Source: Arthrobacter sp. PAMC 25486 (GTDB lineage Bacteria; Actinomycetota; Actinomycetes; Actinomycetales; Micrococcaceae). Taken from it: a stretch of 64,000 bases of DNA. Both the position numbers and the translations under genes were made by a program. Location of the stretch: NCBI RefSeq assembly GCF_000785535.1, contig NZ_CP007595.1:620001-684000 (forward strand), in the 5' to 3' direction. Positions 1 through 64,000 of the stretch are shown piece by piece (positions within the stretch are counted from its first letter, which is position 1; every line of letters begins with the position of its first letter). The notes below the pieces were generated by a model that was not told where the DNA came from, searched no databases, and saw only the letters and a program-made list of their open reading frames with translations.

Positions 1-42
1 AACGGTCAGCTCACCGCGTGCATCGAAACTGTTGGAAGACAT
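1..42 (-). CDS. Probable aconitate hydratase, first 14 codons only
   Basis: An ATG at 42 on the minus strand follows a good ribosome binding site (AAGGGGA, about 5 bases upstream) and opens a frame that runs off the left edge. The visible residues are MSSNSFDARGELTV. This resembles the N-terminus of actinobacterial aconitases, which begin with a short serine-rich stretch followed by a phenylalanine and a G-x-L-x-V element. The identification is inference from 14 residues; the existence of a gene start is better supported than its name. It is divergent from the small gene at 219. Confidence 0.4.
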   Translation of the reverse strand, partial: MSSNSFDARGELTV

Positions 43-218
43 GCCAATCCCCTTAATTGATTCGTACCCTTGAGGTGCAACGCCTTGGGAACACCCCATT
101 GGTCGCAACCCTTAAAGCCACCATGGCCCCGAACCGCGTTTCTGGCAAGGGGTGCGGGTTTTGCTTGACACAATGGAACCTTGGGAAAGCCCGACAAAAT
201 GCCACAGGAGGCAGGCGC

Positions 219-407
219 ATGAAATTCACCCTGGACGTTGACATGGACGCGCTCGCAGGCGACGCCGAGCCGGAGCTGGGCCGGATCCTGCGATACTGGG
301 CAGGCAACCTCAAACACTACGATCTCGCGCCGGGAACTGCCGAAACCATCATGGACAGCGCCTACACTCCTGTGGGCACGTGGCGGATCGAGGACTCCAA
401 TGCCTGA
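219..407 (+). CDS. Small conserved-looking protein upstream of deformylase
   Basis: A 62-residue protein I do not recognise. It starts at ATG 219 after a strong ribosome binding site (CAGGAGGC) and reads MKFTLDVDMDALAG at the N-terminus, with one tryptophan-rich helix-like stretch (RILRYWAGNLKHYDL) in the middle. It is acidic and has no membrane segment or cysteine. Its stop overlaps the start of the deformylase gene by eight bases (ATGCCTGA), so the two are almost certainly translationally coupled. The longer open frame from 57 is unlikely because the initiation signal sits at 219. Function unknown; the coupling suggests co-expression with peptide deformylase. Confidence 0.7.
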   Translation: MKFTLDVDMDALAGDAEPELGRILRYWAGNLKHYDLAPGTAETIMDSAYTPVGTWRIEDSNA

Positions 408-1041
408 GTTACTGCTGATCGACGACGCCTATCTGCGCGTCACCGTCGCCGCCGTCCTGGACGCCGGGAAACTGCCCGCGATCGTGCAGGCCGGCCACCC
501 CGTGCTGCGGTCCCGCGCCCTGCCGTTCACCGGCCAACTCGCTCCTGACGAGCTGGCCCGGCTGATCGAGATCATGACGGAAACTATGCGTGCCGCCCCC
601 GGTGTTGGCCTGGCCGCCCCGCAAATCGGCATCCCGCTGCAGCTTGCCGTGCTCGAGGACCAGTATGAGAGCACCGCCGAGAACGCCGCCGCCCGTGACC
701 GCGAGCCACTTGAGCTGTTCACCATCATCAACCCCAGTTACCAGCCGGTGGGCGACGCACTGGCCTCACACTACGAGGGCTGCCTGTCCATGTCCGGCTG
801 GCAGGCGGTGGTGGACCGGCCGGCCTCCGTGGAGTTGAAGTACGACGACGAACACGGCACCGCGCACACCGCCACCTTCTCAGGGTGGCAGGCAAGAATC
901 GTCCAGCATGAGACCGACCATCTGTTCGGCACCCTCTATATCGACAAGGCGCACACCCGCTCGCTGGCCGGCAACGCCGAGTACAGCACATTCTGGGCCA
1001 ATCCGGAGGTCGCGGCGGCCAAGGCCGGGCTGCGGTTCTAG
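400..1041 (+). CDS. def: Peptide deformylase
   Basis: A 213-residue peptide deformylase, which removes the formyl group from the initiator methionine of nascent proteins in the cytoplasm. All three family motifs are present: GVGLAAPQIG at about 68-77, EGCLSMSG around Cys128, and QHETDHLFG with His170, Glu171 and His174. Cys128 and the two histidines are the metal ligands. The usual second motif is EGCLSVPG; here it is SMSG, a variant seen in secondary deformylases, so this may be one of two def genes in the genome. The start is the ATG overlapping the end of the preceding small gene; an upstream in-frame extension reads through that gene in another frame and is rejected. Confidence 0.95.
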   Translation: MPELLLIDDAYLRVTVAAVLDAGKLPAIVQAGHPVLRSRALPFTGQLAPDELARLIEIMTETMRAAPGVGLAAPQIGIPLQLAVLEDQYESTAENAAARDREPLELFTIINPSYQPVGDALASHYEGCLSMSGWQAVVDRPASVELKYDDEHGTAHTATFSGWQARIVQHETDHLFGTLYIDKAHTRSLAGNAEYSTFWANPEVAAAKAGLRF

Positions 1042-1105
1042 CTGTTCCACGTTTCACGTTGCTTGCGGGTGTCCCTTCATTGGGTGATCACCTTCCCCTA
1101 ATCAG

Positions 1106-1178
1106 ATTCGAGTTTGCAGTTGTTGGATTCTGCAATCGCTTTCCGGGCTCTTTTGGTCCAACAACTGCAAATTCGAAT
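1106..1178. repeat. Dispersed 73-nt inverted-repeat element, copy E1
   Basis: Two 22-nt arms (1106-1127 and 1157-1178) are reverse complements with one mismatch and flank a 29-nt loop. The arm core is GCAGTTGTTGGA. A second copy with the same architecture (22+29+22) and a homologous loop in reverse orientation lies at 55722-55794. E1 sits between def and rlmA, both on the plus strand, in a 262-base gap with no convincing gene. It is too long and lacks the T-run of a simple terminator; a mobile palindromic (REPIN-like) repeat is the best guess. Confidence 0.8.
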
Positions 1179-1291
1179 TCGTCAGTGCCCGAGAGTTGGG
1201 GACGCCACGGCGAGCAGTTCCGTCGACGAGTGACACCGCCTCTCGCACTGCGAGGCCACCCGGGAATTCTGGCCACGCCGCCGCCAGCCAC

Positions 1292-1297
1292 TAGGCT
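1292..1297 (+). promoter_or_regulatory. -10 box for leaderless rlmA
   Basis: TAGGCT fits TANNNT and ends six bases before the ATG at 1304, so transcription would begin at or next to the start codon. There is no ribosome binding site ahead of that ATG. No clear -35 is seen. Confidence 0.55.
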
Positions 1298-1303
1298 TGA
1301 TGG

Positions 1304-2200
1304 ATGGACACCGCCGCACTGAACTCCCTGCTCTGCCCGATCTGCGGCCTCGAATTCTCCGACAGCACGCCCCGGTCGCTTTCCTGCGGCAACGGCCACA
1401 GCTTCGACTTCGCCCGCCAGGGATACCTGAACCTGTTGACCGGGCACGGCACCAAGTTTGTCCCCGACACGGCCGCCATGGTTGAGGCCCGCGATGCTTT
1501 CCTCGACGCCGGCCACTATCAGCAGCTGGCCGACGCTCTGAGCGAGGGCGTGCGTGAGCTGCTCGCCGGCCGTGGTGCAGGGCCCGGGGTCGCATCGGAC
1601 GCCGAACCGGCACTGATCATCGACGCCGGCACGGGCACTGGCTACTACCTGCAGCACATCCTCGCCAAACTGGGGCAGGACGCCTCCCACAATGTTGCCG
1701 CGGTGGGATTGGACATTTCCAAGTTCGCCCTGCGCCGCGCCGCCCGCCGCAACCCCGATGCCGTGAACATTGTCTGGGACCTGTGGCGTGAGCTGCCGCT
1801 GGGAGCCGGGGTGGCCGACGTCGTGCTGGTCATTTTCGCACCCCGGAACAGCCGTGAGTTTGCCCGCATCCTTAAGCCCGGCGGCCACTTGCTGGTGGTG
1901 ACACCGCTGCCGGGACACCTGGCCGACATTGCCGACGAGGCCGGGCTGCTGGGTATCCAGGAGGACAAGGAAGCGGCGCTGAAGGAGTCGTTCGGTGGCG
2001 AGTTTGAGCTGCTCGGCAGCCAGGAACTCTTGGTGCCACTGCAACTGGCCCCGGCCGACATTGGCAATGTGGCCTTGATGGGGCCGGCGGGGCACCATAT
2101 GGATCCGGTGCAGCTGGGAGAGAAGCTGCGCCACCTGCCGGCGGTCACCGGGGCAACCGCAGCTTTCCGGATCTCGATGTTCCAGCCCCGAAGTGTTTGA
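1304..2200 (+). CDS. rlmA: RlmA-type 23S rRNA (guanine-N1) methyltransferase
   Basis: A 298-residue S-adenosylmethionine-dependent methyltransferase of the RlmA/TlrB family, which methylates N1 of a guanine in hairpin 35 of 23S rRNA. The N-terminal zinc ribbon is clear: Cys11, Cys14, Cys28 and His32. The SAM-binding motif DAGTGTG is at 107-113. In the family the enzyme targets G745 (RlmA-I) or G748 (RlmA-II, linked to tylosin resistance); the sequence alone does not tell me which. The gene stands alone between def and the convergent yczE. An ATG four bases upstream is out of frame. The start used is preceded by a -10 box and no ribosome binding site, so the message is probably leaderless. Confidence 0.88.
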   Translation: MDTAALNSLLCPICGLEFSDSTPRSLSCGNGHSFDFARQGYLNLLTGHGTKFVPDTAAMVEARDAFLDAGHYQQLADALSEGVRELLAGRGAGPGVASDAEPALIIDAGTGTGYYLQHILAKLGQDASHNVAAVGLDISKFALRRAARRNPDAVNIVWDLWRELPLGAGVADVVLVIFAPRNSREFARILKPGGHLLVVTPLPGHLADIADEAGLLGIQEDKEAALKESFGGEFELLGSQELLVPLQLAPADIGNVALMGPAGHHMDPVQLGEKLRHLPAVTGATAAFRISMFQPRSV

Positions 2201-2221
2201 GGCCAGTCGCCAGGCCAGGCG

Positions 2222-2902
2222 TCAGAGCGCTCCCTGATTGTTGGGCAGCGGTTCGAGGGGTTCATCCAGATTTACCATGGAGGAGCGTGGGCTCTTGGCG
2301 TGCAGGTCGACCCGCAGCCAACGCAACGTGAGCTGCGTCAGCGGCCCAACGCCCAAGGCGAAGGCCGCGGTTCCGGCGCCGACAACTCCGCCCAGGAAGA
2401 AGCCGACCACCACCACGCTGAGTTCAATCCCGGTGCGGATCAGCCACACCGGCCTGCCGCTGACCCGAACGAGTCCTGTCATCAAGCCGTCACGCGGGCC
2501 GGGGCCCAGGCCCGCGCCGATGTACAGCGCCGTGGCGAAGGCGAGCAGGAATAGGCCGGCGGCGAAGGACAGGACCTGCAGGGCCAGCTGATTGGCTTGC
2601 GGGATCAAGGCCAATCCGACGTCGGCAAACACGCCCACCAGAATGGCGTTGGCGAACGTGCCAAAACCCGGGCGCTGGCGCAACGGAATCCACAGCAGCA
2701 GGACCACGCCACTGATAACGATGGTGCACAGTCCAAAGGAAATCCCGGTGGTGCGGGAGAGCCCCTGTGCGAAGACGTCCCAGGGTGAGGCGCCGATGTT
2801 GCCGCGGATCATCAAGGCGATTGACACGCCGTACAGGGCGAGCCCCAGAAAGAGCCGGACGAGCCGGACTGGGAGCTTTTGGGTGGAAAAGAACGAGGTC
2901 AT
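2222..2902 (-). CDS. YczE/YitT-family membrane protein
   Basis: A 226-residue integral membrane protein with about five to six hydrophobic segments, beginning around residues 12-32. Characteristic pieces are the N-terminal RGNIGASPWDVFAQGLS and the internal GAGLGPGPRDGLMTGL, a duplicated G-x-S/G-P-W/R-D pattern typical of the YczE/YitT group. Transport substrate is unknown. It is divergently transcribed from the MocR regulator at 2962 with only 59 bases between start codons. In other bacteria yczE genes lie beside and are thought to be controlled by YczR-type MocR regulators, so the pair is probably one regulatory unit. The start ATG lies six bases behind a -10 box and lacks a ribosome binding site. 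Confidence 0.85.
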   Translation of the reverse strand: MTSFFSTQKLPVRLVRLFLGLALYGVSIALMIRGNIGASPWDVFAQGLSRTTGISFGLCTIVISGVVLLLWIPLRQRPGFGTFANAILVGVFADVGLALIPQANQLALQVLSFAAGLFLLAFATALYIGAGLGPGPRDGLMTGLVRVSGRPVWLIRTGIELSVVVVGFFLGGVVGAGTAAFALGVGPLTQLTLRWLRVDLHAKSPRSSMVNLDEPLEPLPNNQGAL

Positions 2903-2908
2903 GACTCA

Positions 2909-2914
2909 AGTTTA
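2909..2914 (-). promoter_or_regulatory. -10 box for leaderless yczE-like gene
   Basis: On the minus strand TAAACT ends six bases before the ATG at 2902. This is the same geometry as the divergent mocR gene, giving a compact back-to-back promoter pair. Confidence 0.5.
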
Positions 2915-2921
2915 GGCAAAC

Positions 2922-2964
2922 TGGCCTTATGCGGTAGAGCCAATTGCACTAAGGTGGCCTTATG
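2922..2964. promoter_or_regulatory. Direct-repeat operator candidate between yczE and mocR
   Basis: The decamer TGGCCTTATG occurs at 2922-2931 and again at 2955-2964, the second copy including the mocR start codon. The spacing is 33 bases, three helical turns, so both repeats face the same side of the helix. MocR/GabR regulators are known to bind spaced direct repeats. No other part of the 59-base gap is repeated. Confidence 0.6.
2950..2955 (+). promoter_or_regulatory. -10 box for leaderless mocR
   Basis: TAAGGT ends six bases before the ATG at 2962. It abuts the downstream operator repeat (2955-2964), so a bound regulator would cover the transcription start. AAGGTGG could also act as a close ribosome binding site. 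Confidence 0.5.
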
Positions 2965-4371
2965 AATTCCTTTGTCACCGGACGCCGACTGGCACGTGAA
3001 CTGGGTGAATGGCGCAGCAACGCCCCCGCCTACAAGGCACTCTCCGAGCGCATCCGTGTCCTTTTGATGGATGGCAGGCTGGCCAGCGGGGCAAAGCTGC
3101 CGGCCGAACGGGAGCTCAGCCAGGCGCTGGAGCTGAGCCGGACCACGGTGGCGGCAGCCTATTCAAAATTGCGCGACGACGGTTTTCTTGAGAGCGTGCG
3201 CGGTTCCGGCAGCACCTTGCGGCTGCCGGGCCGGGAACGCGGCGAACATGCCCTGCACGGCGGAATGGCCCTTGACTTTACGAAGGCAACCGCCCCCGCC
3301 TATCCCGGGCTGCACGCCGCCTATGCTGCCGCCGTGCAGGAACTGTCCAGCTACCTGGGCCATGACGGCTTTGACCTGGTGGGCCTGCCAGACCTCCGTG
3401 AAGCACTCGCACAGCATTACCGTGACAGGGGCCTGCCCACCTCCGCGGACCAGATCATGGTCACCATCGGGGCCCAGCATGCACTGAACCTTGTCACCCG
3501 GACGCTCTACTCCCCCGGGGAACGGATTTTGGTTGAACAACCCAGCTACCCGCATGCGCTGGACACCTTTGCCTCCGTGGGCGCCCGTGTTCTGGCATTC
3601 CCCGTCCGGCAGGACGGCGGCTGGGACCTGCCCGAGGCCCTGCTGCAGATCCGGCGGGCGGCCCCCAGCCTGGCATTCCTCATGCCGGACTTCCACAATC
3701 CAACCGGCATGAGCATGTCGCTTCACGAGCGAGAATACCTGGCAGCGGCGGCGGCCCGGGAAGGCACCGTGCTGGTGGTGGATGAAACCACGGCGCACCT
3801 GGACATCGACAGGGGCCCCCTGCCTCCCATGGCCACCTTCAACCCGAACATTCTCACCCTGGGTTCCCTGGGAAAGATCGCCTGGGGAGGCTTGCGGGTT
3901 GGCTGGGTGCGCGGACCACGGGAAATCCTGGCCCAACTCCTGCGCAACCGGCCCGCCGTCGACCTTGGCACCCCGCTGCTGGAACAGCTGGTGGCCACCC
4001 GGCTGGTGCAGGATTGGCCCACCATGGTGGCCAGCCGCAGCGCCGAGCTGCGCCGTGGCCGCGACACGGCTGTTGCACTGTTGCGGGAGCAGTTGCCGCA
4101 GTGGCAAGTGGAGGTGCCCGACGGTGGGTTGTGCCTGTGGATCAACACTGAAACCATTTCCAGCTCCGCCCTGGCTCTTGCGGCACGGTCACAGGGTCTG
4201 GGGATCGTGCCCGGCCCCCGGTTTGGCATTGACGGCGCCTTTGAACGGTATTTGCGGCTGCCGTTTTGTTATGCCGACGAGGATTTGCGCGAGGCGGTGG
4301 CCATTCTGGCCCGGCTGAGCCGGGAGGTGGGATCGGACCCGTTGAGAATGCCATTGCAGGCCGTCATTTAG
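2962..4371 (+). CDS. MocR/GabR-type transcriptional regulator (GntR HTH + aminotransferase)
   Basis: A 469-residue regulator combining an N-terminal GntR winged helix (about 25-90; PAERELSQALELSRTTVAAAYSKL) with a fold-type-I aminotransferase domain that serves as a PLP sensor. The PLP lysine is most likely Lys305 in LGSLGKIAWGG. Length is normal for the family. Its partner is the divergent membrane protein yczE, the arrangement described for the YczR subgroup of MocR regulators. Spaced direct repeats in the shared promoter are the probable binding site, which would make the gene autoregulated. It is probably not an active transaminase. Effector and substrate of the pair are unknown. Confidence 0.92.
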   Translation: MNSFVTGRRLARELGEWRSNAPAYKALSERIRVLLMDGRLASGAKLPAERELSQALELSRTTVAAAYSKLRDDGFLESVRGSGSTLRLPGRERGEHALHGGMALDFTKATAPAYPGLHAAYAAAVQELSSYLGHDGFDLVGLPDLREALAQHYRDRGLPTSADQIMVTIGAQHALNLVTRTLYSPGERILVEQPSYPHALDTFASVGARVLAFPVRQDGGWDLPEALLQIRRAAPSLAFLMPDFHNPTGMSMSLHEREYLAAAAAREGTVLVVDETTAHLDIDRGPLPPMATFNPNILTLGSLGKIAWGGLRVGWVRGPREILAQLLRNRPAVDLGTPLLEQLVATRLVQDWPTMVASRSAELRRGRDTAVALLREQLPQWQVEVPDGGLCLWINTETISSSALALAARSQGLGIVPGPRFGIDGAFERYLRLPFCYADEDLREAVAILARLSREVGSDPLRMPLQAVI

Positions 4372-4437
4372 CCGCATTTTCCCAGCTGCGCGTAGTAGGC
4401 TCGTAGCTACGCAATATAAGTCTCTAAGGGGGACTCA

Positions 4438-4923
4438 ATGCTTGAATGGATTAATGACTTTGGTTGGATCATCTGGCTAACGGTGTTCCTGCTGTTGGCC
4501 GTTGCCGAGATGCTGACATTGAACCTGTACTTCATCTTGATGTCGGTGGGTGCCCTGGCCTCGCTGGTGGCATTCCTGTTCGGCGCTGAGTTGTGGCTGC
4601 AGATTGTCATCTTCTGCGTTGTTGCCCTCGCCACTACGGTGCTCATCAGACCACTGGCTCTTGCCCACCTGCACCGCGGGCCTGCCGACCAGCTCTCCAA
4701 TGTTGACCGCCTGATCGGCCACAAGGCCGTGGTTCTGGAAACGGTTGGCATGGGTGGCGGCCTGGTGAAGATCGGCGGCGACATTTGGACCGCCCGCATT
4801 TCCGGCGGCAGTGAATTGCCTGTCGGCGCAGCAGTGGAAGTCTCTGCCATTGACGGCGCAACCGCAATCGTGAGCGGCCCGTCCGCACACAAGCCTGCGG
4901 GAACAGCCACAACAACTGCTTAG
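4438..4923 (+). CDS. NfeD-like membrane protein
   Basis: A 161-residue short NfeD protein. The N-terminal third is hydrophobic with about three membrane segments (roughly 8-28, 32-50 and 53-72), followed by a soluble OB-fold-like domain with GHKAVVLETVG and a glycine-rich VGMGGGLVKIGGDIW strand pair. NfeD proteins pair with SPFH-domain proteins of membrane microdomains, and a slipin gene follows directly at 5003. A good ribosome binding site (AAGGGGGACTCA) precedes the ATG. The 79-base gap to the slipin gene holds a nested hairpin, so the two may be expressed in different amounts. Confidence 0.9.
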   Translation: MLEWINDFGWIIWLTVFLLLAVAEMLTLNLYFILMSVGALASLVAFLFGAELWLQIVIFCVVALATTVLIRPLALAHLHRGPADQLSNVDRLIGHKAVVLETVGMGGGLVKIGGDIWTARISGGSELPVGAAVEVSAIDGATAIVSGPSAHKPAGTATTTA

Positions 4924-4972
4924 CTGCAGCCACGCACGCGGGTGCATGCCCGCGTGCCGAAAATGGCTGCAG
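4924..4972 (+). other. Nested hairpin between nfeD and slipin
   Basis: An outer 9-bp stem (4924-4932 with 4964-4972) encloses a perfect 9-bp stem (4934-4942 with 4949-4957) with loop TGCATG. There is no T-run, so it is more likely an mRNA processing or stability element, or a partial terminator, than a full terminator. Confidence 0.6.
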
Positions 4973-5002
4973 AACATCTTTATATAGAAAAGAGGGGATT
5001 TC

Positions 5003-5938
5003 ATGGGAGACGGAGCCGGCACCATTGTTTGGCTGTTTGTTGTTTTAGTCCTGCTGATATTCGTAGTAATAGTCCTTGTCCGTTCGGTGCGCATCATTCC
5101 GCAGGCTCGTGCGGGCGTCGTCGAACGGCTCGGAAAGTACCAGCGCACACTCAACCCCGGCCTGACGGTGCTCATTCCATTCGTGGACCGTTTGCTGCCG
5201 CTGTTGGACTTGCGCGAGCAGGTTGTATCCTTCCCGCCGCAGCCCGTGATCACCGAAGACAACCTTGTGGTCTCCATCGACACGGTCGTCTATTTCCAGG
5301 TCACCGACCCGCGTGCAGCAACCTACGAGATCGCCAACTACATTCAGGCCGTGGAGCAGCTGACCACCACCACCCTGCGTAACGTTGTGGGTGGTTTGAA
5401 CCTTGAAGAGGCGTTGACCTCCCGTGACCAGATCAACGGCCAGCTTCGCGGCGTCCTTGATGAGGCCACGGGCCGCTGGGGCATTCGCGTCAGCCGTGTT
5501 GAGCTCAAGGCCATTGACCCGCCACTGTCGATCCAGGACTCCATGGAGAAGCAGATGCGCGCAGAGCGTGACCGCCGTGCCGCCATCCTGACGGCCGAAG
5601 GCACCAAGCAGTCAGCCATTCTGACTGCTGAAGGTGAGCGCCAGTCCTCCATTTTGAAGGCTGAGGGTGATGCCAAGGCGGCGATCCTGCGTGCAGATGG
5701 TGAATCCCAGGCTATCCAGAAGGTCTTCGGCGCCATCCACAAGGGCAATCCGACGCAGAAGTTGCTGGCCTACCAGTACCTGCAGACGCTGCCCAAGATC
5801 GCCCAAGGAACGTCCAATAAGCTGTGGATCATTCCCAGCGAAGTTGGCGAGGCGCTGAAGGGCATTGGCAACGTTTTGGGGACCACCACCCCTGATACGG
5901 ACGACGCCGGTGAGCCCGCCACGGGTGCCCAGGTTTAG
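5003..5938 (+). CDS. Slipin/paraslipin, SPFH-domain protein
   Basis: A 311-residue stomatin-like protein. Residues 8-27 form one membrane anchor, followed by an SPFH/band-7 domain (about 28-185) with the family signature IIPQARAGVVERLGK. Residues 193-237 carry four 11-residue repeats of the type AAILTAEGxKQ, which form the oligomerising coiled coil. Slipins assemble large ring-shaped membrane complexes and are usually encoded beside an NfeD partner, as here. The family is sometimes annotated as QmcA or HflC-like; no protease domain is present. The gene is followed by a strong hairpin at 5972-6012. Confidence 0.92.
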   Translation: MGDGAGTIVWLFVVLVLLIFVVIVLVRSVRIIPQARAGVVERLGKYQRTLNPGLTVLIPFVDRLLPLLDLREQVVSFPPQPVITEDNLVVSIDTVVYFQVTDPRAATYEIANYIQAVEQLTTTTLRNVVGGLNLEEALTSRDQINGQLRGVLDEATGRWGIRVSRVELKAIDPPLSIQDSMEKQMRAERDRRAAILTAEGTKQSAILTAEGERQSSILKAEGDAKAAILRADGESQAIQKVFGAIHKGNPTQKLLAYQYLQTLPKIAQGTSNKLWIIPSEVGEALKGIGNVLGTTTPDTDDAGEPATGAQV

Positions 5939-5971
5939 CCCCGGCGCTGCCTAAGTATTGTTCGGAACCCG

Positions 5972-6012
5972 CCGCGCGGCCAAACACGTATAATAGGTGT
6001 TTGGCCGCGCGG
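5972..6012 (+). terminator. Hairpin terminator after slipin gene, with a -10 box in its loop
   Basis: Arms 5972-5987 and 5997-6012 form a perfect 16-bp GC-rich stem followed by CATTTTG. The nine-base loop (5988-5996) contains a perfect TATAAT at 5989-5994, about 120 bases ahead of rbpA. A GGAAC at 5964-5968, 19 bases ahead of GTAT, is reminiscent of a SigR/SigH-type -35 and rbpA is a SigR target in Streptomyces. Terminator and rbpA promoter may therefore overlap. Confidence 0.65.
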
Positions 6013-6114
6013 CATTTTGCCCGGCCACAACTTTTTCGCCTCATCCACACAGAGCAGGAACAACTGGCGGATGAGCAGCGTTGAACCAACAGTGAACTAC
6101 TTGAGGGAGAAGTC

Positions 6115-6456
6115 ATGAGCGATCGCAGTCTGCGTGGTATGCGCCTGGGCGCACAGAGCATGGAAACCGAATCCGGTGTGGAGCCGGCCCCCCGTCAGCG
6201 TGTGGAGTACCGATGCGCTGACGGTGAGCAGGTGTTTGTCATGTTTTCCAGCGAAGCCGAGATTCCGGCAACCTGGACATCCAAGACCGGCAAGGAAGCC
6301 TTGCTCGTCAACGGAGAAGCACCCGACACCTCCAATGACAAGCCCATCCGCACCCACTGGGACATGCTTCTGGAACGCCGCTCGCTGCCCGAGCTGGAAG
6401 TTATCCTGGCCGACCGGCTGACCATCCTGCGCGAAAAGCGCGGCGAAAAGGTCTAA
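6115..6456 (+). CDS. rbpA: RNA polymerase-binding protein RbpA
   Basis: A 113-residue RbpA, the actinobacterial protein that binds RNA polymerase and the principal sigma factor and stabilises the open complex. The order of parts matches the family: a flexible N-terminal tail (SDRSLRGMRLGAQSMETE), a core domain (about 25-72; VEYRCADGEQVFVMFSSEAE), a linker, and the C-terminal sigma-interaction helix pair (HWDMLLERRSLPELEVILAD). A good ribosome binding site (GAGGGAGAAGTC) precedes the ATG. The gene is monocistronic between two hairpins and convergent with ppm1, the same neighbourhood as Rv2050/Rv2051c in M. tuberculosis. Confidence 0.97.
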   Translation: MSDRSLRGMRLGAQSMETESGVEPAPRQRVEYRCADGEQVFVMFSSEAEIPATWTSKTGKEALLVNGEAPDTSNDKPIRTHWDMLLERRSLPELEVILADRLTILREKRGEKV

Positions 6457-6472
6457 GCAAGGGCTAGTGCAA

Positions 6473-6506
6473 CAAACGCCCCTGGGAGCATTCCCAGGGG
6501 CGTTTG
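6473..6506. terminator. Bidirectional terminator between rbpA and ppm1
   Basis: A perfect 15-bp stem (6473-6487 with 6492-6506) with loop GCAT, followed by CTTTT on the plus strand. It lies between two convergent genes and can serve both. Confidence 0.9.
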
Positions 6507-6552
6507 CTTTTAACTCTGAAATCTATGGGGCGGATGAATTTGTTCTAAGGGT

Positions 6553-7284
6553 TCACTTGGTGCGGCGGGTGAGCTTGTTCCAGCGGGCGGCCAGTCCCCA
6601 TTTGGTGACGTTGACCATGGCTTCCTGGACAATGTTGCCGCTCATCTTGGAGGCGCCAAACTCACGTTCAACGAACGTGATGGGAACTTCCACGACCGTC
6701 AGGCCCTTTTGGCAGACACGCCACAGCATGTCCACCTGGAAGCCGTAACCAACCGATTCAACGGAGTCGAAATCCAGGGCTTCCAGGGTGGCGCGCTTGA
6801 AGGCGCGGTACCCGCCTGTCACATCCCGGATGGGGATGCCCAACAGCACACGCGAGTACAGGCTGCCGCAGGTGGAGATCAACTTGCGGTGCAGCGGCCA
6901 GTTCACGACCTTGCCGCCGGGGATCCAGCGGGAGCCAAGCACCAGGTCCGCACCCTGCTCAATGCCGTCCAGCAACAGCGGCAGCTGCTCGGGCTGGTGG
7001 GAGCCGTCGGCGTCCATCTCAACAAGCACGTCGTAGCCGGCCGCAAGGCCCCAGGTGAAACCTGCAAGGTAGGCGGCCCCCAGCCCTTCCTTTCCTGCGC
7101 GGTGCAGGACATGTACCTGTGGGTCCTTGGCAGCAAACTCGTCGGCCAGGGCGCCCGTGCCGTCAGGGCTGTTGTCATCGGCGATGAGAACGTCCGAATG
7201 GGGCACTGCGGCCCGAAGGCGGGTCAGCGTCTTGGGCAACGACTCAATCTCGTTGTAGGTGGGGATAATCGTCAGGACACGCAA
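6553..7284 (-). CDS. ppm1: Polyprenol-phosphate mannose synthase (GT2)
   Basis: A 243-residue family 2 glycosyltransferase that transfers mannose from GDP-mannose to polyprenyl phosphate at the inner face of the membrane, supplying mannose for lipoglycans and protein O-mannosylation. Motifs: IIPTYNE near the N-terminus, DDNSPDGTG at 36-44, the metal-binding DAD at about 91-93, and GYGFQVDMLWR in the acceptor region. I chose the TTG at 7284 because it has a ribosome binding site (GAAAGG) and gives the usual family start RVLTIIPTYNE; the open frame extends 26 codons further. In mycobacteria Ppm1 is fused or paired with an Lnt domain; that domain is absent here. Confidence 0.9.
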   Translation of the reverse strand: MRVLTIIPTYNEIESLPKTLTRLRAAVPHSDVLIADDNSPDGTGALADEFAAKDPQVHVLHRAGKEGLGAAYLAGFTWGLAAGYDVLVEMDADGSHQPEQLPLLLDGIEQGADLVLGSRWIPGGKVVNWPLHRKLISTCGSLYSRVLLGIPIRDVTGGYRAFKRATLEALDFDSVESVGYGFQVDMLWRVCQKGLTVVEVPITFVEREFGASKMSGNIVQEAMVNVTKWGLAARWNKLTRRTK

Positions 7285-7419
7285 AAATTGCTGCCTTTCA
7301 GTTCTGACAGCACTGGGAAGCAAAGTGTTGCCTCCACCAGTGCCAGCATGCGGTGTCTGCACAAGATACGCGGGCAGACCAAGTCAATGCTCAAGTATAA
7401 GTGAGGAGTCTGGGGAAAA

Positions 7420-7515
7420 GATAAGCCCACGCGCCTTCGGACCAGATGGCAGCCCTGAACGTGCACGATGGGGTGCACGAGGCCGATCTGTTTTCTACTG
7501 GCGCGTGGACTTATC
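7420..7515. repeat. 96-nt compound hairpin
   Basis: Three nested stems: an outer 16-bp stem with one mismatch (7420-7435 with 7500-7515), a middle stem of about 8 bp with one bulge (7443-7450 with 7482-7490), and a perfect 7-bp inner stem (7460-7466 with 7473-7479) with a 6-base loop. The arms are not shared with the other repeats in the window. Confidence 0.75.
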
Positions 7516-7623
7516 TCCATATGTCGGTAAGACGGTCTCCCGCACCGACCGGGTGCCTCCCCCAAAAGGAGGCTCTCCGCTCCCCTAAAGCTAATTGCCC
7601 GCTCTCTTGCTGTCAACATGGCG

Positions 7624-7657
7624 CTGACCTGCGACGATGCCTATCATCGCAGGTCAG
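7624..7657 (-). terminator. Hairpin terminator of the amidohydrolase gene
   Basis: A perfect 15-bp stem (7624-7638 with 7643-7657) with loop GCCT, 45 bases past the stop of the minus-strand amidohydrolase. No strong T-run follows, so it may be a weak terminator. Confidence 0.65.
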
Positions 7658-7701
7658 GGACCATGGTTGTGCAGGGAAGTACTTGTCGGTAACTTGCCGT
7701 G

Positions 7702-9336
7702 TTAAGTGCCGTTGGTGAAGTCGTCGGCCGCGTACAGCTCCCTGCCGCGGTGAACAGTTTGCAGGCAGCGCGGATCGTTGCCTGTATCAAGGGCCGGCAG
7801 CAGCGGCGTCCGGGCCCTGGGGTCTGTTGACCAGGACTGCACCCGCTCGTCGGCAACCTGCACCATGAGCTGCTCCACATCCCAGATGGCAAAGCTGGCC
7901 GGTGCCCCGGCGCCCAGCTGTCCATGGAAGGGGTTCTCGGACTTGGCTGCGCGCCAGCCGGCCCGGGTGTGGCCGATGAAGGCGGCCCTGGCGGAAATGC
8001 GTGAGGAGGGTTCGTGGTGGTTGAGCGCAGCACGGACGCTGGCCCACGGGTGCAGCGGCGTGACCGGTGAATCGGAGCCAAAGAACAACGGCACTCCCGC
8101 TTCATAGAAGCGGGCCAGCGGGTTCAACCCCAGTGCACGTTCGGCACCCATCCGCTGGGCATACATGCCGTTCGTTCCACCCCAGAGTGCATCAAAAACT
8201 GGCTGCACGGAAACGCCAACAGCATGTTTGGCCAAGGCTGCCATGGCAGCAGCATCGACCATTTCGGCATGTTCAAAGCGGTGTCCGGCTGCGCGGATCG
8301 CGTCGATGCCCACCTGCTTGGCTGCCTGCTCCAGGCCGGCAATCGCGATCTCCATGGCGCCGTCGCCAATCACATGGAAGCCGCCGGTCAACCCCAGCTC
8401 GGACGTTGCCGCCAAATGGTTGGCCACCTGCTCAACGCTCAGCTGGGCACTGCCCTCGGTATCGGGTGCGTCCGCGTACGGCTGGCGCAGGAACGCCGAG
8501 CGCGAACCCAGGGATCCGTCAATGTTCAAATCCCCAGCCAGGCCCAACACGTCGACCCCAAGCCCGGCCAACACGCCCCTCGCTTCATCGGCGCTGGAAA
8601 CAAGCTGGCCCCAATAAGGCAGGATCTCCGGCAGCGCCTCGGTTGCCTCAGCCGCGGTCAGGGCCATGAGCGCCTGCAGGTCATCGGGCGAACCAACGTG
8701 CGGGGCACTCATCTCAGCCAGTGCCACATAACCGTTGGCGGCCGCGTGGCGCAGTGCGCCTTGCTGCAGCGCACGACGGCGTTCGGGTGTCACGTTGCGG
8801 GCGGCATCGCGCGCGGTGGTGTGTGCCCGGGCGCTGACCAGTCCGTCGCCGTCCCAGCCGGGCAGGGCTGCCAGGGCGCAGCGCTGTGCCAGGGAGGCGG
8901 ACACGAGGGCCGAATGAACATCGACGCGGGCAAGGTAGACCTCGCGGCCGCTGGCGGCCCTGTCCAGTTCGGCGGCGGTGGGCAGCCGGTCATCTCCCCA
9001 AGCGGAATTGTCCCAGCCACGGCCCAGGATGATGCCGGCGGACCCCCCGGTCGCAGCCGCCACCAGGTCGAGTACGTCCTGCGCCCCGCGGGCTGCGGAA
9101 AGATCCACCGACTCCAGGGCCAGCCCCGTCTCGGTGACGTGCACGTGGGAGTCAACAAAGCCGGGCGCCACCAGTGCACCGTGCAGGTCCACCTCCCGCA
9201 TTCGCGAATCCAGCAGGGAGGTGGCAGCATGCTCGGAGCCGACCCAGGCCACCACATCCCCATCCACCAGCATGGCCGTGGCAAAGGGGTCTGCGGCGCT
9301 GTAGATGGAGCCGTTGCGGTACAGGGTCAATGACAT
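7702..9336 (-). CDS. YtcJ-like metal-dependent amidohydrolase
   Basis: A 544-residue member of the amidohydrolase superfamily (amidohydro_3, YtcJ-like). Metal-binding signatures are the HVH pair at 64-66 in APGFVDSHVHV, then HVIGDGAMEIAI, HRFEHAEMV and FFGSDSPVTPLHP toward the C-terminus. Family members hydrolyse C-N bonds in cyclic or N-acylated compounds; the substrate cannot be told from sequence. No signal peptide is seen, so it acts in the cytoplasm. I take the ATG at 9336, which has AAAGGA upstream and gives the usual N-terminal beta-domain (LYRNGSIYSAADPF); the open frame extends 16 codons further. It is monocistronic, downstream of helY on the same strand with a 106-base gap. Confidence 0.87.
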   Translation of the reverse strand: MSLTLYRNGSIYSAADPFATAMLVDGDVVAWVGSEHAATSLLDSRMREVDLHGALVAPGFVDSHVHVTETGLALESVDLSAARGAQDVLDLVAAATGGSAGIILGRGWDNSAWGDDRLPTAAELDRAASGREVYLARVDVHSALVSASLAQRCALAALPGWDGDGLVSARAHTTARDAARNVTPERRRALQQGALRHAAANGYVALAEMSAPHVGSPDDLQALMALTAAEATEALPEILPYWGQLVSSADEARGVLAGLGVDVLGLAGDLNIDGSLGSRSAFLRQPYADAPDTEGSAQLSVEQVANHLAATSELGLTGGFHVIGDGAMEIAIAGLEQAAKQVGIDAIRAAGHRFEHAEMVDAAAMAALAKHAVGVSVQPVFDALWGGTNGMYAQRMGAERALGLNPLARFYEAGVPLFFGSDSPVTPLHPWASVRAALNHHEPSSRISARAAFIGHTRAGWRAAKSENPFHGQLGAGAPASFAIWDVEQLMVQVADERVQSWSTDPRARTPLLPALDTGNDPRCLQTVHRGRELYAADDFTNGT

Positions 9337-9442
9337 GGGAAGGAAGGTCCTTTCAGGAAAATCAGCAATAAATCCAAACAACACCGTGCCACAGGGCAGC
9401 GGTCACCAGCACGTACAACCAGCGGGGCCGCAAGAAAAGTCC

Positions 9443-12400
9443 CTATTCCGCCACCGGGTTCCCCTCGATTTCCGCCACCTCGGACACCTCGGCCGCTTCC
9501 GCCACATCGGGCATCACATCCAGGCCCGGAACCTCGTCGATGGCAGGAACATCATCCATATCCGGCTCCGCATCGATAACGGCGGTGTACGCCACGACGC
9601 CGCGGCGCAGCAGGTCAACGGACTTCCTGCACACGGCACCGAACTCAGCGGGCAGGGACGGCACCTGGCCGAGCTGGCCCAGCAGGTCGATCACCTGCTT
9701 GGTCCAGCGCACAAAGTCACCTGCGGCCAGGTCGGTGCCGTTGAGCGCATCGTGCAGGCTGCGCCCCTGTGCCCACTTGTACATGGGCCAGACCAGGCCG
9801 AGCTCGGGTTCGCTCGTCAGCGGCAGCCGGTGCGACTCCTCCGCGTCCTGCAGCCGGGACCAGAGTACGATCACGTCTTCCACGGATTGTTCCAGGCTGA
9901 CGCTTGGCATGCGCGGCCGGGCGCCCTCGGCGTCACGTTTGGACTGGTACACCAGGGTGGTGGTGAAAGCGGCCAGCTCGGCCGCGGATAGATCCGAGAA
10001 GGAACCCTGGCGCAGGGCGAGGGCAATGAGGAGATCTTTGTCCCCATACACGCGGCGCAGTCGCTGGCCGTCATCGCTGGGACGCAAGGCGCCGGCGTCG
10101 TCTGCCACAACAAAACCGTAGCTCGCCAGCAGGTCGATGACCCGGTCAAAGGTGCGTGCAATCGTGTTGGTGCGCGCCTGGATGGCCCTAACAATGCCGT
10201 CGGTTTCCTTGCGCAGCTTCCACCACCGCTCCGACCAGCGGGCATGGTCCTCGCGCTCACTGCAGCCATGGCAGGGGTGGGCGCGCAAATTCCGGCGCAG
10301 CCTGGCAATGGCCTCGTCCTCGCCGGGGTCCTGGAAGGTGAAAGCGGCCGAGCGGTGCGGCAGCACCCCACTGCCTGCGGCAAGTTTCGCCTCCACCGCG
10401 GCCAGCAGGTTCCGCTTGTCCTTGGGCACTCTCGGGTTGAAGCCCTTGGGCACGCGCACCTGCGCCAGCGCCTCAACGGGGCCGGACAAGTCGTGCAGGC
10501 TCAGCCGCCGGTATTCCTTGTCCAAGCCAAGAATGCCGGGCCGGGGTGCCCGGGAATGCGCGTCGTCATCAAGCACGACGGCGTACCCCCCGTTGCGCCC
10601 GCCGGTCACCATGATCACGTCCCCGGCACGGAGGCCCGCCACCGAGTGTGTGATGGCGTCGCGGCGCTGCTTGGCCTTGGACTTTGAGGCGCCGGACTCA
10701 TGGTCGGAGAGTTCCCTGCGCAGTTTGGCATACTCGTTGAAATCGCCCAGGTGGCAGGTCATGGACTTCTCGTAGCCGGCCAGCGATTCCTCGCGTGAGC
10801 GCACCTGCTTTGCCAGGTCAACCACTGAGCGGTCGGCCTGGAACTGGGCGAAGGACGACTCCAAAATGGCGCGTGTGCGGTCGCGGCCAAATTGTGCCAC
10901 CAGGTTGATGCTCATGTTGTAGGTGGGGCGGAAGCTGGAGTTCAGCGGGTAGGTGCGCTTGGAGGCGAGACCGCCCACGGCGCCCGGATCCGTGCCGGGC
11001 TGCCACAGCACGACGGCGTGTCCCTCAACATCGATGCCGCGGCGCCCGGCCCTGCCGGTGAGCTGGGTGTACTCCCCCGCGGTAATGCCAACGTGGGCCT
11101 CGCCGTTGTACTTCTCCAACTTCTCCAGCACCACGGTGCGGGCGGGCATGTTGATGCCCAGGGCCAGGGTCTCGGTGGCAAACACGGCACGGCACAGGCC
11201 GTCGGCAAACAGGTCCTCAACGACCTCCTTGAAGCTGGGCAGCATCCCTGCGTGGTGGGCGGCCAGGCCGCGCAGGAGGCCGTCGCGCCAGCCCCAGAAG
11301 CCCAGCACTTCCTTGTCCGAATCGGGCAGCTCGGCCGTGGCGGCATCAACCCGGCGGGCAATTTCGTCTTGCTCGTCCCGTGTGGTCAGCCACAGCCCGG
11401 CGGCGGCGCACTGCTGCACGGCGGCGTCACAGGCGGCGCGGGAAAAAATGAAGGTGATGGCCGGCAGCAGGTTCTGGCTTTCAAGGGCCCGGATGACCTG
11501 GGGGCGCGAGGCCGGACGTGCCCAACTCTGCCCGCCACGCTCCCCGCCATGGTTGTTACGGCCGCCGTCGCGGCCCCTATCGTCGCGGCTGCCACGGCTG
11601 CCACCCCTGCGCCCGTAGCTGCTCCCCCGGCCCGTGGAGACGGATTCGCTGCGGGCCAGCTTGAGGAGGTCGGCGTTGATTTTGGGTGTTTTGGCGGAGA
11701 CCGTGGAGCCGGCTGCATTGGTGCCGGCGGCGATTTCGTCGAAGGCCACATTCTCGGCGAACAGGTCCACGAGGTCGCTGCGGACCATGACGTGCTGCCA
11801 CAGGGGAACGGGCCGGTGCTCGGACACCACCACGGCTGTGTCCCCGCGCACTGTGCCGAGCCAGGCGCCGAATTCCTCGGCGTTGGAGACGGTGGCGCTG
11901 AGCGAGATGACCGCCACCTCGCTGGGGAGGTGGATGATGACTTCCTCCCATACGGCACCGCGGGCGCGGTCGGCCAGGTAGTGGACCTCGTCCATGACCA
12001 CGTAGGCCAGGCCTGTTAGCGTGGCCGAGTCCGCGTACAGCATGTTCCGCAGCACCTCGGTGGTCATGACGACCACGGGGGCTTCGGAGTTGATGCTGGT
12101 GTCGCCGGTCAGCAGCCCCACATTGTGGGCCCCGTACTTCTCGCTGAGCTCCTGGAACTTTTGGTTGCTCAGGGCCTTGATGGGGGTGGTGTAAAACGCC
12201 TTGTGCCCGTTGTGCAGGGCCAGGTACACGGCGAACTCGCCAACGATCGTTTTCCCTGCGCCTGTGGGGGCCGCAACCAAAACACCGCGGCCGGCCTCAA
12301 CGGCCCGGCACGCGGTGTCTTGAAAAGCATCCAGCTCAAACGCCAATGTGGCGGCGAATGCGGCAAAATTACTGCCCTGGTCCGCGAAGCGCTGCTGGGC

Positions 12401-12445
12401 TTCCAGGTATCGTTCGGAAGGACTGCGCATTTCAGAGTTCGGCAT
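9443..12445 (-). CDS. helY: HelY-type Ski2-like DEAD/DEAH-box helicase
   Basis: A 1000-residue superfamily 2 helicase of the Ski2/Mtr4-like HelY type. Motif I is APTGAGKT at 59-66, motif II DEVH at 152-155, motif III SAT at 183-185, and motif VI QLTGRAGRRG at 461-470. The C-terminal third corresponds to the DSHCT-like region. Residues 272-310 form an Arg/Gly/Asp-rich insertion, probably a disordered RNA-binding patch. The tail is strongly acidic. Likely role: RNA unwinding in processing or decay; the direct function is not established. It is the last gene of the proteostasis block, immediately after tatC, as in M. tuberculosis (Rv2092c), but a -10 box suggests its own leaderless transcript. 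Confidence 0.92.
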   Translation of the reverse strand: MPNSEMRSPSERYLEAQQRFADQGSNFAAFAATLAFELDAFQDTACRAVEAGRGVLVAAPTGAGKTIVGEFAVYLALHNGHKAFYTTPIKALSNQKFQELSEKYGAHNVGLLTGDTSINSEAPVVVMTTEVLRNMLYADSATLTGLAYVVMDEVHYLADRARGAVWEEVIIHLPSEVAVISLSATVSNAEEFGAWLGTVRGDTAVVVSEHRPVPLWQHVMVRSDLVDLFAENVAFDEIAAGTNAAGSTVSAKTPKINADLLKLARSESVSTGRGSSYGRRGGSRGSRDDRGRDGGRNNHGGERGGQSWARPASRPQVIRALESQNLLPAITFIFSRAACDAAVQQCAAAGLWLTTRDEQDEIARRVDAATAELPDSDKEVLGFWGWRDGLLRGLAAHHAGMLPSFKEVVEDLFADGLCRAVFATETLALGINMPARTVVLEKLEKYNGEAHVGITAGEYTQLTGRAGRRGIDVEGHAVVLWQPGTDPGAVGGLASKRTYPLNSSFRPTYNMSINLVAQFGRDRTRAILESSFAQFQADRSVVDLAKQVRSREESLAGYEKSMTCHLGDFNEYAKLRRELSDHESGASKSKAKQRRDAITHSVAGLRAGDVIMVTGGRNGGYAVVLDDDAHSRAPRPGILGLDKEYRRLSLHDLSGPVEALAQVRVPKGFNPRVPKDKRNLLAAVEAKLAAGSGVLPHRSAAFTFQDPGEDEAIARLRRNLRAHPCHGCSEREDHARWSERWWKLRKETDGIVRAIQARTNTIARTFDRVIDLLASYGFVVADDAGALRPSDDGQRLRRVYGDKDLLIALALRQGSFSDLSAAELAAFTTTLVYQSKRDAEGARPRMPSVSLEQSVEDVIVLWSRLQDAEESHRLPLTSEPELGLVWPMYKWAQGRSLHDALNGTDLAAGDFVRWTKQVIDLLGQLGQVPSLPAEFGAVCRKSVDLLRRGVVAYTAVIDAEPDMDDVPAIDEVPGLDVMPDVAEAAEVSEVAEIEGNPVAE

Positions 12446-12451
12446 GCTTCT

Positions 12452-12457
12452 AGCCTA
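12452..12457 (-). promoter_or_regulatory. -10 box for leaderless helY
   Basis: TAGGCT on the minus strand ends six bases before the ATG at 12445. It lies just after the tatC stop at 12483, so helY can be transcribed apart from the tat genes. Confidence 0.55.
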
Positions 12458-12482
12458 CGTCAGCCGCCAAGCCCCACTGACC

Positions 12483-13319
12483 TTAGAGGATCTCCAGGTC
12501 GGTTGAGGGCGTGGCCACATCGGCGGTGGCCTCGGACTCGGCCGTCTTCCTTGCGGTGCGGCGGTCCTTGCGCTTGTCGTTGAGCATGCACAGGCCGATC
12601 GCACCGAAGTACAGCACCAGGAGCGGGGCGGCCAGGAAGAACATGCTCATGACATCCGAGCCGGGGGCGGCCATGGCCGAGACGATCGTGACACCCAGGA
12701 TGGTGAAGCGCCAGGCCTTCAAATAGGTCCGCCCCCGCACCAGCCCAATGGCGTTCAATGCAAACAGCAAAACCGGCACCAGAAAGGCAACACCCATGAA
12801 CAACATCAACTGCAAGGCGAACTGCAGGTAATCGATGGCCTTCATAATGTTGCTGCCGCCCTCGGGCGTGAAGGAGGTCAGGGCGCGGACAATGTTCGGC
12901 CAGATGATCCAGCCGGCAAAAATGCCGGCCAGGAACAACGGCACAGACGCGAACATGTAGGAGAGCGTGTACCGGCGTTCCTTCTTGGTCAGCCCTGGCG
13001 TGATGAACGCCCACAGCTGATAGATCCATACCGGTGAGGCAATGATCAGGCCTAGGATCAGCGAGATCTGGATCTTCAGGTCGAAGGACGTTGTGACGCC
13101 CTCAAAATTCAACTGTGCATCAATGCCGCGGATGGCACTGATGTCCCGCAAAGGCTCCGTCAGCGCATACATGAGCGGTTCATAAACGATCCAGCCAAGG
13201 ATCACCCCGGGGATCATCGCCAGGGCACTCTTGAAGAGCCGGTTCCGCGCCTCAATCAGGTGCGCCTTGAGCGGCATCCGCCCTTCGGGGTTGGCCTTGC
13301 GGCCTTTTGTTGCGCCCAC
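12483..13319 (-). CDS. tatC: Sec-independent protein translocase subunit TatC
   Basis: A 278-residue TatC, the multi-spanning receptor of the twin-arginine translocase that binds RR signal peptides. Six membrane segments are visible; the N-terminal cytoplasmic helix (MPLKAHLIEARNRLFKSA) and the FITPGLTKKERRYT loop with its conserved Glu are typical. The C-terminal tail after the last helix is hydrophilic (RKDRRTARKTAESEA). The GTG start at 13319 adds a basic stretch; the internal ATG at 13277 is a possible alternative with AAGGG upstream. It follows tatA by 17 bases, forming a tatAC pair. No tatB is in the window. Confidence 0.96.
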   Translation of the reverse strand: MGATKGRKANPEGRMPLKAHLIEARNRLFKSALAMIPGVILGWIVYEPLMYALTEPLRDISAIRGIDAQLNFEGVTTSFDLKIQISLILGLIIASPVWIYQLWAFITPGLTKKERRYTLSYMFASVPLFLAGIFAGWIIWPNIVRALTSFTPEGGSNIMKAIDYLQFALQLMLFMGVAFLVPVLLFALNAIGLVRGRTYLKAWRFTILGVTIVSAMAAPGSDVMSMFFLAAPLLVLYFGAIGLCMLNDKRKDRRTARKTAESEATADVATPSTDLEIL

Positions 13320-13336
13320 CGGTTCTGCGATGGCTT

Positions 13337-13639
13337 CTATGACTGAGCGCCGGTACCGGTTCCGGTACCCTCGCCCGGTGCTTTGCCCTGAGTCGGATCG
13401 TTGACGATTTTGCCTTCAAAGGGCGCCTCGGGGGCGGCTGGTGCCGCTGAAGCTGTGGGGCCGGCTGACGGCGCGTCGTCCTTGCCGTCGTTCTTCATTT
13501 CCTTGACCTCGGACTTGATGATCCGCATGGACTGGCCAAGGCTGCGGGCCATGCCGGGCAGCTTCGGTGCTGCGAAGAGCAGCAGAACAACAATGATGAT
13601 GATGGTGATAGCCCAGGGGCTCTCAAAAAGTCTTCCCAC
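13337..13639 (-). CDS. tatA: Twin-arginine translocase subunit TatA
   Basis: A 100-residue TatA. One N-terminal membrane helix (about 8-25; [20 protein letters not shown]) with the family [15 protein letters not shown] hinge is followed by an amphipathic helix and a flexible, Ala/Pro-rich tail. It forms the protein-conducting assembly of the Tat system together with TatC. The GTG start has AAAGGAAAGG upstream. The tail after residue 55 is low-complexity. It lies between a small membrane protein gene and tatC. Confidence 0.95.
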
Positions 13640-13660
13640 GGTAACGCCTTTCCTTTTGGT

Positions 13661-14032
13661 TCATCCTACGTCCTGTATTGCTTCGATGTCGCGCAAGGAT
13701 TGGAGTTGTCCGCGTTCTTTCCTGCGGGCGACGCGCCGTAGAAGGCGGGCGAAACGCCGTTCTTCCTTGGCAGCTAGGTAATCATCCTTCATTTTTTCAG
13801 GCGTTGCAAAAACTGCGCCGCCGGGAATGGTTGTGCGTTCCTCTGTGACGTGCTCCACGCGGGCCTTTTCCAGGCTTTTGTCCCAGAAGGCGCTGCGTTC
13901 GGCGCTGACCTGGTTGAAGGTGCGGGCCAGCGCCACCACCCCGCGCCACAACCTGAAGCCCAAAAAGACCATAAACAACAGGGACAGCGCGATGAGCGCA
14001 ATCCAAATGACAATCCAAGACCACCAAGGCAT
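13661..14032 (-). CDS. Small single-pass membrane protein between pafBC and tatA
   Basis: A 123-residue protein with one hydrophobic N-terminal segment (about 5-27; SWIVIWIALIALSLLFMVFLG) and a charged cytoplasmic part rich in Arg, Lys and Glu (KEERRFARLLRRVARRKERG). I do not recognise a family with a known function. It lies 9 bases after pafBC and 21 bases before tatA on the same strand, so it is cotranscribed with them. Its topology resembles a membrane-tethered coiled coil. It could be a Tat accessory factor, but that is only position-based. Confidence 0.85.
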   Translation of the reverse strand: MPWWSWIVIWIALIALSLLFMVFLGFRLWRGVVALARTFNQVSAERSAFWDKSLEKARVEHVTEERTTIPGGAVFATPEKMKDDYLAAKEERRFARLLRRVARRKERGQLQSLRDIEAIQDVG

Positions 14033-14041
14033 TTTCCGAGT

Positions 14042-16096
14042 CTATCCGTCGAGGCTGGGAACATCCTTGACAGTTAAGCCATAAGCGTCATAGCTGTCGG
14101 CGGCGGCCATCAGCCACGCAGCGGACTCCAGGCGCGCCGTTTCGGGTGCGGCAACGGCTGCATGCCCACCCAGCCGCGCCATGAGGGCCGGCAGGATTGA
14201 TGTCCTGCCTACAAGCAGCCGCAGCCCCACCCTGCCCTCACCCACATCAAAGAGCTTCGCGTCGTAGGCAGGGGCCAGCCGCCGGGCGGTCAAGGCGTCG
14301 GCCACCAGGTCCACCTGCACGTCGTCGGCGGTGGGGTGGTACAGCCCGTTCCCTGTTTCCCCCGCACCCAGTGTGCTCGGCGCACCGAGTTGCGCACCGG
14401 CGTCGTGCCAGGTCTTGATGCTTTCCACGCGGAAGCTGCGCAACGCACCCGACTCCCTGCACCAGGCACGCACATACCAGGCGGCGTCTACCGAGAACAG
14501 CTTGAACGGCTCGATGGTGCGGTTGGTCAACTCGTCGCGGGAACGCACCAGATAGGTGATTTTGCAGGCGCGGGCGTCCTCGATGGCGGCCTGCAGTGCG
14601 GCGATGGTCTGGGTCTCGGTCCCTGAAATTATTTCAAGTCCGACGGCGTTTGCCAGCCATGCGTCCCTGCCCGCCACCGCGGCCAGTGATGCCATGGCGG
14701 CCTCGAGCGCATGTGCCTGGGCGGTGCCGGGAACCGCCGAGAGCGCCTTCAGGCCCACCATGACGGAGCAGGCCTCCTCCTGGCTCAGGCGCAGGGGGCT
14801 GGCCAGGGTTTCGGCGTCACGGATGAAAATCTGTCCCGCTTCGTTCGTCACATCCATCAAGTCGCCATGAAAATATCCGGGCAGGCCGGTGACGTTCAGC
14901 GTGTCCATGTCCTTGGCCCACTGCTTGGCCGTGATGCCGAACTCGGCCAGGACCTCAGACTCGTCAACCCCCGGATTGGCAACCAGGTAGGGCACCATCG
15001 ACAGCAGCCGGATGAGCCTGTCCCTGGAGTCCTTCTTCTTCGCGGGCGGGCCGGCCAGCGGTTTCTTCCACTCGGTGTGTTCCAGCGTGGCAGTCGCGGC
15101 TGCGGCGGCTGCGCGCAGCCGGTTCGCCACGGCGTCGCGGAGTTCGGCAGGTGCCAGGACCAGCGCCTGGGCACCCATGGAGGCAACGTCGTCGGCCATC
15201 AACTCGGATTCACGGTAGCTCAGCTGCACAACGTCCCAGCCGTCCCGCCGCCACGACGGCTCCTGCACCGCGGTGGTGCCGCTGCGGCTGCGCAGCCAGT
15301 GTGCCGTGCCGGTGGGGATGGCGATGCGGGCCGTGAGCTCGTTGCCGGTGCCCAGGGTATCCAATACGGGGGCAATCGCGAACGTAGCCGGGCGCTCGAA
15401 GGATTCCGTGGCATGGATGTGAACGTCGGAAGTGATGCGGGAGAGCCGGAAGTTGCGCACTGCCTGCTTGTCCGTGTCAAAAGCGGACAGATACCACTGG
15501 CCGTACTTGTTGCCCAGCCCCCACGGCGCGACGGTGCGGGTGGTGCTCTCCGTGGCGCCGGAGCGGCGATAGCTGAACGTGACGGGGTGGTGGTGGCGCA
15601 GGGCAGACCACAGCGGCTCAAAGCTGGGCTCCGCGGTCCGGATCCGGGAGCGGGAGGTGGAATCGTCGTCGTACCAGCCGGTGCCGGCGCGGGAGGCTAT
15701 CTTGCGCAGGGCCGATTGGGCAGCGGCACCGAGTGTGGCCTCGGCCCACAGGTTTGCGGCGACGGACAGCAGCGACATGGCGGCTTCATCGAGACGGATC
15801 TCGGGGACTCGGTATTCCTCGGGATTGATGCGGTACAGCACCTGTTCATGCATGTCTGAACCATCGGGGCCAGACTGGGAGATCGGGATGCCCAGATCCT
15901 GCAGGGTGGCCTTGTCCCGCTCAAACATGCGCTCAAAGGACTGCAGGAGTGTGGCTTCCTCGGTTCCTGTGGACGCCTCGGGGGCGTAACCGTTGATGTT
16001 TGCGCGGAGATATTTCTTGCTGTGACCCCGCTGGGTGCCCAACAGGGCGATCACCAAATTCAGCAGGCGTTCAGTCGCATCAATTTTTGTGGGCAC
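14042..16096 (-). CDS. pafBC: Fused PafB-PafC transcription activator (WYL domains)
   Basis: A 684-residue natural fusion of PafB and PafC. In mycobacteria these are two genes whose products form a heterodimer that activates DNA-damage genes independently of LexA. Each half has a winged-helix domain, a WYL domain and a C-terminal extension. The N-half helix is near residue 4 (IDATERLLNLVIAL) with GQWYLSAFD; the C-half helix starts near residue 345 (DRLIRLLSMVPYLV) with AAWYVRAWC. Such fusions are known in Arthrobacter. It lies after the FKBP genes in the proteasome block, but a -10 box six bases upstream of the GTG and a palindrome at 16159-16224 suggest separate control. Confidence 0.95.
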   Translation of the reverse strand: MPTKIDATERLLNLVIALLGTQRGHSKKYLRANINGYAPEASTGTEEATLLQSFERMFERDKATLQDLGIPISQSGPDGSDMHEQVLYRINPEEYRVPEIRLDEAAMSLLSVAANLWAEATLGAAAQSALRKIASRAGTGWYDDDSTSRSRIRTAEPSFEPLWSALRHHHPVTFSYRRSGATESTTRTVAPWGLGNKYGQWYLSAFDTDKQAVRNFRLSRITSDVHIHATESFERPATFAIAPVLDTLGTGNELTARIAIPTGTAHWLRSRSGTTAVQEPSWRRDGWDVVQLSYRESELMADDVASMGAQALVLAPAELRDAVANRLRAAAAAATATLEHTEWKKPLAGPPAKKKDSRDRLIRLLSMVPYLVANPGVDESEVLAEFGITAKQWAKDMDTLNVTGLPGYFHGDLMDVTNEAGQIFIRDAETLASPLRLSQEEACSVMVGLKALSAVPGTAQAHALEAAMASLAAVAGRDAWLANAVGLEIISGTETQTIAALQAAIEDARACKITYLVRSRDELTNRTIEPFKLFSVDAAWYVRAWCRESGALRSFRVESIKTWHDAGAQLGAPSTLGAGETGNGLYHPTADDVQVDLVADALTARRLAPAYDAKLFDVGEGRVGLRLLVGRTSILPALMARLGGHAAVAAPETARLESAAWLMAAADSYDAYGLTVKDVPSLDG

Positions 16097-16102
16097 ATGG
16101 CC

Positions 16103-16108
16103 ACATTA
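16103..16108 (-). promoter_or_regulatory. -10 box for leaderless pafBC
   Basis: TAATGT on the minus strand ends six bases before the GTG at 16096. A long palindrome (16159-16224) lies about 50 bases further upstream. Confidence 0.5.
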
Positions 16109-16158
16109 CTAGGCGCCACGATTGTTACGCCCATGGCCCCGCCGTCGCCTTTAAGCAT

Positions 16159-16224
16159 CTGACCCGCAGTAGTGGCTGCAAAACACGTCAAAATTAGTGT
16201 TAAACAGCCACTACTGCGGGTCAG
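16159..16224. repeat. 66-nt perfect inverted repeat, element E4
   Basis: Two perfect 20-nt arms (16159-16178 and 16205-16224) flank a 26-nt loop that can itself pair AACAC with GTGTT. The arm core GCAGTAGTGGCTG resembles the E1/E2 core GCAGTTGTTGGA. It lies between the FKBP gene and pafBC on the minus strand. It may end the upstream transcript or be a distant member of the dispersed repeat family. Confidence 0.7.
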
Positions 16225-16261
16225 TTCAAGAGGCTTGCGCAGCGCTGGGAGCGGACTGCTG

Positions 16262-16657
16262 TCAGCGGACGGCTACGAGGTCCACCACGAAGATCAACGC
16301 TTCGTTCGGGCCAATGGCTCCGCCGGCGCCGCGTGAGCCGTAGGCCAGTTCCGAGGGGATCTCCAGGCGGCGGCGTCCGCCAACCTTCATGCCGAGCAGG
16401 CCCTGGTCCCAGCCCTGGATGACCTGGCCGATGCCGGCCTTAAAATCCAGCGGGGTGCCACGTCCCCAGGAGGAGTCGAATTCTTCACCGGTGGAGAAGG
16501 CCACACCGACGTAGTGCGTTGAGACGGCGCTGCCGCGCACCACTTCGGTGCCGTCGCCTTCAATCAGGTCCTCAATGAGAAGTTCCGTGGGGACGCCGTG
16601 GTCCGGGAATTCGATTTCCGGCTTGGTGCGGTCAAACTTGCGTGCTCCAAAAGACAT
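16262..16657 (-). CDS. Cytoplasmic FKBP-type peptidyl-prolyl isomerase
   Basis: A 131-residue single-domain FKBP without a signal peptide. It catalyses cis-trans isomerisation of prolyl bonds. The FKBP core is clear: VSTHYVGV, the FDSSWGRGTPLDF strand, the GQVIQGWDQGL flap and the ELAYGSRG loop, ending in EALIFVVDLVAV. The ATG follows AAGGAGCATC. It lies 30 bases after a second, lipoprotein FKBP gene, and both sit between pafA and pafBC. A paired cytoplasmic and exported isomerase at this place suggests a wider protein-folding role for the block. Confidence 0.95.
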   Translation of the reverse strand: MSFGARKFDRTKPEIEFPDHGVPTELLIEDLIEGDGTEVVRGSAVSTHYVGVAFSTGEEFDSSWGRGTPLDFKAGIGQVIQGWDQGLLGMKVGGRRRLEIPSELAYGSRGAGGAIGPNEALIFVVDLVAVR

Positions 16658-16687
16658 GATGCTCCTTGTGGGTGGGGTTGGTGGGGA

Positions 16688-17659
16688 TTACTGGACACCT
16701 AGGATATCAACAACAAACACGAGGTCGCCCTTGGCCTTGCCCTGGCCGCCGTCACCGTAGGCCATGGCCTTGGGAACGACGAGCAGCACACGTGAACCAA
16801 CAGTCTTGCCGGTCAGGCCCGTGGTCCAGCCTTCGATGACTCTGTTCAACGGGGTGGTGAACGGGGTGCCACGGTCGAAACTGGAGTCGAAAATTTCGCC
16901 GCCCACAAAGTTGACGCCAACGTAGTTGACGACGACAGTGTCGGTGGCCTTCACTGCGGGGCCCTTGCCGGTGACGAGGTCCTGGGCGATGAGCTCGGTG
17001 GGCGCCTTGGCGTCGCCGACGGTGATCACCGGGACACCCTTGTCGCTGTCCTTGACGGTGGGCAGACCTGCCGGCGGGGTGACTGTCTCGCCCTCGGGCT
17101 TGGCTAGCGGCTTGGCAACATCGGCGGCGGATTCGATCTGGAAGACCGTCAAGACGGTTGGCTGGGCGGGCTGGGCGGGGGCTGCCGTGCTGCCCTCAAC
17201 CGCTGCCGTGCCGGGGAAGGCGTAAGCCACAAAGGAACCGACCTTGGCCCCAACGAAGGTGGTGTACACCAACGGGTTGGTGGACTTGAACGCGTCATCG
17301 AAGACGAGCTTTTCGCCTGCGGGGTCGGAGTAGCTGTTACCGTTGGTCTTCCCATCCTCGGCGTTGAACCCGATGGCCTGGAGTGTTACGGACTGGCCTG
17401 CCTTGACCGGCTCACCCTTGCCCTCGGTGACAACCTTGACCGATTCGGCCGTGATGGCCAGGGGCTTGTCAAAGGTGACCGCGGGGGCCTTGCCCTTGCC
17501 CTGGTCCTCGACCTTGACGGAGGACAGTGCCTCGGCGTTGGCCGGTGGAATGGACACTGGCGCGCTGGGATCACCTGATGCGCCAGAATCGGAGGCCCCC
17601 GAGGAGCAAGCGCTCACCAGGAGTAGGAGTGGAAGAAGCAGAGCAAGAAGTCGGCGCAC
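16688..17659 (-). CDS. Lipoprotein FKBP-type peptidyl-prolyl isomerase
   Basis: A 323-residue exported isomerase. The N-terminus (RRLLALLLPLLLLVSACSSG) is a lipoprotein signal peptide with the lipobox VSAC. The first domain (about 35-190) is a degenerate FKBP-like module; the C-terminal domain (about 215-323) has VVVNYVGV, IFDSSFDRGTPF, NRVIEGWTTGL and AMAYGDGG, an intact FKBP fold. It probably assists folding of exported proteins on the outer face of the membrane. I prefer the GTG at 17659, with GAAAG eight bases upstream, over the GTG at 17668. It is separated from pafA by 180 bases. Confidence 0.9.
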   Translation of the reverse strand: MRRLLALLLPLLLLVSACSSGASDSGASGDPSAPVSIPPANAEALSSVKVEDQGKGKAPAVTFDKPLAITAESVKVVTEGKGEPVKAGQSVTLQAIGFNAEDGKTNGNSYSDPAGEKLVFDDAFKSTNPLVYTTFVGAKVGSFVAYAFPGTAAVEGSTAAPAQPAQPTVLTVFQIESAADVAKPLAKPEGETVTPPAGLPTVKDSDKGVPVITVGDAKAPTELIAQDLVTGKGPAVKATDTVVVNYVGVNFVGGEIFDSSFDRGTPFTTPLNRVIEGWTTGLTGKTVGSRVLLVVPKAMAYGDGGQGKAKGDLVFVVDILGVQ

Positions 17660-17839
17660 AAAAAACACTTTCGACGGCGGGAACGAGCGGACATGGTGCT
17701 GCTGGCTGTACAGAAAACCAACACCCAGCCTATCCGGCCAAGCTGGACAGTTCCCCCATACAGCCCTTGTGAAGCTAGGGAATCCCTATGAGTTTCTTCC
17801 CAGCCACCAGCGTGCCGTGCCCACCACGGCGCGCCGTTG

Positions 17840-19213
17840 TCAGTAGTCGGCCCGGAGGGAGTCGATGAGCTGATCCACACGCTCATCGGCATTCTTGAAG
17901 GGGTCCTTGCACAGGATGGTCTGGTGGGAACGGTCGTTGAGTTTCAGGTGCACCCAGTCAACCGTATAGTCTCGCCCGGAATCCCTCGCCGCTGTCACGA
18001 ACTTTCCGCGGAGGTGGGCCCGTGTTGTCACCGGCGCCACCTCCGTGGCTTCGGCAATCTGCGCGTCCTCAACAACCCGTGCCGCGGCGCCCCGGCGTTC
18101 CAGCATGTTGAACAGTCCGCGGTCGGGTGAGATGTCGTGGTAGCGCAGATCGAGCTGTGCGACTTCAGGGGAACCCCACTCGAGGTTGTGCCGGTCCGCG
18201 TAGGCGCCTATCAGCTTGGCCTTGATGGCCCAGTCAATCTCCGTGTCAATCGTTGAATAGTCCTCGGCCTCAACCGCGTCCAGGGTCCGCTCCCACAGCT
18301 CAAGGATGCGCGGCACCTGGTCGTTGTGGGCGCCGTGGGTGCGCACAAAGTCGCTGACCTTGGCCAGGTAGTGGCGTTGGATCTCGACGGCCGTCAGGGT
18401 GCGTCCGTCGGCCATCTTCAACGGGTGCTTGCCCGTGATGTCGTGGGAGATTTCACGGATGCTGCGGATGGGGTTTTCCAGACGCATGTCGGCCATGATG
18501 GTGCCGGCTTCCACCATGCGCAGGATCAGGTCCACGCTGCCCACCTTGAGCATGGTGGTGGTCTCGGACATGTTTGAATCACCCACAATGACGTGCAGCC
18601 GGCGGTACAGTTCGGCGTCGGCATGGGGCTCATCGCGCGTATTGATGATGGGCCGGGAGCGGGTGGTGGCCGAGGAGACGCCCTCCCAGATGTGGTCGGC
18701 GCGCTGGGAAAACGCATACTTGCCACCCTGCTGGGCGGGCAGCACCTTGCCGGCACCGCAGAGCAGCTGCCGGGTGACAAGGAACGGGATCAGGATGTCT
18801 GCCAGCCGGTTGAATTCGCCCTTGCGGGTGATGAGGTAGTTTTCGTGACTGCCATAGGAGTTGCCTGCCGAGTCAACGTTGTTCTTGAACAGGAACACCT
18901 TCCCCGTGTAGCCCTCCAATTCGAGGCGGGACTGTGCTTCCTGCACCAGCTCGTGCAGGATCCGCTCCCCCGCCCTGTCATGAGCGATGAGCTGGGCAAT
19001 GTCGTCACATTCGGCCGTGGCGTACTCGGGGTGTGAGCCAACATCGAGGTACAGCCGTGAACCGTTCGGCAAAAAAACGTTGGAGGAACGGCCCCAGCTC
19101 ACCACTTTTCGAAAGAGGTACCGGGCCACTTCTTCCGGCGATAGCGGCCGGGCGCCCGGCGCGGAATAGGTGACGCCAAATTCTGTTTCAATGCCGAATA
19201 TCCGCCGGTCCAC
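17840..19213 (-). CDS. pafA: Pup-protein ligase PafA
   Basis: A 457-residue PafA, the ATP-dependent ligase that couples the C-terminal glutamate of Pup to substrate lysines, marking proteins for the proteasome. The glutamine-synthetase-like ATP and metal site begins with GIETEFGV near residue 7; [10 protein letters not shown] and [12 protein letters not shown] are other signature stretches shared with Dop. Length matches the mycobacterial enzyme. It starts at GTG 19213 with AAGGAG nine bases upstream. It follows prcA by 39 bases, completing the arc-dop-pup-prcB-prcA-pafA run. Confidence 0.97.
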
Positions 19214-19252
19214 CGGTTGTGTCTCCTTGGGTCATGGTTCAAATGGTGCAGA

Positions 19253-20029
19253 TTAGAGATTTGCTGCCAGCGCCCGGGCAACCTCGGTGTCGTCCAGCCG
19301 CCTGAAGGCCCTGTGCGAGCCGCCCACGGCCGGGGTGTTGCGGTCCAGCACGGCCACTTCCAGAATGGCGGCCGGCAGGTGTGCGCCGGTCCCGGCTGCT
19401 ACGCTGGCGCCCGCCCGGGTTGCTGCCCCGGTTGACGTACCGGCACTCTCGGCCGGGGCCCTCGGCGCCTCCAATGCCGTGACGGCCCAGCGCAGGGCCT
19501 GGCCCAGGGAAGCCCCGGGGGTCCACAACTTCCCCAGTGCGCCCTGGACTAGTTCGGCCTGCCCGCCCATGGCCAGGAAGTTGGATTCGTCCGCAATGGA
19601 ACCGTCAAAGTTCAGCCGGAAGATGTGGTCCTCGCCTTCGCTGCGGCCCACTTCGGCCACCGCCAGCTCCACCTCGAACGGTTTTTGTTCGGCAGTAAAA
19701 ACGGTGCCCAAACTTTGGGCGTAAACACTGGCAAGCCCGCGTGCCGTGACGTCGACACGGTCATAGGAGTAGCCGCGCACATCAGCGTAGCGCACGCCGG
19801 CCTGGCGCAGGCTCTCAAATTCGTTGTACTTGCCCACAGCGGCAAACGCTATGCGGTCATAGATCTCACCGATCTTGTGCAGGGTCGACGACGGATTCTC
19901 CGCCACCAGGGCCATCCCGTCGCGGCAGCTGAGCACCACCACCGACTTCCCGCGCGCAATGCCCTTGCGGGCAAAGTCGGCGCGGTCCTTCATCACCTGT
20001 TCAGGGGAAACATAAAATTGCTGAGCCAT
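19253..20029 (-). CDS. prcA: Proteasome alpha subunit PrcA
   Basis: A 258-residue alpha subunit that forms the outer heptameric rings and gate of the 20S core. The N-terminus [27 protein letters not shown] is the family gating segment, and the [23 protein letters not shown] region is characteristic. The C-terminal tail is Ala/Thr-rich and ends in LAANL. The ATG at 20029 has GGGAGG upstream and starts one base after the prcB stop (TAGCATG), so the subunits are translationally coupled and made in equal amounts. An open frame 12 codons longer is not used. Confidence 0.97.
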
Positions 20030-20030
20030 G

Positions 20031-20867
20031 CTAAGCCTCCCTGCGCTCGATGGTCCGCCGGGCAATAATAGTCTCCACCACGGCAGCCAGCGTCTGCGGC
20101 GGAACCCGGGTGGCGCCGTCGTTCGTCACAAGATACACAACCGGCCACAGCTGGCGCACCAGGTCCGGACCGCCCGTGGCGGAGTCGTCGTCGGAGGCGT
20201 CGATGAGTGCCTCGACACTCACCTCGACCGCGTCCGCCGCCGTCATCGCCGGACGCCACAATTTCTTCAGCGCACCGCGGGCAAACACCGATCCGGAGCC
20301 AACACTGTGGTGCTCAAGCTCCTCGTAGCGACCGCCGGTGACGTCATAGGAAAACAGCCGCCCCACAGCGTCCCCCACCGCACTGCGGGCGGACTCAACC
20401 CCCGCAAACAGCGGCACCACGGACAGCCCCTGCAACGCCATGGGCAGGTTGGCACGGATCATGGCGCCGAGCCGGTTCGCCTTGCCCTCAAGGCTGAGCA
20501 GCGTGCCCTCAATCTTCTCGTAATGCTCAAGCTCCACCTGGAACAGCTTCACAATGTCAATGGCGATTCCGGCCGTTCCGGCGATGCCCAGCACCGAATA
20601 GCGGTCCGCCGGGAACACCTTCTCAATGTGCCGGTTGGCGATCATGGAACCCATCGTGGCGCGCCTGTCCCCCGCCATCAGCACCCCGCCGGCAAAGGTC
20701 AGGGCCACGATGGTGGTGCCGTGCGGCGTGGCCGGGACGACACCGGCCGGCAGGTCTGCCCGAAACGGCAGCAGCGCAGGATTGCGCCGGCTCACATGGT
20801 CAAAGAACGACGACGGGGTGCCCCCGGCTTCCAGCGCCGGGAACCCACTGCTCATGGGGGTGCCCAT
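20031..20867 (-). CDS. prcB: Proteasome beta subunit PrcB (with propeptide)
   Basis: A 278-residue beta subunit carrying the proteolytic site of the 20S core. The catalytic N-terminal threonine is Thr51 in [15 protein letters not shown], exposed by autocatalytic removal of a 50-residue propeptide. Further active-site context is [14 protein letters not shown]. Length and propeptide size match the mycobacterial protein. It follows pup by five bases and precedes prcA with one base between stop and start, which supports 1:1 synthesis of alpha and beta rings. Confidence 0.97.
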
Positions 20868-20872
20868 GGTGC

Positions 20873-21079
20873 CTACTGGCCACCCTTCTGGACGAAACCG
20901 CGCACAAACTCCTCGGCGTTGACCTCAAGCACGCCGTCAATCTCATCGAGGAGGTCATCGACGCCCGAGGTGGCCGCTTGCGCGGCTGCTGAATCGGGGG
21001 ACGGTGCCGGCAGCGGCACGTCCTCGACGTGTTCCTCTTCGGGACGGGAAGAGACGTTTTTCTGTTCCTGTGAAGCCAT
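20873..21079 (-). CDS. pup: Prokaryotic ubiquitin-like protein Pup
   Basis: A 68-residue Pup. It is strongly acidic and mostly disordered, with the Arc-binding coiled-coil segment around 38-58 ([20 protein letters not shown]) and the terminal GFVQKGGQ. The last residue is Gln, so Dop must deamidate it to Glu before ligation by PafA. The ATG at 21079 has AAAAAGGA upstream; a longer frame lacks a ribosome binding site. The gene lies between dop and prcB, the standard order. Confidence 0.98.
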
Positions 21080-21187
21080 GATGCGTCCTTTTTGCGTGGT
21101 CATGAATACCGGGGCCGGTACTTGGCTTCCATCCTGCCACGGACGGGGCGAGATTGTGCGAGTTGCTTTCCGGACGCGACACACCAG

Positions 21188-22777
21188 CTAATGCGAGGTG
21201 GCGAGCAGCTGCTCCAGGAAATCCGCCAGCTCGGGATTTTCATCAAACAAGGTGGCCGTCAATTCCTTGGTTCCCCGCAATGGTTCCTTCGTGGAGACCC
21301 GTTGCAGCCGGCGCAGCTGGGGCAGCTCAAAAATGACTGAATCCCAGCTGGCACCCACCACATGGGCACCAAATTCCTGGATGCAGCGGCCACGGAAGTA
21401 CGCCCTGGTGTCCGACGGCGGCGCCTCGACTGCCGCCGCAATGGACTCGTCCGTGACCACACGCGCCATGCGACCGCGCTCCAGGAGCTTGTAATACAGC
21501 CCCTTCTCCGGCCGGATGTCAGACCATTGCAGGTCAATCAGACCCAGCCGCGGATCGTCCCAGGACATCTTGTCCCGGGCGCGGTATTGCTGCAGGAGGT
21601 GCAACTTGGCCACCCACTCCAGCTGCCCGGCCAGCGACATGGGGTCTTGGCCGAGCCCCGTGAGCACCTCCTCCCATTTCGCCAGCACAGCGCCCGTGTG
21701 CCCGTCGCCGGTCTCCGGGTGGCTGGAGCCGTTGGCTGCACAGTGTGCCTTTGCGGCGTTGAGGTAGCGCCACTGCACCTCGAGGGCGCTGGCGCGGGTG
21801 CCGTCCGTCAACAGGTGGGTTTCGCGCAACGCCCAGTCGTGGCTGACGGCCCGCAGGGCCGCCACGGGGTCGGCAAATTCCAGTTCGGGGGCGGTGCCCC
21901 GTTCGATCATGTCCAGGACGAGTGCGGTGGTGCCGAATTTCAGGTAATTGGAGACCTGGCTCAGGTTGGCGTCGCCAATGATGACGTGCAGTCGCCGGTA
22001 CTTGTCGGCCACGGCGTGCGGTTCGTCGCGGGTGTTGATGATGGGGCGCCGGATGGTGGTTTCCAGGCCCACCTCCGCCTCAAAGAAATCGGCGCGCTGG
22101 CTGAGCTGGAAGCCTGCTCCGGAGCCGTCTTGGCCAAGCCCCACCCGGCCGGCACCGCACATGATGGCCCGAGTGACAAAGAACGGGGTCAGCCCGGACA
22201 CAATGTTCTTGAACGGCACGCTGCGCGGCATGAGGTAGTTCTCGTGGCTGCCGTAGGACACCGCTTTGTTGTCGGTGTTGTTCTTGTACAGGTTGATCCC
22301 GGGCAGCCCGTCCGTGGCGGCGATCCTGCGCACGGCGGCGAGGGCCACAAGGTCCCCCGCGGCGTCCCAGCGCACGGCGTCAAGGGGGTTGGTGACCTCG
22401 GGTGAGGAATATTCGGGATGGGCGTGGTCCACATAAAGCCGTGCCCCGTTGCCCAGCACCATGTTCATCATCAAGGGTGCGGTGGAGTCGCCGGTTTCGC
22501 CGCCTTCCAGGGCAATCTGGGCGGCGGTCAGCTCGGTGTCCGTGAGCTGGCTGGGGTGTGCTGCGCTGCGGGGCATGGACCAGCCGCGCGCATCGGCCAG
22601 GGGGTCCTCATCGGTGTAGTCCCAGCGTGTTTCCCCGCCGGCCGACGCCCGGTGCCGCGTGGCCTGTGAGTAGGCGTTGACAACCTGGGTGGACAGCCAC
22701 GTGGCGTTGAACGTTCCGCCCTGGGGGGCATGGATGCCGTATTCGGTTTCCGCGCCCATGACCCGCACAACGCTCAC
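21188..22777 (-). CDS. dop: Depupylase/deamidase Dop
   Basis: A 529-residue Dop, which deamidates the terminal glutamine of Pup and also cleaves Pup from tagged proteins. It shares the PafA fold: MGAETEYG near residue 7, [10 protein letters not shown] in the middle and [20 protein letters not shown]. The Dop-specific loop after the first strand is present ([21 protein letters not shown]). Its GTG start overlaps the arc stop codon by four bases (GTGA), indicating coupled translation. A 108-base gap separates it from pup. Confidence 0.97.
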
Positions 22778-24585
22778 AGGTACTGCCCGGTGTTGGGAAG
22801 CGTCTCCAGCGTCCTGCCCGGATTCTGGCCTTCCTTGCTTTGGACAATGGTGCGGATGTACGTGATCCGCTCACCCTTCTTGCCGGAAATCCTGGCCCAG
22901 TCGTCCGGGTTGGTGGTGTTGGGCATGTCCTCATGCTCACGGAATTCATCCACGACGGCGCGGAGCATGTGTTCGATCCGGATGCCCTTCTCACCGCTGG
23001 TCAACAGGTCCTTAATGGCGTACTTCTTGGCCCGGTCCACCACATTCTGGATGACGGCGCCAGAGTTGAAGTCCTTGAAGTACAGCATTTCGGTGTCGCC
23101 GTTGGCGTAGGTGACCTCCAAGTATTCGTTCGACTTGTCCGTGGCGTACATGGCCTCGACGGTGCGCTGGATCATGGCGTCCACGGTTTCCTGCAGGTCA
23201 CCGTGGTTGGCGGTGAGGTCGTCCGGGTGGAACGGCAGGGTGGTGGTGACGTACTTGGCGAAAATATCCGCGGCTGCCTCGGCGTCGGGACGGTGGATCT
23301 TGACCTTCACATCCAGCCGGCCCGGGCGCAGGATGGCCGGATCAATCATGTCTTCCCGGTTGGAGGCACCAATGACAATGACGTTGTCAAGACGTTCGAC
23401 GCCGTCAATCTCACTCAGGAGCTGGGGGACGATGGTGGTTTCCACGTCAGAGGAAACACCCGTGCCGCGCGTGCGGAACAGCGAGTCCATTTCGTCAAAG
23501 AACACCACGACGGCACTGCCATCCGACGCTTTTTCACGGGCGCGGCTGAAGATCAACCGGATCTGGCGTTCGGTCTCCCCCACGTACTTGTCCAGCAGTT
23601 CTGGGCCCTTGATGTTCAGGAAGTAGCTCTTCTGGTCCTTGACGCCCGAGCGTTCCCGCGCACGCTTGGCCAGTGAGTTGGCCACGGCCTTGGCGATCAG
23701 GGTCTTGCCGCAGCCGGGAGGGCCGTAGAGCAGGATGCCTTTGGGTGCCTTGAGTCCGTGTTCGCGGTATAGCTCAGGATGCAGGAAGGGAAGCTCGACG
23801 GCGTCGCGGATCTGCTCGATCTGGGAGGCCAGCCCGCCGATGTCCGAGTAGGAGATGTCGGGGACTTCCTCCAGGATCAGGTTTTCCACTTCCGACCGCG
23901 GCACCTTCTCCAGCGCATAGCCGGTGCGGCCTTCAAGGGTCAGCGCGTCACCGACCTTGACGGAGCCGTCCTGCAGGGCGCCGGCCAGTCGCACCACGCG
24001 TTCCTCGTCGGCCCGGCCCACTACCAGGACCCTCGTGCTGCCCAGCAGTTCCTTGACGGTGACGAGCTCACCCACCTGCTCATAGCCGAGGCCTGCGATG
24101 ACGGTGAAAGCCTCATTGAGCAGGACTTCCTGGCCAACAGTGAGCTCGGACAACTTCAGCAGCGGGCTCAGACCGACCCGCATCTTCCGCCCGGAGGCGA
24201 AAATATCCAGGCTCTCCCGGGTCACGGCGGCGTTGACGCCCGACCCTGTGCGTGGGGTGTTGATGGCCAGGACGGTGCCGAACCCATAGGGCGGTTCACC
24301 GTCGTTCTCCAGCGCCGAGCGCAACTTGGTGATCTCGGCCCTGGCGGTCTCCAGCATCGCGACCAGTTTGGCATTGTTTTGGGTGGCGGAAGCCAACTGG
24401 CGGTCCAGGTTGCGGGCCTTGTCCCGTAAGACGTTGAGCTGGCGTTCCAGCACCGCCTGCTGCCCCGGGCCGGTGGAATATCCTGCGCCCGGTGAACCGG
24501 GCGCAGCGTCGCCCCCAACAGGAGTCGACCGTTCGGGATTCGAGGGTCCCTGGTTGGCGGGGGTGGAGTGGGGTGAATCGCTCAT
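22774..24585 (-). CDS. arc: Proteasome-associated AAA ATPase ARC/Mpa
   Basis: A 603-residue ATPase that recognises pupylated proteins and feeds them to the proteasome. Order of parts: disordered Pro/Ser-rich N-terminus (1-40), coiled coil (about 44-93), two OB folds (about 95-235), then the AAA domain with Walker A GPPGCGKT at 288-295 and Walker [11 protein letters not shown]. The C-terminus is GQYL, the gate-opening tail that docks into the alpha ring. Called Mpa in mycobacteria and ARC elsewhere. It heads the arc-dop-pup-prcB-prcA-pafA run and has AAAGGG ahead of the ATG. Confidence 0.98.
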
Positions 24586-24624
24586 GGCCAGTATCCCTTT
24601 CGCAGACGGCTGGTAATTTCGAGT

Positions 24625-25680
24625 TTAGTGCTCTTGGTTCTCCGTGGCGGGAACCTCGCCCGCGGCCTTGCTCTTGGTCCCTTTGGTCTGCACCGTTGAT
24701 GAGGCGTCCCGGGCGGCGCGGCGCAGTTTCCGGTCGGACACGGCCGGCTCACCCACAGCCTCCGGCGTCCAGGCGTTGAGGTCCTCGGCGCTGAATTCAC
24801 CCTTGGACTTCTTCTTCAGGTTCAGCCCGGTCACACCGTCGGCCAGGCGGCGGGTCACCATGAGGAAGCCGGTGTGGGCCACCATGCGGTGGTCAGGGCG
24901 GACGGCCAGGCCTTCAAGGTGCCAGCCACGGACCATGGACTCCCAAGCGTCGGGCTCGGTGAAACGCCCGTCGGCACGGATGGCCTCGGCGGTGCGGGAG
25001 AGCTGGGTGACGGTGGCAACGTAGTTGATCCACACACCGCCCGGCGCCAAAACGGTGGCCACAGCGTCCAAGCATTCCCAGGGTGCCAGCATGTCAAGGA
25101 CAACGCGGTCAATGCTGCCGGGCTCTTCCTGCGCCACGACCTGGTCCTGGAAGTCGCCGAGTGAGATCTTCCAGGCCGGGTGCGGCCCGCCGAAAATGGT
25201 TTCCACGTTGCCGCGGGCAATGTCGGCGAACTCTTCGCGACGTTCGAAGGAGTGCAGGAAGCCGTTGTCGCCGACCGCACGCAACAAGGAGATGGAAAGC
25301 GCGCCGGAACCAACGCCTGCTTCCACGACGCGGGCGCCGGGGTAGATGTCGCCCATCGTGATGATCTGCCCCGCATCCTTGGGGTAGACCACGGCCGCGC
25401 CGCGCGGCATGGACAGCACAAAGTCCGAGAGCAGCGGGCGCAGGGCCTGGTACTGCTGGCCAACGTTGCTTTCCACGATGGACCCTTCGGGCGCGCCGAT
25501 GAGCAGATCGTGATTCAAAAAGCCCTTGTGCGTGTGGTAGGCCGTGCCCGGTGTCAGGGTCACGGTGTTCATGCGGCCGCGCTCATCGGTGAGCTGGACA
25601 CGCTCCCCCGCACGGAAGGGGCCGCGGCGCACGTCGGCGCCGTGCGGTGCGGCGGATGTGCTGGTTTGTTGCTGGTTCAT
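24625..25680 (-). CDS. trmI: tRNA (adenine-58-N1) methyltransferase TrmI
   Basis: A 351-residue TrmI, which methylates A58 in the T-loop of tRNA. The small N-terminal beta domain (FRAGERVQLTDERGRMNTVTL) and the QALRPLLSDFVLSMPRGAAVVYPKDAGQI-type junction (split here across residues 77-105) are typical; the SAM motif is VVEAGVGSGALS. The C-terminal 60 residues are lysine-rich and variable. It lies 39 bases upstream of arc on the same strand, the same order as in mycobacteria (Rv2118c near mpa), so it may share a transcript with the proteasome genes. Confidence 0.95.
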   Translation of the reverse strand: MNQQQTSTSAAPHGADVRRGPFRAGERVQLTDERGRMNTVTLTPGTAYHTHKGFLNHDLLIGAPEGSIVESNVGQQYQALRPLLSDFVLSMPRGAAVVYPKDAGQIITMGDIYPGARVVEAGVGSGALSISLLRAVGDNGFLHSFERREEFADIARGNVETIFGGPHPAWKISLGDFQDQVVAQEEPGSIDRVVLDMLAPWECLDAVATVLAPGGVWINYVATVTQLSRTAEAIRADGRFTEPDAWESMVRGWHLEGLAVRPDHRMVAHTGFLMVTRRLADGVTGLNLKKKSKGEFSAEDLNAWTPEAVGEPAVSDRKLRRAARDASSTVQTKGTKSKAAGEVPATENQEH

Positions 25681-25751
25681 GGGTGGTTCCTGTTCGTGAT
25701 GGGTACTCGCAAAAGATGGTGGCCGGGCGGTCCCGGTGGGGCGCCTTGGCC

Positions 25752-26903
25752 CTAGGCCAGTGCCTTGCCGGTGATGGCTGCAACAACCTTGGCCTGGCTC
25801 AGCAGTCCGCTGACCTTGCCGTGGCCGTCTATGACGGCATACTCGGTATCGGGAAGCTGGGAAAGGTACGTCACGAGCTCGGCGCCGCTCGCTGCCTCGG
25901 GGACATAAGCGCCCTGGGACAGCGTCCTGGCAACAGCGGTTGCCGGTGTGGTGGTTGCGGCCTGCGGGGGCACGTTCGCCAAGGCATGTTCATCGACGAC
26001 GGCGCTCGGCCGCCCGTCGGTGCCGAAGAGCACGATCGGGGCGCTGGGGAATTCCCCGCGCAGCGTCCACAACTGGGCAACACTGCACTGGGCTGAGGCG
26101 CTGACGGCGGGAGCGGCCAGGCTTCCCGCTGTGATGCCGGGCAGGCGTAGCCGGATGTTGGCGCCCTTGATGGAGGCGGAGGCGCCCATCCACAGGAAGC
26201 CTGCCAGCAAGATCATGATGAACGAGGTGGTGAAGTCCGGTTGGCCACCGCTGAAGTACGGCACGCCAAGAACGGCAGCGACGAGCACCACCACGATGAT
26301 CCGGCCCGCCCAGCCTGCGGCGACGGTGCCCTTTTCCTGGCTCCCCGTGCTCTTCCACACGATCGACTCAACAAGCCGGCCGCCGTCCAACGGCAGTCCC
26401 GGCAGGATGTTAAACGCGCCAATGAGCAGGTTGGCCCAGACGAAGATGTTTGTCAGCAGGATCGCAATCAGGGCGGCCATGGAGGTGGGGGCCGGCAGCG
26501 CCAGTTGCACCAGCCAGCCCAGGCCGGCCAACACAAAGTTGGCGATGGGGCCGGCAAAAGCCACCACAAGGGCCTTGCCGGGGGTTGCTTTGCTGAAATC
26601 AAACTCGGTGTGTCCGCCCCAGAGGTTCAGCACGATCTTGTGTGTGGGCCAGCCATACATTTTGGCCGCCATGGCGTGAGCCAGCTCATGGATGAGGACG
26701 GAGAAAAGCAGCAGGAGGGCATAGGCAAACGCCACAGGGTAGGCCCAGCCGCCAAAGCTGCCCTTGAGCTGAGGACCGAAAATCAGGACGGTGACGGCAG
26801 CGATGAAGAACCAGGAGTTCGCCAAAATGATGGGGGTGCCGCGCACCGTGCCAAGGACGAGTCCCTCGCGGCGCGGTTTGGCACCCTGGGTGGCACCGCT
26901 CAC
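25752..26903 (-). CDS. Site-2-type membrane metalloprotease (M50) with CBS domain
   Basis: A 383-residue intramembrane zinc protease. The zinc motif HELAH is at 72-76 in the second hydrophobic region and the distal ligand motif NILPGLPLDGG follows about 120 residues later. The C-terminal third (about 260-383) is a CBS-pair-like regulatory domain ending in SQAKVVAAITGKALA. Five to six membrane segments. Substrate unknown. I take the GTG at 26903, whose GTGA overlaps the stop of the HAD gene, because the longer frame reads through that gene. It lies 71 bases ahead of trmI. Confidence 0.9.
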   Translation of the reverse strand: MSGATQGAKPRREGLVLGTVRGTPIILANSWFFIAAVTVLIFGPQLKGSFGGWAYPVAFAYALLLLFSVLIHELAHAMAAKMYGWPTHKIVLNLWGGHTEFDFSKATPGKALVVAFAGPIANFVLAGLGWLVQLALPAPTSMAALIAILLTNIFVWANLLIGAFNILPGLPLDGGRLVESIVWKSTGSQEKGTVAAGWAGRIIVVVLVAAVLGVPYFSGGQPDFTTSFIMILLAGFLWMGASASIKGANIRLRLPGITAGSLAAPAVSASAQCSVAQLWTLRGEFPSAPIVLFGTDGRPSAVVDEHALANVPPQAATTTPATAVARTLSQGAYVPEAASGAELVTYLSQLPDTEYAVIDGHGKVSGLLSQAKVVAAITGKALA

Positions 26904-27637
26904 AAGGCAGCCCCAGCGGTAACGGCACGGGACAACACGACTGCACGAACGTCGTCGAACGTTTTGCCGGTCAGGGTCTCCCACGTGGTGCGGCGGGGAT
27001 CCTCCGGCAACGGCACGGCATGCGGGATGGCGATGGTGGCGACACCGGAGGCAATGGCCGAGGCCACGCCGGGGATGGAATCCTCAAACGCGACGCAGTG
27101 GGCGATGGTGAGCGTGGGGTCGCTTTCACGCAGCTGCTCCACGGCCTTCAGGTAGGGCTCGGGGTGCGGTTTGCCGTTCTCCACCTCCTCACCGGTGATG
27201 AGGAACTCAAAGTAGTCCCCGTCAAGGGCCTTGACCACCTCCGTGGCCATGGGGCGTTCGCTCATGGTGACGAGGGCGCAGCGGACACCGCGGCTGTGCA
27301 GTTCCTGCAGCAGCTCCCTAGCACCAGGGCGCCACGGCAACTGGCGGCGGATGCCGGCGATGACGGAATTGGAGAGATGGTCGATGATCTCGCGTATTTC
27401 AAGCTGCACGCCCGCATTTTGCAGCACGGCCGCCGTGGAATCCAGGGCGTTGCCCACCAGGGACATGGCATCGGCCTCGCTCCACTGCCCGCCGTGGGCG
27501 GCGACCAGCTCCATTTCGGCGGCGATCCAATATGGCTCGGTGTCCACGAGGGTCCCGTCCATGTCCCACAGGACGGCTTTGAGCTCGGGTTGGGTTGGTG
27601 TTCTCGGGCGCAGGTCATCGGCAGCGTGTGAAAGCAT
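26900..27637 (-). CDS. HAD-superfamily phosphatase
   Basis: A 245-residue HAD hydrolase of subfamily IA. Motif I is WDMDGTLVDTE with Asp25 (nucleophile) and Asp27 (general acid); motif II is LVTMSE; motif III is the lysine in NGKPHPEPY; motif IV is FEDSIPGV. A helical cap domain separates motif I and II. Such enzymes hydrolyse small phosphate esters such as sugar or nucleoside phosphates; the substrate is not predictable here. It overlaps the M50 protease gene by four bases, so they are coupled. It is divergent from the PAC2 gene at 27735. Confidence 0.92.
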   Translation of the reverse strand: MLSHAADDLRPRTPTQPELKAVLWDMDGTLVDTEPYWIAAEMELVAAHGGQWSEADAMSLVGNALDSTAAVLQNAGVQLEIREIIDHLSNSVIAGIRRQLPWRPGARELLQELHSRGVRCALVTMSERPMATEVVKALDGDYFEFLITGEEVENGKPHPEPYLKAVEQLRESDPTLTIAHCVAFEDSIPGVASAIASGVATIAIPHAVPLPEDPRRTTWETLTGKTFDDVRAVVLSRAVTAGAAL

Positions 27638-27643
27638 GCCACC

Positions 27644-27649
27644 AGTCTA
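27644..27649 (-). promoter_or_regulatory. -10 box for leaderless HAD gene
   Basis: TAGACT on the minus strand ends six bases before the ATG at 27637. It is the likely start of the HAD-M50 transcript and faces the PAC2 promoter on the other strand. Confidence 0.55.
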
Positions 27650-27722
27650 CGTGGATCGCCGCGGCGCCCGTTTCCTGCTGCGGCCGCGCGTGGTGACTAG
27701 TGCACGTGCAGCATTGGGGCCG

Positions 27723-27728
27723 TAGGGT
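27723..27728 (+). promoter_or_regulatory. -10 box for leaderless PAC2 gene
   Basis: TAGGGT ends six bases before the GTG at 27735. GGTGGAG also precedes the start but only two bases away, too close for a normal ribosome binding site. Confidence 0.5.
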
Positions 27729-27734
27729 GGAGAT

Positions 27735-28616
27735 GTGAGCAGAAACGATGATGCGGAAGCAAGGCAGCTACTTGTTCGCCTGCCCGGCGAAGACCGTGTG
27801 ACGGTGATGCTGGCGGCCTTTGAGGGATGGAATGACGCCGGTGAGGCCGCCAGTGACGCGCTGGCGCACCTGCACCGGCTGTGGAACGCCAAACGTGTGG
27901 CCGTCATTGAACCTGACGAATATTACGACTTTCAGTTCACCCGACCGGAAGTGCGCCTGACATCCCGTGGCGGGCGCAAGATCAAGTGGCCCCTGACGAA
28001 AATTGCCAAGGCCGCCATTCCCGACACAGACATTGATGTTGTCTTGGTGCACGGCATTGAGCCGTCGTACCGGTGGCGTGCCTACACGGCTGAACTGCTG
28101 GCGAAGGCTGCCGAGCTGAACGTCAACTACATTATTTTGGTGGGCGCCCTGCTCGCTGACGTGCCGCACACCCGGCCCATTCCCGTCACCGCAACGTGCG
28201 ACGACGAGGCGCTGGCGCAGAGCCTGCACCTGGAGTCCTCGCAGTACGAGGGCCCCGTGGGAATTGTGGGGGTGCTGAATGAGGTGGCCATGCTGGCCGG
28301 GCTGCCCACCATCTCATTGTGGGCAGCCGTGCCGCACTATGTGGCCCAGGCGCCCTCACCCAAGGCCGAGCTGGCGCTCTTGAACAGGATCGAGGACTTC
28401 CTGCACGTTCCCCTCGCCACCCACGACCTGGCAGAGGATGCGCAGGCGTGGGAGCGCGGCGTGAACGAGCTGGCCGCCGGTGACGCGGAAATTGCCGCCT
28501 ACGTCCAGCAGTTGGAGGAGGCGAAGGACACCGCTGAACTTCCCGAAGCAACGGGTGACTCCATTGCCAAGGAGTTCGAACGGTACCTGCGCCGCCGCGG
28601 CCAGGACCAGCCTTAA
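27735..28616 (+). CDS. PAC2-family protein
   Basis: A 293-residue member of the PAC2 family, named after a eukaryotic proteasome assembly chaperone. Visible features are LAAFEGWNDAGEAASDAL, the DEYYDFQFTRPEV segment, ILVGALLADVPHTRP and VGILNEVAML-type strands near GPVGIVGVLNEVA. The C-terminal 40 residues form a charged helix. The bacterial role is not established. The gene lies 2 kb from the proteasome cluster on the opposite strand; a PAC2 gene also occurs near the proteasome locus in M. tuberculosis (Rv2125). A role in proteasome assembly is conceivable but unproven. It starts with GTG and appears leaderless. Confidence 0.9.
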   Translation: MSRNDDAEARQLLVRLPGEDRVTVMLAAFEGWNDAGEAASDALAHLHRLWNAKRVAVIEPDEYYDFQFTRPEVRLTSRGGRKIKWPLTKIAKAAIPDTDIDVVLVHGIEPSYRWRAYTAELLAKAAELNVNYIILVGALLADVPHTRPIPVTATCDDEALAQSLHLESSQYEGPVGIVGVLNEVAMLAGLPTISLWAAVPHYVAQAPSPKAELALLNRIEDFLHVPLATHDLAEDAQAWERGVNELAAGDAEIAAYVQQLEEAKDTAELPEATGDSIAKEFERYLRRRGQDQP

Positions 28617-28630
28617 AACTGGATTGCTGC

Positions 28631-28658
28631 GGTCTGGATTCCTGGGGTCTGGATTCCT
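28631..28658. repeat. Short direct repeat between PAC2 and mshC
   Basis: GGTCTGGATTCCT occurs at 28631-28643 and 28646-28658, in the 54-base gap between two convergent genes. A third partial CTGGATT lies just upstream. No function evident. Confidence 0.6.
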
Positions 28659-28670
28659 AGCATCGATTGT

Positions 28671-29957
28671 TTAGAGCTCGATGCCCAGCAGTGCCTCGAT
28701 GGAGTCTGAGACCAGGTCGGAGTCCTGCTCCGAGGATGCTGTACCGGCTGAGAGTGCTTGTGAGCTCCACGCATCAACCGCGGCCAGTGCCCGGGGTGCG
28801 TCAAGGTCGGCGCTGAGCGCTGCACGCAGTTCCTTTAGCAGCGGCTTGCCTGACCCTTCCGGAGCCAGGTGGATTGCCTTGCGCCAACGCTCCAGGCGGT
28901 ACTCGGCGTCGCCCAGCAGTTCCAGGGTCCAGGACCAGTCCGAACGGTAGTGGTTGGCGAGGATGGCCAGGCGGATGGCTGCCGGATCCGTGCCACCGGC
29001 CCGCAGCTTGGACACGAGCACCAGGTTGCCCAGCGACTTGCTCATCTTTTCGCCGTCAAGGCCCACCATGCCTGTATGGCTGTAGTGCCGGGCCATGGGT
29101 GTCTGCGCCAGCGCATAGGCGTGCCCTGCCCCCATCTCGTGGTGTGGGAAGACGAGGTCGCTGCCACCGCCCTGGACCGTAAACGGCTTCGGCAGGTACT
29201 TCTGCGCGATGACGGTGCACTCGATGTGCCAGCCGGGCCGGCCGCGGCCGAGCGTTGCACCGTCCCAATCCGGCTCGCCGTCGCGGGCAACACGCCACAG
29301 CAACGCGTCCAGGGGGTGGCGCTTGCCGGGACGGGCGGGGTCGCCGCCGCGTTCGGCGAAGAACGGGAGCATTTCTTCTTCGGTGAGTCCGGAGACCTGG
29401 CCGAGCCACCAGGCGGCGTCCGGACCGCTTACCTGGGTGGCAGCCGAGGCGGCGTCGACGGAGAAGTAAATGTCGCCGTCGGGCGCCCCATCCGTGCCGG
29501 TGACAGGGTAGGCAATGCCTGCCGCAACCAGCTTTTCAATCTCGGGGACGATCCATTCGATGGCCTCGACGGCGCCGATGTACTCGTCCGGGGCCAGCAC
29601 GTTCAGGGCCTCCATGTCCGCGTGGAACAGGGCCGTCTGGGAGATGGCCAGTTCCCGCCAGTCAACGCCGTCGCGGGTGGCTCGTTCCAGGAGGGGATCG
29701 TCGATGTCTGTGACATTTTGCACATAGCTGACGGTGCGGTCCTGGTCGCGCCAGGCACGGTTGAGCAGGTCAAACGCTACATAGGTTGCGGCGTGGCCTA
29801 TGTGGGTGGCGTCGTAAGGGGTGATGCCGCAGACGTAGATGCTGGCCGGGTCCGTGTCAGGCAAGGGAACAACCCGTTGCTGGGTTGTTTCATGCAGGTG
29901 GAGGGCCGGCATGAGGCCGGGCAGCTGAGGCAGGGCATGGGACTTCCAAGTTTTCAC
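28671..29957 (-). CDS. mshC: Mycothiol ligase MshC
   Basis: A 428-residue cysteine ligase that joins cysteine to glucosaminyl-inositol with ATP, the penultimate step of mycothiol synthesis. It derives from cysteinyl-tRNA synthetase: zinc Cys43 in [16 protein letters not shown], the HIGH signature at 52-55, VQNVTDID and the KMSKS motif in [14 protein letters not shown]. It lacks the tRNA-binding C-terminal domain of CysRS, which distinguishes it. The GTG start lies seven bases after a -10 box. Tandem 56-base repeats begin directly upstream of the promoter. Confidence 0.96.
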
Positions 29958-29964
29958 AGAGCCA

Positions 29965-29970
29965 AGCCTA
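29965..29970 (-). promoter_or_regulatory. -10 box for leaderless mshC
   Basis: TAGGCT on the minus strand ends seven bases before the GTG at 29957. The tandem repeat array begins at 29968, so the -35 region lies inside the first repeat unit. Confidence 0.5.
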
Positions 29971-30130
29971 TACGCCGAGGGGCCCCGAGCGAGCGAAGCG
30001 AGACTTGGGGAGGCGGATGGGCGCTATACGCCGAGGGCCCGGAGCGAGCGAAGCGAGACTTTGGGGGTGGATGGGCGCTGTACGCCGAGGGCCCGGGAGA
30101 TGCGAAGCGGCTTTGCGGACCCGCCCGGGC
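29968..30130. repeat. Three tandem repeat units of 54-56 bases upstream of mshC
   Basis: Units start at 29968, 30024 and 30078 with the phrase C-T-(A/G)-TACGCCGAGGG and share GCGAGCGAAGCGAGACTT in the first two. The third unit is diverged in its second half and merges with the end of uppP. The array fills the 172-base gap between uppP and mshC and covers the mshC promoter. It is not a CRISPR: there are no unique spacers. Confidence 0.85.
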
Positions 30131-30966
30131 TACGCCGTGATGACCCCTGTGCCGAGCAGGATGTACAGCAGCACACCCAAGGCAATCCGGTACCAAACAA
30201 AGGGGCGGAAACTCTTCGTGGAGATGTACTTCAGGAACCAGCCGATGATGAGGTAACCCACAACGAAGGCGATGATCGTGGCCAGCACGGTCTCACCAAT
30301 GCCAAACGGGCCCTGCGCACCCTCGTGCTCGCCAAAGATCTTGTACAGCTCATAGAAGCCGCTGCCGAAGACGGCGGGGATGGCCAGCAGGAATGCGTAG
30401 CGGGCGGCGGCCTCACGGGTGTATCCCATGAGCAGGCCGGCCGTGATGGTGCCGCCGGAGCGGGAAACGCCGGGGATCAGCGCCAGTGCCTGGGCGAAAC
30501 CATAGAGAATGCCGTGCTTGTATGTGAGCTGTGTCAGGTCCCGCTTCTGGCTTGCCACATGGTCTGCCACGGCCAGGATCAGGCCGAAGACGATGAGCGT
30601 TGTGGCCACGAGCCACAGGTTGCGCAGGGTGGATTCAATGTGGCTTTGAAAAACCACGCCGAGGAGGGCGATGGGCAGGCTGCCGATGATGACCAGCCAG
30701 CCCATGCGGACATCGGGGTCGGTGCGCGGCACACGTCCCCGCAGGGAGCCCCACCAGGCCTTGACGATGCGCACAATATCGCGCCAGAAGAAGATCAGCA
30801 CGGCCGTTTCCGTGCCCAACTGGCTGACGGCCGTGAAGGCCGCGCCGGGATCCGCACCCGAAGGCAGAAACTTTCCCACCACAAATAAGTGGGCGCTGGA
30901 GGAAATAGGGAGGAATTCTGTCAGGCCCTGCACGAGGCCCAGGAAGGCTGCTTCAAACCAGTTCAC
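30130..30966 (-). CDS. uppP: Undecaprenyl-diphosphatase UppP
   Basis: A 278-residue membrane enzyme that dephosphorylates undecaprenyl diphosphate, recycling the lipid carrier for cell-wall synthesis; also known as BacA for bacitracin resistance. Conserved motifs are [18 protein letters not shown] near the N-terminus and the [10 protein letters not shown] stretch in the middle. About seven membrane segments. The correct start is the GTG at 30966 ([10 protein letters not shown]); the much longer open frame upstream has no support. A -10 box lies seven bases upstream. It is divergent from the aldo/keto reductase gene. Confidence 0.96.
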
Positions 30967-30973
30967 GCATTTT

Positions 30974-30979
30974 AGCCTA
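30974..30979 (-). promoter_or_regulatory. -10 box for leaderless uppP
   Basis: TAGGCT on the minus strand ends seven bases before the GTG at 30966. No ribosome binding site lies between them. Confidence 0.55.
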
Positions 30980-31046
30980 GAGCATGGACCGGCCCCCGGA
31001 TGTTCATGGACGACGGCGGGTGCCCCGGTGCCTGCGCAAATCACCG

Positions 31047-31052
31047 TAAGCT
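31047..31052 (+). promoter_or_regulatory. -10 box for leaderless aldo/keto reductase gene
   Basis: TAAGCT ends seven bases before the ATG at 31060. It confirms the start at 31060 rather than the open-frame start at 31000. Confidence 0.55.
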
Positions 31053-31059
31053 TGGCGTC

Positions 31060-31992
31060 ATGGAACAACGATTCATGGGCACCAGCGGACTGCGTGTCTC
31101 GGCCTTGGCCTTGGGCACAATGACCTGGGGCACGGAAACCGACGAAGAAAGTGCCGGCCTGCTGCTGCGGGATTTCCTGGGAGCGGGCGGAACAACGATT
31201 GACACTGCCGTCAGCTACGGCGAGGGACGCAGCGAGGCAATTCTTGGCGACTTGATAGGCGACGTTGTTCCCCGTAGTGATGTTGTTCTCATTTCCAAGG
31301 CCGGCATCAGCCACCGCAACGGCAAGCGCATGGTCGACACGTCCCGTCGCGCCATGCTGGCGGGGCTGGACGCCTCGCTGGCCAGGCTGGGAACCGACCA
31401 CCTGGACCTGTGGTTGGCCCACATCTGGGATGACAACGTACCCCTTGAGGAGACGCTCGGGGCACTGGAATACGCCGAACGCAGCGGTCGCGTCCGCTAC
31501 GCCGGCGTTTCCAACTACAACGGCTGGCAGCTGGCCCGTGCAGCCACCTTGTGTGAGACTCCGCTGGTGGCCAACCAGGTGGAGTATTCATTGCTGGAGC
31601 GCAACGCGGAACGCGAAGTCATTCCCGCGGCCGAACACGTGGGCGCCGGGCTTTTGTGCTGGGCACCCCTTGGGAGGGGCACACTGACGGGAAAGTACCG
31701 CGGTGGTGTGCCCGGAGATTCCCGGGGAGCCAGTCCCACCATGAGCAGCTATGTGGAGAAGTATTTGGAGGGCCGTCCGGCGCGGATCACCGATGCGCTC
31801 GTCACGGCCGCCCGTGGCCTGAGCCGGACGCCCTTGGACGTTTCCCTGAGCTGGCTGCTGGAACATCCGGCAGTTTCGGCGGCGGTGGTGGGTCCACGCA
31901 CGCAGGAGCAGCTCAAGGAAATCCTGAATTCCGAGCTCACACCCCTACCGGAGCAGATTGTGACAGTACTGAGCGAAATATCCCGGCTCTAA
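31060..31992 (+). CDS. Aldo/keto reductase
   Basis: A 310-residue NADPH-dependent aldo/keto reductase (TIM barrel). The catalytic tetrad is visible: Asp and Tyr in [13 protein letters not shown], Lys in VLISKAGI, and His in [15 protein letters not shown] contacts appear in the [23 protein letters not shown] region. Length is normal. Substrate unknown. In mycobacterial and Arthrobacter genomes a gene of this type sits beside uppP and mshC, so this is conserved synteny rather than a transferred gene. It is convergent with the acidic 95-residue gene. Confidence 0.93.
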
Positions 31993-31999
31993 CTGCTGG

Positions 32000-32287
32000 C
32001 TAGTCGCTGAGTGGTTCCAGCTCGTCGTTGCTGTCCTGAGCCGCGTCATCGTTTTCGTCGGCGTCAGCTTCGTCGAAGTCGTCGTCCTCACCGTAAATTA
32101 CCAGCGGGGTCACCTCATCAAACGCGTCAAAGAGTGCTTCCTCATACGCCTCAAAGGCGTCGATGATGCCCAGGAATGTGGCTTCAACAATGGGGTCTTC
32201 TTCCCCACGGCGGGCTGAGGCGGCCACCAAGTGTTCTTCCAATGCTGTGGTCAAGGCACTCAGTGCTGCGCGGGGATCGATGCTCAT
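32000..32287 (-). CDS. Acidic 95-residue protein of unknown function
   Basis: A small protein starting MSIDPRAALSALTTALEEHL, helical in its first 65 residues, with a very acidic tail (DDDFDEADADENDDAAQDSNDELE). It has no cysteine and no membrane segment. Relatives in Arthrobacter are sometimes labelled primosomal protein, for which I see no sequence support. The ATG at 32287 is seven bases after a -10 box; the longer frame to 32359 is not supported. It is divergent from the DUF5703 gene. Possibly a nucleic-acid mimic or charge-based regulator, but that is speculation. Confidence 0.8.
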   Translation of the reverse strand: MSIDPRAALSALTTALEEHLVAASARRGEEDPIVEATFLGIIDAFEAYEEALFDAFDEVTPLVIYGEDDDFDEADADENDDAAQDSNDELEPLSD

Positions 32288-32294
32288 GCGAATG

Positions 32295-32300
32295 ACGCTA
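32295..32300 (-). promoter_or_regulatory. -10 box for leaderless acidic-protein gene
   Basis: TAGCGT on the minus strand ends seven bases before the ATG at 32287. Confidence 0.45.
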
Positions 32301-32416
32301 CCAGTGAGTTCGCGAACTTGAAAGTCCTTTTCCCAGAAGCACGCCACATCGATCCGCAAGGGGTAGCTTGGGTTAAGCCAGCACAGTTAAGGGTTGCCGG
32401 CAGAGAGGGACAATTC

Positions 32417-32656
32417 ATGCGGGAAATCATTCAACCGGTGCTCACCGGACGCGGTGCGCCGCTGCGGCAATATGAATATCTGCTGATCACCGTGACCCAC
32501 GGCGAGTCCGTTCCCACCGCCTATCAGCGCCTGCGTGAACACGCCGAATACGGCAAATGGGAACTTGAACGCAGCACCCTATATATGGGCGGTGAGCGCA
32601 AATACCTCATGCGCCGAAAAGTGTTGCGTGTGGAGCGGACCCTCGACGTTTACTAG
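32417..32656 (+). CDS. DUF5703-family small protein
   Basis: A 79-residue protein (MREIIQPVLTGRGAPLRQYEYLLI at the N-terminus, split here as a description of residues 1-24) rich in Arg, Tyr and Glu. The segment TAYQRLREHAEYGKWELERSTLYMGG is typical of the DUF5703 family found across actinobacteria near mshC and uppP. Function unknown. The ATG at 32417 follows GAGAGGGAC; the open frame upstream overlaps the divergent acidic-protein gene and is not used. No membrane segment or signal peptide. Confidence 0.85.
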   Translation: MREIIQPVLTGRGAPLRQYEYLLITVTHGESVPTAYQRLREHAEYGKWELERSTLYMGGERKYLMRRKVLRVERTLDVY

Positions 32657-32737
32657 GCCCGCCCCGCGTGCAGCTAAATGCCAGTGCGCGGTCCCGGCCC
32701 CGCTGCACAACAGCCACACCGGGCGGGCGCTTGCGGC

Positions 32738-33889
32738 TTAGGGTTCGATCGGCCCCAACCAGGCATTGGCAATGGTTGCGTGCGCCGACTCGTCATCGGA
32801 TGGGTGGAAGATTCCGGCCAGCACATCCCGGTACAGCCGGCCCAGTTCGTTGCCGGCAAAGTAGCTGCCGCCGCCGCTGACCCTGATGGTCAAGTCCACC
32901 ACCGTGCGTGCCGTTTCCGTGGCGCGAATCTTCAGCCCCACCATCTTCGGGAACCATTGGCTCCCGTGGTTCACCAGGTTGTCCACATCGCGGGCGACGG
33001 CCTCAAGCTGCGGGTACAGCCCGTCCATGGCCAGTGCGGCGTCGGCAATGCGCCAACGAATGTCTGGATCCTGTGCGTAGCTCTTCCCCGACTTCTTGGA
33101 CCTACGCTTTTGCACCGTCGCCACGCCGATCGCCAACGCCCGCTCCCCCAGCCCCGTATACACGGCGGCCAGCAGCGTCTCGAAGCAGGCAAAGATGGAG
33201 AAGATCAGCGGATCCGCATTGGGACCCACCGGAAGTTTCCGAAAGACGCGCTCGGGTGCTGCCACTACGCCGTCGAGCACTGTCGTGTTGGACTGGCTGG
33301 CACGCATGCCTAACGTGTTCCAGTCATCCTTGATGGTGTAGCCGGGCGCATCGCGGGTGATGAAGGCGTGCACCAGGACCGGCTCCTCCCCGGTTTCGTC
33401 TTTGCCGAAGATACCCAGGCGGGTCCAGGCCGGTGAAAGCGAGGTGAAGATCTTTGTGCCGGTGAAGGAATAGCTGCCGTCGCCCAGCGGCGCGGCGACG
33501 GTGCTTGAGTCGAAGAGCACCGAATCATTGCCGGCCTCCGAGTTGCCAAAAGCAAACACCTCCCCGGCCACCGCCTCTTGCAGGACGTAGTGGAGGGAGT
33601 CATCCCCGCGCTCATGCAAAAGATGCGCGACGCCGGTCCACACCAAATGCATGTTGATCGCCAAGGCTGTGGCCGGGGCCGCTGTTGCCAACCTGCGTTG
33701 GGCGGCAGCCGCCTGTTCCAGACCAAAGCCGAGGCCGCCGTCGTCCACGGAGGCAAACATGCGCAGGTAACCCTGCGTCTTCAGCTCGGCGAGGTCCTCG
33801 TGACAGAACTCGTTGCGCTCGTCGTAGCCCTTGGCGCGTTCGCGAAAGCGTTCCAGCAGGTCATCGGGCAACAAATCCTCGGGTGTCAT
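32738..33889 (-). CDS. Acyl-CoA dehydrogenase family protein
   Basis: A 383-residue flavoprotein with the acyl-CoA dehydrogenase fold: an N-terminal helical domain, a beta-barrel with SYSFTGTKIFTSLSPAWTRLGI and GMRASQSNTTVLDGV, and a C-terminal helical domain with SGGGSYFAGNELGRLYRD. The usual catalytic glutamate motif of classical dehydrogenases is not obvious, so it may act on an unusual substrate or, like DszC-type relatives, as a flavin monooxygenase. I take the ATG at 33889 with AAAGG upstream over the ATG at 33904. It stands alone; a tandem-repeat patch lies directly upstream. Confidence 0.85.
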   Translation of the reverse strand: MTPEDLLPDDLLERFRERAKGYDERNEFCHEDLAELKTQGYLRMFASVDDGGLGFGLEQAAAAQRRLATAAPATALAINMHLVWTGVAHLLHERGDDSLHYVLQEAVAGEVFAFGNSEAGNDSVLFDSSTVAAPLGDGSYSFTGTKIFTSLSPAWTRLGIFGKDETGEEPVLVHAFITRDAPGYTIKDDWNTLGMRASQSNTTVLDGVVAAPERVFRKLPVGPNADPLIFSIFACFETLLAAVYTGLGERALAIGVATVQKRRSKKSGKSYAQDPDIRWRIADAALAMDGLYPQLEAVARDVDNLVNHGSQWFPKMVGLKIRATETARTVVDLTIRVSGGGSYFAGNELGRLYRDVLAGIFHPSDDESAHATIANAWLGPIEP

Positions 33890-33917
33890 GATCGTGCCTT
33901 TCATTCTCGGAAGTGGG

Positions 33918-34060
33918 CTGGCCGGCCGGTGGGTGGGCCTACGCCGGTCAGGTTGCCGGGAAATCGCCCCAGCGATTTACTGGCCCGGCCGGTGGGTGGG
34001 CCCACGCCGGTCAGGTTGCCGGGAAATCGCCCCAGCGATTTACTGGCCCGGCCGGTGGGG
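33918..34060. repeat. 63-base tandem repeat with embedded hairpin
   Basis: About 2.3 units with a 63-base period (unit boundaries near 33918, 33980 and 34043). Each full unit contains the perfect hairpin AAATCGC-CCCA-GCGATTT. The array fills the gap between the M20 peptidase stop (34065) and the acyl-CoA dehydrogenase start (33889), both on the minus strand. A duplicated terminator is one reading. Confidence 0.88.
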
Positions 34061-34064
34061 AGGA

Positions 34065-35369
34065 TCAGTAGTTGCTCAGCAGGCGGTCAAGGACGCGGAC
34101 GCCGAATTTTAGCGAGTCGACGGGGACGCGTTCGTCGACGCCGTGGAACATGCCGGTGAAATCGAGCTCCGGCGGCAGTTGCAGCGGTGCGAAGCCGTAG
34201 CCAGTGATGCCCAGGCGGCTGAGCGACTTATTGTCGGTGCCGCCGGATAGCGTGTACGGCAGGACGGTGGAGCCGGGGTCTTCGGCATGCAGGGAGTCGA
34301 TCATGGCGTCCACGAGGTTGCCGGCGAAGGGGGTTTCCAGGGAGACGTCGTTGTGGATGGTGGAGATGTCAATGCCCTCGCCCGCCAGTTCGCGGACGAT
34401 TTCCAGCACCTGCTCGTGTTGGCCTGGCAGGGTGCGGATGTCGATCATGGCCTCGGCCGTGCCCGGAATCACATTAGCCTTGTAGCCGCCGCTGAGGAAT
34501 GTGGGGTTGGCCGTGTTTTGCAGCGTGGCACCGACAAAACGGGACACCGTGCCGAGCTGGCTGAGGAGGGTTTCCGGGTTTGACTCATCAAATTCAATGC
34601 CGGTCAGTTCCGAGACGCCCTCCAGGAAGGCGCGCGTCGTGTCGGTGTATTCGATGGGCCACTCGTAATCGCCGATGCGGGTCACGGCGCGGGCCAGCCG
34701 GGTGACGGCATTGTCGCTGTTGATGTGCGAGCCATGCCCGGCCCGCCCGTGTGCCGTCAGGCGCAGCCAGGCCAGGCCCTTCTCCGCGGTTTGGAGAAGG
34801 TAGGCGCGCTTGCCATTGATATCGGTGGAGAAGCCGCCCACCTCGGAAATGGCTTCGGTGGCCCCTTCAAAGAGGTCGGGACGGTTGTCCACCGACCAGC
34901 GGGCACCGTACGTTCCGCCGGCCTCCTCATCGGCGAAGAAGGCAAAGACAATGTCGCGTTTGGGCTTGCGCCCTTCCCTGCCCATGGAGCGCATGACGGA
35001 GAGGATCATGGCGTCCATGTCCTTCATATCTACGGCGCCGCGGCCCCAGATCAGCCCGTCGCGCTCCTCGCCGGAGAACGGGTCAACGGTCCAGTCGGCG
35101 GCTTCGGCCGGCACCACGTCCAGGTGCCCGTGCACCACGAGCGCGGGGAGGGAGGAATCGGTGCCCTCGATGCGCGTGACCACGTTGGCCCGCCCCGGTG
35201 ACGACTCGTACAGCTCTGGGGAGAGGCCGGCGTCGGAAATTAAGGCGGCAGTGTGTTCGGCAATGGCCCGCTCCCCCGGACCCTCATTGTCGGCAAAGTT
35301 GCTGGTGTCGAATCGAATGAGATCGGCACAGATGCCGGCAACTTCGTCCTCGGGCCTGACCATATTCAA
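34065..35369 (-). CDS. M20/M28-family metallopeptidase (dipeptidase-like)
   Basis: A 434-residue zinc hydrolase of the M20 family (ArgE/DapE/carboxypeptidase group). Metal-site motifs are VVHGHLDVVPA, RGAVDMKDMDAM, and FADEEAGGTYGARW with the catalytic glutamate; the dimerisation domain contains TAHGRAGHGSH. It is a cytoplasmic peptidase or deacylase; substrate unknown. Two starts are close: TTG 35369, seven bases after AGGAG, and ATG 35363. I favour the TTG because its spacing is ideal. The longer frame to 35558 is unsupported. A homologue (Rv2141c) occupies the same position in mycobacteria. Confidence 0.92.
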   Translation of the reverse strand: MNMVRPEDEVAGICADLIRFDTSNFADNEGPGERAIAEHTAALISDAGLSPELYESSPGRANVVTRIEGTDSSLPALVVHGHLDVVPAEAADWTVDPFSGEERDGLIWGRGAVDMKDMDAMILSVMRSMGREGRKPKRDIVFAFFADEEAGGTYGARWSVDNRPDLFEGATEAISEVGGFSTDINGKRAYLLQTAEKGLAWLRLTAHGRAGHGSHINSDNAVTRLARAVTRIGDYEWPIEYTDTTRAFLEGVSELTGIEFDESNPETLLSQLGTVSRFVGATLQNTANPTFLSGGYKANVIPGTAEAMIDIRTLPGQHEQVLEIVRELAGEGIDISTIHNDVSLETPFAGNLVDAMIDSLHAEDPGSTVLPYTLSGGTDNKSLSRLGITGYGFAPLQLPPELDFTGMFHGVDERVPVDSLKFGVRVLDRLLSNY

Positions 35370-35560
35370 GGGAAAACTCCTTTGTTTGACGCGTTTGATC
35401 CAGCCTACCTTTTGGCACCTTGGGGCGCCTCCTGCGGGTGCGGAACCGGGGTCGACACCCTCGATTGTGGTTTCCGGCAAAAGTCGTGCTATTGTTTTCA
35501 TCGCTGCTGCAGGAAACAACGATTCAAGCGAGAGCGAGAAACAGTTTCCTGTGATCACCT

Positions 35561-35643
35561 GCGCGGGTGGCGGAATGGCAGACGCGCTAGCTTGAGGTGC
35601 TAGTCCTGGAAACGGGGTGAGGGTTCAAGTCCCTTTCCGCGCA
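35561..35643 (+). tRNA. tRNA-Leu (anticodon GAG)
   Basis: An 83-base class II tRNA. The acceptor stem pairs GCGCGGG with TCCGCGC (one G-T pair), the anticodon arm is CTAGC-TTGAGGT-GCTAG with anticodon GAG, there is a long variable arm, and the T-arm carries GGGTTCAAGTCCC. The 3' CCA is not encoded, as is common in actinobacteria. A strong terminator follows at once. Confidence 0.97.
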
Positions 35644-35649
35644 CAAAGC

Positions 35650-35689
35650 AACTCCCCAAGGAACGTATTAGTTCCTTGGGGAGTTTTTT
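35650..35689 (+). terminator. Rho-independent terminator of tRNA-Leu
   Basis: A perfect 15-bp stem (35650-35664 with 35671-35685) with a 6-base loop, followed by a run of six T. One of the clearest intrinsic terminators in the window. Confidence 0.95.
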
Positions 35690-35798
35690 GTTTGCCCGGA
35701 TGCCTGGAATGCGTGAATGCATGAATGCGGGCCAGAATGTCAGACCCGGCAGATAGTGTCGTGAGCATCACAGCTGCAAGGAACAGGGGCCAACCATC

Positions 35799-36536
35799 AT
35801 GGAAACAAACAACGAAGCAGCCCACAAGGCGAAGAAGACCCTCAAGCTCATCACGAAACTGCTGGCCAAGGCTGAGAGCACCCCCTTCCCTGCCGAGGCG
35901 CAGACCTTCCAGGAACATGCGGAGCGCCTCATGGTGCGGTACGGAATTCAGCAGGCCGCCATCGACGCCGAAGCGGGCAAGGCCGGCAAGCCGCAGGAAC
36001 TCATGGTGGAGGACCGCTTTGAATTGGGCGGGCAGTACCGGGTGGGCCAGGCGCGAGGCTTCATCGCCGTCGCCAGCGCCTTTGACACCGTGAAGGTGCT
36101 ACAGGCCACCACGCCGTCCAAGAAAGTCATCTATCTCATTGGTGCCGAGTCCGACGTTGCACAGATTCGCCGGCTCTTCGGCTCGCTGCTGCTGCAATTG
36201 GACACTGCCATGGCCAGTTGGTGGGCAGCGTATCCCTATAAGCCGCACCTGAGCGCCTATGAAAAGACGCTGGAACGGCGCCAATTCCAGCTGGGGTTCC
36301 TGGTCACCGTCGCTAACCGGCTGAGCTCCCTCTATAAGGAAGAGGCCGTTGCCGGGGAACCGGGGAACCAGCTTGTGCTGGCGAGCCGGAGGGAACGGGC
36401 CGATGAACACGCCCATGAGCTTTACCCCGATGTACGCAACGCCCGACGCCAGGACATGGCTTACGGTTCGAGCACTGCGCATGCGGCTGGCAGTACCGCC
36501 GGTCAACGGGCCACGGTCAACGACGAAATCAACTAG
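35799..36536 (+). CDS. DUF2786 domain protein
   Basis: A 245-residue protein whose N-terminal 45 residues match DUF2786 (LKLITKLLAKAESTPFPAEAQ...HAERLMVRYGI, residues 15-49, with the typical A-x-x-P-F/x-E-A pattern). The rest has a central alpha/beta region and a low-complexity Ala/Ser/Thr tail. No catalytic motif. DUF2786 proteins occur in phages and in bacterial chromosomes and have no firm function. It follows tRNA-Leu by 156 bases, but I find no integrase or att repeat. The ATG has AAGGA about 20 bases and GGGG about 9 bases upstream, so initiation is not clear-cut. Confidence 0.85.
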   Translation: METNNEAAHKAKKTLKLITKLLAKAESTPFPAEAQTFQEHAERLMVRYGIQQAAIDAEAGKAGKPQELMVEDRFELGGQYRVGQARGFIAVASAFDTVKVLQATTPSKKVIYLIGAESDVAQIRRLFGSLLLQLDTAMASWWAAYPYKPHLSAYEKTLERRQFQLGFLVTVANRLSSLYKEEAVAGEPGNQLVLASRRERADEHAHELYPDVRNARRQDMAYGSSTAHAAGSTAGQRATVNDEIN

Positions 36537-36606
36537 GGCTCACCGTGTCTGCGCCGTGTTGCCGATAAGCTGGGGCTTTCGTTCTGACACAGGGAAGAAA
36601 ACACCC

Positions 36607-38340
36607 ATGAACACTGTCCGGCCCGCCTCCATCGTTGGCCTCTTGGCAGGTGTCTCGGCAGTTGCCCTGGCCCTGACGCCGTCGCTGGTCCCCCGGCCGG
36701 CACTCTTTCAGGGCTTCCTCGCCGGCGTGAGCTTCGCCCTGGCATATGTGGCGGCGGCCGGGCTTTACCGGGGCGTTGCTGCTTTCCTCGTCCGACGACG
36801 CATGGACTCCTGTCCGGGAAAGCGGCGCGTTCCGGAGACCCAAGGTGTCCCGGGAAAGCGGCGCGTTCCGGTGACCCTGCACCTCCCGCGGTGGTTGTGG
36901 CAAGTTGTCGGCGCAGCGGGCCTGCTTTATGTGACCTTGGTCGGTGTCCTGGCCGTGAGATGGCAAAACGATGTGCGTGCGCATGTGGACATGCCGCCCG
37001 TTGACGGGCTGGATGTTGGCATGTTCTTCGCTGTGGCGATACTGCTGGCCGGCATTGTTTTTGGCCTCCGTGGGGGCCTGCGCAGGCTGGCCGTCCTGGG
37101 ACGCCACGGGGCTCGGCGTGCCGGGCTGCCGCCGGGGCTGGTCACCCCGACCGGATGGCTCGCCGGATTGCTGGCTGCCACCTTGGGGCTCGGCATTGTG
37201 GTGTCGGCTGCACTCTGGGGCACCGACGGTGTCTATGCGGCGCGGAACGAAACAACGCCCGCAGGCATTGTGGAGCCGGCCGAGGACCACCGCTCCGCCG
37301 GCGCCGGTTCAGCCGTCGAGTGGGACAAGTTGGGCATGCAGGGCCGGGCTTTTGTGGGTGGCGGCCCGGGCGCAGCCACCATTGAGAACGTCACAGGTCA
37401 TCCGGCGTTGGAGCCGGTGAGAATCTATGTTGGTTCGGCACAGGAAGAGTCCATGGCGGCACGGGCTGCACTGGCCGTTGCCGAACTCAAGCGCACCGGC
37501 GGCTTTGACCGCGGCACGCTCATGATTGCCACACCCACAGGATCCGGCTGGTTGGAACGCCAGGCGGTTGACTCGCTGGAATACTTGCACGGCGGCGACA
37601 CGGCAATTGTGTCCATGCAGTACTCCTACCAGCCAAGCTGGGTGTCCTTCCTCTTTCACCAGGACCTGCCCCGCGACTCGGGGCAGGCGCTGTACAACGC
37701 GGTGAAAGCTGAGTGGGATTCCATGCCCGCCACAGAACGCCCCGCCTTGCTGGTTTACGGGCTGAGTCTTGGCGCCTCCGGCATGCAGTCGGCCTTTTCC
37801 GGCATTGACGACCTCGCCAGCAGCATCGACGGGGCAGTCTTCTCGGGTGCACCCAACAACTCCCAGCCTTGGGGCGCCCTGCAGGCCCAACGTGATCCGG
37901 GATCGCCCGTGTGGCAGCCAGTGTTTGACGGTGGCCGCAACGTTCGCTGGCTGTCCAACACCGGTGATTTCGACAAACTGCAGGGGCCCTGGGAGCCAGC
38001 AAGGGTGGCCTATTTGCAACACGGCACCGACGCCGTGACGTGGCTGACCCCGCGTTTGATTTGGGAGAAACCCGAATGGCTGGCCGGCACCAAGAGCACT
38101 GGCGGACGCGCACCCGACGTCAGCGACGCCATGCGCTGGATTCCACTAGTCACCTATTTGCAGGTGGCCTTCGACATGTTCATGGGTGAGGCTGTGCCGG
38201 CCAGCCACGGACACAACTTCGGCGACGTCGCAGTCGAGGCGTGGAACGGCGTGGCCCCCAGCCGGCTGGACCCGTCCGCCGTCGACCGCATCCAGGACGT
38301 CATTGCCGCCTACCCCTACGAGGAATCCCTGAACAACTAG
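36607..38340 (+). CDS. Membrane alpha/beta-hydrolase (Abhydrolase_9 family)
   Basis: A 577-residue protein with four to five membrane segments in the first 210 residues (SIVGLLAGVSAVALAL, GFLAGVSFALAYVAAA, VVGAAGLLYVTLVGV and others), then a hydrolase domain. The nucleophile elbow is YGLSLGASGMQ, and HNFGDVAVEAW near the C-terminus probably supplies the catalytic histidine. This is the architecture of the actinobacterial Abhydrolase_9 family of unknown substrate. A 36-base in-frame duplication (36814-36835 and 36850-36871) repeats PGKRRVP in a cytoplasmic loop. The start at 36607 gives a proper first membrane segment; upstream sequence overlaps the DUF2786 gene. Confidence 0.88.
   Translation: MNTVRPASIVGLLAGVSAVALALTPSLVPRPALFQGFLAGVSFALAYVAAAGLYRGVAAFLVRRRMDSCPGKRRVPETQGVPGKRRVPVTLHLPRWLWQVVGAAGLLYVTLVGVLAVRWQNDVRAHVDMPPVDGLDVGMFFAVAILLAGIVFGLRGGLRRLAVLGRHGARRAGLPPGLVTPTGWLAGLLAATLGLGIVVSAALWGTDGVYAARNETTPAGIVEPAEDHRSAGAGSAVEWDKLGMQGRAFVGGGPGAATIENVTGHPALEPVRIYVGSAQEESMAARAALAVAELKRTGGFDRGTLMIATPTGSGWLERQAVDSLEYLHGGDTAIVSMQYSYQPSWVSFLFHQDLPRDSGQALYNAVKAEWDSMPATERPALLVYGLSLGASGMQSAFSGIDDLASSIDGAVFSGAPNNSQPWGALQAQRDPGSPVWQPVFDGGRNVRWLSNTGDFDKLQGPWEPARVAYLQHGTDAVTWLTPRLIWEKPEWLAGTKSTGGRAPDVSDAMRWIPLVTYLQVAFDMFMGEAVPASHGHNFGDVAVEAWNGVAPSRLDPSAVDRIQDVIAAYPYEESLNN
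36814..36871 (+). repeat. In-frame 36-base duplication inside the hydrolase gene
   Basis: A 22-base unit occurs at 36814-36835 and 36850-36871, offset by 36 bases (12 codons), so the reading frame is kept and PGKRRVP appears twice. The unit is itself partly palindromic at its ends (CCGG...CCGG). Confidence 0.85.
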
Positions 38341-38371
38341 CCCGGCCCCGCCCTCAGGCTTCGAGTACGGG

Positions 38372-38400
38372 CCCTCCCCGCCGGCCAGCGGCGGGGAGGG
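38372..38400. terminator. GC-rich hairpin between convergent genes
   Basis: A perfect 12-bp stem (38372-38383 with 38389-38400) with loop GCCAG. It lies between the hydrolase and the convergent MaoC gene. There is no T-run, so termination efficiency is uncertain. Confidence 0.7.
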
Positions 38401-38408
38401 GCAGTGCC

Positions 38409-39311
38409 TCAGGCGGAGGTCACCGTGCCGCTGAAGTACCTCCTGGCACTGTGCGCATTCCAGGCCGTGAACTCCGAACTCAGCCAGGCGCCGTCGTTAC
38501 TCCGGTGGTCGAGGACCTCCAGGGAAACGGCGGCGGGCAAAAAGATTGGCGAGTCGAAGGAAATATCCCAGCTGAAGGCTGGTGGCTTGGCCAGCGGCAC
38601 CGTGGCCAGCACCCGGGCGGCAGCGTACATGCCGTGGGCGATGGAGCGGCGCAGGCCCAGCGCCTTGGCGCTCAAAACGCTGAGGTGGATGGGGTTGAAA
38701 TCACCCGAAACGGCGGCGTAGGCGCGTCCGGTGTCAACACCCAGCCGCCACTGCGCCGTCGGCGCCGGCGGGACGAAGTCCACCCGTTCCCCGGCCGTCG
38801 TCGGCTTGTCCAAGCCCGGCAGAAAAATGCCTTTGGCCAGGTACGTGGAAACCCCGCGCCACAGCAGCGCCGTGCCATCGGCGTTGTGGATCTCGGCAAC
38901 GATCTGCACCTGTGTCCCGCTGCGGTGGCCGGTGAGGTCCCGCGCCCATGCCCGGATCGACAATTCATCGTCAAACATCACGGGAGCCAGCTGTTCCACC
39001 TGGTTGCGCAGGTGGATCATCCCCAAGAGCGGCAGCGGAAATTCGTCAGCAACCATGACGCTCATGGCCACGGGGAAGGCGAAGGCGTGCAGGTACCCGG
39101 AGGGCAGCACGTCGCGGGCGGGCTCCCCCATGAGGTGCGCAAACTCGGTGACCTTGGCCAGGTCGGCCCGCACACCGCGTACTTCCACCGCCGTGGCCGG
39201 CAGGGCCACCGCCGGCTCGGCGCGCAGCAGCCTGTTCTTGGCCGCCGACGCGGCGGCATTCAAGTACAGCTTGGATAGGGATGGCATCTCGGTCAACACT
39301 GTCTGCGCCAT
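38409..39311 (-). CDS. MaoC-like (R)-enoyl-CoA hydratase
   Basis: A 300-residue double hot-dog protein. The hydratase-2 motif is in the C-terminal half: AAVSGDFNPIHLSVLSA, with Asp and His of the catalytic dyad; the N-terminal half is a degenerate hot dog. It should hydrate trans-2-enoyl-CoA to (R)-3-hydroxyacyl-CoA. It is the third gene of a run whose order matches M. tuberculosis HtdX-FabG4-FadA2 (Rv0241c-Rv0243). The ATG overlaps the last base of the FabG4-like stop (TAATG), indicating coupling. The longer open frame is a read-through of that gene in another frame. Confidence 0.93.
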   Translation of the reverse strand: MAQTVLTEMPSLSKLYLNAAASAAKNRLLRAEPAVALPATAVEVRGVRADLAKVTEFAHLMGEPARDVLPSGYLHAFAFPVAMSVMVADEFPLPLLGMIHLRNQVEQLAPVMFDDELSIRAWARDLTGHRSGTQVQIVAEIHNADGTALLWRGVSTYLAKGIFLPGLDKPTTAGERVDFVPPAPTAQWRLGVDTGRAYAAVSGDFNPIHLSVLSAKALGLRRSIAHGMYAAARVLATVPLAKPPAFSWDISFDSPIFLPAAVSLEVLDHRSNDGAWLSSEFTAWNAHSARRYFSGTVTSA

Positions 39312-40708
39312 TACTGACCCACGATGTTCTGCCCGCACACCCGCAGCACGTTGGCGGTGACGCCGGCGGCATTGGGCTGGGCAAAGAAGGCGATGGCCTC
39401 GGCCACATCGCTGGGCTTGCCGCCCTGCTGGAGGCTGTTGAGCCGACGGGCGACCTCGCGGGTGGCGAAGGGCATCTTCGCCGTCATGTCGGTTTCGATG
39501 AAACCAGGCGCGACGGCGTTCACCGTGCCACCGCGCGGGGCCAGCAGGGGCGCGGTGGACCGGACCATGCCCATGACCCCGGCCTTCGAAGCGGCGTAGT
39601 TGCTTTGGCCGCGGTTTCCGGCAATGCCACTGGTTGAGGCAACGCTGATGATGCGCGAGTTGGCGCCAAAGTCGGGGCTCGCCAGGAACGCCTCGTTCAT
39701 GCGCAGCTGCGAGGAGATGTTCACGGCGATGACCGAGTCCCACTTGGCGCCGTCCATGTTGGCCAGCAGCTTGTCACGGGTAATCCCGGCGTTGTGGACG
39801 ACGATGTCGATCCGGCCGTAGCGTTCCATGGCGTGGTCCAGGATGCGTGTTCCTGCGTCGGGTGCCGTGATGTCCAATTGCAGCGCCGTGCCATGGATTT
39901 CGTTGGCGACGGCGGCCAGGTGGTCCCCCGCTGCCGGCACGTCCACGGCGATCACCGTGGCTCCGTCGCGGGCAAGTGTGCGGGCGATGGCTGCACCAAT
40001 GCCGCGGGCGGCTCCGGTGACAACGGCGACACTGCCCTCCAGCGGCTTGACCCAATCCTGGGTTTCATCCGAGCCGGCGGACGAGGCGCTCAGGAACTGC
40101 CCGTCGACAAAGGCTGACCGCCCGGAGAGGAAGAAGCGCAGGGCTGCCATGGCGCTGGGCGAATTGGCGGCAATGTCATTGGTCAGCAGGACGCCGTTGG
40201 CCGTGGCGCCTGCCCGGAGTTCCTTGGCCACCGAACGGATGATCCCGTCGACACCGTTGCGTGCGGCAGCCAGCGCGGGTGCGTCGGTCGTCGTTGTCGT
40301 TGTCGTGCGGGAGATGCTGACGATCCGGGCGTTCTTGTTCAAATCGCGCAGGGCAGCACCAATGGTGAGCATGGGTGCTGAGAGCTGTTCCGGGTGGTCC
40401 AGTTCGTCCAGCACCACGACGATGGCGCCCAACTTTTCCTTGGGTGTCGCATGGCGCCGCACATCAAGGTGCCAATTAAGCAACACCTGGGCAACGCCGT
40501 CGGACCCTGCTCCTTGGCCAACCACTAAAATGGGGCCCTCAACCAACGGGGCCTGGGGGCTGTAGCGGCGCAGGATGGCGGGCTGGGGAAGGCCCAAGCG
40601 CTTGGCGAGGTCCTTGCCGAATCCGCGGCTGACAAATTCTGTGTACTTGTCGGCGCCGTGCTTGTTGGCACTGCCACGCGTGCTGGAGGATGTGTTCTGC
40701 TGGTTCAT
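39311..40708 (-). CDS. FabG4-type (high-molecular-weight) 3-ketoacyl reductase
   Basis: A 465-residue two-domain short-chain dehydrogenase. The C-terminal domain (about 215-465) is a complete SDR: TGAARGIGAAIA cofactor motif, NAGIT, active Ser in SVASTSG, and YAASK. The N-terminal domain (about 60-205) is a flavodoxin-like degenerate SDR with a run of seven threonines. This is the layout of mycobacterial FabG4, an NADH-dependent ketoacyl-CoA reductase. With the MaoC hydratase it would convert enoyl-CoA and 3-ketoacyl-CoA through the (R)-hydroxy intermediate. It follows the thiolase gene by four bases. Confidence 0.94.
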   Translation of the reverse strand: MNQQNTSSSTRGSANKHGADKYTEFVSRGFGKDLAKRLGLPQPAILRRYSPQAPLVEGPILVVGQGAGSDGVAQVLLNWHLDVRRHATPKEKLGAIVVVLDELDHPEQLSAPMLTIGAALRDLNKNARIVSISRTTTTTTTDAPALAAARNGVDGIIRSVAKELRAGATANGVLLTNDIAANSPSAMAALRFFLSGRSAFVDGQFLSASSAGSDETQDWVKPLEGSVAVVTGAARGIGAAIARTLARDGATVIAVDVPAAGDHLAAVANEIHGTALQLDITAPDAGTRILDHAMERYGRIDIVVHNAGITRDKLLANMDGAKWDSVIAVNISSQLRMNEAFLASPDFGANSRIISVASTSGIAGNRGQSNYAASKAGVMGMVRSTAPLLAPRGGTVNAVAPGFIETDMTAKMPFATREVARRLNSLQQGGKPSDVAEAIAFFAQPNAAGVTANVLRVCGQNIVGQ

Positions 40709-40712
40709 GCGT

Positions 40713-42071
40713 CTACCGTGCTTCCAAAATTGCGACGACGCCCTGGCCGCCGGCGGCGCAGACGGAGATCAAGCCGCGTGCGGGGCGGCCATCAACGGCG
40801 CCGCGTTCGTGCAGCATCTTGGCCAGTGTTGCCACGAGTCGTCCGCCGGTTGCGGCGAAGGGGTGGCCGGCGGCAAGGGATGAGCCGTTCACATTCAGCT
40901 TGCTGCGGTCCACCGAGCCGAAGGCGCCGTCCAGGCCGAGGCGTGTCTTGGAGAACTCCTCGTCCTCCCAGGCGGCAAGGGTGCTAAGTACCGTTCCGGC
41001 GAAGGCCTCATGGATTTCAAAGTAGTCAAAGTCATCCAGTGTCAGCCCGTTGCGGGCCAGCAGACGGGGAATGGCGAAGGCAGGGGCCATGAGCAGGCCG
41101 TCCTTGCCGTGCACAAAATCGACGGCGGCGGCTTCACCGTCAACGACGTCGGCCAGGATGGGCAGGTCGCGGGCGGTGGCCCATTCTTCGGAGGCAAGCA
41201 GCACGGTGGAGGCGCCGTCGGTCAGCGGCGTGGAGTTGCCTGCTGTCATGGTTGCGCCTTCCCCCAGTGACTTGCCAAAGGCGGGCTTGAGCTTGGCAAG
41301 CTTTTCCATGGAGGAATCGGCGCGCAGGTTCGAGTCCCGGTTCAGGCCGCGGAACGGGGTGATGAGGTCATCGAAGAAGTTGCGGTCGTAGGCTGCTGCC
41401 AGGTTTTTGTGGCTGGCCAGGGCCAGTTCGTCCTGGGCCTCGCGGGTGATGTTCCACTGTGCAGTGGTCAGCGCCTGGTGCTCTCCCATGGACAGGCCGG
41501 TGCGAGGTTCACCCGTGGACGGGGCGTCAGGAGAGAGATCCTTGGGGCGGATGCGGCTGAGGATCTTCAATTTTTGGCCGGTGGTCTTGGCACGGTTCAG
41601 GTCCAGCAGGATGCTGCGCAGGCCTTCACTGACGGCGATGGGTGCATCCGATGCCGAGTCGACGCCGCCGGCAATAGCGGAGTCAATCTGGCCGAGTTTG
41701 ATCTTGTTCGAGAGTCCAATGACGGCTTCCATGCCCGTGGCGCAGGCCTGCTGGAGATCGTAGGCAGGTGTGGTGGCTGACAGCGCGGAACCCAGGACGG
41801 CTTCCCGGGTGAGGTTGAAATCGCGCGAGTGTTTGAGCACGGCACCGGCTGCAACTTCACCAATTTCTTCATCCGCCAATCCGAAGCGGGCAACGAGTCC
41901 GTCCAGTGCAGCCGTGAGCATGTCCTGGTTGGAGGAGTGCGCATACGCACCGCCCGAGCGGGCAAAGGGGATGCGGTTTCCACCCACAACAACGGCCTTG
42001 CGAAGACCGGGGCGTGTAGCGGGTGTGGCCGGGGCGGCCTGTGCGGCTGTGGGCGTTGTGGGACTGGTCAT
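40713..42071 (-). CDS. Acetyl-CoA C-acyltransferase (FadA2/FadI-like thiolase)
   Basis: A 452-residue thiolase that cleaves 3-ketoacyl-CoA with CoA, or condenses in reverse. Catalytic residues: nucleophile Cys in QQACATGMEAV, His in AAGHPFAATGGR, and the second Cys in SVCAAGGQGV. The N-terminus is an Ala/Thr/Pro-rich disordered stretch of about 24 residues. It heads the minus-strand thiolase-reductase-hydratase operon and has AAGGAG ahead of the ATG. Its promoter is shared with the divergent tetR gene through a perfect palindrome. Confidence 0.95.
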   Translation of the reverse strand: MTSPTTPTAAQAAPATPATRPGLRKAVVVGGNRIPFARSGGAYAHSSNQDMLTAALDGLVARFGLADEEIGEVAAGAVLKHSRDFNLTREAVLGSALSATTPAYDLQQACATGMEAVIGLSNKIKLGQIDSAIAGGVDSASDAPIAVSEGLRSILLDLNRAKTTGQKLKILSRIRPKDLSPDAPSTGEPRTGLSMGEHQALTTAQWNITREAQDELALASHKNLAAAYDRNFFDDLITPFRGLNRDSNLRADSSMEKLAKLKPAFGKSLGEGATMTAGNSTPLTDGASTVLLASEEWATARDLPILADVVDGEAAAVDFVHGKDGLLMAPAFAIPRLLARNGLTLDDFDYFEIHEAFAGTVLSTLAAWEDEEFSKTRLGLDGAFGSVDRSKLNVNGSSLAAGHPFAATGGRLVATLAKMLHERGAVDGRPARGLISVCAAGGQGVVAILEAR

Positions 42072-42105
42072 AATGCATTCTCCTTGGGAAACACCGTTGG
42101 TTACT

Positions 42106-42136
42106 GATACTCAGCGTACCTGATACGCTGAGTATC
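42106..42136. promoter_or_regulatory. Perfect 13+13-bp palindromic operator
   Basis: Arms 42106-42118 and 42124-42136 (GATACTCAGCGTA and its exact complement) with a 5-base centre. The right arm ends on the base before the tetR start codon. Each arm contains TACGCT in outward orientation, a TANNNT -10 for tetR on the plus strand and possibly for the thiolase operon on the minus strand. Bound TetR would block both directions. Confidence 0.9.
42124..42129 (+). promoter_or_regulatory. -10 box for leaderless tetR, inside the operator
   Basis: TACGCT ends seven bases before the GTG at 42137 and lies in the right operator arm, which points to strict autorepression. Confidence 0.55.
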
Positions 42137-42916
42137 GTGAACACGTTACGGCGCGAGTCAAGCCAACCGCCACCCACCCCAGAACCGTTTCCGGGCAGTT
42201 CCCCTGCCGCGGACACAGCACACGCCGCTGTGGATACAGTTCGTGCCGCGGCCGGCGGCGGCGCCCCGGCCACAACGATCTCTCCTGTAGACGGGCGATC
42301 GGCGAGGTGGGAAGCGCACCGCGAGGAACGCCGTCGTGCGTTAATAAAGGCAACACGGAGGGCCATTCACAGGCTCGGCGCGGATGCTTCCATGGAAGAC
42401 ATCGCCGTCACCGCCGGCACATCCAAGTCAGTGTTTTACCGCTATTTTGGCGACAAATCAGGACTGCGGCAGGCGGTGGGGGCCGTGGTCATCCGGCAGA
42501 TGCAGCACACGATTGCGGCTGCCCGGCAGGGTGCCTCCGAGCCGCGCACCGGCGTGACCGCCATGGTCGCCGCGTACCTGCACATGGCACAGACCTCCCC
42601 CAACGTATATTTCTTCGCCACAAATACCAGCGAGGGAGACGCCCGCCAATCAGGTGACTTGAGCGGCTTCTTCGACTCGGTGACGGAGATGATCACGGAC
42701 CCGCTGCGGCACTTGTTGGGCGATCCGGAATCGGCGCTCCTGGACTATTGGCCCGCCGCGGCCATCGGATTGGTGCGCACAGCCGGTGAATTATGGCTGC
42801 AGACCCCGGAAAATCCGGCCAAACCCAATTCCCAGGCCATGGCTGAACAAATTTCAGCCTGGCTTTTCGACGGCGTGGGGAAGCTGGTTGCCCCAGCCCT
42901 CTCCCCCGCACAGTAA
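42137..42916 (+). CDS. TetR-family regulator of the fatty-acid oxidation locus
   Basis: A 259-residue TetR regulator. The helix-turn-helix is around 72-116 (DASMEDIAVTAGTSKSVFYRYFGDKSGL); the first 55 residues are a Pro/Ala-rich extension not typical of the family. The C-terminal ligand domain is helical. It is divergent from the thiolase operon and 19 bases upstream of the acyl-CoA oxidase gene, so it very likely controls both. An acyl-CoA ligand is likely by analogy with other fatty-acid TetR regulators, but not shown. Start GTG at 42137; an alternative internal start would remove the extension. Confidence 0.92.
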   Translation: MNTLRRESSQPPPTPEPFPGSSPAADTAHAAVDTVRAAAGGGAPATTISPVDGRSARWEAHREERRRALIKATRRAIHRLGADASMEDIAVTAGTSKSVFYRYFGDKSGLRQAVGAVVIRQMQHTIAAARQGASEPRTGVTAMVAAYLHMAQTSPNVYFFATNTSEGDARQSGDLSGFFDSVTEMITDPLRHLLGDPESALLDYWPAAAIGLVRTAGELWLQTPENPAKPNSQAMAEQISAWLFDGVGKLVAPALSPAQ

Positions 42917-42935
42917 TCGCAACAGAAGGATAATC

Positions 42936-45011
42936 ATGACCAATGTAATGACCACTGTTTCGCCCGCCAACAACGACGAAAACACCGGTGTTGACGTTGC
43001 ACAGCTTGGCGAATTGCTTCTTGGCCGGTGGGCTGAGGTGCGCCGGCAGGCACGCAAGCTTGCAGGACAGCCGGAACTGCACAAAGTTGAGGGCCTGAGC
43101 CACGTTGCACACCGTGAGCTGGTCTTCAAGCAGCTGGGCATCCTGGTGGCGCAAAACGGTGTCCACCGCGCGTTCCCCACGCGTTTGGGCGGCTCGGATG
43201 ACCACGGCGGCAATGTTGCCGGTTTTGAGGAACTGGTCATTGCCGATCCGTCATTGCAGATCAAGGGTGGCGTGCAGTGGGGGCTGTTCGGTTCGGCTGT
43301 TTTGCACCTGGGCACCGAGGAACATCAGGACAAGTGGCTGCCGGGCATCATGAACCTGGACATTCCTGGCGCCTTTGCCATGACGGAGATTGGCCACGGC
43401 TCTGATGTGGCATCCATTGGCACCACGGCCACCTACGACGCCGGCACGCAAGAGTTCATCATCAACACCCCCTTCCGGGCTGCCTGGAAAGAATTCCTGG
43501 GCAACGCTGCAGTGCACGGTGTGGCTGCCGTCGTGTTTGCCCAGCTCATCACCAAGGGCGTCAATCACGGTGTCCATGCGTTCTACGTTGACCTGCGCGA
43601 CCCGGACACGATGGAGTTCCTGCCGGGCATTGAGGGGCTGGATGACAATATCAAGGGCGGGCTCAACGGCATCGACAACGGCCGCCTGGCCTTCCACAAT
43701 GTGCGGATCCCACGCACCAACCTGCTCAACCGTTATGGGGATGTGGCCGTTGACGGCAGCTACAGCTCCCCCATCGCCAGCCCGGGGCGCCGCTTCTTTA
43801 CGATGCTTGGCACCTTGGTGCAGGGCCGCGTGTCACTGAACGGTGCTGCCGTGGCGGCCTCAAAGGTGGCGTTGAAGATCGCCATCCAGTACGCAACTGA
43901 ACGCCGCCAGTTCAACGCCGCCTCGGATACCGAAGAGGTTGTCCTTATGGATTACCAGCGCCACCAGCGCCGCCTGCTGCCGTTGCTGGCCACGACCTAT
44001 GCGGCCGCGTTTGCGCACGAGGAACTGCTGGTGAAGTTCGACGACGTCTTCTCGGGCGCGCACGACACGGACGAGGACCGCCAGGACCTGGAAACCCTCG
44101 CCGCAGCACTAAAGTCCATGACCACATGGCATGCCCTCGACACCCTGCAGGAGTGCCGTGAAGCCTGCGGCGGCGCCGGTTTCATGGTGGAGAACCGTTT
44201 CACCTCGCTGCGTGCGGACCTCGACATTTACGCCACCTTTGAGGGCGACAACACAGTGCTGCTGCAGCTCGTGGCCAAGCGCCTGCTGGCCGACTACAGC
44301 AAGGAGTTCCGCAATCTGGACTTCGGTATCCTGGCCCGGTTCGTCGTCGGCCAGGCAGCCGAGCTGACCTTGCACAAGACGGGTCTGCGCCAGGTGGCGC
44401 AGTTCGTCACGGACACCGGCTCGGCCCAGAAGTCGGCCAAGGCGCTCAAGGACGAGGACACGCAGCGCCAGATGCTGACCGAGCGGGTCCAGACCATGGT
44501 TGCCGATGTTGCCGGCGCCCTGAAGGAGGCTGCAAAGCTGCCCAAGGAAAAGGGTGCAGAGATCTTCAACGAGAACCAGAACGACCTCATTGAAGCTGCC
44601 CGCGCCCATGCCGAGCTCCTGCAGTGGGAGGCGTTCACTGCGGCTCTTGGCCGTGTTGAGGACGCCGGCACCAAGCATGTCCTGACCCGTCTGCGCGACC
44701 TGTTTGGCCTTGGCCTGATTGAAAAGCACCTCGACTGGTACCTGATGAACGGCCGCATCTCCATGCAGCGCGCCCGCACCCTTGCCCCGTACATCAACCG
44801 CGTCCTCGCCAAGCTGCGCCCCCACGCACTGGACCTGGTCGACGCGTTTGGCTACGGACCCGAGCACCTGCGCGCACCGATCGCCTCCGGCATTGAGCGT
44901 GAGCGCCAGGATGAGGCACGCGAGTACTACCGTGCACTGCGTGCCAGCTCGGATGCGCCGATCGACGAGAAGGTGCTGATCGCCCAGGCCAAGGCGGCCG
45001 CGAAGAAGTAG
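42936..45011 (+). CDS. Acyl-CoA oxidase-like flavoprotein
   Basis: A 691-residue acyl-CoA oxidase-type enzyme, longer than the 380-600 residues of dehydrogenases. FAD-domain signatures are FAMTEIGHGSDVASIGTTATYD and CREACGGAGFMVENRF; the FEGDNTVLLQLVAKRLL motif is typical of acyl-CoA oxidases, and the 250-residue C-terminal helical region matches the ACOX C-terminal domain. Oxidases pass electrons to oxygen, giving hydrogen peroxide; plant- and peroxisome-type enzymes share this layout. A dehydrogenase role cannot be excluded. It follows tetR by 19 bases with GAAGGA upstream and provides the first oxidation for the divergent hydratase-reductase-thiolase genes. Confidence 0.9.
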   Translation: MTNVMTTVSPANNDENTGVDVAQLGELLLGRWAEVRRQARKLAGQPELHKVEGLSHVAHRELVFKQLGILVAQNGVHRAFPTRLGGSDDHGGNVAGFEELVIADPSLQIKGGVQWGLFGSAVLHLGTEEHQDKWLPGIMNLDIPGAFAMTEIGHGSDVASIGTTATYDAGTQEFIINTPFRAAWKEFLGNAAVHGVAAVVFAQLITKGVNHGVHAFYVDLRDPDTMEFLPGIEGLDDNIKGGLNGIDNGRLAFHNVRIPRTNLLNRYGDVAVDGSYSSPIASPGRRFFTMLGTLVQGRVSLNGAAVAASKVALKIAIQYATERRQFNAASDTEEVVLMDYQRHQRRLLPLLATTYAAAFAHEELLVKFDDVFSGAHDTDEDRQDLETLAAALKSMTTWHALDTLQECREACGGAGFMVENRFTSLRADLDIYATFEGDNTVLLQLVAKRLLADYSKEFRNLDFGILARFVVGQAAELTLHKTGLRQVAQFVTDTGSAQKSAKALKDEDTQRQMLTERVQTMVADVAGALKEAAKLPKEKGAEIFNENQNDLIEAARAHAELLQWEAFTAALGRVEDAGTKHVLTRLRDLFGLGLIEKHLDWYLMNGRISMQRARTLAPYINRVLAKLRPHALDLVDAFGYGPEHLRAPIASGIERERQDEAREYYRALRASSDAPIDEKVLIAQAKAAAKK

Positions 45012-45030
45012 CCTTTCGCTCACCTGAAGT

Positions 45031-45079
45031 CCGACGGCGGGGGGTCACCTTTTCAGCGAAGGTGCCCCCCCGCCGTCGG
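45031..45079. repeat. Hairpin H1 of the array
   Basis: Arms 45031-45051 and 45059-45079, 21 bp with one mismatch, 7-base loop TTCAGCG. Very GC-rich (contains a run of seven C). Twenty bases past the oxidase stop, so a terminator role is possible although no T-run follows. Confidence 0.85.
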
Positions 45080-45088
45080 CTTACGGTT

Positions 45089-45156
45089 CGAGATGTGAGA
45101 TCACGCCCTGTCCTCGGGTGGACGCGGCCTCGGGGAGGGCGCGATCTCAAACCTCG
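45089..45156. repeat. Hairpin H2 of the array
   Basis: Arms 45089-45108 and 45137-45156 match at 17 of 20 positions (core TGAGATC/GATCTCA) and enclose a 28-base loop. Confidence 0.7.
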
Positions 45157-45211
45157 CGAGAATAGGTTGTGCTTGCGGAGTTTTTTCCCCGTCTCTCTCC
45201 TTCGCCGCCGC

Positions 45212-45265
45212 GAACTGGCAGTAGGTGCCGTCAAATCGCTTTTTTGGGAACAACAACTGCCAGCT
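45212..45265. repeat. Hairpin H3 of the array (relative of element E1/E2)
   Basis: Arms 45212-45229 and 45248-45265 match at about 13 of 18 positions. The right arm contains AACAACAACTGCCAGC and the loop AAATCGCTTTTTTGGG, both resembling parts of E1 (AATCGCTTT, TTTTGG, CAACAACTGC). It looks like a decayed or shortened copy. Confidence 0.6.
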
Positions 45266-45313
45266 CACGAAGGCGTAGAGCTTGTTCGATGCCGACCCTG
45301 GTTAGGACATTCG

Positions 45314-45349
45314 TCGAGTTCTGATCTCAACGCTCAGATCAGAACTCGA
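45314..45349. repeat. Hairpin H4 of the array
   Basis: A perfect 14-bp stem (45314-45327 with 45336-45349; TCGAGTTCTGATCT) with an 8-base loop. Confidence 0.85.
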
Positions 45350-45460
45350 GGGGCTGTTGCCTTGGGCGGGGATGAGCAGTTCGGGTCCTCCTCAGAGGCC
45401 CCTGTAACAGCAGGTTGCACCTTCTGCACCATCGCACCCACTGCGCCACTGCAACAGCAG

Positions 45461-46663
45461 CTACTGCTCAGGCAGCACGCTGCTGTACACCTCAAGCGTC
45501 TGTTCGACGATCGACTCCCAGGAGAACAGTTCGGTTGCGCGCTGGCGACCCTTCACCCCCATGGATCGTGCCCGGGCCGGGTCGTTGACCACTTCGATCA
45601 TCGCGGCAGCAAAGTCGGCAACAAACTTATCCGGATCCAGCGGAGTGCCGGTGCCATCGCCGACCTGTTCCAGTGGCACCAGCAAACCGGTCTCACCGTG
45701 TGCCACCACCTCGGGGATGCCGCCCGTGGCGCTGGCAACAACCGCGGCACCGCAGGCCATGGCCTCAAGGTTCACAATGCCCAGCGGCTCGTAAATGGAG
45801 GGGCAGGCAAACACGGTTGCATGGCTCAGGACCTGAATCAGCTCAGCACGCGGAAGCATGCGCTCAATAACGATCACGCCATCGCGCTGCGCCTTGAGGC
45901 CTGCAATCAATTCGTTGACCTCAGCGCCGAGTGCGGGGGTGTCGGCAGCTCCGGCACACAGCACCAACTGAACCTCCGGCGGCAATGCGGCGGCCGCCTT
46001 CAAAAGGTAAGGCACACCCTTCTGGCGCGTCACGCGCCCAACCCACACCACGCTGGGACGGTCCGGATCAATCCCCAGGGAACGGACGACGTCGTCCTTC
46101 TCATCACGCTGCCAGGAAGCAACGTCAATGCCGTTGTGGATGACCTTCACCTTCGCAGGATCAACGTTGGGGTAGCTGCGCAAGATATCTTGGCGCATGC
46201 CATCCGAGACGGCGATGATGGCGGCAGCACCCTCATACGCGGTCTTCTCAACCCAGGACGACACGGCATAACCGCCGCCCAACTGCTCGGCCTTCCACGG
46301 CCGCAACGGCTCCAGACTGTGGGCACTGAGCACATGCGGAATGCCATGCAACAGTGAAGCAATATGACCAGCCATGTTCGCATACCAGGTGTGGGAATGG
46401 ACCAGGTCCGAGCCCTCAATGGCTGAAACTACCTGCAAATCAACACCAAGAGTCTGCACGGCCGCATTTGCTTCTGAAAGCTCGGGAAGATTCCCATAAG
46501 AGGCAACAGTGGCGCCATGAAAGTTCATCTCGCGTTCATTTCCAAACGCGTGTACACGTAAATCTACCTTGGCTGCCAAGACGCGGCTGAGCTCGGCGAC
46601 ATGCACGCCAGCGCCGCCATAAATCTCGGGCGGAAACTCTTTTGTCACAATATCTATACGCAC
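45461..46663 (-). CDS. glgM: GT4 glycosyltransferase, ADP-glucose-dependent (GlgM/actinobacterial GlgA)
   Basis: A 400-residue GT-B glycosyltransferase. Signature elements are KEFPPEIYGGAGVHV (sugar-acceptor loop), VIHNGID and the EPLGIVNLEAMACG nucleotide-sugar motif. In M. tuberculosis the homologue beside glgC (Rv1212c) makes maltose-1-phosphate from ADP-glucose and glucose-1-phosphate; older annotations call it glycogen synthase GlgA. GTG start at 46663, six bases after a -10 box. It is divergent from glgC with 105 bases between starts, so the two glycogen genes share a control region. Confidence 0.9.
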   Translation of the reverse strand: MRIDIVTKEFPPEIYGGAGVHVAELSRVLAAKVDLRVHAFGNEREMNFHGATVASYGNLPELSEANAAVQTLGVDLQVVSAIEGSDLVHSHTWYANMAGHIASLLHGIPHVLSAHSLEPLRPWKAEQLGGGYAVSSWVEKTAYEGAAAIIAVSDGMRQDILRSYPNVDPAKVKVIHNGIDVASWQRDEKDDVVRSLGIDPDRPSVVWVGRVTRQKGVPYLLKAAAALPPEVQLVLCAGAADTPALGAEVNELIAGLKAQRDGVIVIERMLPRAELIQVLSHATVFACPSIYEPLGIVNLEAMACGAAVVASATGGIPEVVAHGETGLLVPLEQVGDGTGTPLDPDKFVADFAAAMIEVVNDPARARSMGVKGRQRATELFSWESIVEQTLEVYSSVLPEQ

Positions 46664-46669
46664 ACTCTC

Positions 46670-46675
46670 AAGGTA
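46670..46675 (-). promoter_or_regulatory. -10 box for leaderless glgM
   Basis: TACCTT on the minus strand ends six bases before the GTG at 46663. No ribosome binding site lies between. Confidence 0.45.
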
Positions 46676-46768
46676 GTCTGTCGGGACACATTTGTTCTAG
46701 TGTGAAGGTGTTGTGACCCATACAAGGCCATGGCAAGGTGCACCATTCAAACTGTCGGAGGTTGGATC

Positions 46769-48214
46769 ATGTCAGTCAAGAAAGTTCTGGCGATCGTTTT
46801 AGCAGGCGGTGAGGGTAAACGATTGATGCCCTTGACAGCAGACCGCGCTAAACCAGCTGTTCCTTTCGCCGGGTTCCGGTTGGTCGATTTCGCTTTGTCC
46901 AATCTGGCAAATTCGGGATATTTGAAAATTGTGGTGTTGACGCAATACAAATCGCACAGTTTGGACCGTCATATTTCGGAAACATGGCGGATGTCCACAC
47001 AATTGGGCAACTATGTTGCTTCGGTTCCGGCGCAGCAGCGCCGCGGCAAGAGCTGGTTTCTGGGCAGCGCGAATGCCATCTACCAGTCCATGAACCTCAT
47101 CGTCGATGCCGAACCTGACATTGTGGTTGTGGTCGGTGCCGACCACGTCTACCGCATGGACTTTGATCAGATGGTGCAAAGCCACATCAATTCCGGTGCC
47201 CGGGCCACTGTTGCCGCCGTGCGCCAGCCCTTGGAGATGGCGGACCAGTTCGGTGTCATAGAGATCGACGGCGCTGAAGTCGCCGGTGCGATTGGTGCCC
47301 ACAAGATTTCTGCCTTCGTTGAGAAGCCCGAATCCACGCCAGGGCTGCCGGATGCCCCCGACCAGTTCCTGGCCTCCATGGGCAACTATGTTTTTGACAC
47401 GGAGGCCCTGGTCGAGGCACTGGAGCAGGACGCCGTCAAGGAAGACACGAAGAATGACATGGGCGGGGACATCATCCCCTACTTCGTCAACCGCGACGAG
47501 GCGTTCGTCTACGACTTCTCGACCAACGACATCCCCGACGCCACGGACCGGGATCGGAACTACTGGCGTGATGTGGGGACCATCGACTCCTACTACGACG
47601 CCCACATGGACCTGATTTCCCCCATGCCGATCTTCAACCTGTACAACAGGGCATGGCCCATCTTCACCCGCAGCACCACCTCGCCGCCTGCGAAGTTTGT
47701 CCGTGGCGAACAGAACTCGGTCGGAACGGCGCTGGACTCCATCGTTGCCGCCGGTGTGGTGGTCTCCGGCGGTGTGGTGGAAAATTCCGTGTTGTCCCAC
47801 GACGTCTATATAGCTGCGGGCGCCCGCGTGCAGGAATCGGTCCTCATGGACAAGGTGACGGTGGGGGCTGGTGCAGTGGTGCGCAGGGCCATCATCGACA
47901 AGAACGTCAAAATCCCCGCCGGGGTCACCATTGGTGTGGACCCGGAGTTGGACAGGGCCCGCGGCTTCACCATCACCGAGTCGGGATTGACGGTTTTGAG
48001 CAAGGGACAGATTGTTTCTCCCCCAGACGAGCAGGAAAAGCAGCTGGCCCTGGCAGCAGCCGCGGAGCTCCCCGAGGCCCTGGCTCTGGCCATCGACCGG
48101 CACCAGCTCGCCCCAGAGACCATTGAGAAAGTGGTGGCGAACCAGATCGCGGCCATCAGTGCGGTTACTGATGGATCTGTGGCGGCCGGTGAAGAGGCTA
48201 ACATTGTTGGGTGA
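46769..48214 (+). CDS. glgC: Glucose-1-phosphate adenylyltransferase GlgC (extended)
   Basis: A 481-residue ADP-glucose pyrophosphorylase, making ADP-glucose from glucose-1-phosphate and ATP. Motifs: [16 protein letters not shown] (nucleotide loop), [20 protein letters not shown], and left-handed beta-helix hexapeptides toward the end. Actinobacterial GlgC usually stops near 405-430 residues after a GLTVLxKGQ motif; here about 65 extra residues follow, Ala/Glu-rich and helical. The ATG at 46769 has CGGAGG upstream. Its stop overlaps the next start (GTGAG), so it is coupled to the SDR gene. Confidence 0.95.
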
Positions 48215-49650
48215 GCGCCCCTGAATTGACCCCTGAAGAAATCCAAAATTGCCTCAAGGTTTTGGAGAACATCCACGTCTACGACGAAGAACATCCCGAC
48301 TATGTCCTGGTACGCCGGGCCACAGGAAAGATGTTCAAAGCCGTCAAGCGGCACCGCCGGGTCGTCAAGCGTGACGCCATCAACGACGCCGACAAGGCCG
48401 TCATTGCGCTGACCGCGACGGCGGCGCCGGACCGCATCGACGATGAGACACGGGGCAACAAGCTCAAACCCTCAACGACTGGCGACACGGCGGGGACGCT
48501 TCTGCGCTCCCGCCCCTGCTACATCTGCAAACAGCATTACACCCAGGTCGATGCCTTCTACCACCAGCTGTGTCCGGACTGTGCCGCGTTCAACCATTCC
48601 AAGCGCGACGCGCGGACCGACCTCAGCGGCAAGACTGCCCTCCTCACGGGTGGGCGCGCCAAAATCGGCATGTACATTGCCCTGCGCCTCCTGCGCGACG
48701 GTGCACACACCACCATCACCACCCGTTTCCCGAAGGATGCAGCCCGGCGTTTCGCCGCCACGGAAGACAGCAGCGAATGGCTGCACCGGCTGCGCATCGT
48801 AGGCATCGACCTGCGCGACCCCACCCAGGTTGTGGCCCTGGCCGATTCCCTCAACGAGGCCGGCCCCCTCGACATCATCATCAACAACGCGGCACAGACC
48901 GTGCGCCGTTCCGGCAACGCCTACAAGCCGCTGGTTGATGCCGAGCTCGAGGATCTTCCCACGGACACCCCCATGCCCGAACTGGTCACCTTCGGCCACG
49001 CCCATGACAAGCACCCCCTGGCGCTGGCCACGCAAATGCTGGAACACCCCAAGCTGGCCGGTGACGAGCTTGCGTCGCTGGCGCTCTCTATGGGCTCGGC
49101 CTCGCTGGAGCGCATCGAGGCAGGCACGGCCATTGACGCCGGGGGCCTCGTCCCCGATGTGGCGGCCATCAACAGCTGGACCCAGGTCGTCGACCAGGTC
49201 GACCCGCTGGAGATGCTCGAGGTCCAGCTGTGCAACGTCACGGCACCGTTCCTGCTCGTCTCACGCCTGCGTCCGGCCATGACGGCATCCACCGCGCACC
49301 GCAAATACATTGTGAACGTCTCCGCCATGGAGGGACAGTTCTCCCGCGCCTACAAGGGTCCCGGCCACCCGCACACCAACATGGCCAAGGCCGCCCTGAA
49401 CATGCTCACCCGCACCAGCGCCAAGGAGATGCTCGACGCCGATGGCATCCTCATGACCGCGGTCGACACCGGCTGGATCACCGACGAACGCCCGCACTAC
49501 ACCAAGGTGCGCCTGGCTGAAGAAGGCTTCCACGCACCCCTTGACCTGGTGGATGGCGCAGCGCGGGTCTACGACCCGATCGTGATGGGAGAGTCCGGCG
49601 AGGACCAATACGGTGTCTTCCTCAAGGACTACAAGCCCAGCCCGTGGTGA
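48211..49650 (+). CDS. Atypical SDR with N-terminal zinc-ribbon-like module
   Basis: A 479-residue short-chain dehydrogenase-like protein. Residues 1-100 are charged and unassigned; residues 103-124 hold CYIC and CPDC (Cys103, 106, 121, 124), a likely zinc ribbon. The Rossmann part starts near 140 with [12 protein letters not shown] (146-157) and NNAAQ (226-229). About 100 residues are inserted before the active-site strand. The catalytic Ser is Ser371, and Lys393 fits the YxxxK lysine, but the tyrosine position is Thr389 (TNMAK); Tyr381 is near. It is translationally coupled to glgC upstream and the YeiH gene downstream. Substrate unknown. Confidence 0.88.
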
Positions 49651-50711
49651 TGCCCGACGCCGGCAGTCCCGGTTTCGCTGCGACGGCACGTACGCTGGCT
49701 CCCGGCTTGGGCGTCGCCCTGGCCGCGGTGGCCGTCTCCCTCCTGGTCCACGCACTGGTGCCGATGCTCCCGGCCATGACGGTCGCCGTCGTGCTTGGCA
49801 TTGCAGCGGTCAACCTGCCAGGAACGTCGGCGCTGTGCCAGGGGCCGTGGCGGAAGGGGCTGAATTTTGCTGGGAAGCACCTGATGCGCGCCGGCATTGT
49901 CTTCCTGGGCCTCAAGCTCAGCCTGGGCGACATCATGGACCTTGGCTGGCTCAGCGTGGCCCTCATCATTTCCGTGGTGCTGCTCAGTTTTGCCGGCACG
50001 CTGGTGCTGGGCAAGCTGTTCCGGCTGGCGGGCGACACTCCCTTGCTGATTGCTACGGGCTTTTCCATCTGCGGCGCGTCCGCAATCGGCGCCATGGCCG
50101 CGGTCAAGGGCACTAAGCATGAGGACACCGTCATCCCGGTGGCCCTGGTGACGCTGTGTGGCACGCTCGCCATCGGTATTCTGCCGCTGCTGATGAATCC
50201 GCTTGGGCTCAGCACACTGCAGTTCGGCCAGTGGGTGGGCGCCGGAGTCCACGATGTGGGACAAGTGGTGGCCACGGCACAGACCGCCGGCGCGGTTGCC
50301 CTGAGCGCCGCCGTGGTGGTCAAACTGACCCGTGTTGTGCTGCTGGCCCCCATTGTTGGCGTGGCCGGTGCGCTTGAGCGCAAGCGCCATGCCCAGGCCC
50401 TGGAGCTCAAACGCGCGGCCAGCGCCGACCCCGTGGCGGCCCCCAAGTTCCCACCCGTGATCCCCCTGTTCGTGATCGGCTTCCTGCTCATGGCGGCGCT
50501 GCGCACCACAGGTTGGCTGCCCGAGGGTGCCATTGAGGCTGGCGCACTGGGCCAGGACATCACACTGGGTGCGGCACTGTTCGGGTTGGGCTCCAGTGTC
50601 CGGGTCCGCGAGCTGCTGGCCACCGGGTTGCGGGCCACGCTCATGGCGCTGTGTTCCTGGGTTCTGATTGCCGCGCTGGCATTCGGCGCGGTGCACCTGA
50701 TGTCGGCCTGA
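49650..50711 (+). CDS. YeiH-family putative sulfate exporter
   Basis: A 353-residue membrane protein of the YeiH family (Cons_hypoth698), with about ten membrane segments. Family markers are RAGIVFLGLKLSLGDI, the GFSICGASAIGAMAAVKG segment, and GVHDVGQVVATAQ. Members have been proposed to export sulfate or related anions; this is not proven. The ATG at 49650 overlaps the SDR stop (TGATG); GTG 49647 and 49644 are alternatives. It ends the glgC-SDR-yeiH run of overlapping genes. Confidence 0.88.
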   Translation: MPDAGSPGFAATARTLAPGLGVALAAVAVSLLVHALVPMLPAMTVAVVLGIAAVNLPGTSALCQGPWRKGLNFAGKHLMRAGIVFLGLKLSLGDIMDLGWLSVALIISVVLLSFAGTLVLGKLFRLAGDTPLLIATGFSICGASAIGAMAAVKGTKHEDTVIPVALVTLCGTLAIGILPLLMNPLGLSTLQFGQWVGAGVHDVGQVVATAQTAGAVALSAAVVVKLTRVVLLAPIVGVAGALERKRHAQALELKRAASADPVAAPKFPPVIPLFVIGFLLMAALRTTGWLPEGAIEAGALGQDITLGAALFGLGSSVRVRELLATGLRATLMALCSWVLIAALAFGAVHLMSA

Positions 50712-50772
50712 CCCGCCCTTCTCAACTCAGCAGCCTTTGCTGACTTGATCCACCTTTTCCAAGGGTCCGTGA

Positions 50773-53436
50773 TTGAATGAATTGGTGTCCAATTTTAATC
50801 TTTTGCGAAGCGAAGCAGCTGCCCGAAAATCCCTCATCACGGTTCACAACTATGACGTTGACCTTGACCTGAGCCTGGCCGAAGACCCCACGGTCCCAGG
50901 CTTCCCCAGCACCACCACCATCACCTTCGCGGCGGAGGTGCCGGCGGATGACTCCGCTGCCGATGAAGCGACGGAGCAGGCCGGCACGTTCCTTGACTTC
51001 ATCGGACTCAGTGTTGAGTCGGTTGTCCTAAACGGCACCTCCCTGGCTGTCAGCGAGGTGGTGGACGGCTCCCGCATCCACCTGCCGAACCTGGCTGCCG
51101 AGAACGAAGTGGTGGTCGCCGCCACTGCCGCGTACTCCAGCAGCGGCGAGGGCCTGCACCGCTTCGTCGATCCCGCCGACGGCAAGACCTACACGTATAC
51201 ACAGTATGAGCCGGCCGATGCGCGCCGCGTCTTTGCGAACTTTGAACAGCCCGATTTGAAGGCCCCTTACACTTTCCGCGTGACCGCCCCCAACGGCTGG
51301 GAAGTTGCCTCGAACCAGTCGGTGGCCCGCCATGACGTGCTGCCGGAGACCGGAGCCCGCCGCTGGGACTTCGCGCCCACCCTGCCCATCTCCACCTACA
51401 TCACCACCGTCCTGGCGGGGCCGTACTTCAAGGTGGAGGACCACTTCTCCATGACCTTTGGCGCGGACAGCGCCCACGCCGGCCAGGAGCTGGAGATCCC
51501 CCTGGCCGCTTATTGCCGGGCCTCCCTCGCGGGCCACTTTGATGCCGCTGAGATCTTCACGGTCACCAAGGCTGGCCTGGCGTACTTCAACGAGCTCTTC
51601 GACTACCCGTACCCCTTCGGCAAGTACGACCAGGCCTTCGTGCCCGAATACAACCTCGGCGCGATGGAAAATCCGGGCCTCGTCACCTTCACCGAGGCGT
51701 ATCTGCACGCCTCCCGCGCCACCGACACCGCCTACCAGCAGCGCGCCAACACGATCATGCACGAGATGGCGCACATGTGGTTTGGAGATCTCGTCACCAT
51801 GGGTTGGTGGGACGATTTGTGGTTGAAGGAATCGTTTGCCGACTTCATGGGCCACCTCGCCGTGGCCGAAGCCACCCCCTGGGGGCCAAAGTCCTGGGTC
51901 ATGTTCGCCAGCCGGCGCAAGGCCTGGGCGTACACGCAGGACCAGCTCCCCACCACACACCCCATCGTCGCCGACATTCCCGACCTGGAAGCCGCCAAGG
52001 CCAACTTTGACGGCATCACCTACGCCAAGGGCGCCTCCGTGCTCAAACAGCTTGTGGCGTACGTGGGCCAGGACGCGTTCATCGCCGGCTCGCGGGAGTA
52101 CTTCAGGACCCATGAGTACTCCAACACCTCCCTGGGCGACCTGCTGGACCCGCTCAGCAAAGCCTCGGGCCGCGCCCTAGACGAGTGGGCCGGCCAGTGG
52201 CTGGGCACCTCCGGCATGTCCACGCTGACCCCCGACCTGGACATCGACAAGGGCGCCGTCAGCTCCCTGACCATCACCCAGACGGCCATCGACCCGGTCA
52301 CCGGCAGCGAAGCCCTACGCCCGCACCGCCTGGCAGTTGGCTTTTTCAAGTACGACGCCGGAGCCCTGGTCCGGAGCGAATCGTTCACCATCGATGTGGT
52401 GGGGCAGGAGACGGTGGTTGCCGAGGCTGTTGGGCGCCCGTCCCCCGACCTGGTACTGGTCAACGACCAGGACCTGAGCTATGCCAAGGTTCGCCTGGAC
52501 GCTGCTTCGCTCAGCACAGCCCTGACCGGTGTGGGCACCATTGCGGACCCGCTGGCACGCAGCCTCGTGTGGTCGGCGCTGTGGAACGCCACGCGAGACG
52601 CTCTCCTGCCTGCCGCCGTATACCTGCGCACGGTGGTGGCCCACGCAGGAGGCGAGGCAGACACCAGCCTGCTGCAGACCCTGGCGGACAATGCACTGTC
52701 GGCCTTGGAACATTACTGCCCGGCCCCTGATCGTGCCGGCGCCGCGGAACTGTTGCGTGCCGGTGTCGAACACCATTTGCAGGAGGCGGCGCCGGGCAGC
52801 GACGAACAGCTCATATGGGCGCGCACCCTGGCGCTGCTGGGCCGCGGCGCCGACGCGGTCAACCCGCGCAGCCGTGAGTGGCTGGCGGGAGTCAACGTTC
52901 CGCCCGGGCTGGTGGTTGACGGCAGCCTACGCTGGCTGCTGTGGCAGCAGCTGGCGGCACGCGGCGCGGCGACCGTGGCCGATGTGGATGCTGAATTGGC
53001 GGCGGACACGACGGCCGAGCACCGGGCCAACCACTGCACGGCGATTGCCGCACTGCCGGTGGCGGAGGGCAAGGCACAGCGTTGGCAGGAAGCCGTTGCG
53101 GAAACGGCGCTCAGCAATGAACTGCTCAGTGCCACGATTGCCGGCTTCACGGTGGGCGACGCCGCGCTGCTGGAGCCGTTCATCGAGCCGTACTTCCTGG
53201 CCATTGAGGACGTGTGGAACGGCCGGAGCCTGGAAATTGCGGGGCGCATTGTGCGCGGGCTGTTCCCCCTGTCCCAGGATCTGGTGCCCGGCACCTCCCC
53301 CGAGCACCATCCCGTGGTGCACCGCACCGACGGCTGGCTCGCTGGGCACCCGGCTGCGGCGCCCGGGCTGCGGCGGATGGTGATCGAGCAGCGGGACCAG
53401 TTGCTGCGGGCGCTGCGGGCACAGGCTGCGGCTTAA
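50773..53436 (+). CDS. pepN: Aminopeptidase N (M1 family)
   Basis: An 887-residue M1 zinc aminopeptidase. The exopeptidase motif GAMEN is at 296-300; the zinc site HEMAH is at 330-334 with the third ligand Glu353 in KESFADF. The C-terminal ERAP1-like helical domain is complete (about 530-887). It cleaves N-terminal residues from peptides and so completes peptide breakdown after the proteasome. The start is probably the TTG at 50773, seven bases after AAGGG; GTG 50785 is an alternative. It is monocistronic. Confidence 0.95.
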   Translation: MNELVSNFNLLRSEAAARKSLITVHNYDVDLDLSLAEDPTVPGFPSTTTITFAAEVPADDSAADEATEQAGTFLDFIGLSVESVVLNGTSLAVSEVVDGSRIHLPNLAAENEVVVAATAAYSSSGEGLHRFVDPADGKTYTYTQYEPADARRVFANFEQPDLKAPYTFRVTAPNGWEVASNQSVARHDVLPETGARRWDFAPTLPISTYITTVLAGPYFKVEDHFSMTFGADSAHAGQELEIPLAAYCRASLAGHFDAAEIFTVTKAGLAYFNELFDYPYPFGKYDQAFVPEYNLGAMENPGLVTFTEAYLHASRATDTAYQQRANTIMHEMAHMWFGDLVTMGWWDDLWLKESFADFMGHLAVAEATPWGPKSWVMFASRRKAWAYTQDQLPTTHPIVADIPDLEAAKANFDGITYAKGASVLKQLVAYVGQDAFIAGSREYFRTHEYSNTSLGDLLDPLSKASGRALDEWAGQWLGTSGMSTLTPDLDIDKGAVSSLTITQTAIDPVTGSEALRPHRLAVGFFKYDAGALVRSESFTIDVVGQETVVAEAVGRPSPDLVLVNDQDLSYAKVRLDAASLSTALTGVGTIADPLARSLVWSALWNATRDALLPAAVYLRTVVAHAGGEADTSLLQTLADNALSALEHYCPAPDRAGAAELLRAGVEHHLQEAAPGSDEQLIWARTLALLGRGADAVNPRSREWLAGVNVPPGLVVDGSLRWLLWQQLAARGAATVADVDAELAADTTAEHRANHCTAIAALPVAEGKAQRWQEAVAETALSNELLSATIAGFTVGDAALLEPFIEPYFLAIEDVWNGRSLEIAGRIVRGLFPLSQDLVPGTSPEHHPVVHRTDGWLAGHPAAAPGLRRMVIEQRDQLLRALRAQAAA

Positions 53437-53527
53437 CTGCAAGCCCGCGTAGCGAATAACAGCGCAACGGCAGGCGGGCGCCGTCGGGCTTGGCCTGCTG
53501 TGACGGATGGTGCGGGGCGTTTGCGGT

Positions 53528-54595
53528 CTAGGCTGCAGGCGTCCCTCGCCGCACCCAGCGGAGGAACGTGGCGGTCATGCCCAGGACAACCGCAAGCCAC
53601 GCCGCCACAGCAACCCAGGTTGCCACATTGCCAACCCACGCCACAAGGGGCATGTGGTTCTCCGTGCCGAACCTATACGTTGCCACGGCAAACATGCCCA
53701 ACGGAAACACGATCGACCACAGGGCAGTGGTGTAGCGCACCGGCTCGCGCCGCACCACATGGCGCCAGAAGCCGAAGGCCACCAGCAGCGGCACCCACCA
53801 CAGCCCAAACGCCCACAGGAGGTAGCTGATGCCGCCCACCGTGGGGCCGGCCATGGCGATGACGGGTACCTCGGACGGCAGGTGCAGGATCATCGACCCG
53901 GCCAAGACGGTGATGGCGGTGGCACCCATGAAGATCCAGTTGGTCGGCACAATCCCGCCCAGGTTTTCACCGCCCGTCAGCAACCGCAGCATGACAAGGG
54001 TCGTGAGGGTGAGATACAGCATGATGCCCACGCCCCACAATGCCACCGCCGCGTCGCTGAGCAGCCGGACACTGCTGCCGCCCGAGGCCAGGGAGGCGGC
54101 GGCCATCGACAGTGACTGGGTGGAGACCACCCACAGGAACCAGGTGCCGTCCACGGGCAGCAGCCGCGGGCGCAGCGCCTCACCAATTTCGGTGCGCAGC
54201 ATCATCGACAGCGGAACGCCGTAGGCCAGGAACAGCCAGAGCGGGATGCTCATGGCTGCCATGATCCAGGTGACGGCCGGCGCCACCGGATGGAAACCAA
54301 TGCCCACCACGTTGATGGCGGCCACCATGGTCAGGTAGCCGAAACCCTTGTGCGGGTTGCGGAAGTCAGCGACGGCCTCGTCCGTGTGGTTCAGCAGGCG
54401 GCCGAGCAGGCCGATGAACAGCAGTGCCAGGCCACCGACGGCGATCCACAGCAGCGTCCAGGACGCCACGGTCCAGCCGGCGTCGAGCAGGGCGGAGGCA
54501 ACAATGCCCGTGGCCATGACGAAGGCAAACGAGGCCGGCGGCTGGTTAGGCCACCGGCTCCTCAGCGTCGCGGCGGTGCGGGCACGTGAACTCAT
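53528..54595 (-). CDS. TDT-family (TehA/SLAC1-like) transporter
   Basis: A 355-residue membrane protein with about ten segments, of the tellurite-resistance/dicarboxylate transporter (TDT) family. Characteristic pieces are ASFAFVMATGIVASAL in the first helix, GTWFLWVVSTQSLSM and HLPSEVPVIAMAG. Members transport anions such as malate, sulfite or nitrate; the substrate is open. It starts at ATG 54595, overlapping the stop of the lipoate ligase gene by four bases (ATGA), so they are coupled. The open frame six codons longer is not used. Confidence 0.9.
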   Translation of the reverse strand: MSSRARTAATLRSRWPNQPPASFAFVMATGIVASALLDAGWTVASWTLLWIAVGGLALLFIGLLGRLLNHTDEAVADFRNPHKGFGYLTMVAAINVVGIGFHPVAPAVTWIMAAMSIPLWLFLAYGVPLSMMLRTEIGEALRPRLLPVDGTWFLWVVSTQSLSMAAASLASGGSSVRLLSDAAVALWGVGIMLYLTLTTLVMLRLLTGGENLGGIVPTNWIFMGATAITVLAGSMILHLPSEVPVIAMAGPTVGGISYLLWAFGLWWVPLLVAFGFWRHVVRREPVRYTTALWSIVFPLGMFAVATYRFGTENHMPLVAWVGNVATWVAVAAWLAVVLGMTATFLRWVRRGTPAA

Positions 54596-55653
54596 GGGAC
54601 CCGGTGCAGCCACTCGTCTGTGCCGAACTTCGTCTCAACCCTGCGCGCCGCCTCCGCCAGTTCGGCCTCGGTCAGGGTGGAGGGCCGGGCGCCGTAGCGG
54701 GCGGTAAACGTCTCGGACATGCGGGCCAGGATTTCCGCCCGGCTCATGCCGCTCTGGCGCCGCAGCGGATCCACGCGCTTCTTCGCGGAGCGGGTTCCCT
54801 TATCCGACAGTTTTTCCTTGCCGATCCGCAACACTTCCACCATCTTGTCGGCGTCGATGTCGTAGCTCATGGTCACATGGTGGACCATGGCGCCGTTGCT
54901 CAGGCGCTTCTGGGCGGCTCCGCCAATCTTGCCCTTGTCGGTGGCGATGTCGTTGAGCGGGACATAGAACGCCTCGATGCCCATGGATTCCAGTGCGGCC
55001 AGCACCCAGGCGTCAAGGAACTTGTACGAGTCTTCAAAGTTCAGCCCGTCCACCAGGGTCTGGGGCAGGTACAGGGAGTAGGTGATGCAGTTTCCGGCCT
55101 CCATGAACATGGCCCCCCCGCCACTGATCCGGCGCACCACGTTGATGCCGTATTTTTCGACGCCGGCCGGGTCCAGTTCGTTGCGCACCGACTGGAAGGA
55201 GCCAATCACCACGGACGGCTCGTCCCAATCCCAGAAACGCAGGGTCGGGTTGCGCCGCCCGGCACCCACCTCTTCGGCGAGCACCTCGTCCAGGGCGACA
55301 TTGATGGCAGTGGGCAGCACCGTCGGTGCGATCACGTCCCATTCGTGGTCAATCCAGCTTGTTGCCTTGGTCAGTGCCCGGCGGACGGTGATGGCGACTG
55401 CCTGGGCCGAGAAGCCAAATAGCACGGCGTCAGGCGGCAGGGCTGCCGTGATGGCATCCGCCAATGCTTCGGCAGGCAGCGAGGCCGACAAGCCGTTCAG
55501 TGCATCGTTGATGCGCTCCAGCGCCTCGTCGGGTTCCAGGAAGAAATCTCCGCTGACACGGACTCCCTTGAGGAGCCCGTGCGCCACCTGGACGTCAACG
55601 ACCACCAATTTTCCGCCATGGACCTTATATTCGCCGTGCAGTAGAGAAGACAT
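54592..55653 (-). CDS. lplA: Lipoate-protein ligase with accessory domain first
   Basis: A 353-residue lipoate-protein ligase that attaches lipoic acid to dehydrogenase complexes and the glycine cleavage H protein. Residues 5-90 (HGEYKVHGGKLVVVDV, GVRVSGDFFLEPDE) correspond to the accessory domain normally found at the C-terminus of LplA. The catalytic domain follows at about 105-353: RFWDWDEPSVVIGSFQ, RRISGGGAMF and the KIGGAAQKR loop with the key lysine. The permuted order is also seen in other actinobacterial ligases. Coupled to the TDT gene. Confidence 0.9.
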   Translation of the reverse strand: MSSLLHGEYKVHGGKLVVVDVQVAHGLLKGVRVSGDFFLEPDEALERINDALNGLSASLPAEALADAITAALPPDAVLFGFSAQAVAITVRRALTKATSWIDHEWDVIAPTVLPTAINVALDEVLAEEVGAGRRNPTLRFWDWDEPSVVIGSFQSVRNELDPAGVEKYGINVVRRISGGGAMFMEAGNCITYSLYLPQTLVDGLNFEDSYKFLDAWVLAALESMGIEAFYVPLNDIATDKGKIGGAAQKRLSNGAMVHHVTMSYDIDADKMVEVLRIGKEKLSDKGTRSAKKRVDPLRRQSGMSRAEILARMSETFTARYGARPSTLTEAELAEAARRVETKFGTDEWLHRVP

Positions 55654-55721
55654 GACTCCATCTTCCCGTCACACGGGCTCCACGCAAAACCACTCCGCAA
55701 CCTCGAACTTGGGCCCGCTGG

Positions 55722-55794
55722 AATCGAGTACGCAGTTGTTGGACCAAAAAGCTCCGGAATTCGCTTTCCGAGTCCAACAACTGCGTACTCGATT
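55722..55794. repeat. Dispersed 73-nt inverted-repeat element, copy E2
   Basis: Perfect 22-nt arms (55722-55743 and 55773-55794) flank a 29-nt loop. Arm core GCAGTTGTTGGA is identical to E1 at 1106-1178. The loop matches the reverse complement of the E1 loop at 19 of 29 positions, so the copy is inserted the other way round. It lies directly beside the rpmE2 terminator in the gap between lplA and rpmE2. Confidence 0.85.
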
Positions 55795-55799
55795 AAAAA

Positions 55800-55831
55800 G
55801 CAGGGCCCGCACCATACGGTGCGGGCCCTGC
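55800..55831 (-). terminator. Rho-independent terminator of rpmE2
   Basis: A perfect 14-bp stem (55800-55813 with 55818-55831), loop ATAC, followed on the minus strand by five T (55795-55799). Strong intrinsic terminator; the T-run touches the end of repeat E2. Confidence 0.93.
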
Positions 55832-55854
55832 CATAAAAACTGTGGGAAGAAGTG

Positions 55855-56109
55855 TTACTTCTTGCCGAAGCCTGCGAAGCGGGCGTTGAAGCGCTCGACA
55901 CGGCCGGCGCTGTCCATGATGCGCTGCTTGCCCGTGTAGAACGGGTGTGACTCTGAGGAGATTTCCACGTCGATGATGGGGTAGGTGTTGCCATCTTCCC
56001 ATTCGATGGTCTTCTTGGACGTTGCGGTGGAGCGCGTCAGGAACTTGGTGCCGGAAGCCAGGTCGTTGAAAACGATTGCTTCGTACTTGGGGTGGGTGTT
56101 CTGCTTCAC
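55855..56109 (-). CDS. rpmE2: 50S ribosomal protein L31 type B
   Basis: An 84-residue L31 of type B. It begins [20 protein letters not shown] and contains [13 protein letters not shown] and the [12 protein letters not shown] end. It lacks the CxxC zinc motif of type A L31, as expected for the zinc-independent form that replaces it under zinc limitation in other bacteria. GTG start with GAGG about ten bases upstream. No Zur-like palindrome was recognised by eye in the short upstream gap. Confidence 0.96.
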
Positions 56110-56204
56110 TATGAACCTCAGAGTGTTATTGCCTGGATTTTGCCAGACGGATGAATGTTATGGCCACAAGGACCAGCTAGAAACTTTACCGGCTTGCGAC
56201 GATT

Positions 56205-56666
56205 TCACCAAGCCCGCTGGGCCAAGGCAGCCAGCGCATCGTTGGCGTGCACGTTCATATTGGTTTCGCTGGATACCTGGAAACGCAGGATTTGGCCGGA
56301 ATCCACAATGAAGGTGGCCCGTTTGGTGGGAAGTGACTTTGCCAACAAACGACGCCGGACACCAAACAAATCTGCCACCTCACCCTTCGTGTCGCTCAGA
56401 AGGGGATAGTCAAAATGGTTTTTCGTGGCGAAGTCGAGCTGTTTCGCCACGGAATCGGTGCTGATGCCAACAATGGAGGCCCCTGCTTTCGCGAACTCTG
56501 CCGCCAGGTCCCGGAAGTGGCAGGCCTCCTTGGTACAGCCGCCGCTGCCGGCCAGGGGGTAAAAGAAAATCACCAGGGGCCCGTCTGCGGTCAGTTCTGC
56601 CAGGCTGCGCAGCTCGCCGTGCTGGTCCTGGAGCGAAAAGGCGGGCACTTTCTCATCAATCTTCAT
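56205..56666 (-). CDS. bcp: Peroxiredoxin of the BCP/PrxQ type
   Basis: A 153-residue peroxiredoxin that reduces hydrogen and organic peroxides. The active site is GSGGCTKEACHF, with the peroxidatic Cys44 and the resolving Cys49 five residues on, the 2-Cys PrxQ pattern. The fold motifs FFYPLAGSGG and GISTDSVAKQLDFA are typical. The ATG at 56666 lies six bases after a -10 box. It is monocistronic. It would protect against peroxide, including peroxide from the acyl-CoA oxidase, though nothing links them directly. Confidence 0.94.
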   Translation of the reverse strand: MKIDEKVPAFSLQDQHGELRSLAELTADGPLVIFFYPLAGSGGCTKEACHFRDLAAEFAKAGASIVGISTDSVAKQLDFATKNHFDYPLLSDTKGEVADLFGVRRRLLAKSLPTKRATFIVDSGQILRFQVSSETNMNVHANDALAALAQRAW

Positions 56667-56672
56667 GCTTCC

Positions 56673-56678
56673 ACACTA
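56673..56678 (-). promoter_or_regulatory. -10 box for leaderless bcp
   Basis: TAGTGT on the minus strand ends six bases before the ATG at 56666. GGAAGC directly adjacent to the start is too close to act as a normal ribosome binding site. Confidence 0.45.
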
Positions 56679-56719
56679 CTCGTGGCGGGCGGCCTGGATG
56701 CGGCATCCGGCGAGCCGTT

Positions 56720-57526
56720 TCAGCCCCGTGGATCAGTGGCGAAGAACGCCACCGCGCTGGCGGCGGCAACATTGAGGGAGTCCACGCCTGCGTGCATGGG
56801 GATCATGACGGTGTGCTTGGCGCGCGCCAGAGTATCGGGGCTGAGCCCATTGCCCTCGCTGCCGAGGATGAGAGCCAGTTTGTGATCGTTGCGGGCGGCG
56901 AGTTCCTTGATGGTGAGCGATTCCGCGACCAGGGCAAGTGCCGCCGTCGTAAATCCGGCCTCATGGAGCACATCCAGTCCGGCTGGCCCATCCGTCAGGC
57001 GTGCCCACGGGACCTGGAACACCGCACCCATGCTGACACGGATGCTGCGCCTGTACAGCGGGTCGCCGCAACTCGGGCTGATCAGGACGGCGTCGACGCC
57101 GAGCGCCGCGGCGGAGCGGAAGATGGCGCCAATGTTGGTGTGGTCGCTGACGTCTTCCAGCACGGCCACACGTCGCGCACCGGCCAGCAGCTCGGGCAGG
57201 TTCACCGGTGCGGGGCGGTGCATGGCGGCCAGGGCTCCGCGGTGGAGGTTGATGCCGGTGATTTGCTCGAGCATGGCGCCGGTGCCCACAAACGCGGGGA
57301 CGTCTGGGTGGGCTTCGAGCACGTCCAACACCTCCGGCAGTCTCTTCTCCGCCAGGAAAAAGGACCGCGGCCGGTGTCCGGCGGCCAGTGCGCGGCGCAC
57401 CACCTTGGGACTTTCGGCAATGTAGAGGCCCTCGGCTGGTTCCTTCACCTTCCGCAGCTGGACGTCCGTCAGGGAGACGTAGTCGCTGACGCGGGGGTCG
57501 GCGGCGTTGTCAAGATGGATGATCAT
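56720..57526 (-). CDS. TrmH/SpoU-family RNA 2'-O-methyltransferase
   Basis: A 268-residue SPOUT methyltransferase. The N-terminal substrate-binding domain (about 15-100; VREPxxGLYIAE-type sequence AEGLYIAESPKVVRRAL) precedes the knotted SAM-binding domain with motif 1 SDHTNIGAIFRSAAALGVDAV, described here as residues 127-147, motif 2 ALILGSEGNGLS and motif 3 IPMHAGVDSLNVAAA. It methylates ribose 2'-OH in rRNA or tRNA; target not predictable. Its ATG overlaps the TauE stop (ATGA), so it is the downstream partner of the TauE gene. Confidence 0.94.
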   Translation of the reverse strand: MIIHLDNAADPRVSDYVSLTDVQLRKVKEPAEGLYIAESPKVVRRALAAGHRPRSFFLAEKRLPEVLDVLEAHPDVPAFVGTGAMLEQITGINLHRGALAAMHRPAPVNLPELLAGARRVAVLEDVSDHTNIGAIFRSAAALGVDAVLISPSCGDPLYRRSIRVSMGAVFQVPWARLTDGPAGLDVLHEAGFTTAALALVAESLTIKELAARNDHKLALILGSEGNGLSPDTLARAKHTVMIPMHAGVDSLNVAAASAVAFFATDPRG

Positions 57527-58302
57527 GGGGCAACCAGTTTCTGAATCATAAAGAACAAGGCCACGAGACCCAGGACGACGATGACGCTGCGCAGCACCAG
57601 CGGCGGCAGTTTCCGGCCGATGCGGGCGCCAATGAAGCCGCCGGCGAGGGAGCTGACGGCGATCAGTGCCACCACTTGCCAGATGATTTTCTCCGGGGCG
57701 AAGATCAGGTAGGAGATGGCGGCCACGACATTGACGCTCAGCGAGAGCACATTCTTGACGGCGTTGGCGTTTTGCAGCGTGCCGGACATGAAGATGCCCA
57801 GGATCGCGACGAGCAGCACCCCCTGCGCGGCAACAAAATAGCCGCCGTACACGCCCGCCAGGTACACGAGCACTACCATGGCGGCGTCGTGCGAGCGGGT
57901 GGAGGGGCCGGCGTCGCGCCTTGCCTTGATGGCTCGCTGCAGTTTCGGCTGGAAGATGACCAGTGCCAGCGCCAGCACAATCAGAGCCGGCGCCACCAGC
58001 GCAAACACCGACTCCGGCAGGTGCAGCAGCAGTGCCGCGCCCGTGATGCCGCCCAGAATCGATGCGGGCATGAGCCTGCGCAGGTTCGCCCTCATGCCGC
58101 TCAGCTCGCGCCGATACCCCCACGTGCCGGAGATGCCCCCCGCGATCAGGCCCATGGCGTTGCTGACCACCGCCATGACGGGGGCAACCCCCAGCGCGAT
58201 CAGGATGGGGAACGTGACCAGCGTGCCGGAACCGACCACCGTGTTGATGGTGCCGGCCCACAGCCCGCCAAGCAGGATGAAGAAGGATTCAAGCGCGTTC
58301 AC
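57523..58302 (-). CDS. TauE/SafE-family sulfite exporter-like protein
   Basis: A 259-residue membrane protein with about eight segments in two halves. Family markers are GLWAGTINTVVGSGTLVTFP near the N-terminus and the related GGFIGARIGRKLP in the second half. TauE/SafE proteins export sulfite or organosulfonates or move other small anions. GTG start at 58302 (MNALESFFILLGG). It overlaps the TrmH gene by four bases. This is one of three putative anion exporters in the window (YeiH, TDT, TauE). Confidence 0.9.
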   Translation of the reverse strand: MNALESFFILLGGLWAGTINTVVGSGTLVTFPILIALGVAPVMAVVSNAMGLIAGGISGTWGYRRELSGMRANLRRLMPASILGGITGAALLLHLPESVFALVAPALIVLALALVIFQPKLQRAIKARRDAGPSTRSHDAAMVVLVYLAGVYGGYFVAAQGVLLVAILGIFMSGTLQNANAVKNVLSLSVNVVAAISYLIFAPEKIIWQVVALIAVSSLAGGFIGARIGRKLPPLVLRSVIVVLGLVALFFMIQKLVAP

Positions 58303-58410
58303 TGCTGTGGTGGGGTCCTATTCAAGGAGTGGCGGGCGTGAAGGGCTGCGTGGGAAGGGGCGTGGGAACAGCCTTGATGGGAAAAAGGGGGCGGGAGCGT
58401 ACGACGGCGG

Positions 58411-59196
58411 TTAGGCGCGTGCCGTCGCCGTGTACCGTCCGGCGGTGCTTGTGACAGACAGCGGCAGGCCGAAGGTAGTGGAGAGATTCTCCTCCGTCAG
58501 GACGTCCGCGATGGGGCCCTGGGCAACGATTCCGCCGTCGCGCAGCAGCAATGCGTGCGTGAAGCCCGGGGGGATTTCCTCCAGGTGGTGGGTGACCAGA
58601 ACCGTGCTTGGTGCCAGGGGGTCGGCTGCCAGTTCGCTCAGGCGCTTGACCAGGCCTTCGCGGCCGGCGAGGTCCAGGCCTGCGCCGGGCTCGTCCAGCA
58701 GCAGCAGTTCGGGATCGCTCATCAGGGCGCGGGCGATCTGCACACGCTTGCGTTCGCCGTCGCTCAGCGACGCAAAGGGGCGGTTGAAGAACGTGGAAAC
58801 CCCCCACTCCTCCAACAAGCCAAAGGCGCGGCGTTCGTCGTCGCGCTCGTAATCCTCACGCCAGCGCCCGGTGACGCCATAGGAAGCGGTCACCACCACG
58901 TTCAGTACCTTCTCGTGCTCCGGAATCTGGTGGGCCAGGCTCGCGGAAGCCAGGCCGATGCGCGGGCGCAGCTCAAAGACGTCAACGGCGCCCAGAACCT
59001 CGTCGAGGATCCCCGCAACACCGCGGGTGGGGTGCATGCGCGCTCCGGCGATCTGCAACAAGGTGCTCTTGCCGGCACCGTTGGGGCCAAGAACCACCCA
59101 ACGTTCGCCCTCCGTGACACGCCAATCGATGTTGTCCAACAGTGTTTTGGTGCCGCGGACTACGCTGACACCGGCCAAACCCAAAACTTCACTCAT
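58411..59196 (-). CDS. ABC transporter ATP-binding protein (stand-alone)
   Basis: A 261-residue ABC ATPase. Walker A is LGPNGAGKST, the signature LSDGERKRVQIARAL (LSxGE form), Walker B LLLLDEPGAGLDL and the switch histidine in VLVTHHLEEI. No permease lies next to it, and sequence resembles ModF/YlmA-type soluble ATPases rather than transport components; role unknown. The ATG at 59196 fits the family start; a longer frame to 59325 overlaps the serB promoter. It is divergent from serB with 93 bases between starts. Confidence 0.9.
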   Translation of the reverse strand: MSEVLGLAGVSVVRGTKTLLDNIDWRVTEGERWVVLGPNGAGKSTLLQIAGARMHPTRGVAGILDEVLGAVDVFELRPRIGLASASLAHQIPEHEKVLNVVVTASYGVTGRWREDYERDDERRAFGLLEEWGVSTFFNRPFASLSDGERKRVQIARALMSDPELLLLDEPGAGLDLAGREGLVKRLSELAADPLAPSTVLVTHHLEEIPPGFTHALLLRDGGIVAQGPIADVLTEENLSTTFGLPLSVTSTAGRYTATARA

Positions 59197-59204
59197 AAGC
59201 ACTG

Positions 59205-59210
59205 AGCCTA
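59205..59210 (-). promoter_or_regulatory. -10 box for the ABC ATPase gene
   Basis: TAGGCT on the minus strand ends eight bases before the ATG at 59196, giving a leaderless or very short-leader transcript. Confidence 0.45.
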
Positions 59211-59277
59211 TGACACGAAAGGCGGCCAGCGCTAACCAGCGCACTCTCCAGGTGGGGCCAGCGCGGGTGCTCTTGGC

Positions 59278-59283
59278 TAGAAT
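59278..59283 (+). promoter_or_regulatory. -10 box for leaderless serB
   Basis: TAGAAT, a near-consensus -10, ends six bases before the ATG at 59290; there is no ribosome binding site. Confidence 0.6.
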
Positions 59284-59289
59284 ACAATC

Positions 59290-60204
59290 ATGCCCTCCAC
59301 ATTTACAGCAGTCAGCTATGGCCAAACGCTCTCCCCCTCAGTCCTTGAAAACATCCGGACCGTCCTGTCCGAACACGGCTACACGGTTGCCTCTGAACGC
59401 GCGGAGAGCCATCCCGGCTTCGAAGTTGCCGTGCTTGAACTGGGGTCCCTTGATCCCAGCGGAGCCAGCGACGCCCAGGCTGCGGCACGCCTGGCCCGCC
59501 TGCGCAAGGCCCTTGTGGAGACCGGCACTGAGAACGTGAGCACCGCCGTCGTTCCTGACTCCCTGCGCAATGCCAAGCGCAAGTTCATCATCATGGACGT
59601 CGACTCGACGCTCATCCAGCAGGAGGTCATTGAGCTGCTGGCCGCCCATGCCGGCACCGAGACGGAAGTTGCCAAGGTCACGGAGGCGGCCATGCGCGGC
59701 GACCTGGACTTTGCTGAGAGCCTGCACCACCGCGTCGCCACCCTGGGCGGGCTGCCCGTCAGCGTGCTGGCCGAGGTGGGCGAGAAGATCAAGTTGTCGG
59801 AAGGCGCCGAACGGCTCGTGGCGCAGGCCAAGGCAGCGGGACACGTTGTGTGCGCTGTCTCGGGCGGATTCTCACAGATTCTGGCGCCCCTGGCGGAACG
59901 GCTGGGCCTGGACTTCGCACTGGCCAATGACCTTGAGATCGTGAACGGGCACCTGACCGGCAAGGTCTCGGGCGCCGTGGTTGACCGGGCGGCGAAGGCC
60001 GTGCAGCTGCGCGAGTGGAGTGCGCTCTCGGGCATTCCGGTGAAGGCCACCATGGCCATTGGCGACGGCGCCAACGACCTCGACATGATGGCCGCTGCGG
60101 CGCTCGGGGTTGCCTTCAATGCCAAGCCTGCCGTGCGTGCAGTGGCCGACGCGCAGATCAACATCCCCAACCTTGACGTGGCGCTGGCGCTGGCCAACAT
60201 CTAG
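59290..60204 (+). CDS. serB: Phosphoserine phosphatase SerB
   Basis: A 304-residue HAD phosphatase that makes serine from phosphoserine in the last step of serine synthesis. Motif I is MDVDSTLI with Asp103 (nucleophile) and Asp105; motif II is CAVSGGFSQI; motif III/IV is AIGDGANDLDMMAAA. The N-terminal 95 residues form an ACT-like regulatory domain, degenerate in sequence, as in many actinobacterial SerB proteins. Monocistronic, leaderless, with a clear terminator downstream. Confidence 0.96.
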   Translation: MPSTFTAVSYGQTLSPSVLENIRTVLSEHGYTVASERAESHPGFEVAVLELGSLDPSGASDAQAAARLARLRKALVETGTENVSTAVVPDSLRNAKRKFIIMDVDSTLIQQEVIELLAAHAGTETEVAKVTEAAMRGDLDFAESLHHRVATLGGLPVSVLAEVGEKIKLSEGAERLVAQAKAAGHVVCAVSGGFSQILAPLAERLGLDFALANDLEIVNGHLTGKVSGAVVDRAAKAVQLREWSALSGIPVKATMAIGDGANDLDMMAAAALGVAFNAKPAVRAVADAQINIPNLDVALALANI

Positions 60205-60256
60205 CCCGACCTGCCGTAACCGGCGCCGCTTCCTCCGGCTCTGTCGTATAACAACG

Positions 60257-60287
60257 AACGCTCCCCCACCTGATGTGAGGGAGCGTT
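60257..60287 (+). terminator. Rho-independent terminator of serB
   Basis: A 9-bp stem AACGCTCCC (60257-60265 with 60279-60287) with a 13-base loop, followed by TGTTG. It lies 53 bases past the serB stop. Confidence 0.85.
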
Positions 60288-60298
60288 TGTTGATTATG

Positions 60299-60350
60299 CC
60301 CCGGATCTGCAGGAGCGTTTGGGAAAACAACCCCGGATCTGCAGGAGCGT
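60299..60350. repeat. Perfect 20-base direct repeat after serB
   Basis: CCCCGGATCTGCAGGAGCGT occurs at 60299-60318 and 60331-60350, a 32-base period, in the gap between the serB terminator and the convergent SDR gene. GGAGCGT also occurs in the terminator stem. Confidence 0.88.
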
Positions 60351-60370
60351 CTGCCGGGGTGGGGCAGGGG

Positions 60371-61111
60371 CTAGTTGAAGTAGTCGGCTCCGCCAACGTA
60401 TTCGGTGTGGCCGCTGGGCACCTCGGCCGTGGCCATCTTGGCGATCTCGGCGGCAAATTCCGCCACGGAGTACAAACGGCCGGCCTCGGCGCGGCGGGCC
60501 TCGATGGCGCCCGGGTTGGCACGGTCCAGCAGGGTGGCCGTCACGGTGCCCTCGATCATGTCGCCGGAGACCACAACAAGTGAGATGTCCTCTGCGGCCA
60601 AGTTCGGGATGAACGCGCGCAGTGCGTGTTCGCCGGCACGCTTGCTCCTGGCCACGGGCTCGTATTCGGGCATCGTGGGCACGGTTTCGATGAAATGCGC
60701 CTGGTGACTTGTGACAAATACCACGCGTGAGCCGGCCGGCAGCACCGGCATGGCGGCGTTGAGCAGGTTGACCTGTGCGTCGCGGTTGAGCGCCAGGGCA
60801 TAGTTTTCGGCCATGCCGCTTTCCATGCCGCCCGATGCGTTCAGCACCACCAGGTCCAGCGAACCAAAGTTTTCCAGGGCAGCGCTGACAAGTGCCTGCA
60901 CGCCTTCCTGGGTGGTCAGGTCCGCGCCCACGGCTATTGCGCGGCCGCCGGCTTCCTGTATCTGCGCCACAACCTTGTTGGCGCGGGGAGCCTTCTGGCG
61001 GTAGTTGACCACCACTGCGGCACCTTCTGCGGCCAGGAACTTTGCCACGTCGGCGCCGACGCCGCGTGAGGAGCCGGTGACAATGGCTGTCTTTCCGTCA
61101 AGCTTTCCCAT
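60371..61111 (-). CDS. SDR-family oxidoreductase
   Basis: A 246-residue short-chain dehydrogenase. The cofactor motif TGSSRGVGADVA (14-25), the NASGG variant of the NAG motif, and the catalytic Ser in FVTSHQAHF are visible; the YxxxK position reads YEPVARSK, with Tyr and Lys separated by six instead of three residues, so activity is uncertain. Start ATG 61111 has AAGGAAAG nine bases upstream. It follows fabG on the same strand after a 164-base gap. Substrate unknown. Confidence 0.85.
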   Translation of the reverse strand: MGKLDGKTAIVTGSSRGVGADVAKFLAAEGAAVVVNYRQKAPRANKVVAQIQEAGGRAIAVGADLTTQEGVQALVSAALENFGSLDLVVLNASGGMESGMAENYALALNRDAQVNLLNAAMPVLPAGSRVVFVTSHQAHFIETVPTMPEYEPVARSKRAGEHALRAFIPNLAAEDISLVVVSGDMIEGTVTATLLDRANPGAIEARRAEAGRLYSVAEFAAEIAKMATAEVPSGHTEYVGGADYFN

Positions 61112-61275
61112 AAATACTTTCCTTACATCCAATTTCTACGTTCCACGCGGCGGGACCCTTTCGGGTGCCCGCCCGGGCCATCCATGTCGAATCTTAGCGG
61201 CGCCGCGGCGTACTTCCGAGTACATCGGCGCCGCGGCACGCGCTGCGGCACCGGCCGGGCACGCGCCGTCGTGCC

Positions 61276-62052
<777 letters not shown>

Positions 62053-62158
62053 TCAGCTTCAGTTAGTGAATCCTACGGTGAAAGCCGCCACGGCACACAC
62101 TTGGCTTTTTGGTTGTGCACCCGGGCAGTGAGAGAATGGAGGCGTCCCTTGGAGTGTG

Positions 62159-62761
62159 ATGAAAGACCAATCAGCTACGCCGAAATTCGGTGCCGGCCGG
62201 CGCAGCAAGTACCGTCACAGCGCCCCCGACACCGGTGTTCAAGCCATTACCAACGCCGCCGATCCCCACAGCGAAGACATGCGCCGACGCATGGTGCAAT
62301 ATTCGGTCACCATGGGCATCCGCATGGTGTGCCTGGCCGCCATTTTCGTCTTTGACGGATGGTTCAAGCTCGTGCCCATCATCGGCGCCGTGGTGCTGCC
62401 GTGGGTCGCCGTGATGATCGCCAACAGCGGCGCGGACATCAACGCGCACGAGACCGTGGAGCTCCTTGACGAGGCACCCTTGTACTCCTTGGGGGTTGGG
62501 GATCCGGAAACGTTCGACGGCGCACCCTCCCCCGGTGACATCCTCACCGGCGAGCTCGTCCCCGACACAGACGAAGACACCCCGGCCGGCGAGAGCACGC
62601 CCGCCAATGGCGAGGACAACTTTGCCGGCGAAGGCACGCCCCCTGCAGGCGCCTACGCCGCTGGGGGTTTCGCCTGGCCCATGGGCCCCGGCATTCCAAG
62701 TGACCCCACGGAGCCGGCGCAGGAAGCTGCGCAGGAGGAGAAACACCATGAACATCTTTGA
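62159..62761 (+). CDS. DUF3099-domain membrane protein
   Basis: A 200-residue protein. Residues 40-100 match DUF3099: RRRMVQYSVTMGIRMVCLAAIFV and WFKLVPIIGAVVLPWVAVMIAN form two membrane segments (each described by its first residues here: 46-67 and 73-92). The C-terminal 90 residues are Pro/Glu/Gly-rich and disordered. The ATG at 62159 has GGAG four bases away; GTG 62156 is an alternative. It overlaps the next small gene by 14 bases. Function unknown. Confidence 0.85.
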   Translation: MKDQSATPKFGAGRRSKYRHSAPDTGVQAITNAADPHSEDMRRRMVQYSVTMGIRMVCLAAIFVFDGWFKLVPIIGAVVLPWVAVMIANSGADINAHETVELLDEAPLYSLGVGDPETFDGAPSPGDILTGELVPDTDEDTPAGESTPANGEDNFAGEGTPPAGAYAAGGFAWPMGPGIPSDPTEPAQEAAQEEKHHEHL

Positions 62762-63044
62762 CATGCTGTCCGGCGAAGGACAGACAGGCGAAGGGCAGAA
62801 TAGACCGCCGGCTCCCGAGACACCCAAGTGCTCCCGCAAGGGTTGCCGTGCCGACGCCACCATGCAGTTGCTCTGGAACAATCCCAAGATTCACACAGTT
62901 GAGCGGCGTAAGATCTGGCTGGCGTGCGAGGACCATGTCGGCTGGCTTGAAGATTATCTCCAGAGCCGTTCCCTGTGGAAGGAAACCCTCCCCTTGAACT
63001 CGCAGCCGAACCCGCAACCGTTGACTCCTAAGGATTCCGCCTAG
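62748..63044 (+). CDS. Small protein with a probable zinc site
   Basis: A 98-residue protein. The conserved part is CSRKGCRADATMQLLWNNP (about 28-46) and KIWLACEDHVGWLEDYL (about 56-72); Cys, Cys, Cys and His in the pattern C-x4-C ... C-x2-H suggest a single zinc site. The C-terminus is Pro/Asn/Gln-rich. Homologues are often mislabelled acetone carboxylase; I see nothing to support that. The ATG at 62748 has GCAGGAGGAG upstream and lies inside the end of the DUF3099 gene. The SURF1 gene begins three bases after its stop. Confidence 0.85.
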   Translation: MNIFDMLSGEGQTGEGQNRPPAPETPKCSRKGCRADATMQLLWNNPKIHTVERRKIWLACEDHVGWLEDYLQSRSLWKETLPLNSQPNPQPLTPKDSA

Positions 63045-63047
63045 TTC

Positions 63048-63941
63048 ATGAAGACGTACAAGTTTCTTTTCTCCAGCAGGTGGATGGGCTACTTTGCCAT
63101 GGCACTCATCTTTGCCGTGGCCTGTGTAGCACTGGGGAACTGGCAGATGAACAGGCGCAACGCCGTCGTGGAGAACATTTCCAAGATCCAGCAAAACTAT
63201 GCCGGACAGGTGGCGGACTACCAGGACATTGCGAAGAACTTCGACACCCTTGACCCCGCCAGGGAATGGACACAGGTGCGCATGAACGGCACCTACCAGA
63301 CATCGGATGAGCGCATTGTCCGCAACCGCCCCCTCAACGGCGCCCCCGGCTATGAGGTGCTGGTGCCGCTCACGCTGGACAACGGCGACACCATCATCAT
63401 CGACCGCGGCTGGCTGCCCATCGGCTACAAGGTGCCCGGACATCCGGACTTTGTTCCGCAGCCCGAGGCCGGAGTGGTGACGGTCGTGGCCAGGCTCAAG
63501 CCGGTGGAACCCACACTGGACCGGGGCGCCCCGGAAGGGCAGCTGGCCTCCATCGACCTTGCCGAGTACGCCACACAACTCCCCTATGACATTAAGACCG
63601 GCGCCTACGCACAGCTCGCCACAGAATCACCGGCGGCCGCTGCCAACCCCACACCCTTCCCCGCACCGTCGATCGATGAAGGCTCCCACCTCAGCTATGC
63701 GCTCCAGTGGATAGCGTTTGGCGTCCTGGCCTTTGTGGGCTTTGGCTACGCCGCCCGCATGCAGCGCCGCAACGACGACTACGACGCCATGGAAGCCGCC
63801 GAATCAGGTGTTCCCGTGGAAGAGCTGTACGGCCGCGGTTCGGCATTCCATCCACGCAGGCACACCAAGGTTCGCAAGCCGGGCGCCCAGCCAACCGCCG
63901 AAGAAGCCGAAGACGCCCTGCTTGACTCCCAGGGGTTCTAA
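63048..63941 (+). CDS. SURF1-family cytochrome oxidase assembly protein
   Basis: A 297-residue SURF1 protein, an assembly factor for heme-copper cytochrome c oxidase in the cytoplasmic membrane. Two membrane helices near 12-32 and 220-240 flank an external domain with NRPLNGAPGYEVLVPL and IIDRGWLPIG, the family signature. The C-terminal 55 residues are a charged cytoplasmic tail longer than in most SURF1 proteins. It follows the zinc-site gene by three bases, making a three-gene run with the DUF3099 protein. The last 59 bases of the window after it hold nothing I can assign. Confidence 0.93.
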   Translation: MKTYKFLFSSRWMGYFAMALIFAVACVALGNWQMNRRNAVVENISKIQQNYAGQVADYQDIAKNFDTLDPAREWTQVRMNGTYQTSDERIVRNRPLNGAPGYEVLVPLTLDNGDTIIIDRGWLPIGYKVPGHPDFVPQPEAGVVTVVARLKPVEPTLDRGAPEGQLASIDLAEYATQLPYDIKTGAYAQLATESPAAAANPTPFPAPSIDEGSHLSYALQWIAFGVLAFVGFGYAARMQRRNDDYDAMEAAESGVPVEELYGRGSAFHPRRHTKVRKPGAQPTAEEAEDALLDSQGF

Positions 63942-64000
63942 GCGGCAGGCCGCCAAACCCTGCACCGCCAACCGCTTCGCTGAGATGTTTGTCATAGTGA

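What the first reader, a model, noticed from the sequence alone, without database searches (positions are those of the whole stretch)
1106..55794. Dispersed 73-nt palindromic element with homologous loops, two full copies in opposite orientation
E1 (1106-1178) and E2 (55722-55794) have identical architecture (22-nt arm, 29-nt loop, 22-nt arm), share the arm core GCAGTTGTTGGA, and the E2 loop matches the reverse complement of the E1 loop at 19 of 29 positions. Arm bases that differ between copies differ symmetrically in both arms in E2, which indicates selection or a copying mechanism that keeps the hairpin. H3 (45212-45265) and E4 (16159-16224) look like shorter or diverged relatives. This fits a mobile REPIN-like family that would depend on a transposase-like protein encoded elsewhere.
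Basis: seen in the sequence. Interest (0 to 1): 0.75.

Follow-up and report, generated by a model that had tools for sequence, protein, structure and literature searches.

The report
Hairpins paired with homing-type nuclease genes
The two hairpins belong to a family of about forty look-alike hairpins scattered at gene ends in a soil bacterium, and such hairpin families appear to have partner genes for a DNA-cutting enzyme that sit between two copies of the hairpin, which looks like an undescribed kind of selfish genetic element.

Summary
Confirmed and extended. E1 and E2 are two of at least 41 copies (examined) of a 77-nt palindrome family in this 4.59-Mb genome; E4 is a diverged relative, H3 a doubtful one. 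Copies lie at gene 3' ends (0 of 42 between divergent genes), stems covary, and same-genus species carry the family, partly at the same loci but with other outer arms. The REPIN/RAYT reading fails: copy-rich relatives have no Y1 transposase. The family instead has a partner gene: a 314-aa protein with an AbiEi-like N-terminal half and a Vsr/I-Bth0305I (EDxHD homing endonuclease) C-terminal domain, bracketed by family hairpins in four species. The pattern recurs: 18 of 68 scanned nuclease loci in 23 same-genus genomes are bracketed by look-alike hairpins of their own kind, against 0 of 227 control genes. A second G000 nuclease has a second, dispersed palindrome family. The cassette is present, decayed or absent at one conserved locus. 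Best reading: a palindrome-targeting, homing-like nuclease drives conversion and spread of its hairpins. The association is well supported; the mechanism is inferred. Nine searches of the held open-access library listed nothing like it.

The parts
1104..1180 (-). E1: 77-nt family member, arms 1106-1127 and 1157-1178, 29-nt loop; between two tandem genes, 66 nt after a stop codon; the same locus in G002 carries a copy with other outer arms (L157)
   Evidence: (78.1 bits)
55720..55796 (+). E2: 77-nt family member, arms 55722-55744 and 55772-55794; begins right after the T run of the terminator-like hairpin (55799-55832, minus strand) of an 84-aa gene that I take for rpmE (not searched); no R1-family hairpin at this locus in 22 of 22 same-genus relatives
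   Evidence: (83.9 bits)
16154..16229 (+). E4: diverged relative with CTGACCCGCAGTAGTGGCTG arms; a similar element in G012 (L036, CTGACCCGCAGTTGTGGTTG)
   Evidence: 23.5 bits, E 5e-6; z -11.5
45206..45271 (-). H3: doubtful, degenerate relative; one exact CAACAACTGC arm; arms resemble the short-loop variant of L045/L116 (by eye)
   Evidence: 11.5 bits, E 0.14; z -0.9

Best explanation
E1 and E2 are solo, non-coding members of a palindrome family that is the target and by-product of a homing-like selfish gene. The gene (G000:C1:1419541-1420482, outside the window) codes for a 314-aa protein: an AbiEi-like N-terminal half, which would recognise the palindrome, joined to a Vsr/I-Bth0305I-type nuclease domain, which would cut it, perhaps as a hairpin or cruciform. 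Repair of the cut from another copy would (a) convert palindromes at other loci to the local sequence type, giving species dialects and swapped halves, (b) copy the whole palindrome-nuclease-palindrome cassette into occupied sites, and (c) leave solo hairpins where cassettes are lost. Copies survive mainly at gene 3' ends, where a strong hairpin is tolerated or useful as a terminator. Related nucleases would each home to their own palindrome. Shown here: the family, its covariation, its gene-end positions, shared loci with changed sequence, nuclease-palindrome pairing at part of the nuclease loci, cassette presence/absence, the predicted fold. Inferred: binding, cutting, and conversion as the driver.
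Against: Most nuclease loci (46/68) lack hairpins on both sides at my threshold. G015, G003, G007 and G012 hold 3-7 strand hits with no close intact homologue, and G002 holds 56 although its homologue is split; these need loss after spread. R1 finds no hairpin at G003's decayed cassette. Outer-arm test is mixed: orthologue identity lies below the paralog mean in only 10 of 23 pairs; concerted change is clear in G006 (within-genome 0.87), weak in G000 (0.63). No single-base empty site or target duplication was resolved, the flanks of relatives being 74-93% identical. The phylum sample was uninformative. Two homologues on StoSoilB13 plasmids have a hairpin on one side only. No relative among viral contigs with the two peptide patterns used. 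No biochemical evidence.
Confidence: 0.6

Rival explanations
1. The palindromes are operators and terminators of the nuclease genes: the AbiEi-like half binds inverted repeats to autoregulate, the nuclease serves defence or addiction, and dispersed copies are regulon sites or strays.
Against: Hairpins on both sides, also after the stop codon; dispersed copies sit at 3' ends, 0 of 42 between divergent genes, where an operator would hardly act; loops share sequence, and their direction does not follow the gene's (7 with, 12 against among 19 tandem copies, counted).
Confidence: 0.17
2. Locus-bound intrinsic terminators that look alike through shared ancestry or selection; the nuclease genes merely settle beside terminators.
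For: 33 of 70 relative entries lie at a G000 copy locus by flank match, about a third of them one-sided, a few paralogous; gene-end positions.
Against: E2 hairpin absent in 22 of 22 relatives while the neighbouring terminator is kept in several; loops conserved; bracketing hairpins look alike within a locus but mostly differ between loci.
Confidence: 0.1
3. A MITE-like element with 22-nt terminal inverted repeats, moved by an unidentified DDE transposase.
For: Near-perfect inverted arms, small size, dispersal; a 200-nt member with a filled loop (L086).
Against: No unpaired exact arms in G000: the 37 exact GCAGTTGTTGSAY sites (reversed control 4) all fall in hairpin copies (by coordinates), though one diverged half arm lies beside the L088 cassette; outer ends vary by species and in step; no target duplication seen; nuclease pairing unexplained.
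Confidence: 0.06
4. REP/REPIN elements moved by a RAYT.
For: Same gene-end distribution and hairpin form (REP side recalled).
Against: Y1 transposase absent from 21 of 23 genomes, incl. G002, G006, G010, G013.
Confidence: 0.02

Closest known systems
REP/REPIN elements with their RAYT (Y1 HUH transposase)
   Same: Short dispersed palindromes at gene 3' ends; an enzyme gene bracketed by palindromes; more than one family per genome, each with its own enzyme (REP side recalled)
   Different: Enzyme is a Vsr/EDxHD-type nuclease with an AbiEi-like half, not a Y1 transposase; one long 22-bp stem with a mostly 27-29-nt loop; no GTAG/GTGG foot (motif recalled)
EDxHD homing endonucleases (I-Bth0305I) and free-standing homing genes
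   Different: Putative target is a multi-copy palindrome that brackets the gene, on bacterial chromosomes and not in an intron or phage; AbiEi-like N-terminal half
Vsr mismatch endonuclease / DUF559 / PF18741 REase_MTES_1575
   Different: Known Vsr is a repair enzyme (recalled); no palindrome link in the papers listed
AbiEi antitoxin (type IV toxin-antitoxin)
   Different: Fused to a nuclease; AbiEii neighbour not looked for
TRIT, sequence-conserved terminators of Mycobacterium tuberculosis (recalled; the name seen in passages of PMC3526491)
   Same: Dispersed look-alike hairpins at gene ends in an actinobacterium (recalled)
   Different: No partner nuclease known to me; sequences not compared

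Membership tests
REP/REPIN | RAYT (Y1 transposase) gene in copy-rich genomes | tested here: not met
   PF01797 found in 2 of 23 same-genus genomes; none in G002, G006, G010, G013; the G000 one is IS605-type
REP/REPIN | Dispersed intergenic palindromes, avoiding divergent promoters | tested here: met
   23 convergent, 19 tandem, 0 divergent, 1 caller artefact among 43 copies incl. E4 and H3 (heuristic ORF caller)
REP/REPIN | Two separate inverted REP units, each with its own small hairpin and GTAG/GTGG foot (recalled) | tested here: not met
   One stem of 22 pairs with foot ATC...GAT; halves are modular in sequence but not separate hairpins
Homing endonuclease gene (EDxHD) | I-Bth0305I/Vsr catalytic fold | tested here: met
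Homing endonuclease gene (EDxHD) | Conserved E, D, H, D | tested here: met
   E208, D240, H257, D266 in 37 of 37; equivalence to the catalytic residues inferred from motif order, not aligned residue by residue
Homing endonuclease gene (EDxHD) | Gene sits in its own target site, with presence/absence between relatives | tested here: inconclusive
   Presence/absence clear at the L088 locus; G000 half-arm layout fits insertion into an older hairpin; exact junctions unresolved
Homing endonuclease gene (EDxHD) | Site-specific cleavage and repair-driven copying | not testable with these tools
   Needs biochemistry and genetics
AbiE type IV toxin-antitoxin | AbiEi beside an AbiEii nucleotidyltransferase toxin | not tested
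   Neighbours not scanned for AbiEii
MITE of a DDE transposon | Target-site duplication and a parent transposon with the same ends | tested here: inconclusive
   No duplication obvious by eye in flanks; no unpaired exact arms in G000
Intrinsic terminator | GC-rich hairpin followed by a U tract | tested here: inconclusive

The most novel reading that the evidence does not exclude
A large, unrecognised class of bacterial selfish element in Micrococcaceae and perhaps other actinobacteria: many lineages of AbiEi-Vsr fusion nucleases, each homing to its own self-specific palindrome. This gives dozens of nuclease-palindrome pairs that co-diverge, spread solo hairpins to gene ends, convert them in concert into species dialects, and may be timed by a DnaA-box-like element upstream of the gene.
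Probability: 0.42. Interest if true: 0.92.

Novelty: new variant of a known kind. Interest (0 to 1): 0.82.

Why it matters
It proposes a role for an abundant group of uncharacterised actinobacterial genes (4-15 matches per genome in 23 same-genus genomes) and an enzyme for a palindrome family that REP logic could not explain. It would show that REP-like organisation has arisen with a second, hydrolytic enzyme class, and would supply many natural nuclease-target pairs whose specificity co-evolves and can be tested directly. It also suggests how a genome's 3'-end hairpins can be rewritten in concert.

Tried and rejected
REPIN/RAYT: rejected by the Y1 census. Cross-phylum spread: pattern hits in 'Sporosarcina beigongshangi' (L064, L068, L074) looked like transfer to Bacillota, but the contig length 377059 is shared with G013, which the genome tool places in the window's own genus, so the deposited name is probably wrong. 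Of the 40 stretches I scored 18 with R1: besides Arthrobacter-type and 'Sporosarcina' ones, L047, L053, L057, L058, L059, L061 and L076 scored; the other 22 I judged chance by eye and did not score. Autonomous long element with the same ends: the arm search in six relatives was at background, because trailing N were ignored and only a 10-mer was searched. Uptake-sequence analogy dropped: too few copies. Structured RNA: one Rfam hit in the window, a tRNA, and loop direction does not follow gene direction. Plasmids/phages with one copy as query: one partial hit each, the plasmid one on the ERGS1:01 replicon already in hand; viral contigs none. Phylum-wide PF18741: 54 of 119 genomes have a match, but the loci returned were mostly long proteins or wrongly framed by my scripts, so nothing is concluded. 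Two StoSoilB13 plasmid homologues each show a hairpin on one side only. Low-probability Foldseek rows to other nucleases were ignored, two of them with better E-values than I-Bth0305I.

Limits: R1 counts rest on 150 scored candidates per genome and a cut list. G028-G032 were not. The 68 nuclease loci are part of 177 matches; L228 and L229 (split or fragmented genes) were fetched but left out. Controls come from the window, its 20 kb of flanks, the E2-locus relatives and G000 copy loci; the last set is rich in hairpins by construction. In one search L303, L318, L321 and L324 lie near contig ends, so their gene coordinates were off; no controls from other genera were made. The 70 entries hold two copies entered twice (L074/L183, L064/L167).

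Papers: PMC3526491 passages seen; PMC7319586, PMC6083498, PMC10448857 abstract starts in listings only; no other paper opened. All nine paper searches show capped listings or none; none listed a nuclease-palindrome pairing of this kind. Most subscription papers are not held.
Full report
OBSERVATION. The window is G000:C1:620001-684000 of a 4.59-Mb single-contig genome. E1 and E2 are as described. An exact-arm pattern finds 15 loci genome-wide, reversed control 0. A covariance model from these 15 (R1) gives 88 strand hits in G000; I fetched and read 41 loci of the family, the listing being cut. E4 is a relative (23.5 bits), H3 is not secure (11.5 bits, E 0.14; fold z -0.9).

ANATOMY. Typical copy: outer arm of 9 nt (commonest ATCGAGTAC), core GCAGTTGTTGGAC, loop mostly of 27-29 nt, then the reverse. 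On 33 G000 copies of equal length, 12 of 22 pairs have changes on both sides, 44 compensated cells against 12.6 in shuffles, and 91.9% of cells pair against 25-37% with partners slid (11 of the 15 copies that gave the structure are among the 33, which favours the paired percentage). Loop halves look modular, and some copies have unlike outer arms (L111, L081, L051, L035), as if halves were exchanged (by eye).

POSITION. With a rough ORF caller, 43 copies (E4 and H3 included) lie 23 between convergent genes, 19 between tandem genes, 0 between divergent genes, 1 inside a spurious ORF. Among the 19 tandem copies the loop runs with the genes in 7 and against them in 12 (counted). E2 begins right behind the T run of the neighbouring terminator-like hairpin.

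RELATIVES. In one search, of 17 other same-genus genomes 13 have hits (G002 56, G013 49, G006 35, G010 32 strand hits, nine others 1-7) and four have none (G001, G008, G009, G014); 0 of 10 genomes of other families have any. Named members: G006 = Arthrobacter sp. ERGS1:01 (contig and position match NZ_CP012477.1), G010 = Arthrobacter sp. SDTb3-6 and G016 = A. cryoconiti by matching contig lengths. The closest named proteins bear the name Specibacter. E2: R1 finds nothing at its locus in 22 of 22 relatives; three of them carry an unlike hairpin there. But 33 of 70 relative entries lie at a G000 copy locus by flank match (two copies entered twice; about a third one-sided, a few paralogous), E1 among them (G002 L157). 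At such loci the arms differ: all 26 arms of 13 G006 copies end in TGTT before the core; TGAC is the commonest ending in G002 and G013; GAGTAC the commonest in G000 (34 of 82 arms). Mean outer-arm identity within genomes is 0.87 (G006), 0.72 (G002), 0.68 (G013), 0.63 (G000). For 23 orthologous pairs the means are: orthologue 0.59, G000 paralogs 0.61, partner-genome paralogs 0.74, G000 copy against non-orthologues there 0.56; the orthologue lies below the paralog mean in only 10 of 23, since several G000 copies keep older types. At L114, L095, L099 and L090 a 77-nt copy faces a 67-70-nt copy in another species, which points to replacement and not point change.

THE PARTNER GENE. In G000 locus L088 two copies lie about 1 kb apart and bracket a 314-aa gene; the same in G006 (L164). 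R1 also finds hairpins on both sides of its homologue in G010 (L192) and G028 (L195), and on the downstream side in G013 (L193) and G002 (L197); beside the more distant paralogs given to it it finds none, except L224 (short-loop variant) and a weak hit at L198; it also finds none at G003's decayed gene (L338). In a Frankineae MAG, outside the window's family, two core-sharing hairpins of L047 bracket a gene of the same protein family (27% identity; 238.8 bits to a model from alignment A2, which includes this protein, so that score is not independent).

A RECURRING PATTERN. One search found 177 matches in 23 of 23 same-genus genomes. I scanned 68 of these loci (L191-L260 without L228, L229): upstream hairpin 33, downstream 41, both 22, both and alike 18. 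Controls: window with 10-kb flanks 62 genes (up 5, down 6, both 0, alike 0), E2-locus relatives 59 (6, 7, 1, 0), genes around G000 copies 106 (30, 33, 1, 0). The palindromes mostly differ between loci, e.g. L234 TTGAGGGCCCAGATAATCCG, L239 ATCGAGTGATCGATACATCG, L247 CGCGAGTTGCCAC, L253 TCGGTGGTGCAGCT; L226 and L260 are related. Loci of one orthologous group are not independent, so the p-value (5e-13) is optimistic. In other genera of the family 7 of 27 loci have alike pairs (the both-sides count of 10 includes L318, where one hairpin was counted twice). A second G000 nuclease (L226) is bracketed by GTGAGATATGGCGA palindromes; elsewhere in the genome lie three full hairpins of that kind, one degenerate and one half, reversed control 0.

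COPY NUMBER. Of 18 genomes with both counts, the five with 30 or more R1 strand hits are the five with a homologue of at least 69% identity and over 400 bits (Fisher 1e-4; G000 is itself the source of query and model); rank correlation with best bits 0.62 (0.54 without G000). In G002 the homologue is split in two pieces, in G003 it is in fragments.

CASSETTE LOCUS. Between the two genes flanking the L088 cassette, 23 genomes: full cassette in G000, G006, G028, and G017 (58% nuclease with unlike palindromes); G010 has the left gene, hairpins and nuclease (right side not seen); G003 decayed; G032 a partial match. No insert, spacer 18-47 nt or less: G015, G007, G014, G016, G005, G001, G031. Other sequence, mostly other palindromes, without nuclease: G002 92 nt, G009 112, G008 114, G030 168, G013 338. 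Another gene: G012, G029, G004. G011 unclear. At a second locus G011 has a nuclease cassette (L239) where G000 (L099) and G013 (L181) have solo hairpins; with 68 loci and 41 sites one such coincidence could be chance. In G000 a half arm with GCAGTTGTTAGACC precedes the first hairpin and resembles the last arm of the second, while the inner arms resemble each other (GCACTCGTT): the layout expected if a cassette landed inside an older hairpin (my reading).

MECHANISM. An AbiEi-like half could bind inverted repeats (AbiEi does, PMC7319586 abstract start), the Vsr/EDxHD half could nick or cut, and repair from another copy would homogenise arms, carry the cassette into occupied sites and leave solo hairpins. 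This joins the dialects, mosaic halves, shared loci, bracketed genes and cassette polymorphism. The cutting and the direction of cause are not shown. How wholly new sites such as E2 are reached is open; insertion behind a terminator is one hint.

COMPARISON AND NOVELTY. It works like REP/RAYT in layout and, by inference, like a homing endonuclease in action, but fails the RAYT test and so is not filed as REPIN. I rate it a new variant of a known kind; if homing to own palindromes is proven it would be a class of its own.

Noticed in passing
L191-L260 (same-genus nuclease loci): 39 of 68 nuclease genes carry the exact 9-mer TGTGGATAA (a DnaA-box sequence, recalled) in the sense direction 47-117 nt before the protein-match start; about 0.02 expected from background (1 in 677,646 strand bases). 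In other genera 4 of 27, where several matches start late in the protein and the upstream stretch may be missed.
   Followed up: partly
L086:2018-2218: A 200-nt family member whose loop holds about 140 nt of coding-like DNA (by eye); G013 has an ordinary 77-nt copy at that locus (L186).
   Followed up: no
L016 (G000:C1:443915-447280): The only Y1 match of the genome is an IS605-type tnpA divergent from a tnpB; its reading frame seems to run into a neighbouring gene's antisense strand, so it may be damaged.
   Followed up: no
L064, L068, L074: The genome deposited as Sporosarcina beigongshangi REN13 appears to be G013, which lies in the window's own genus: the name looks wrong.
   Followed up: partly
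L122, L125, L126 (E2 locus in G032, G013, G007): Unlike long hairpins (CCCGCAGCCGCGG, GACCCGCGCCTGGCGG, GGCCCGCAGCCGGCGG) stand where other relatives keep the terminator beside E2; they resemble E4 by eye and may be another nuclease-linked family.
   Followed up: no
L225 and L227 (G000): A nuclease paralog and a nuclease fragment elsewhere in the genome share one palindrome (TTCGAAACTGCAGATCNGGCGA or nearly so, 58-nt loop).
   Followed up: no
L331, L332 (G002, G013): At the cassette locus, repeated GAAGCAGCAG palindromic units without a nuclease, several in a row in G013.
   Followed up: no
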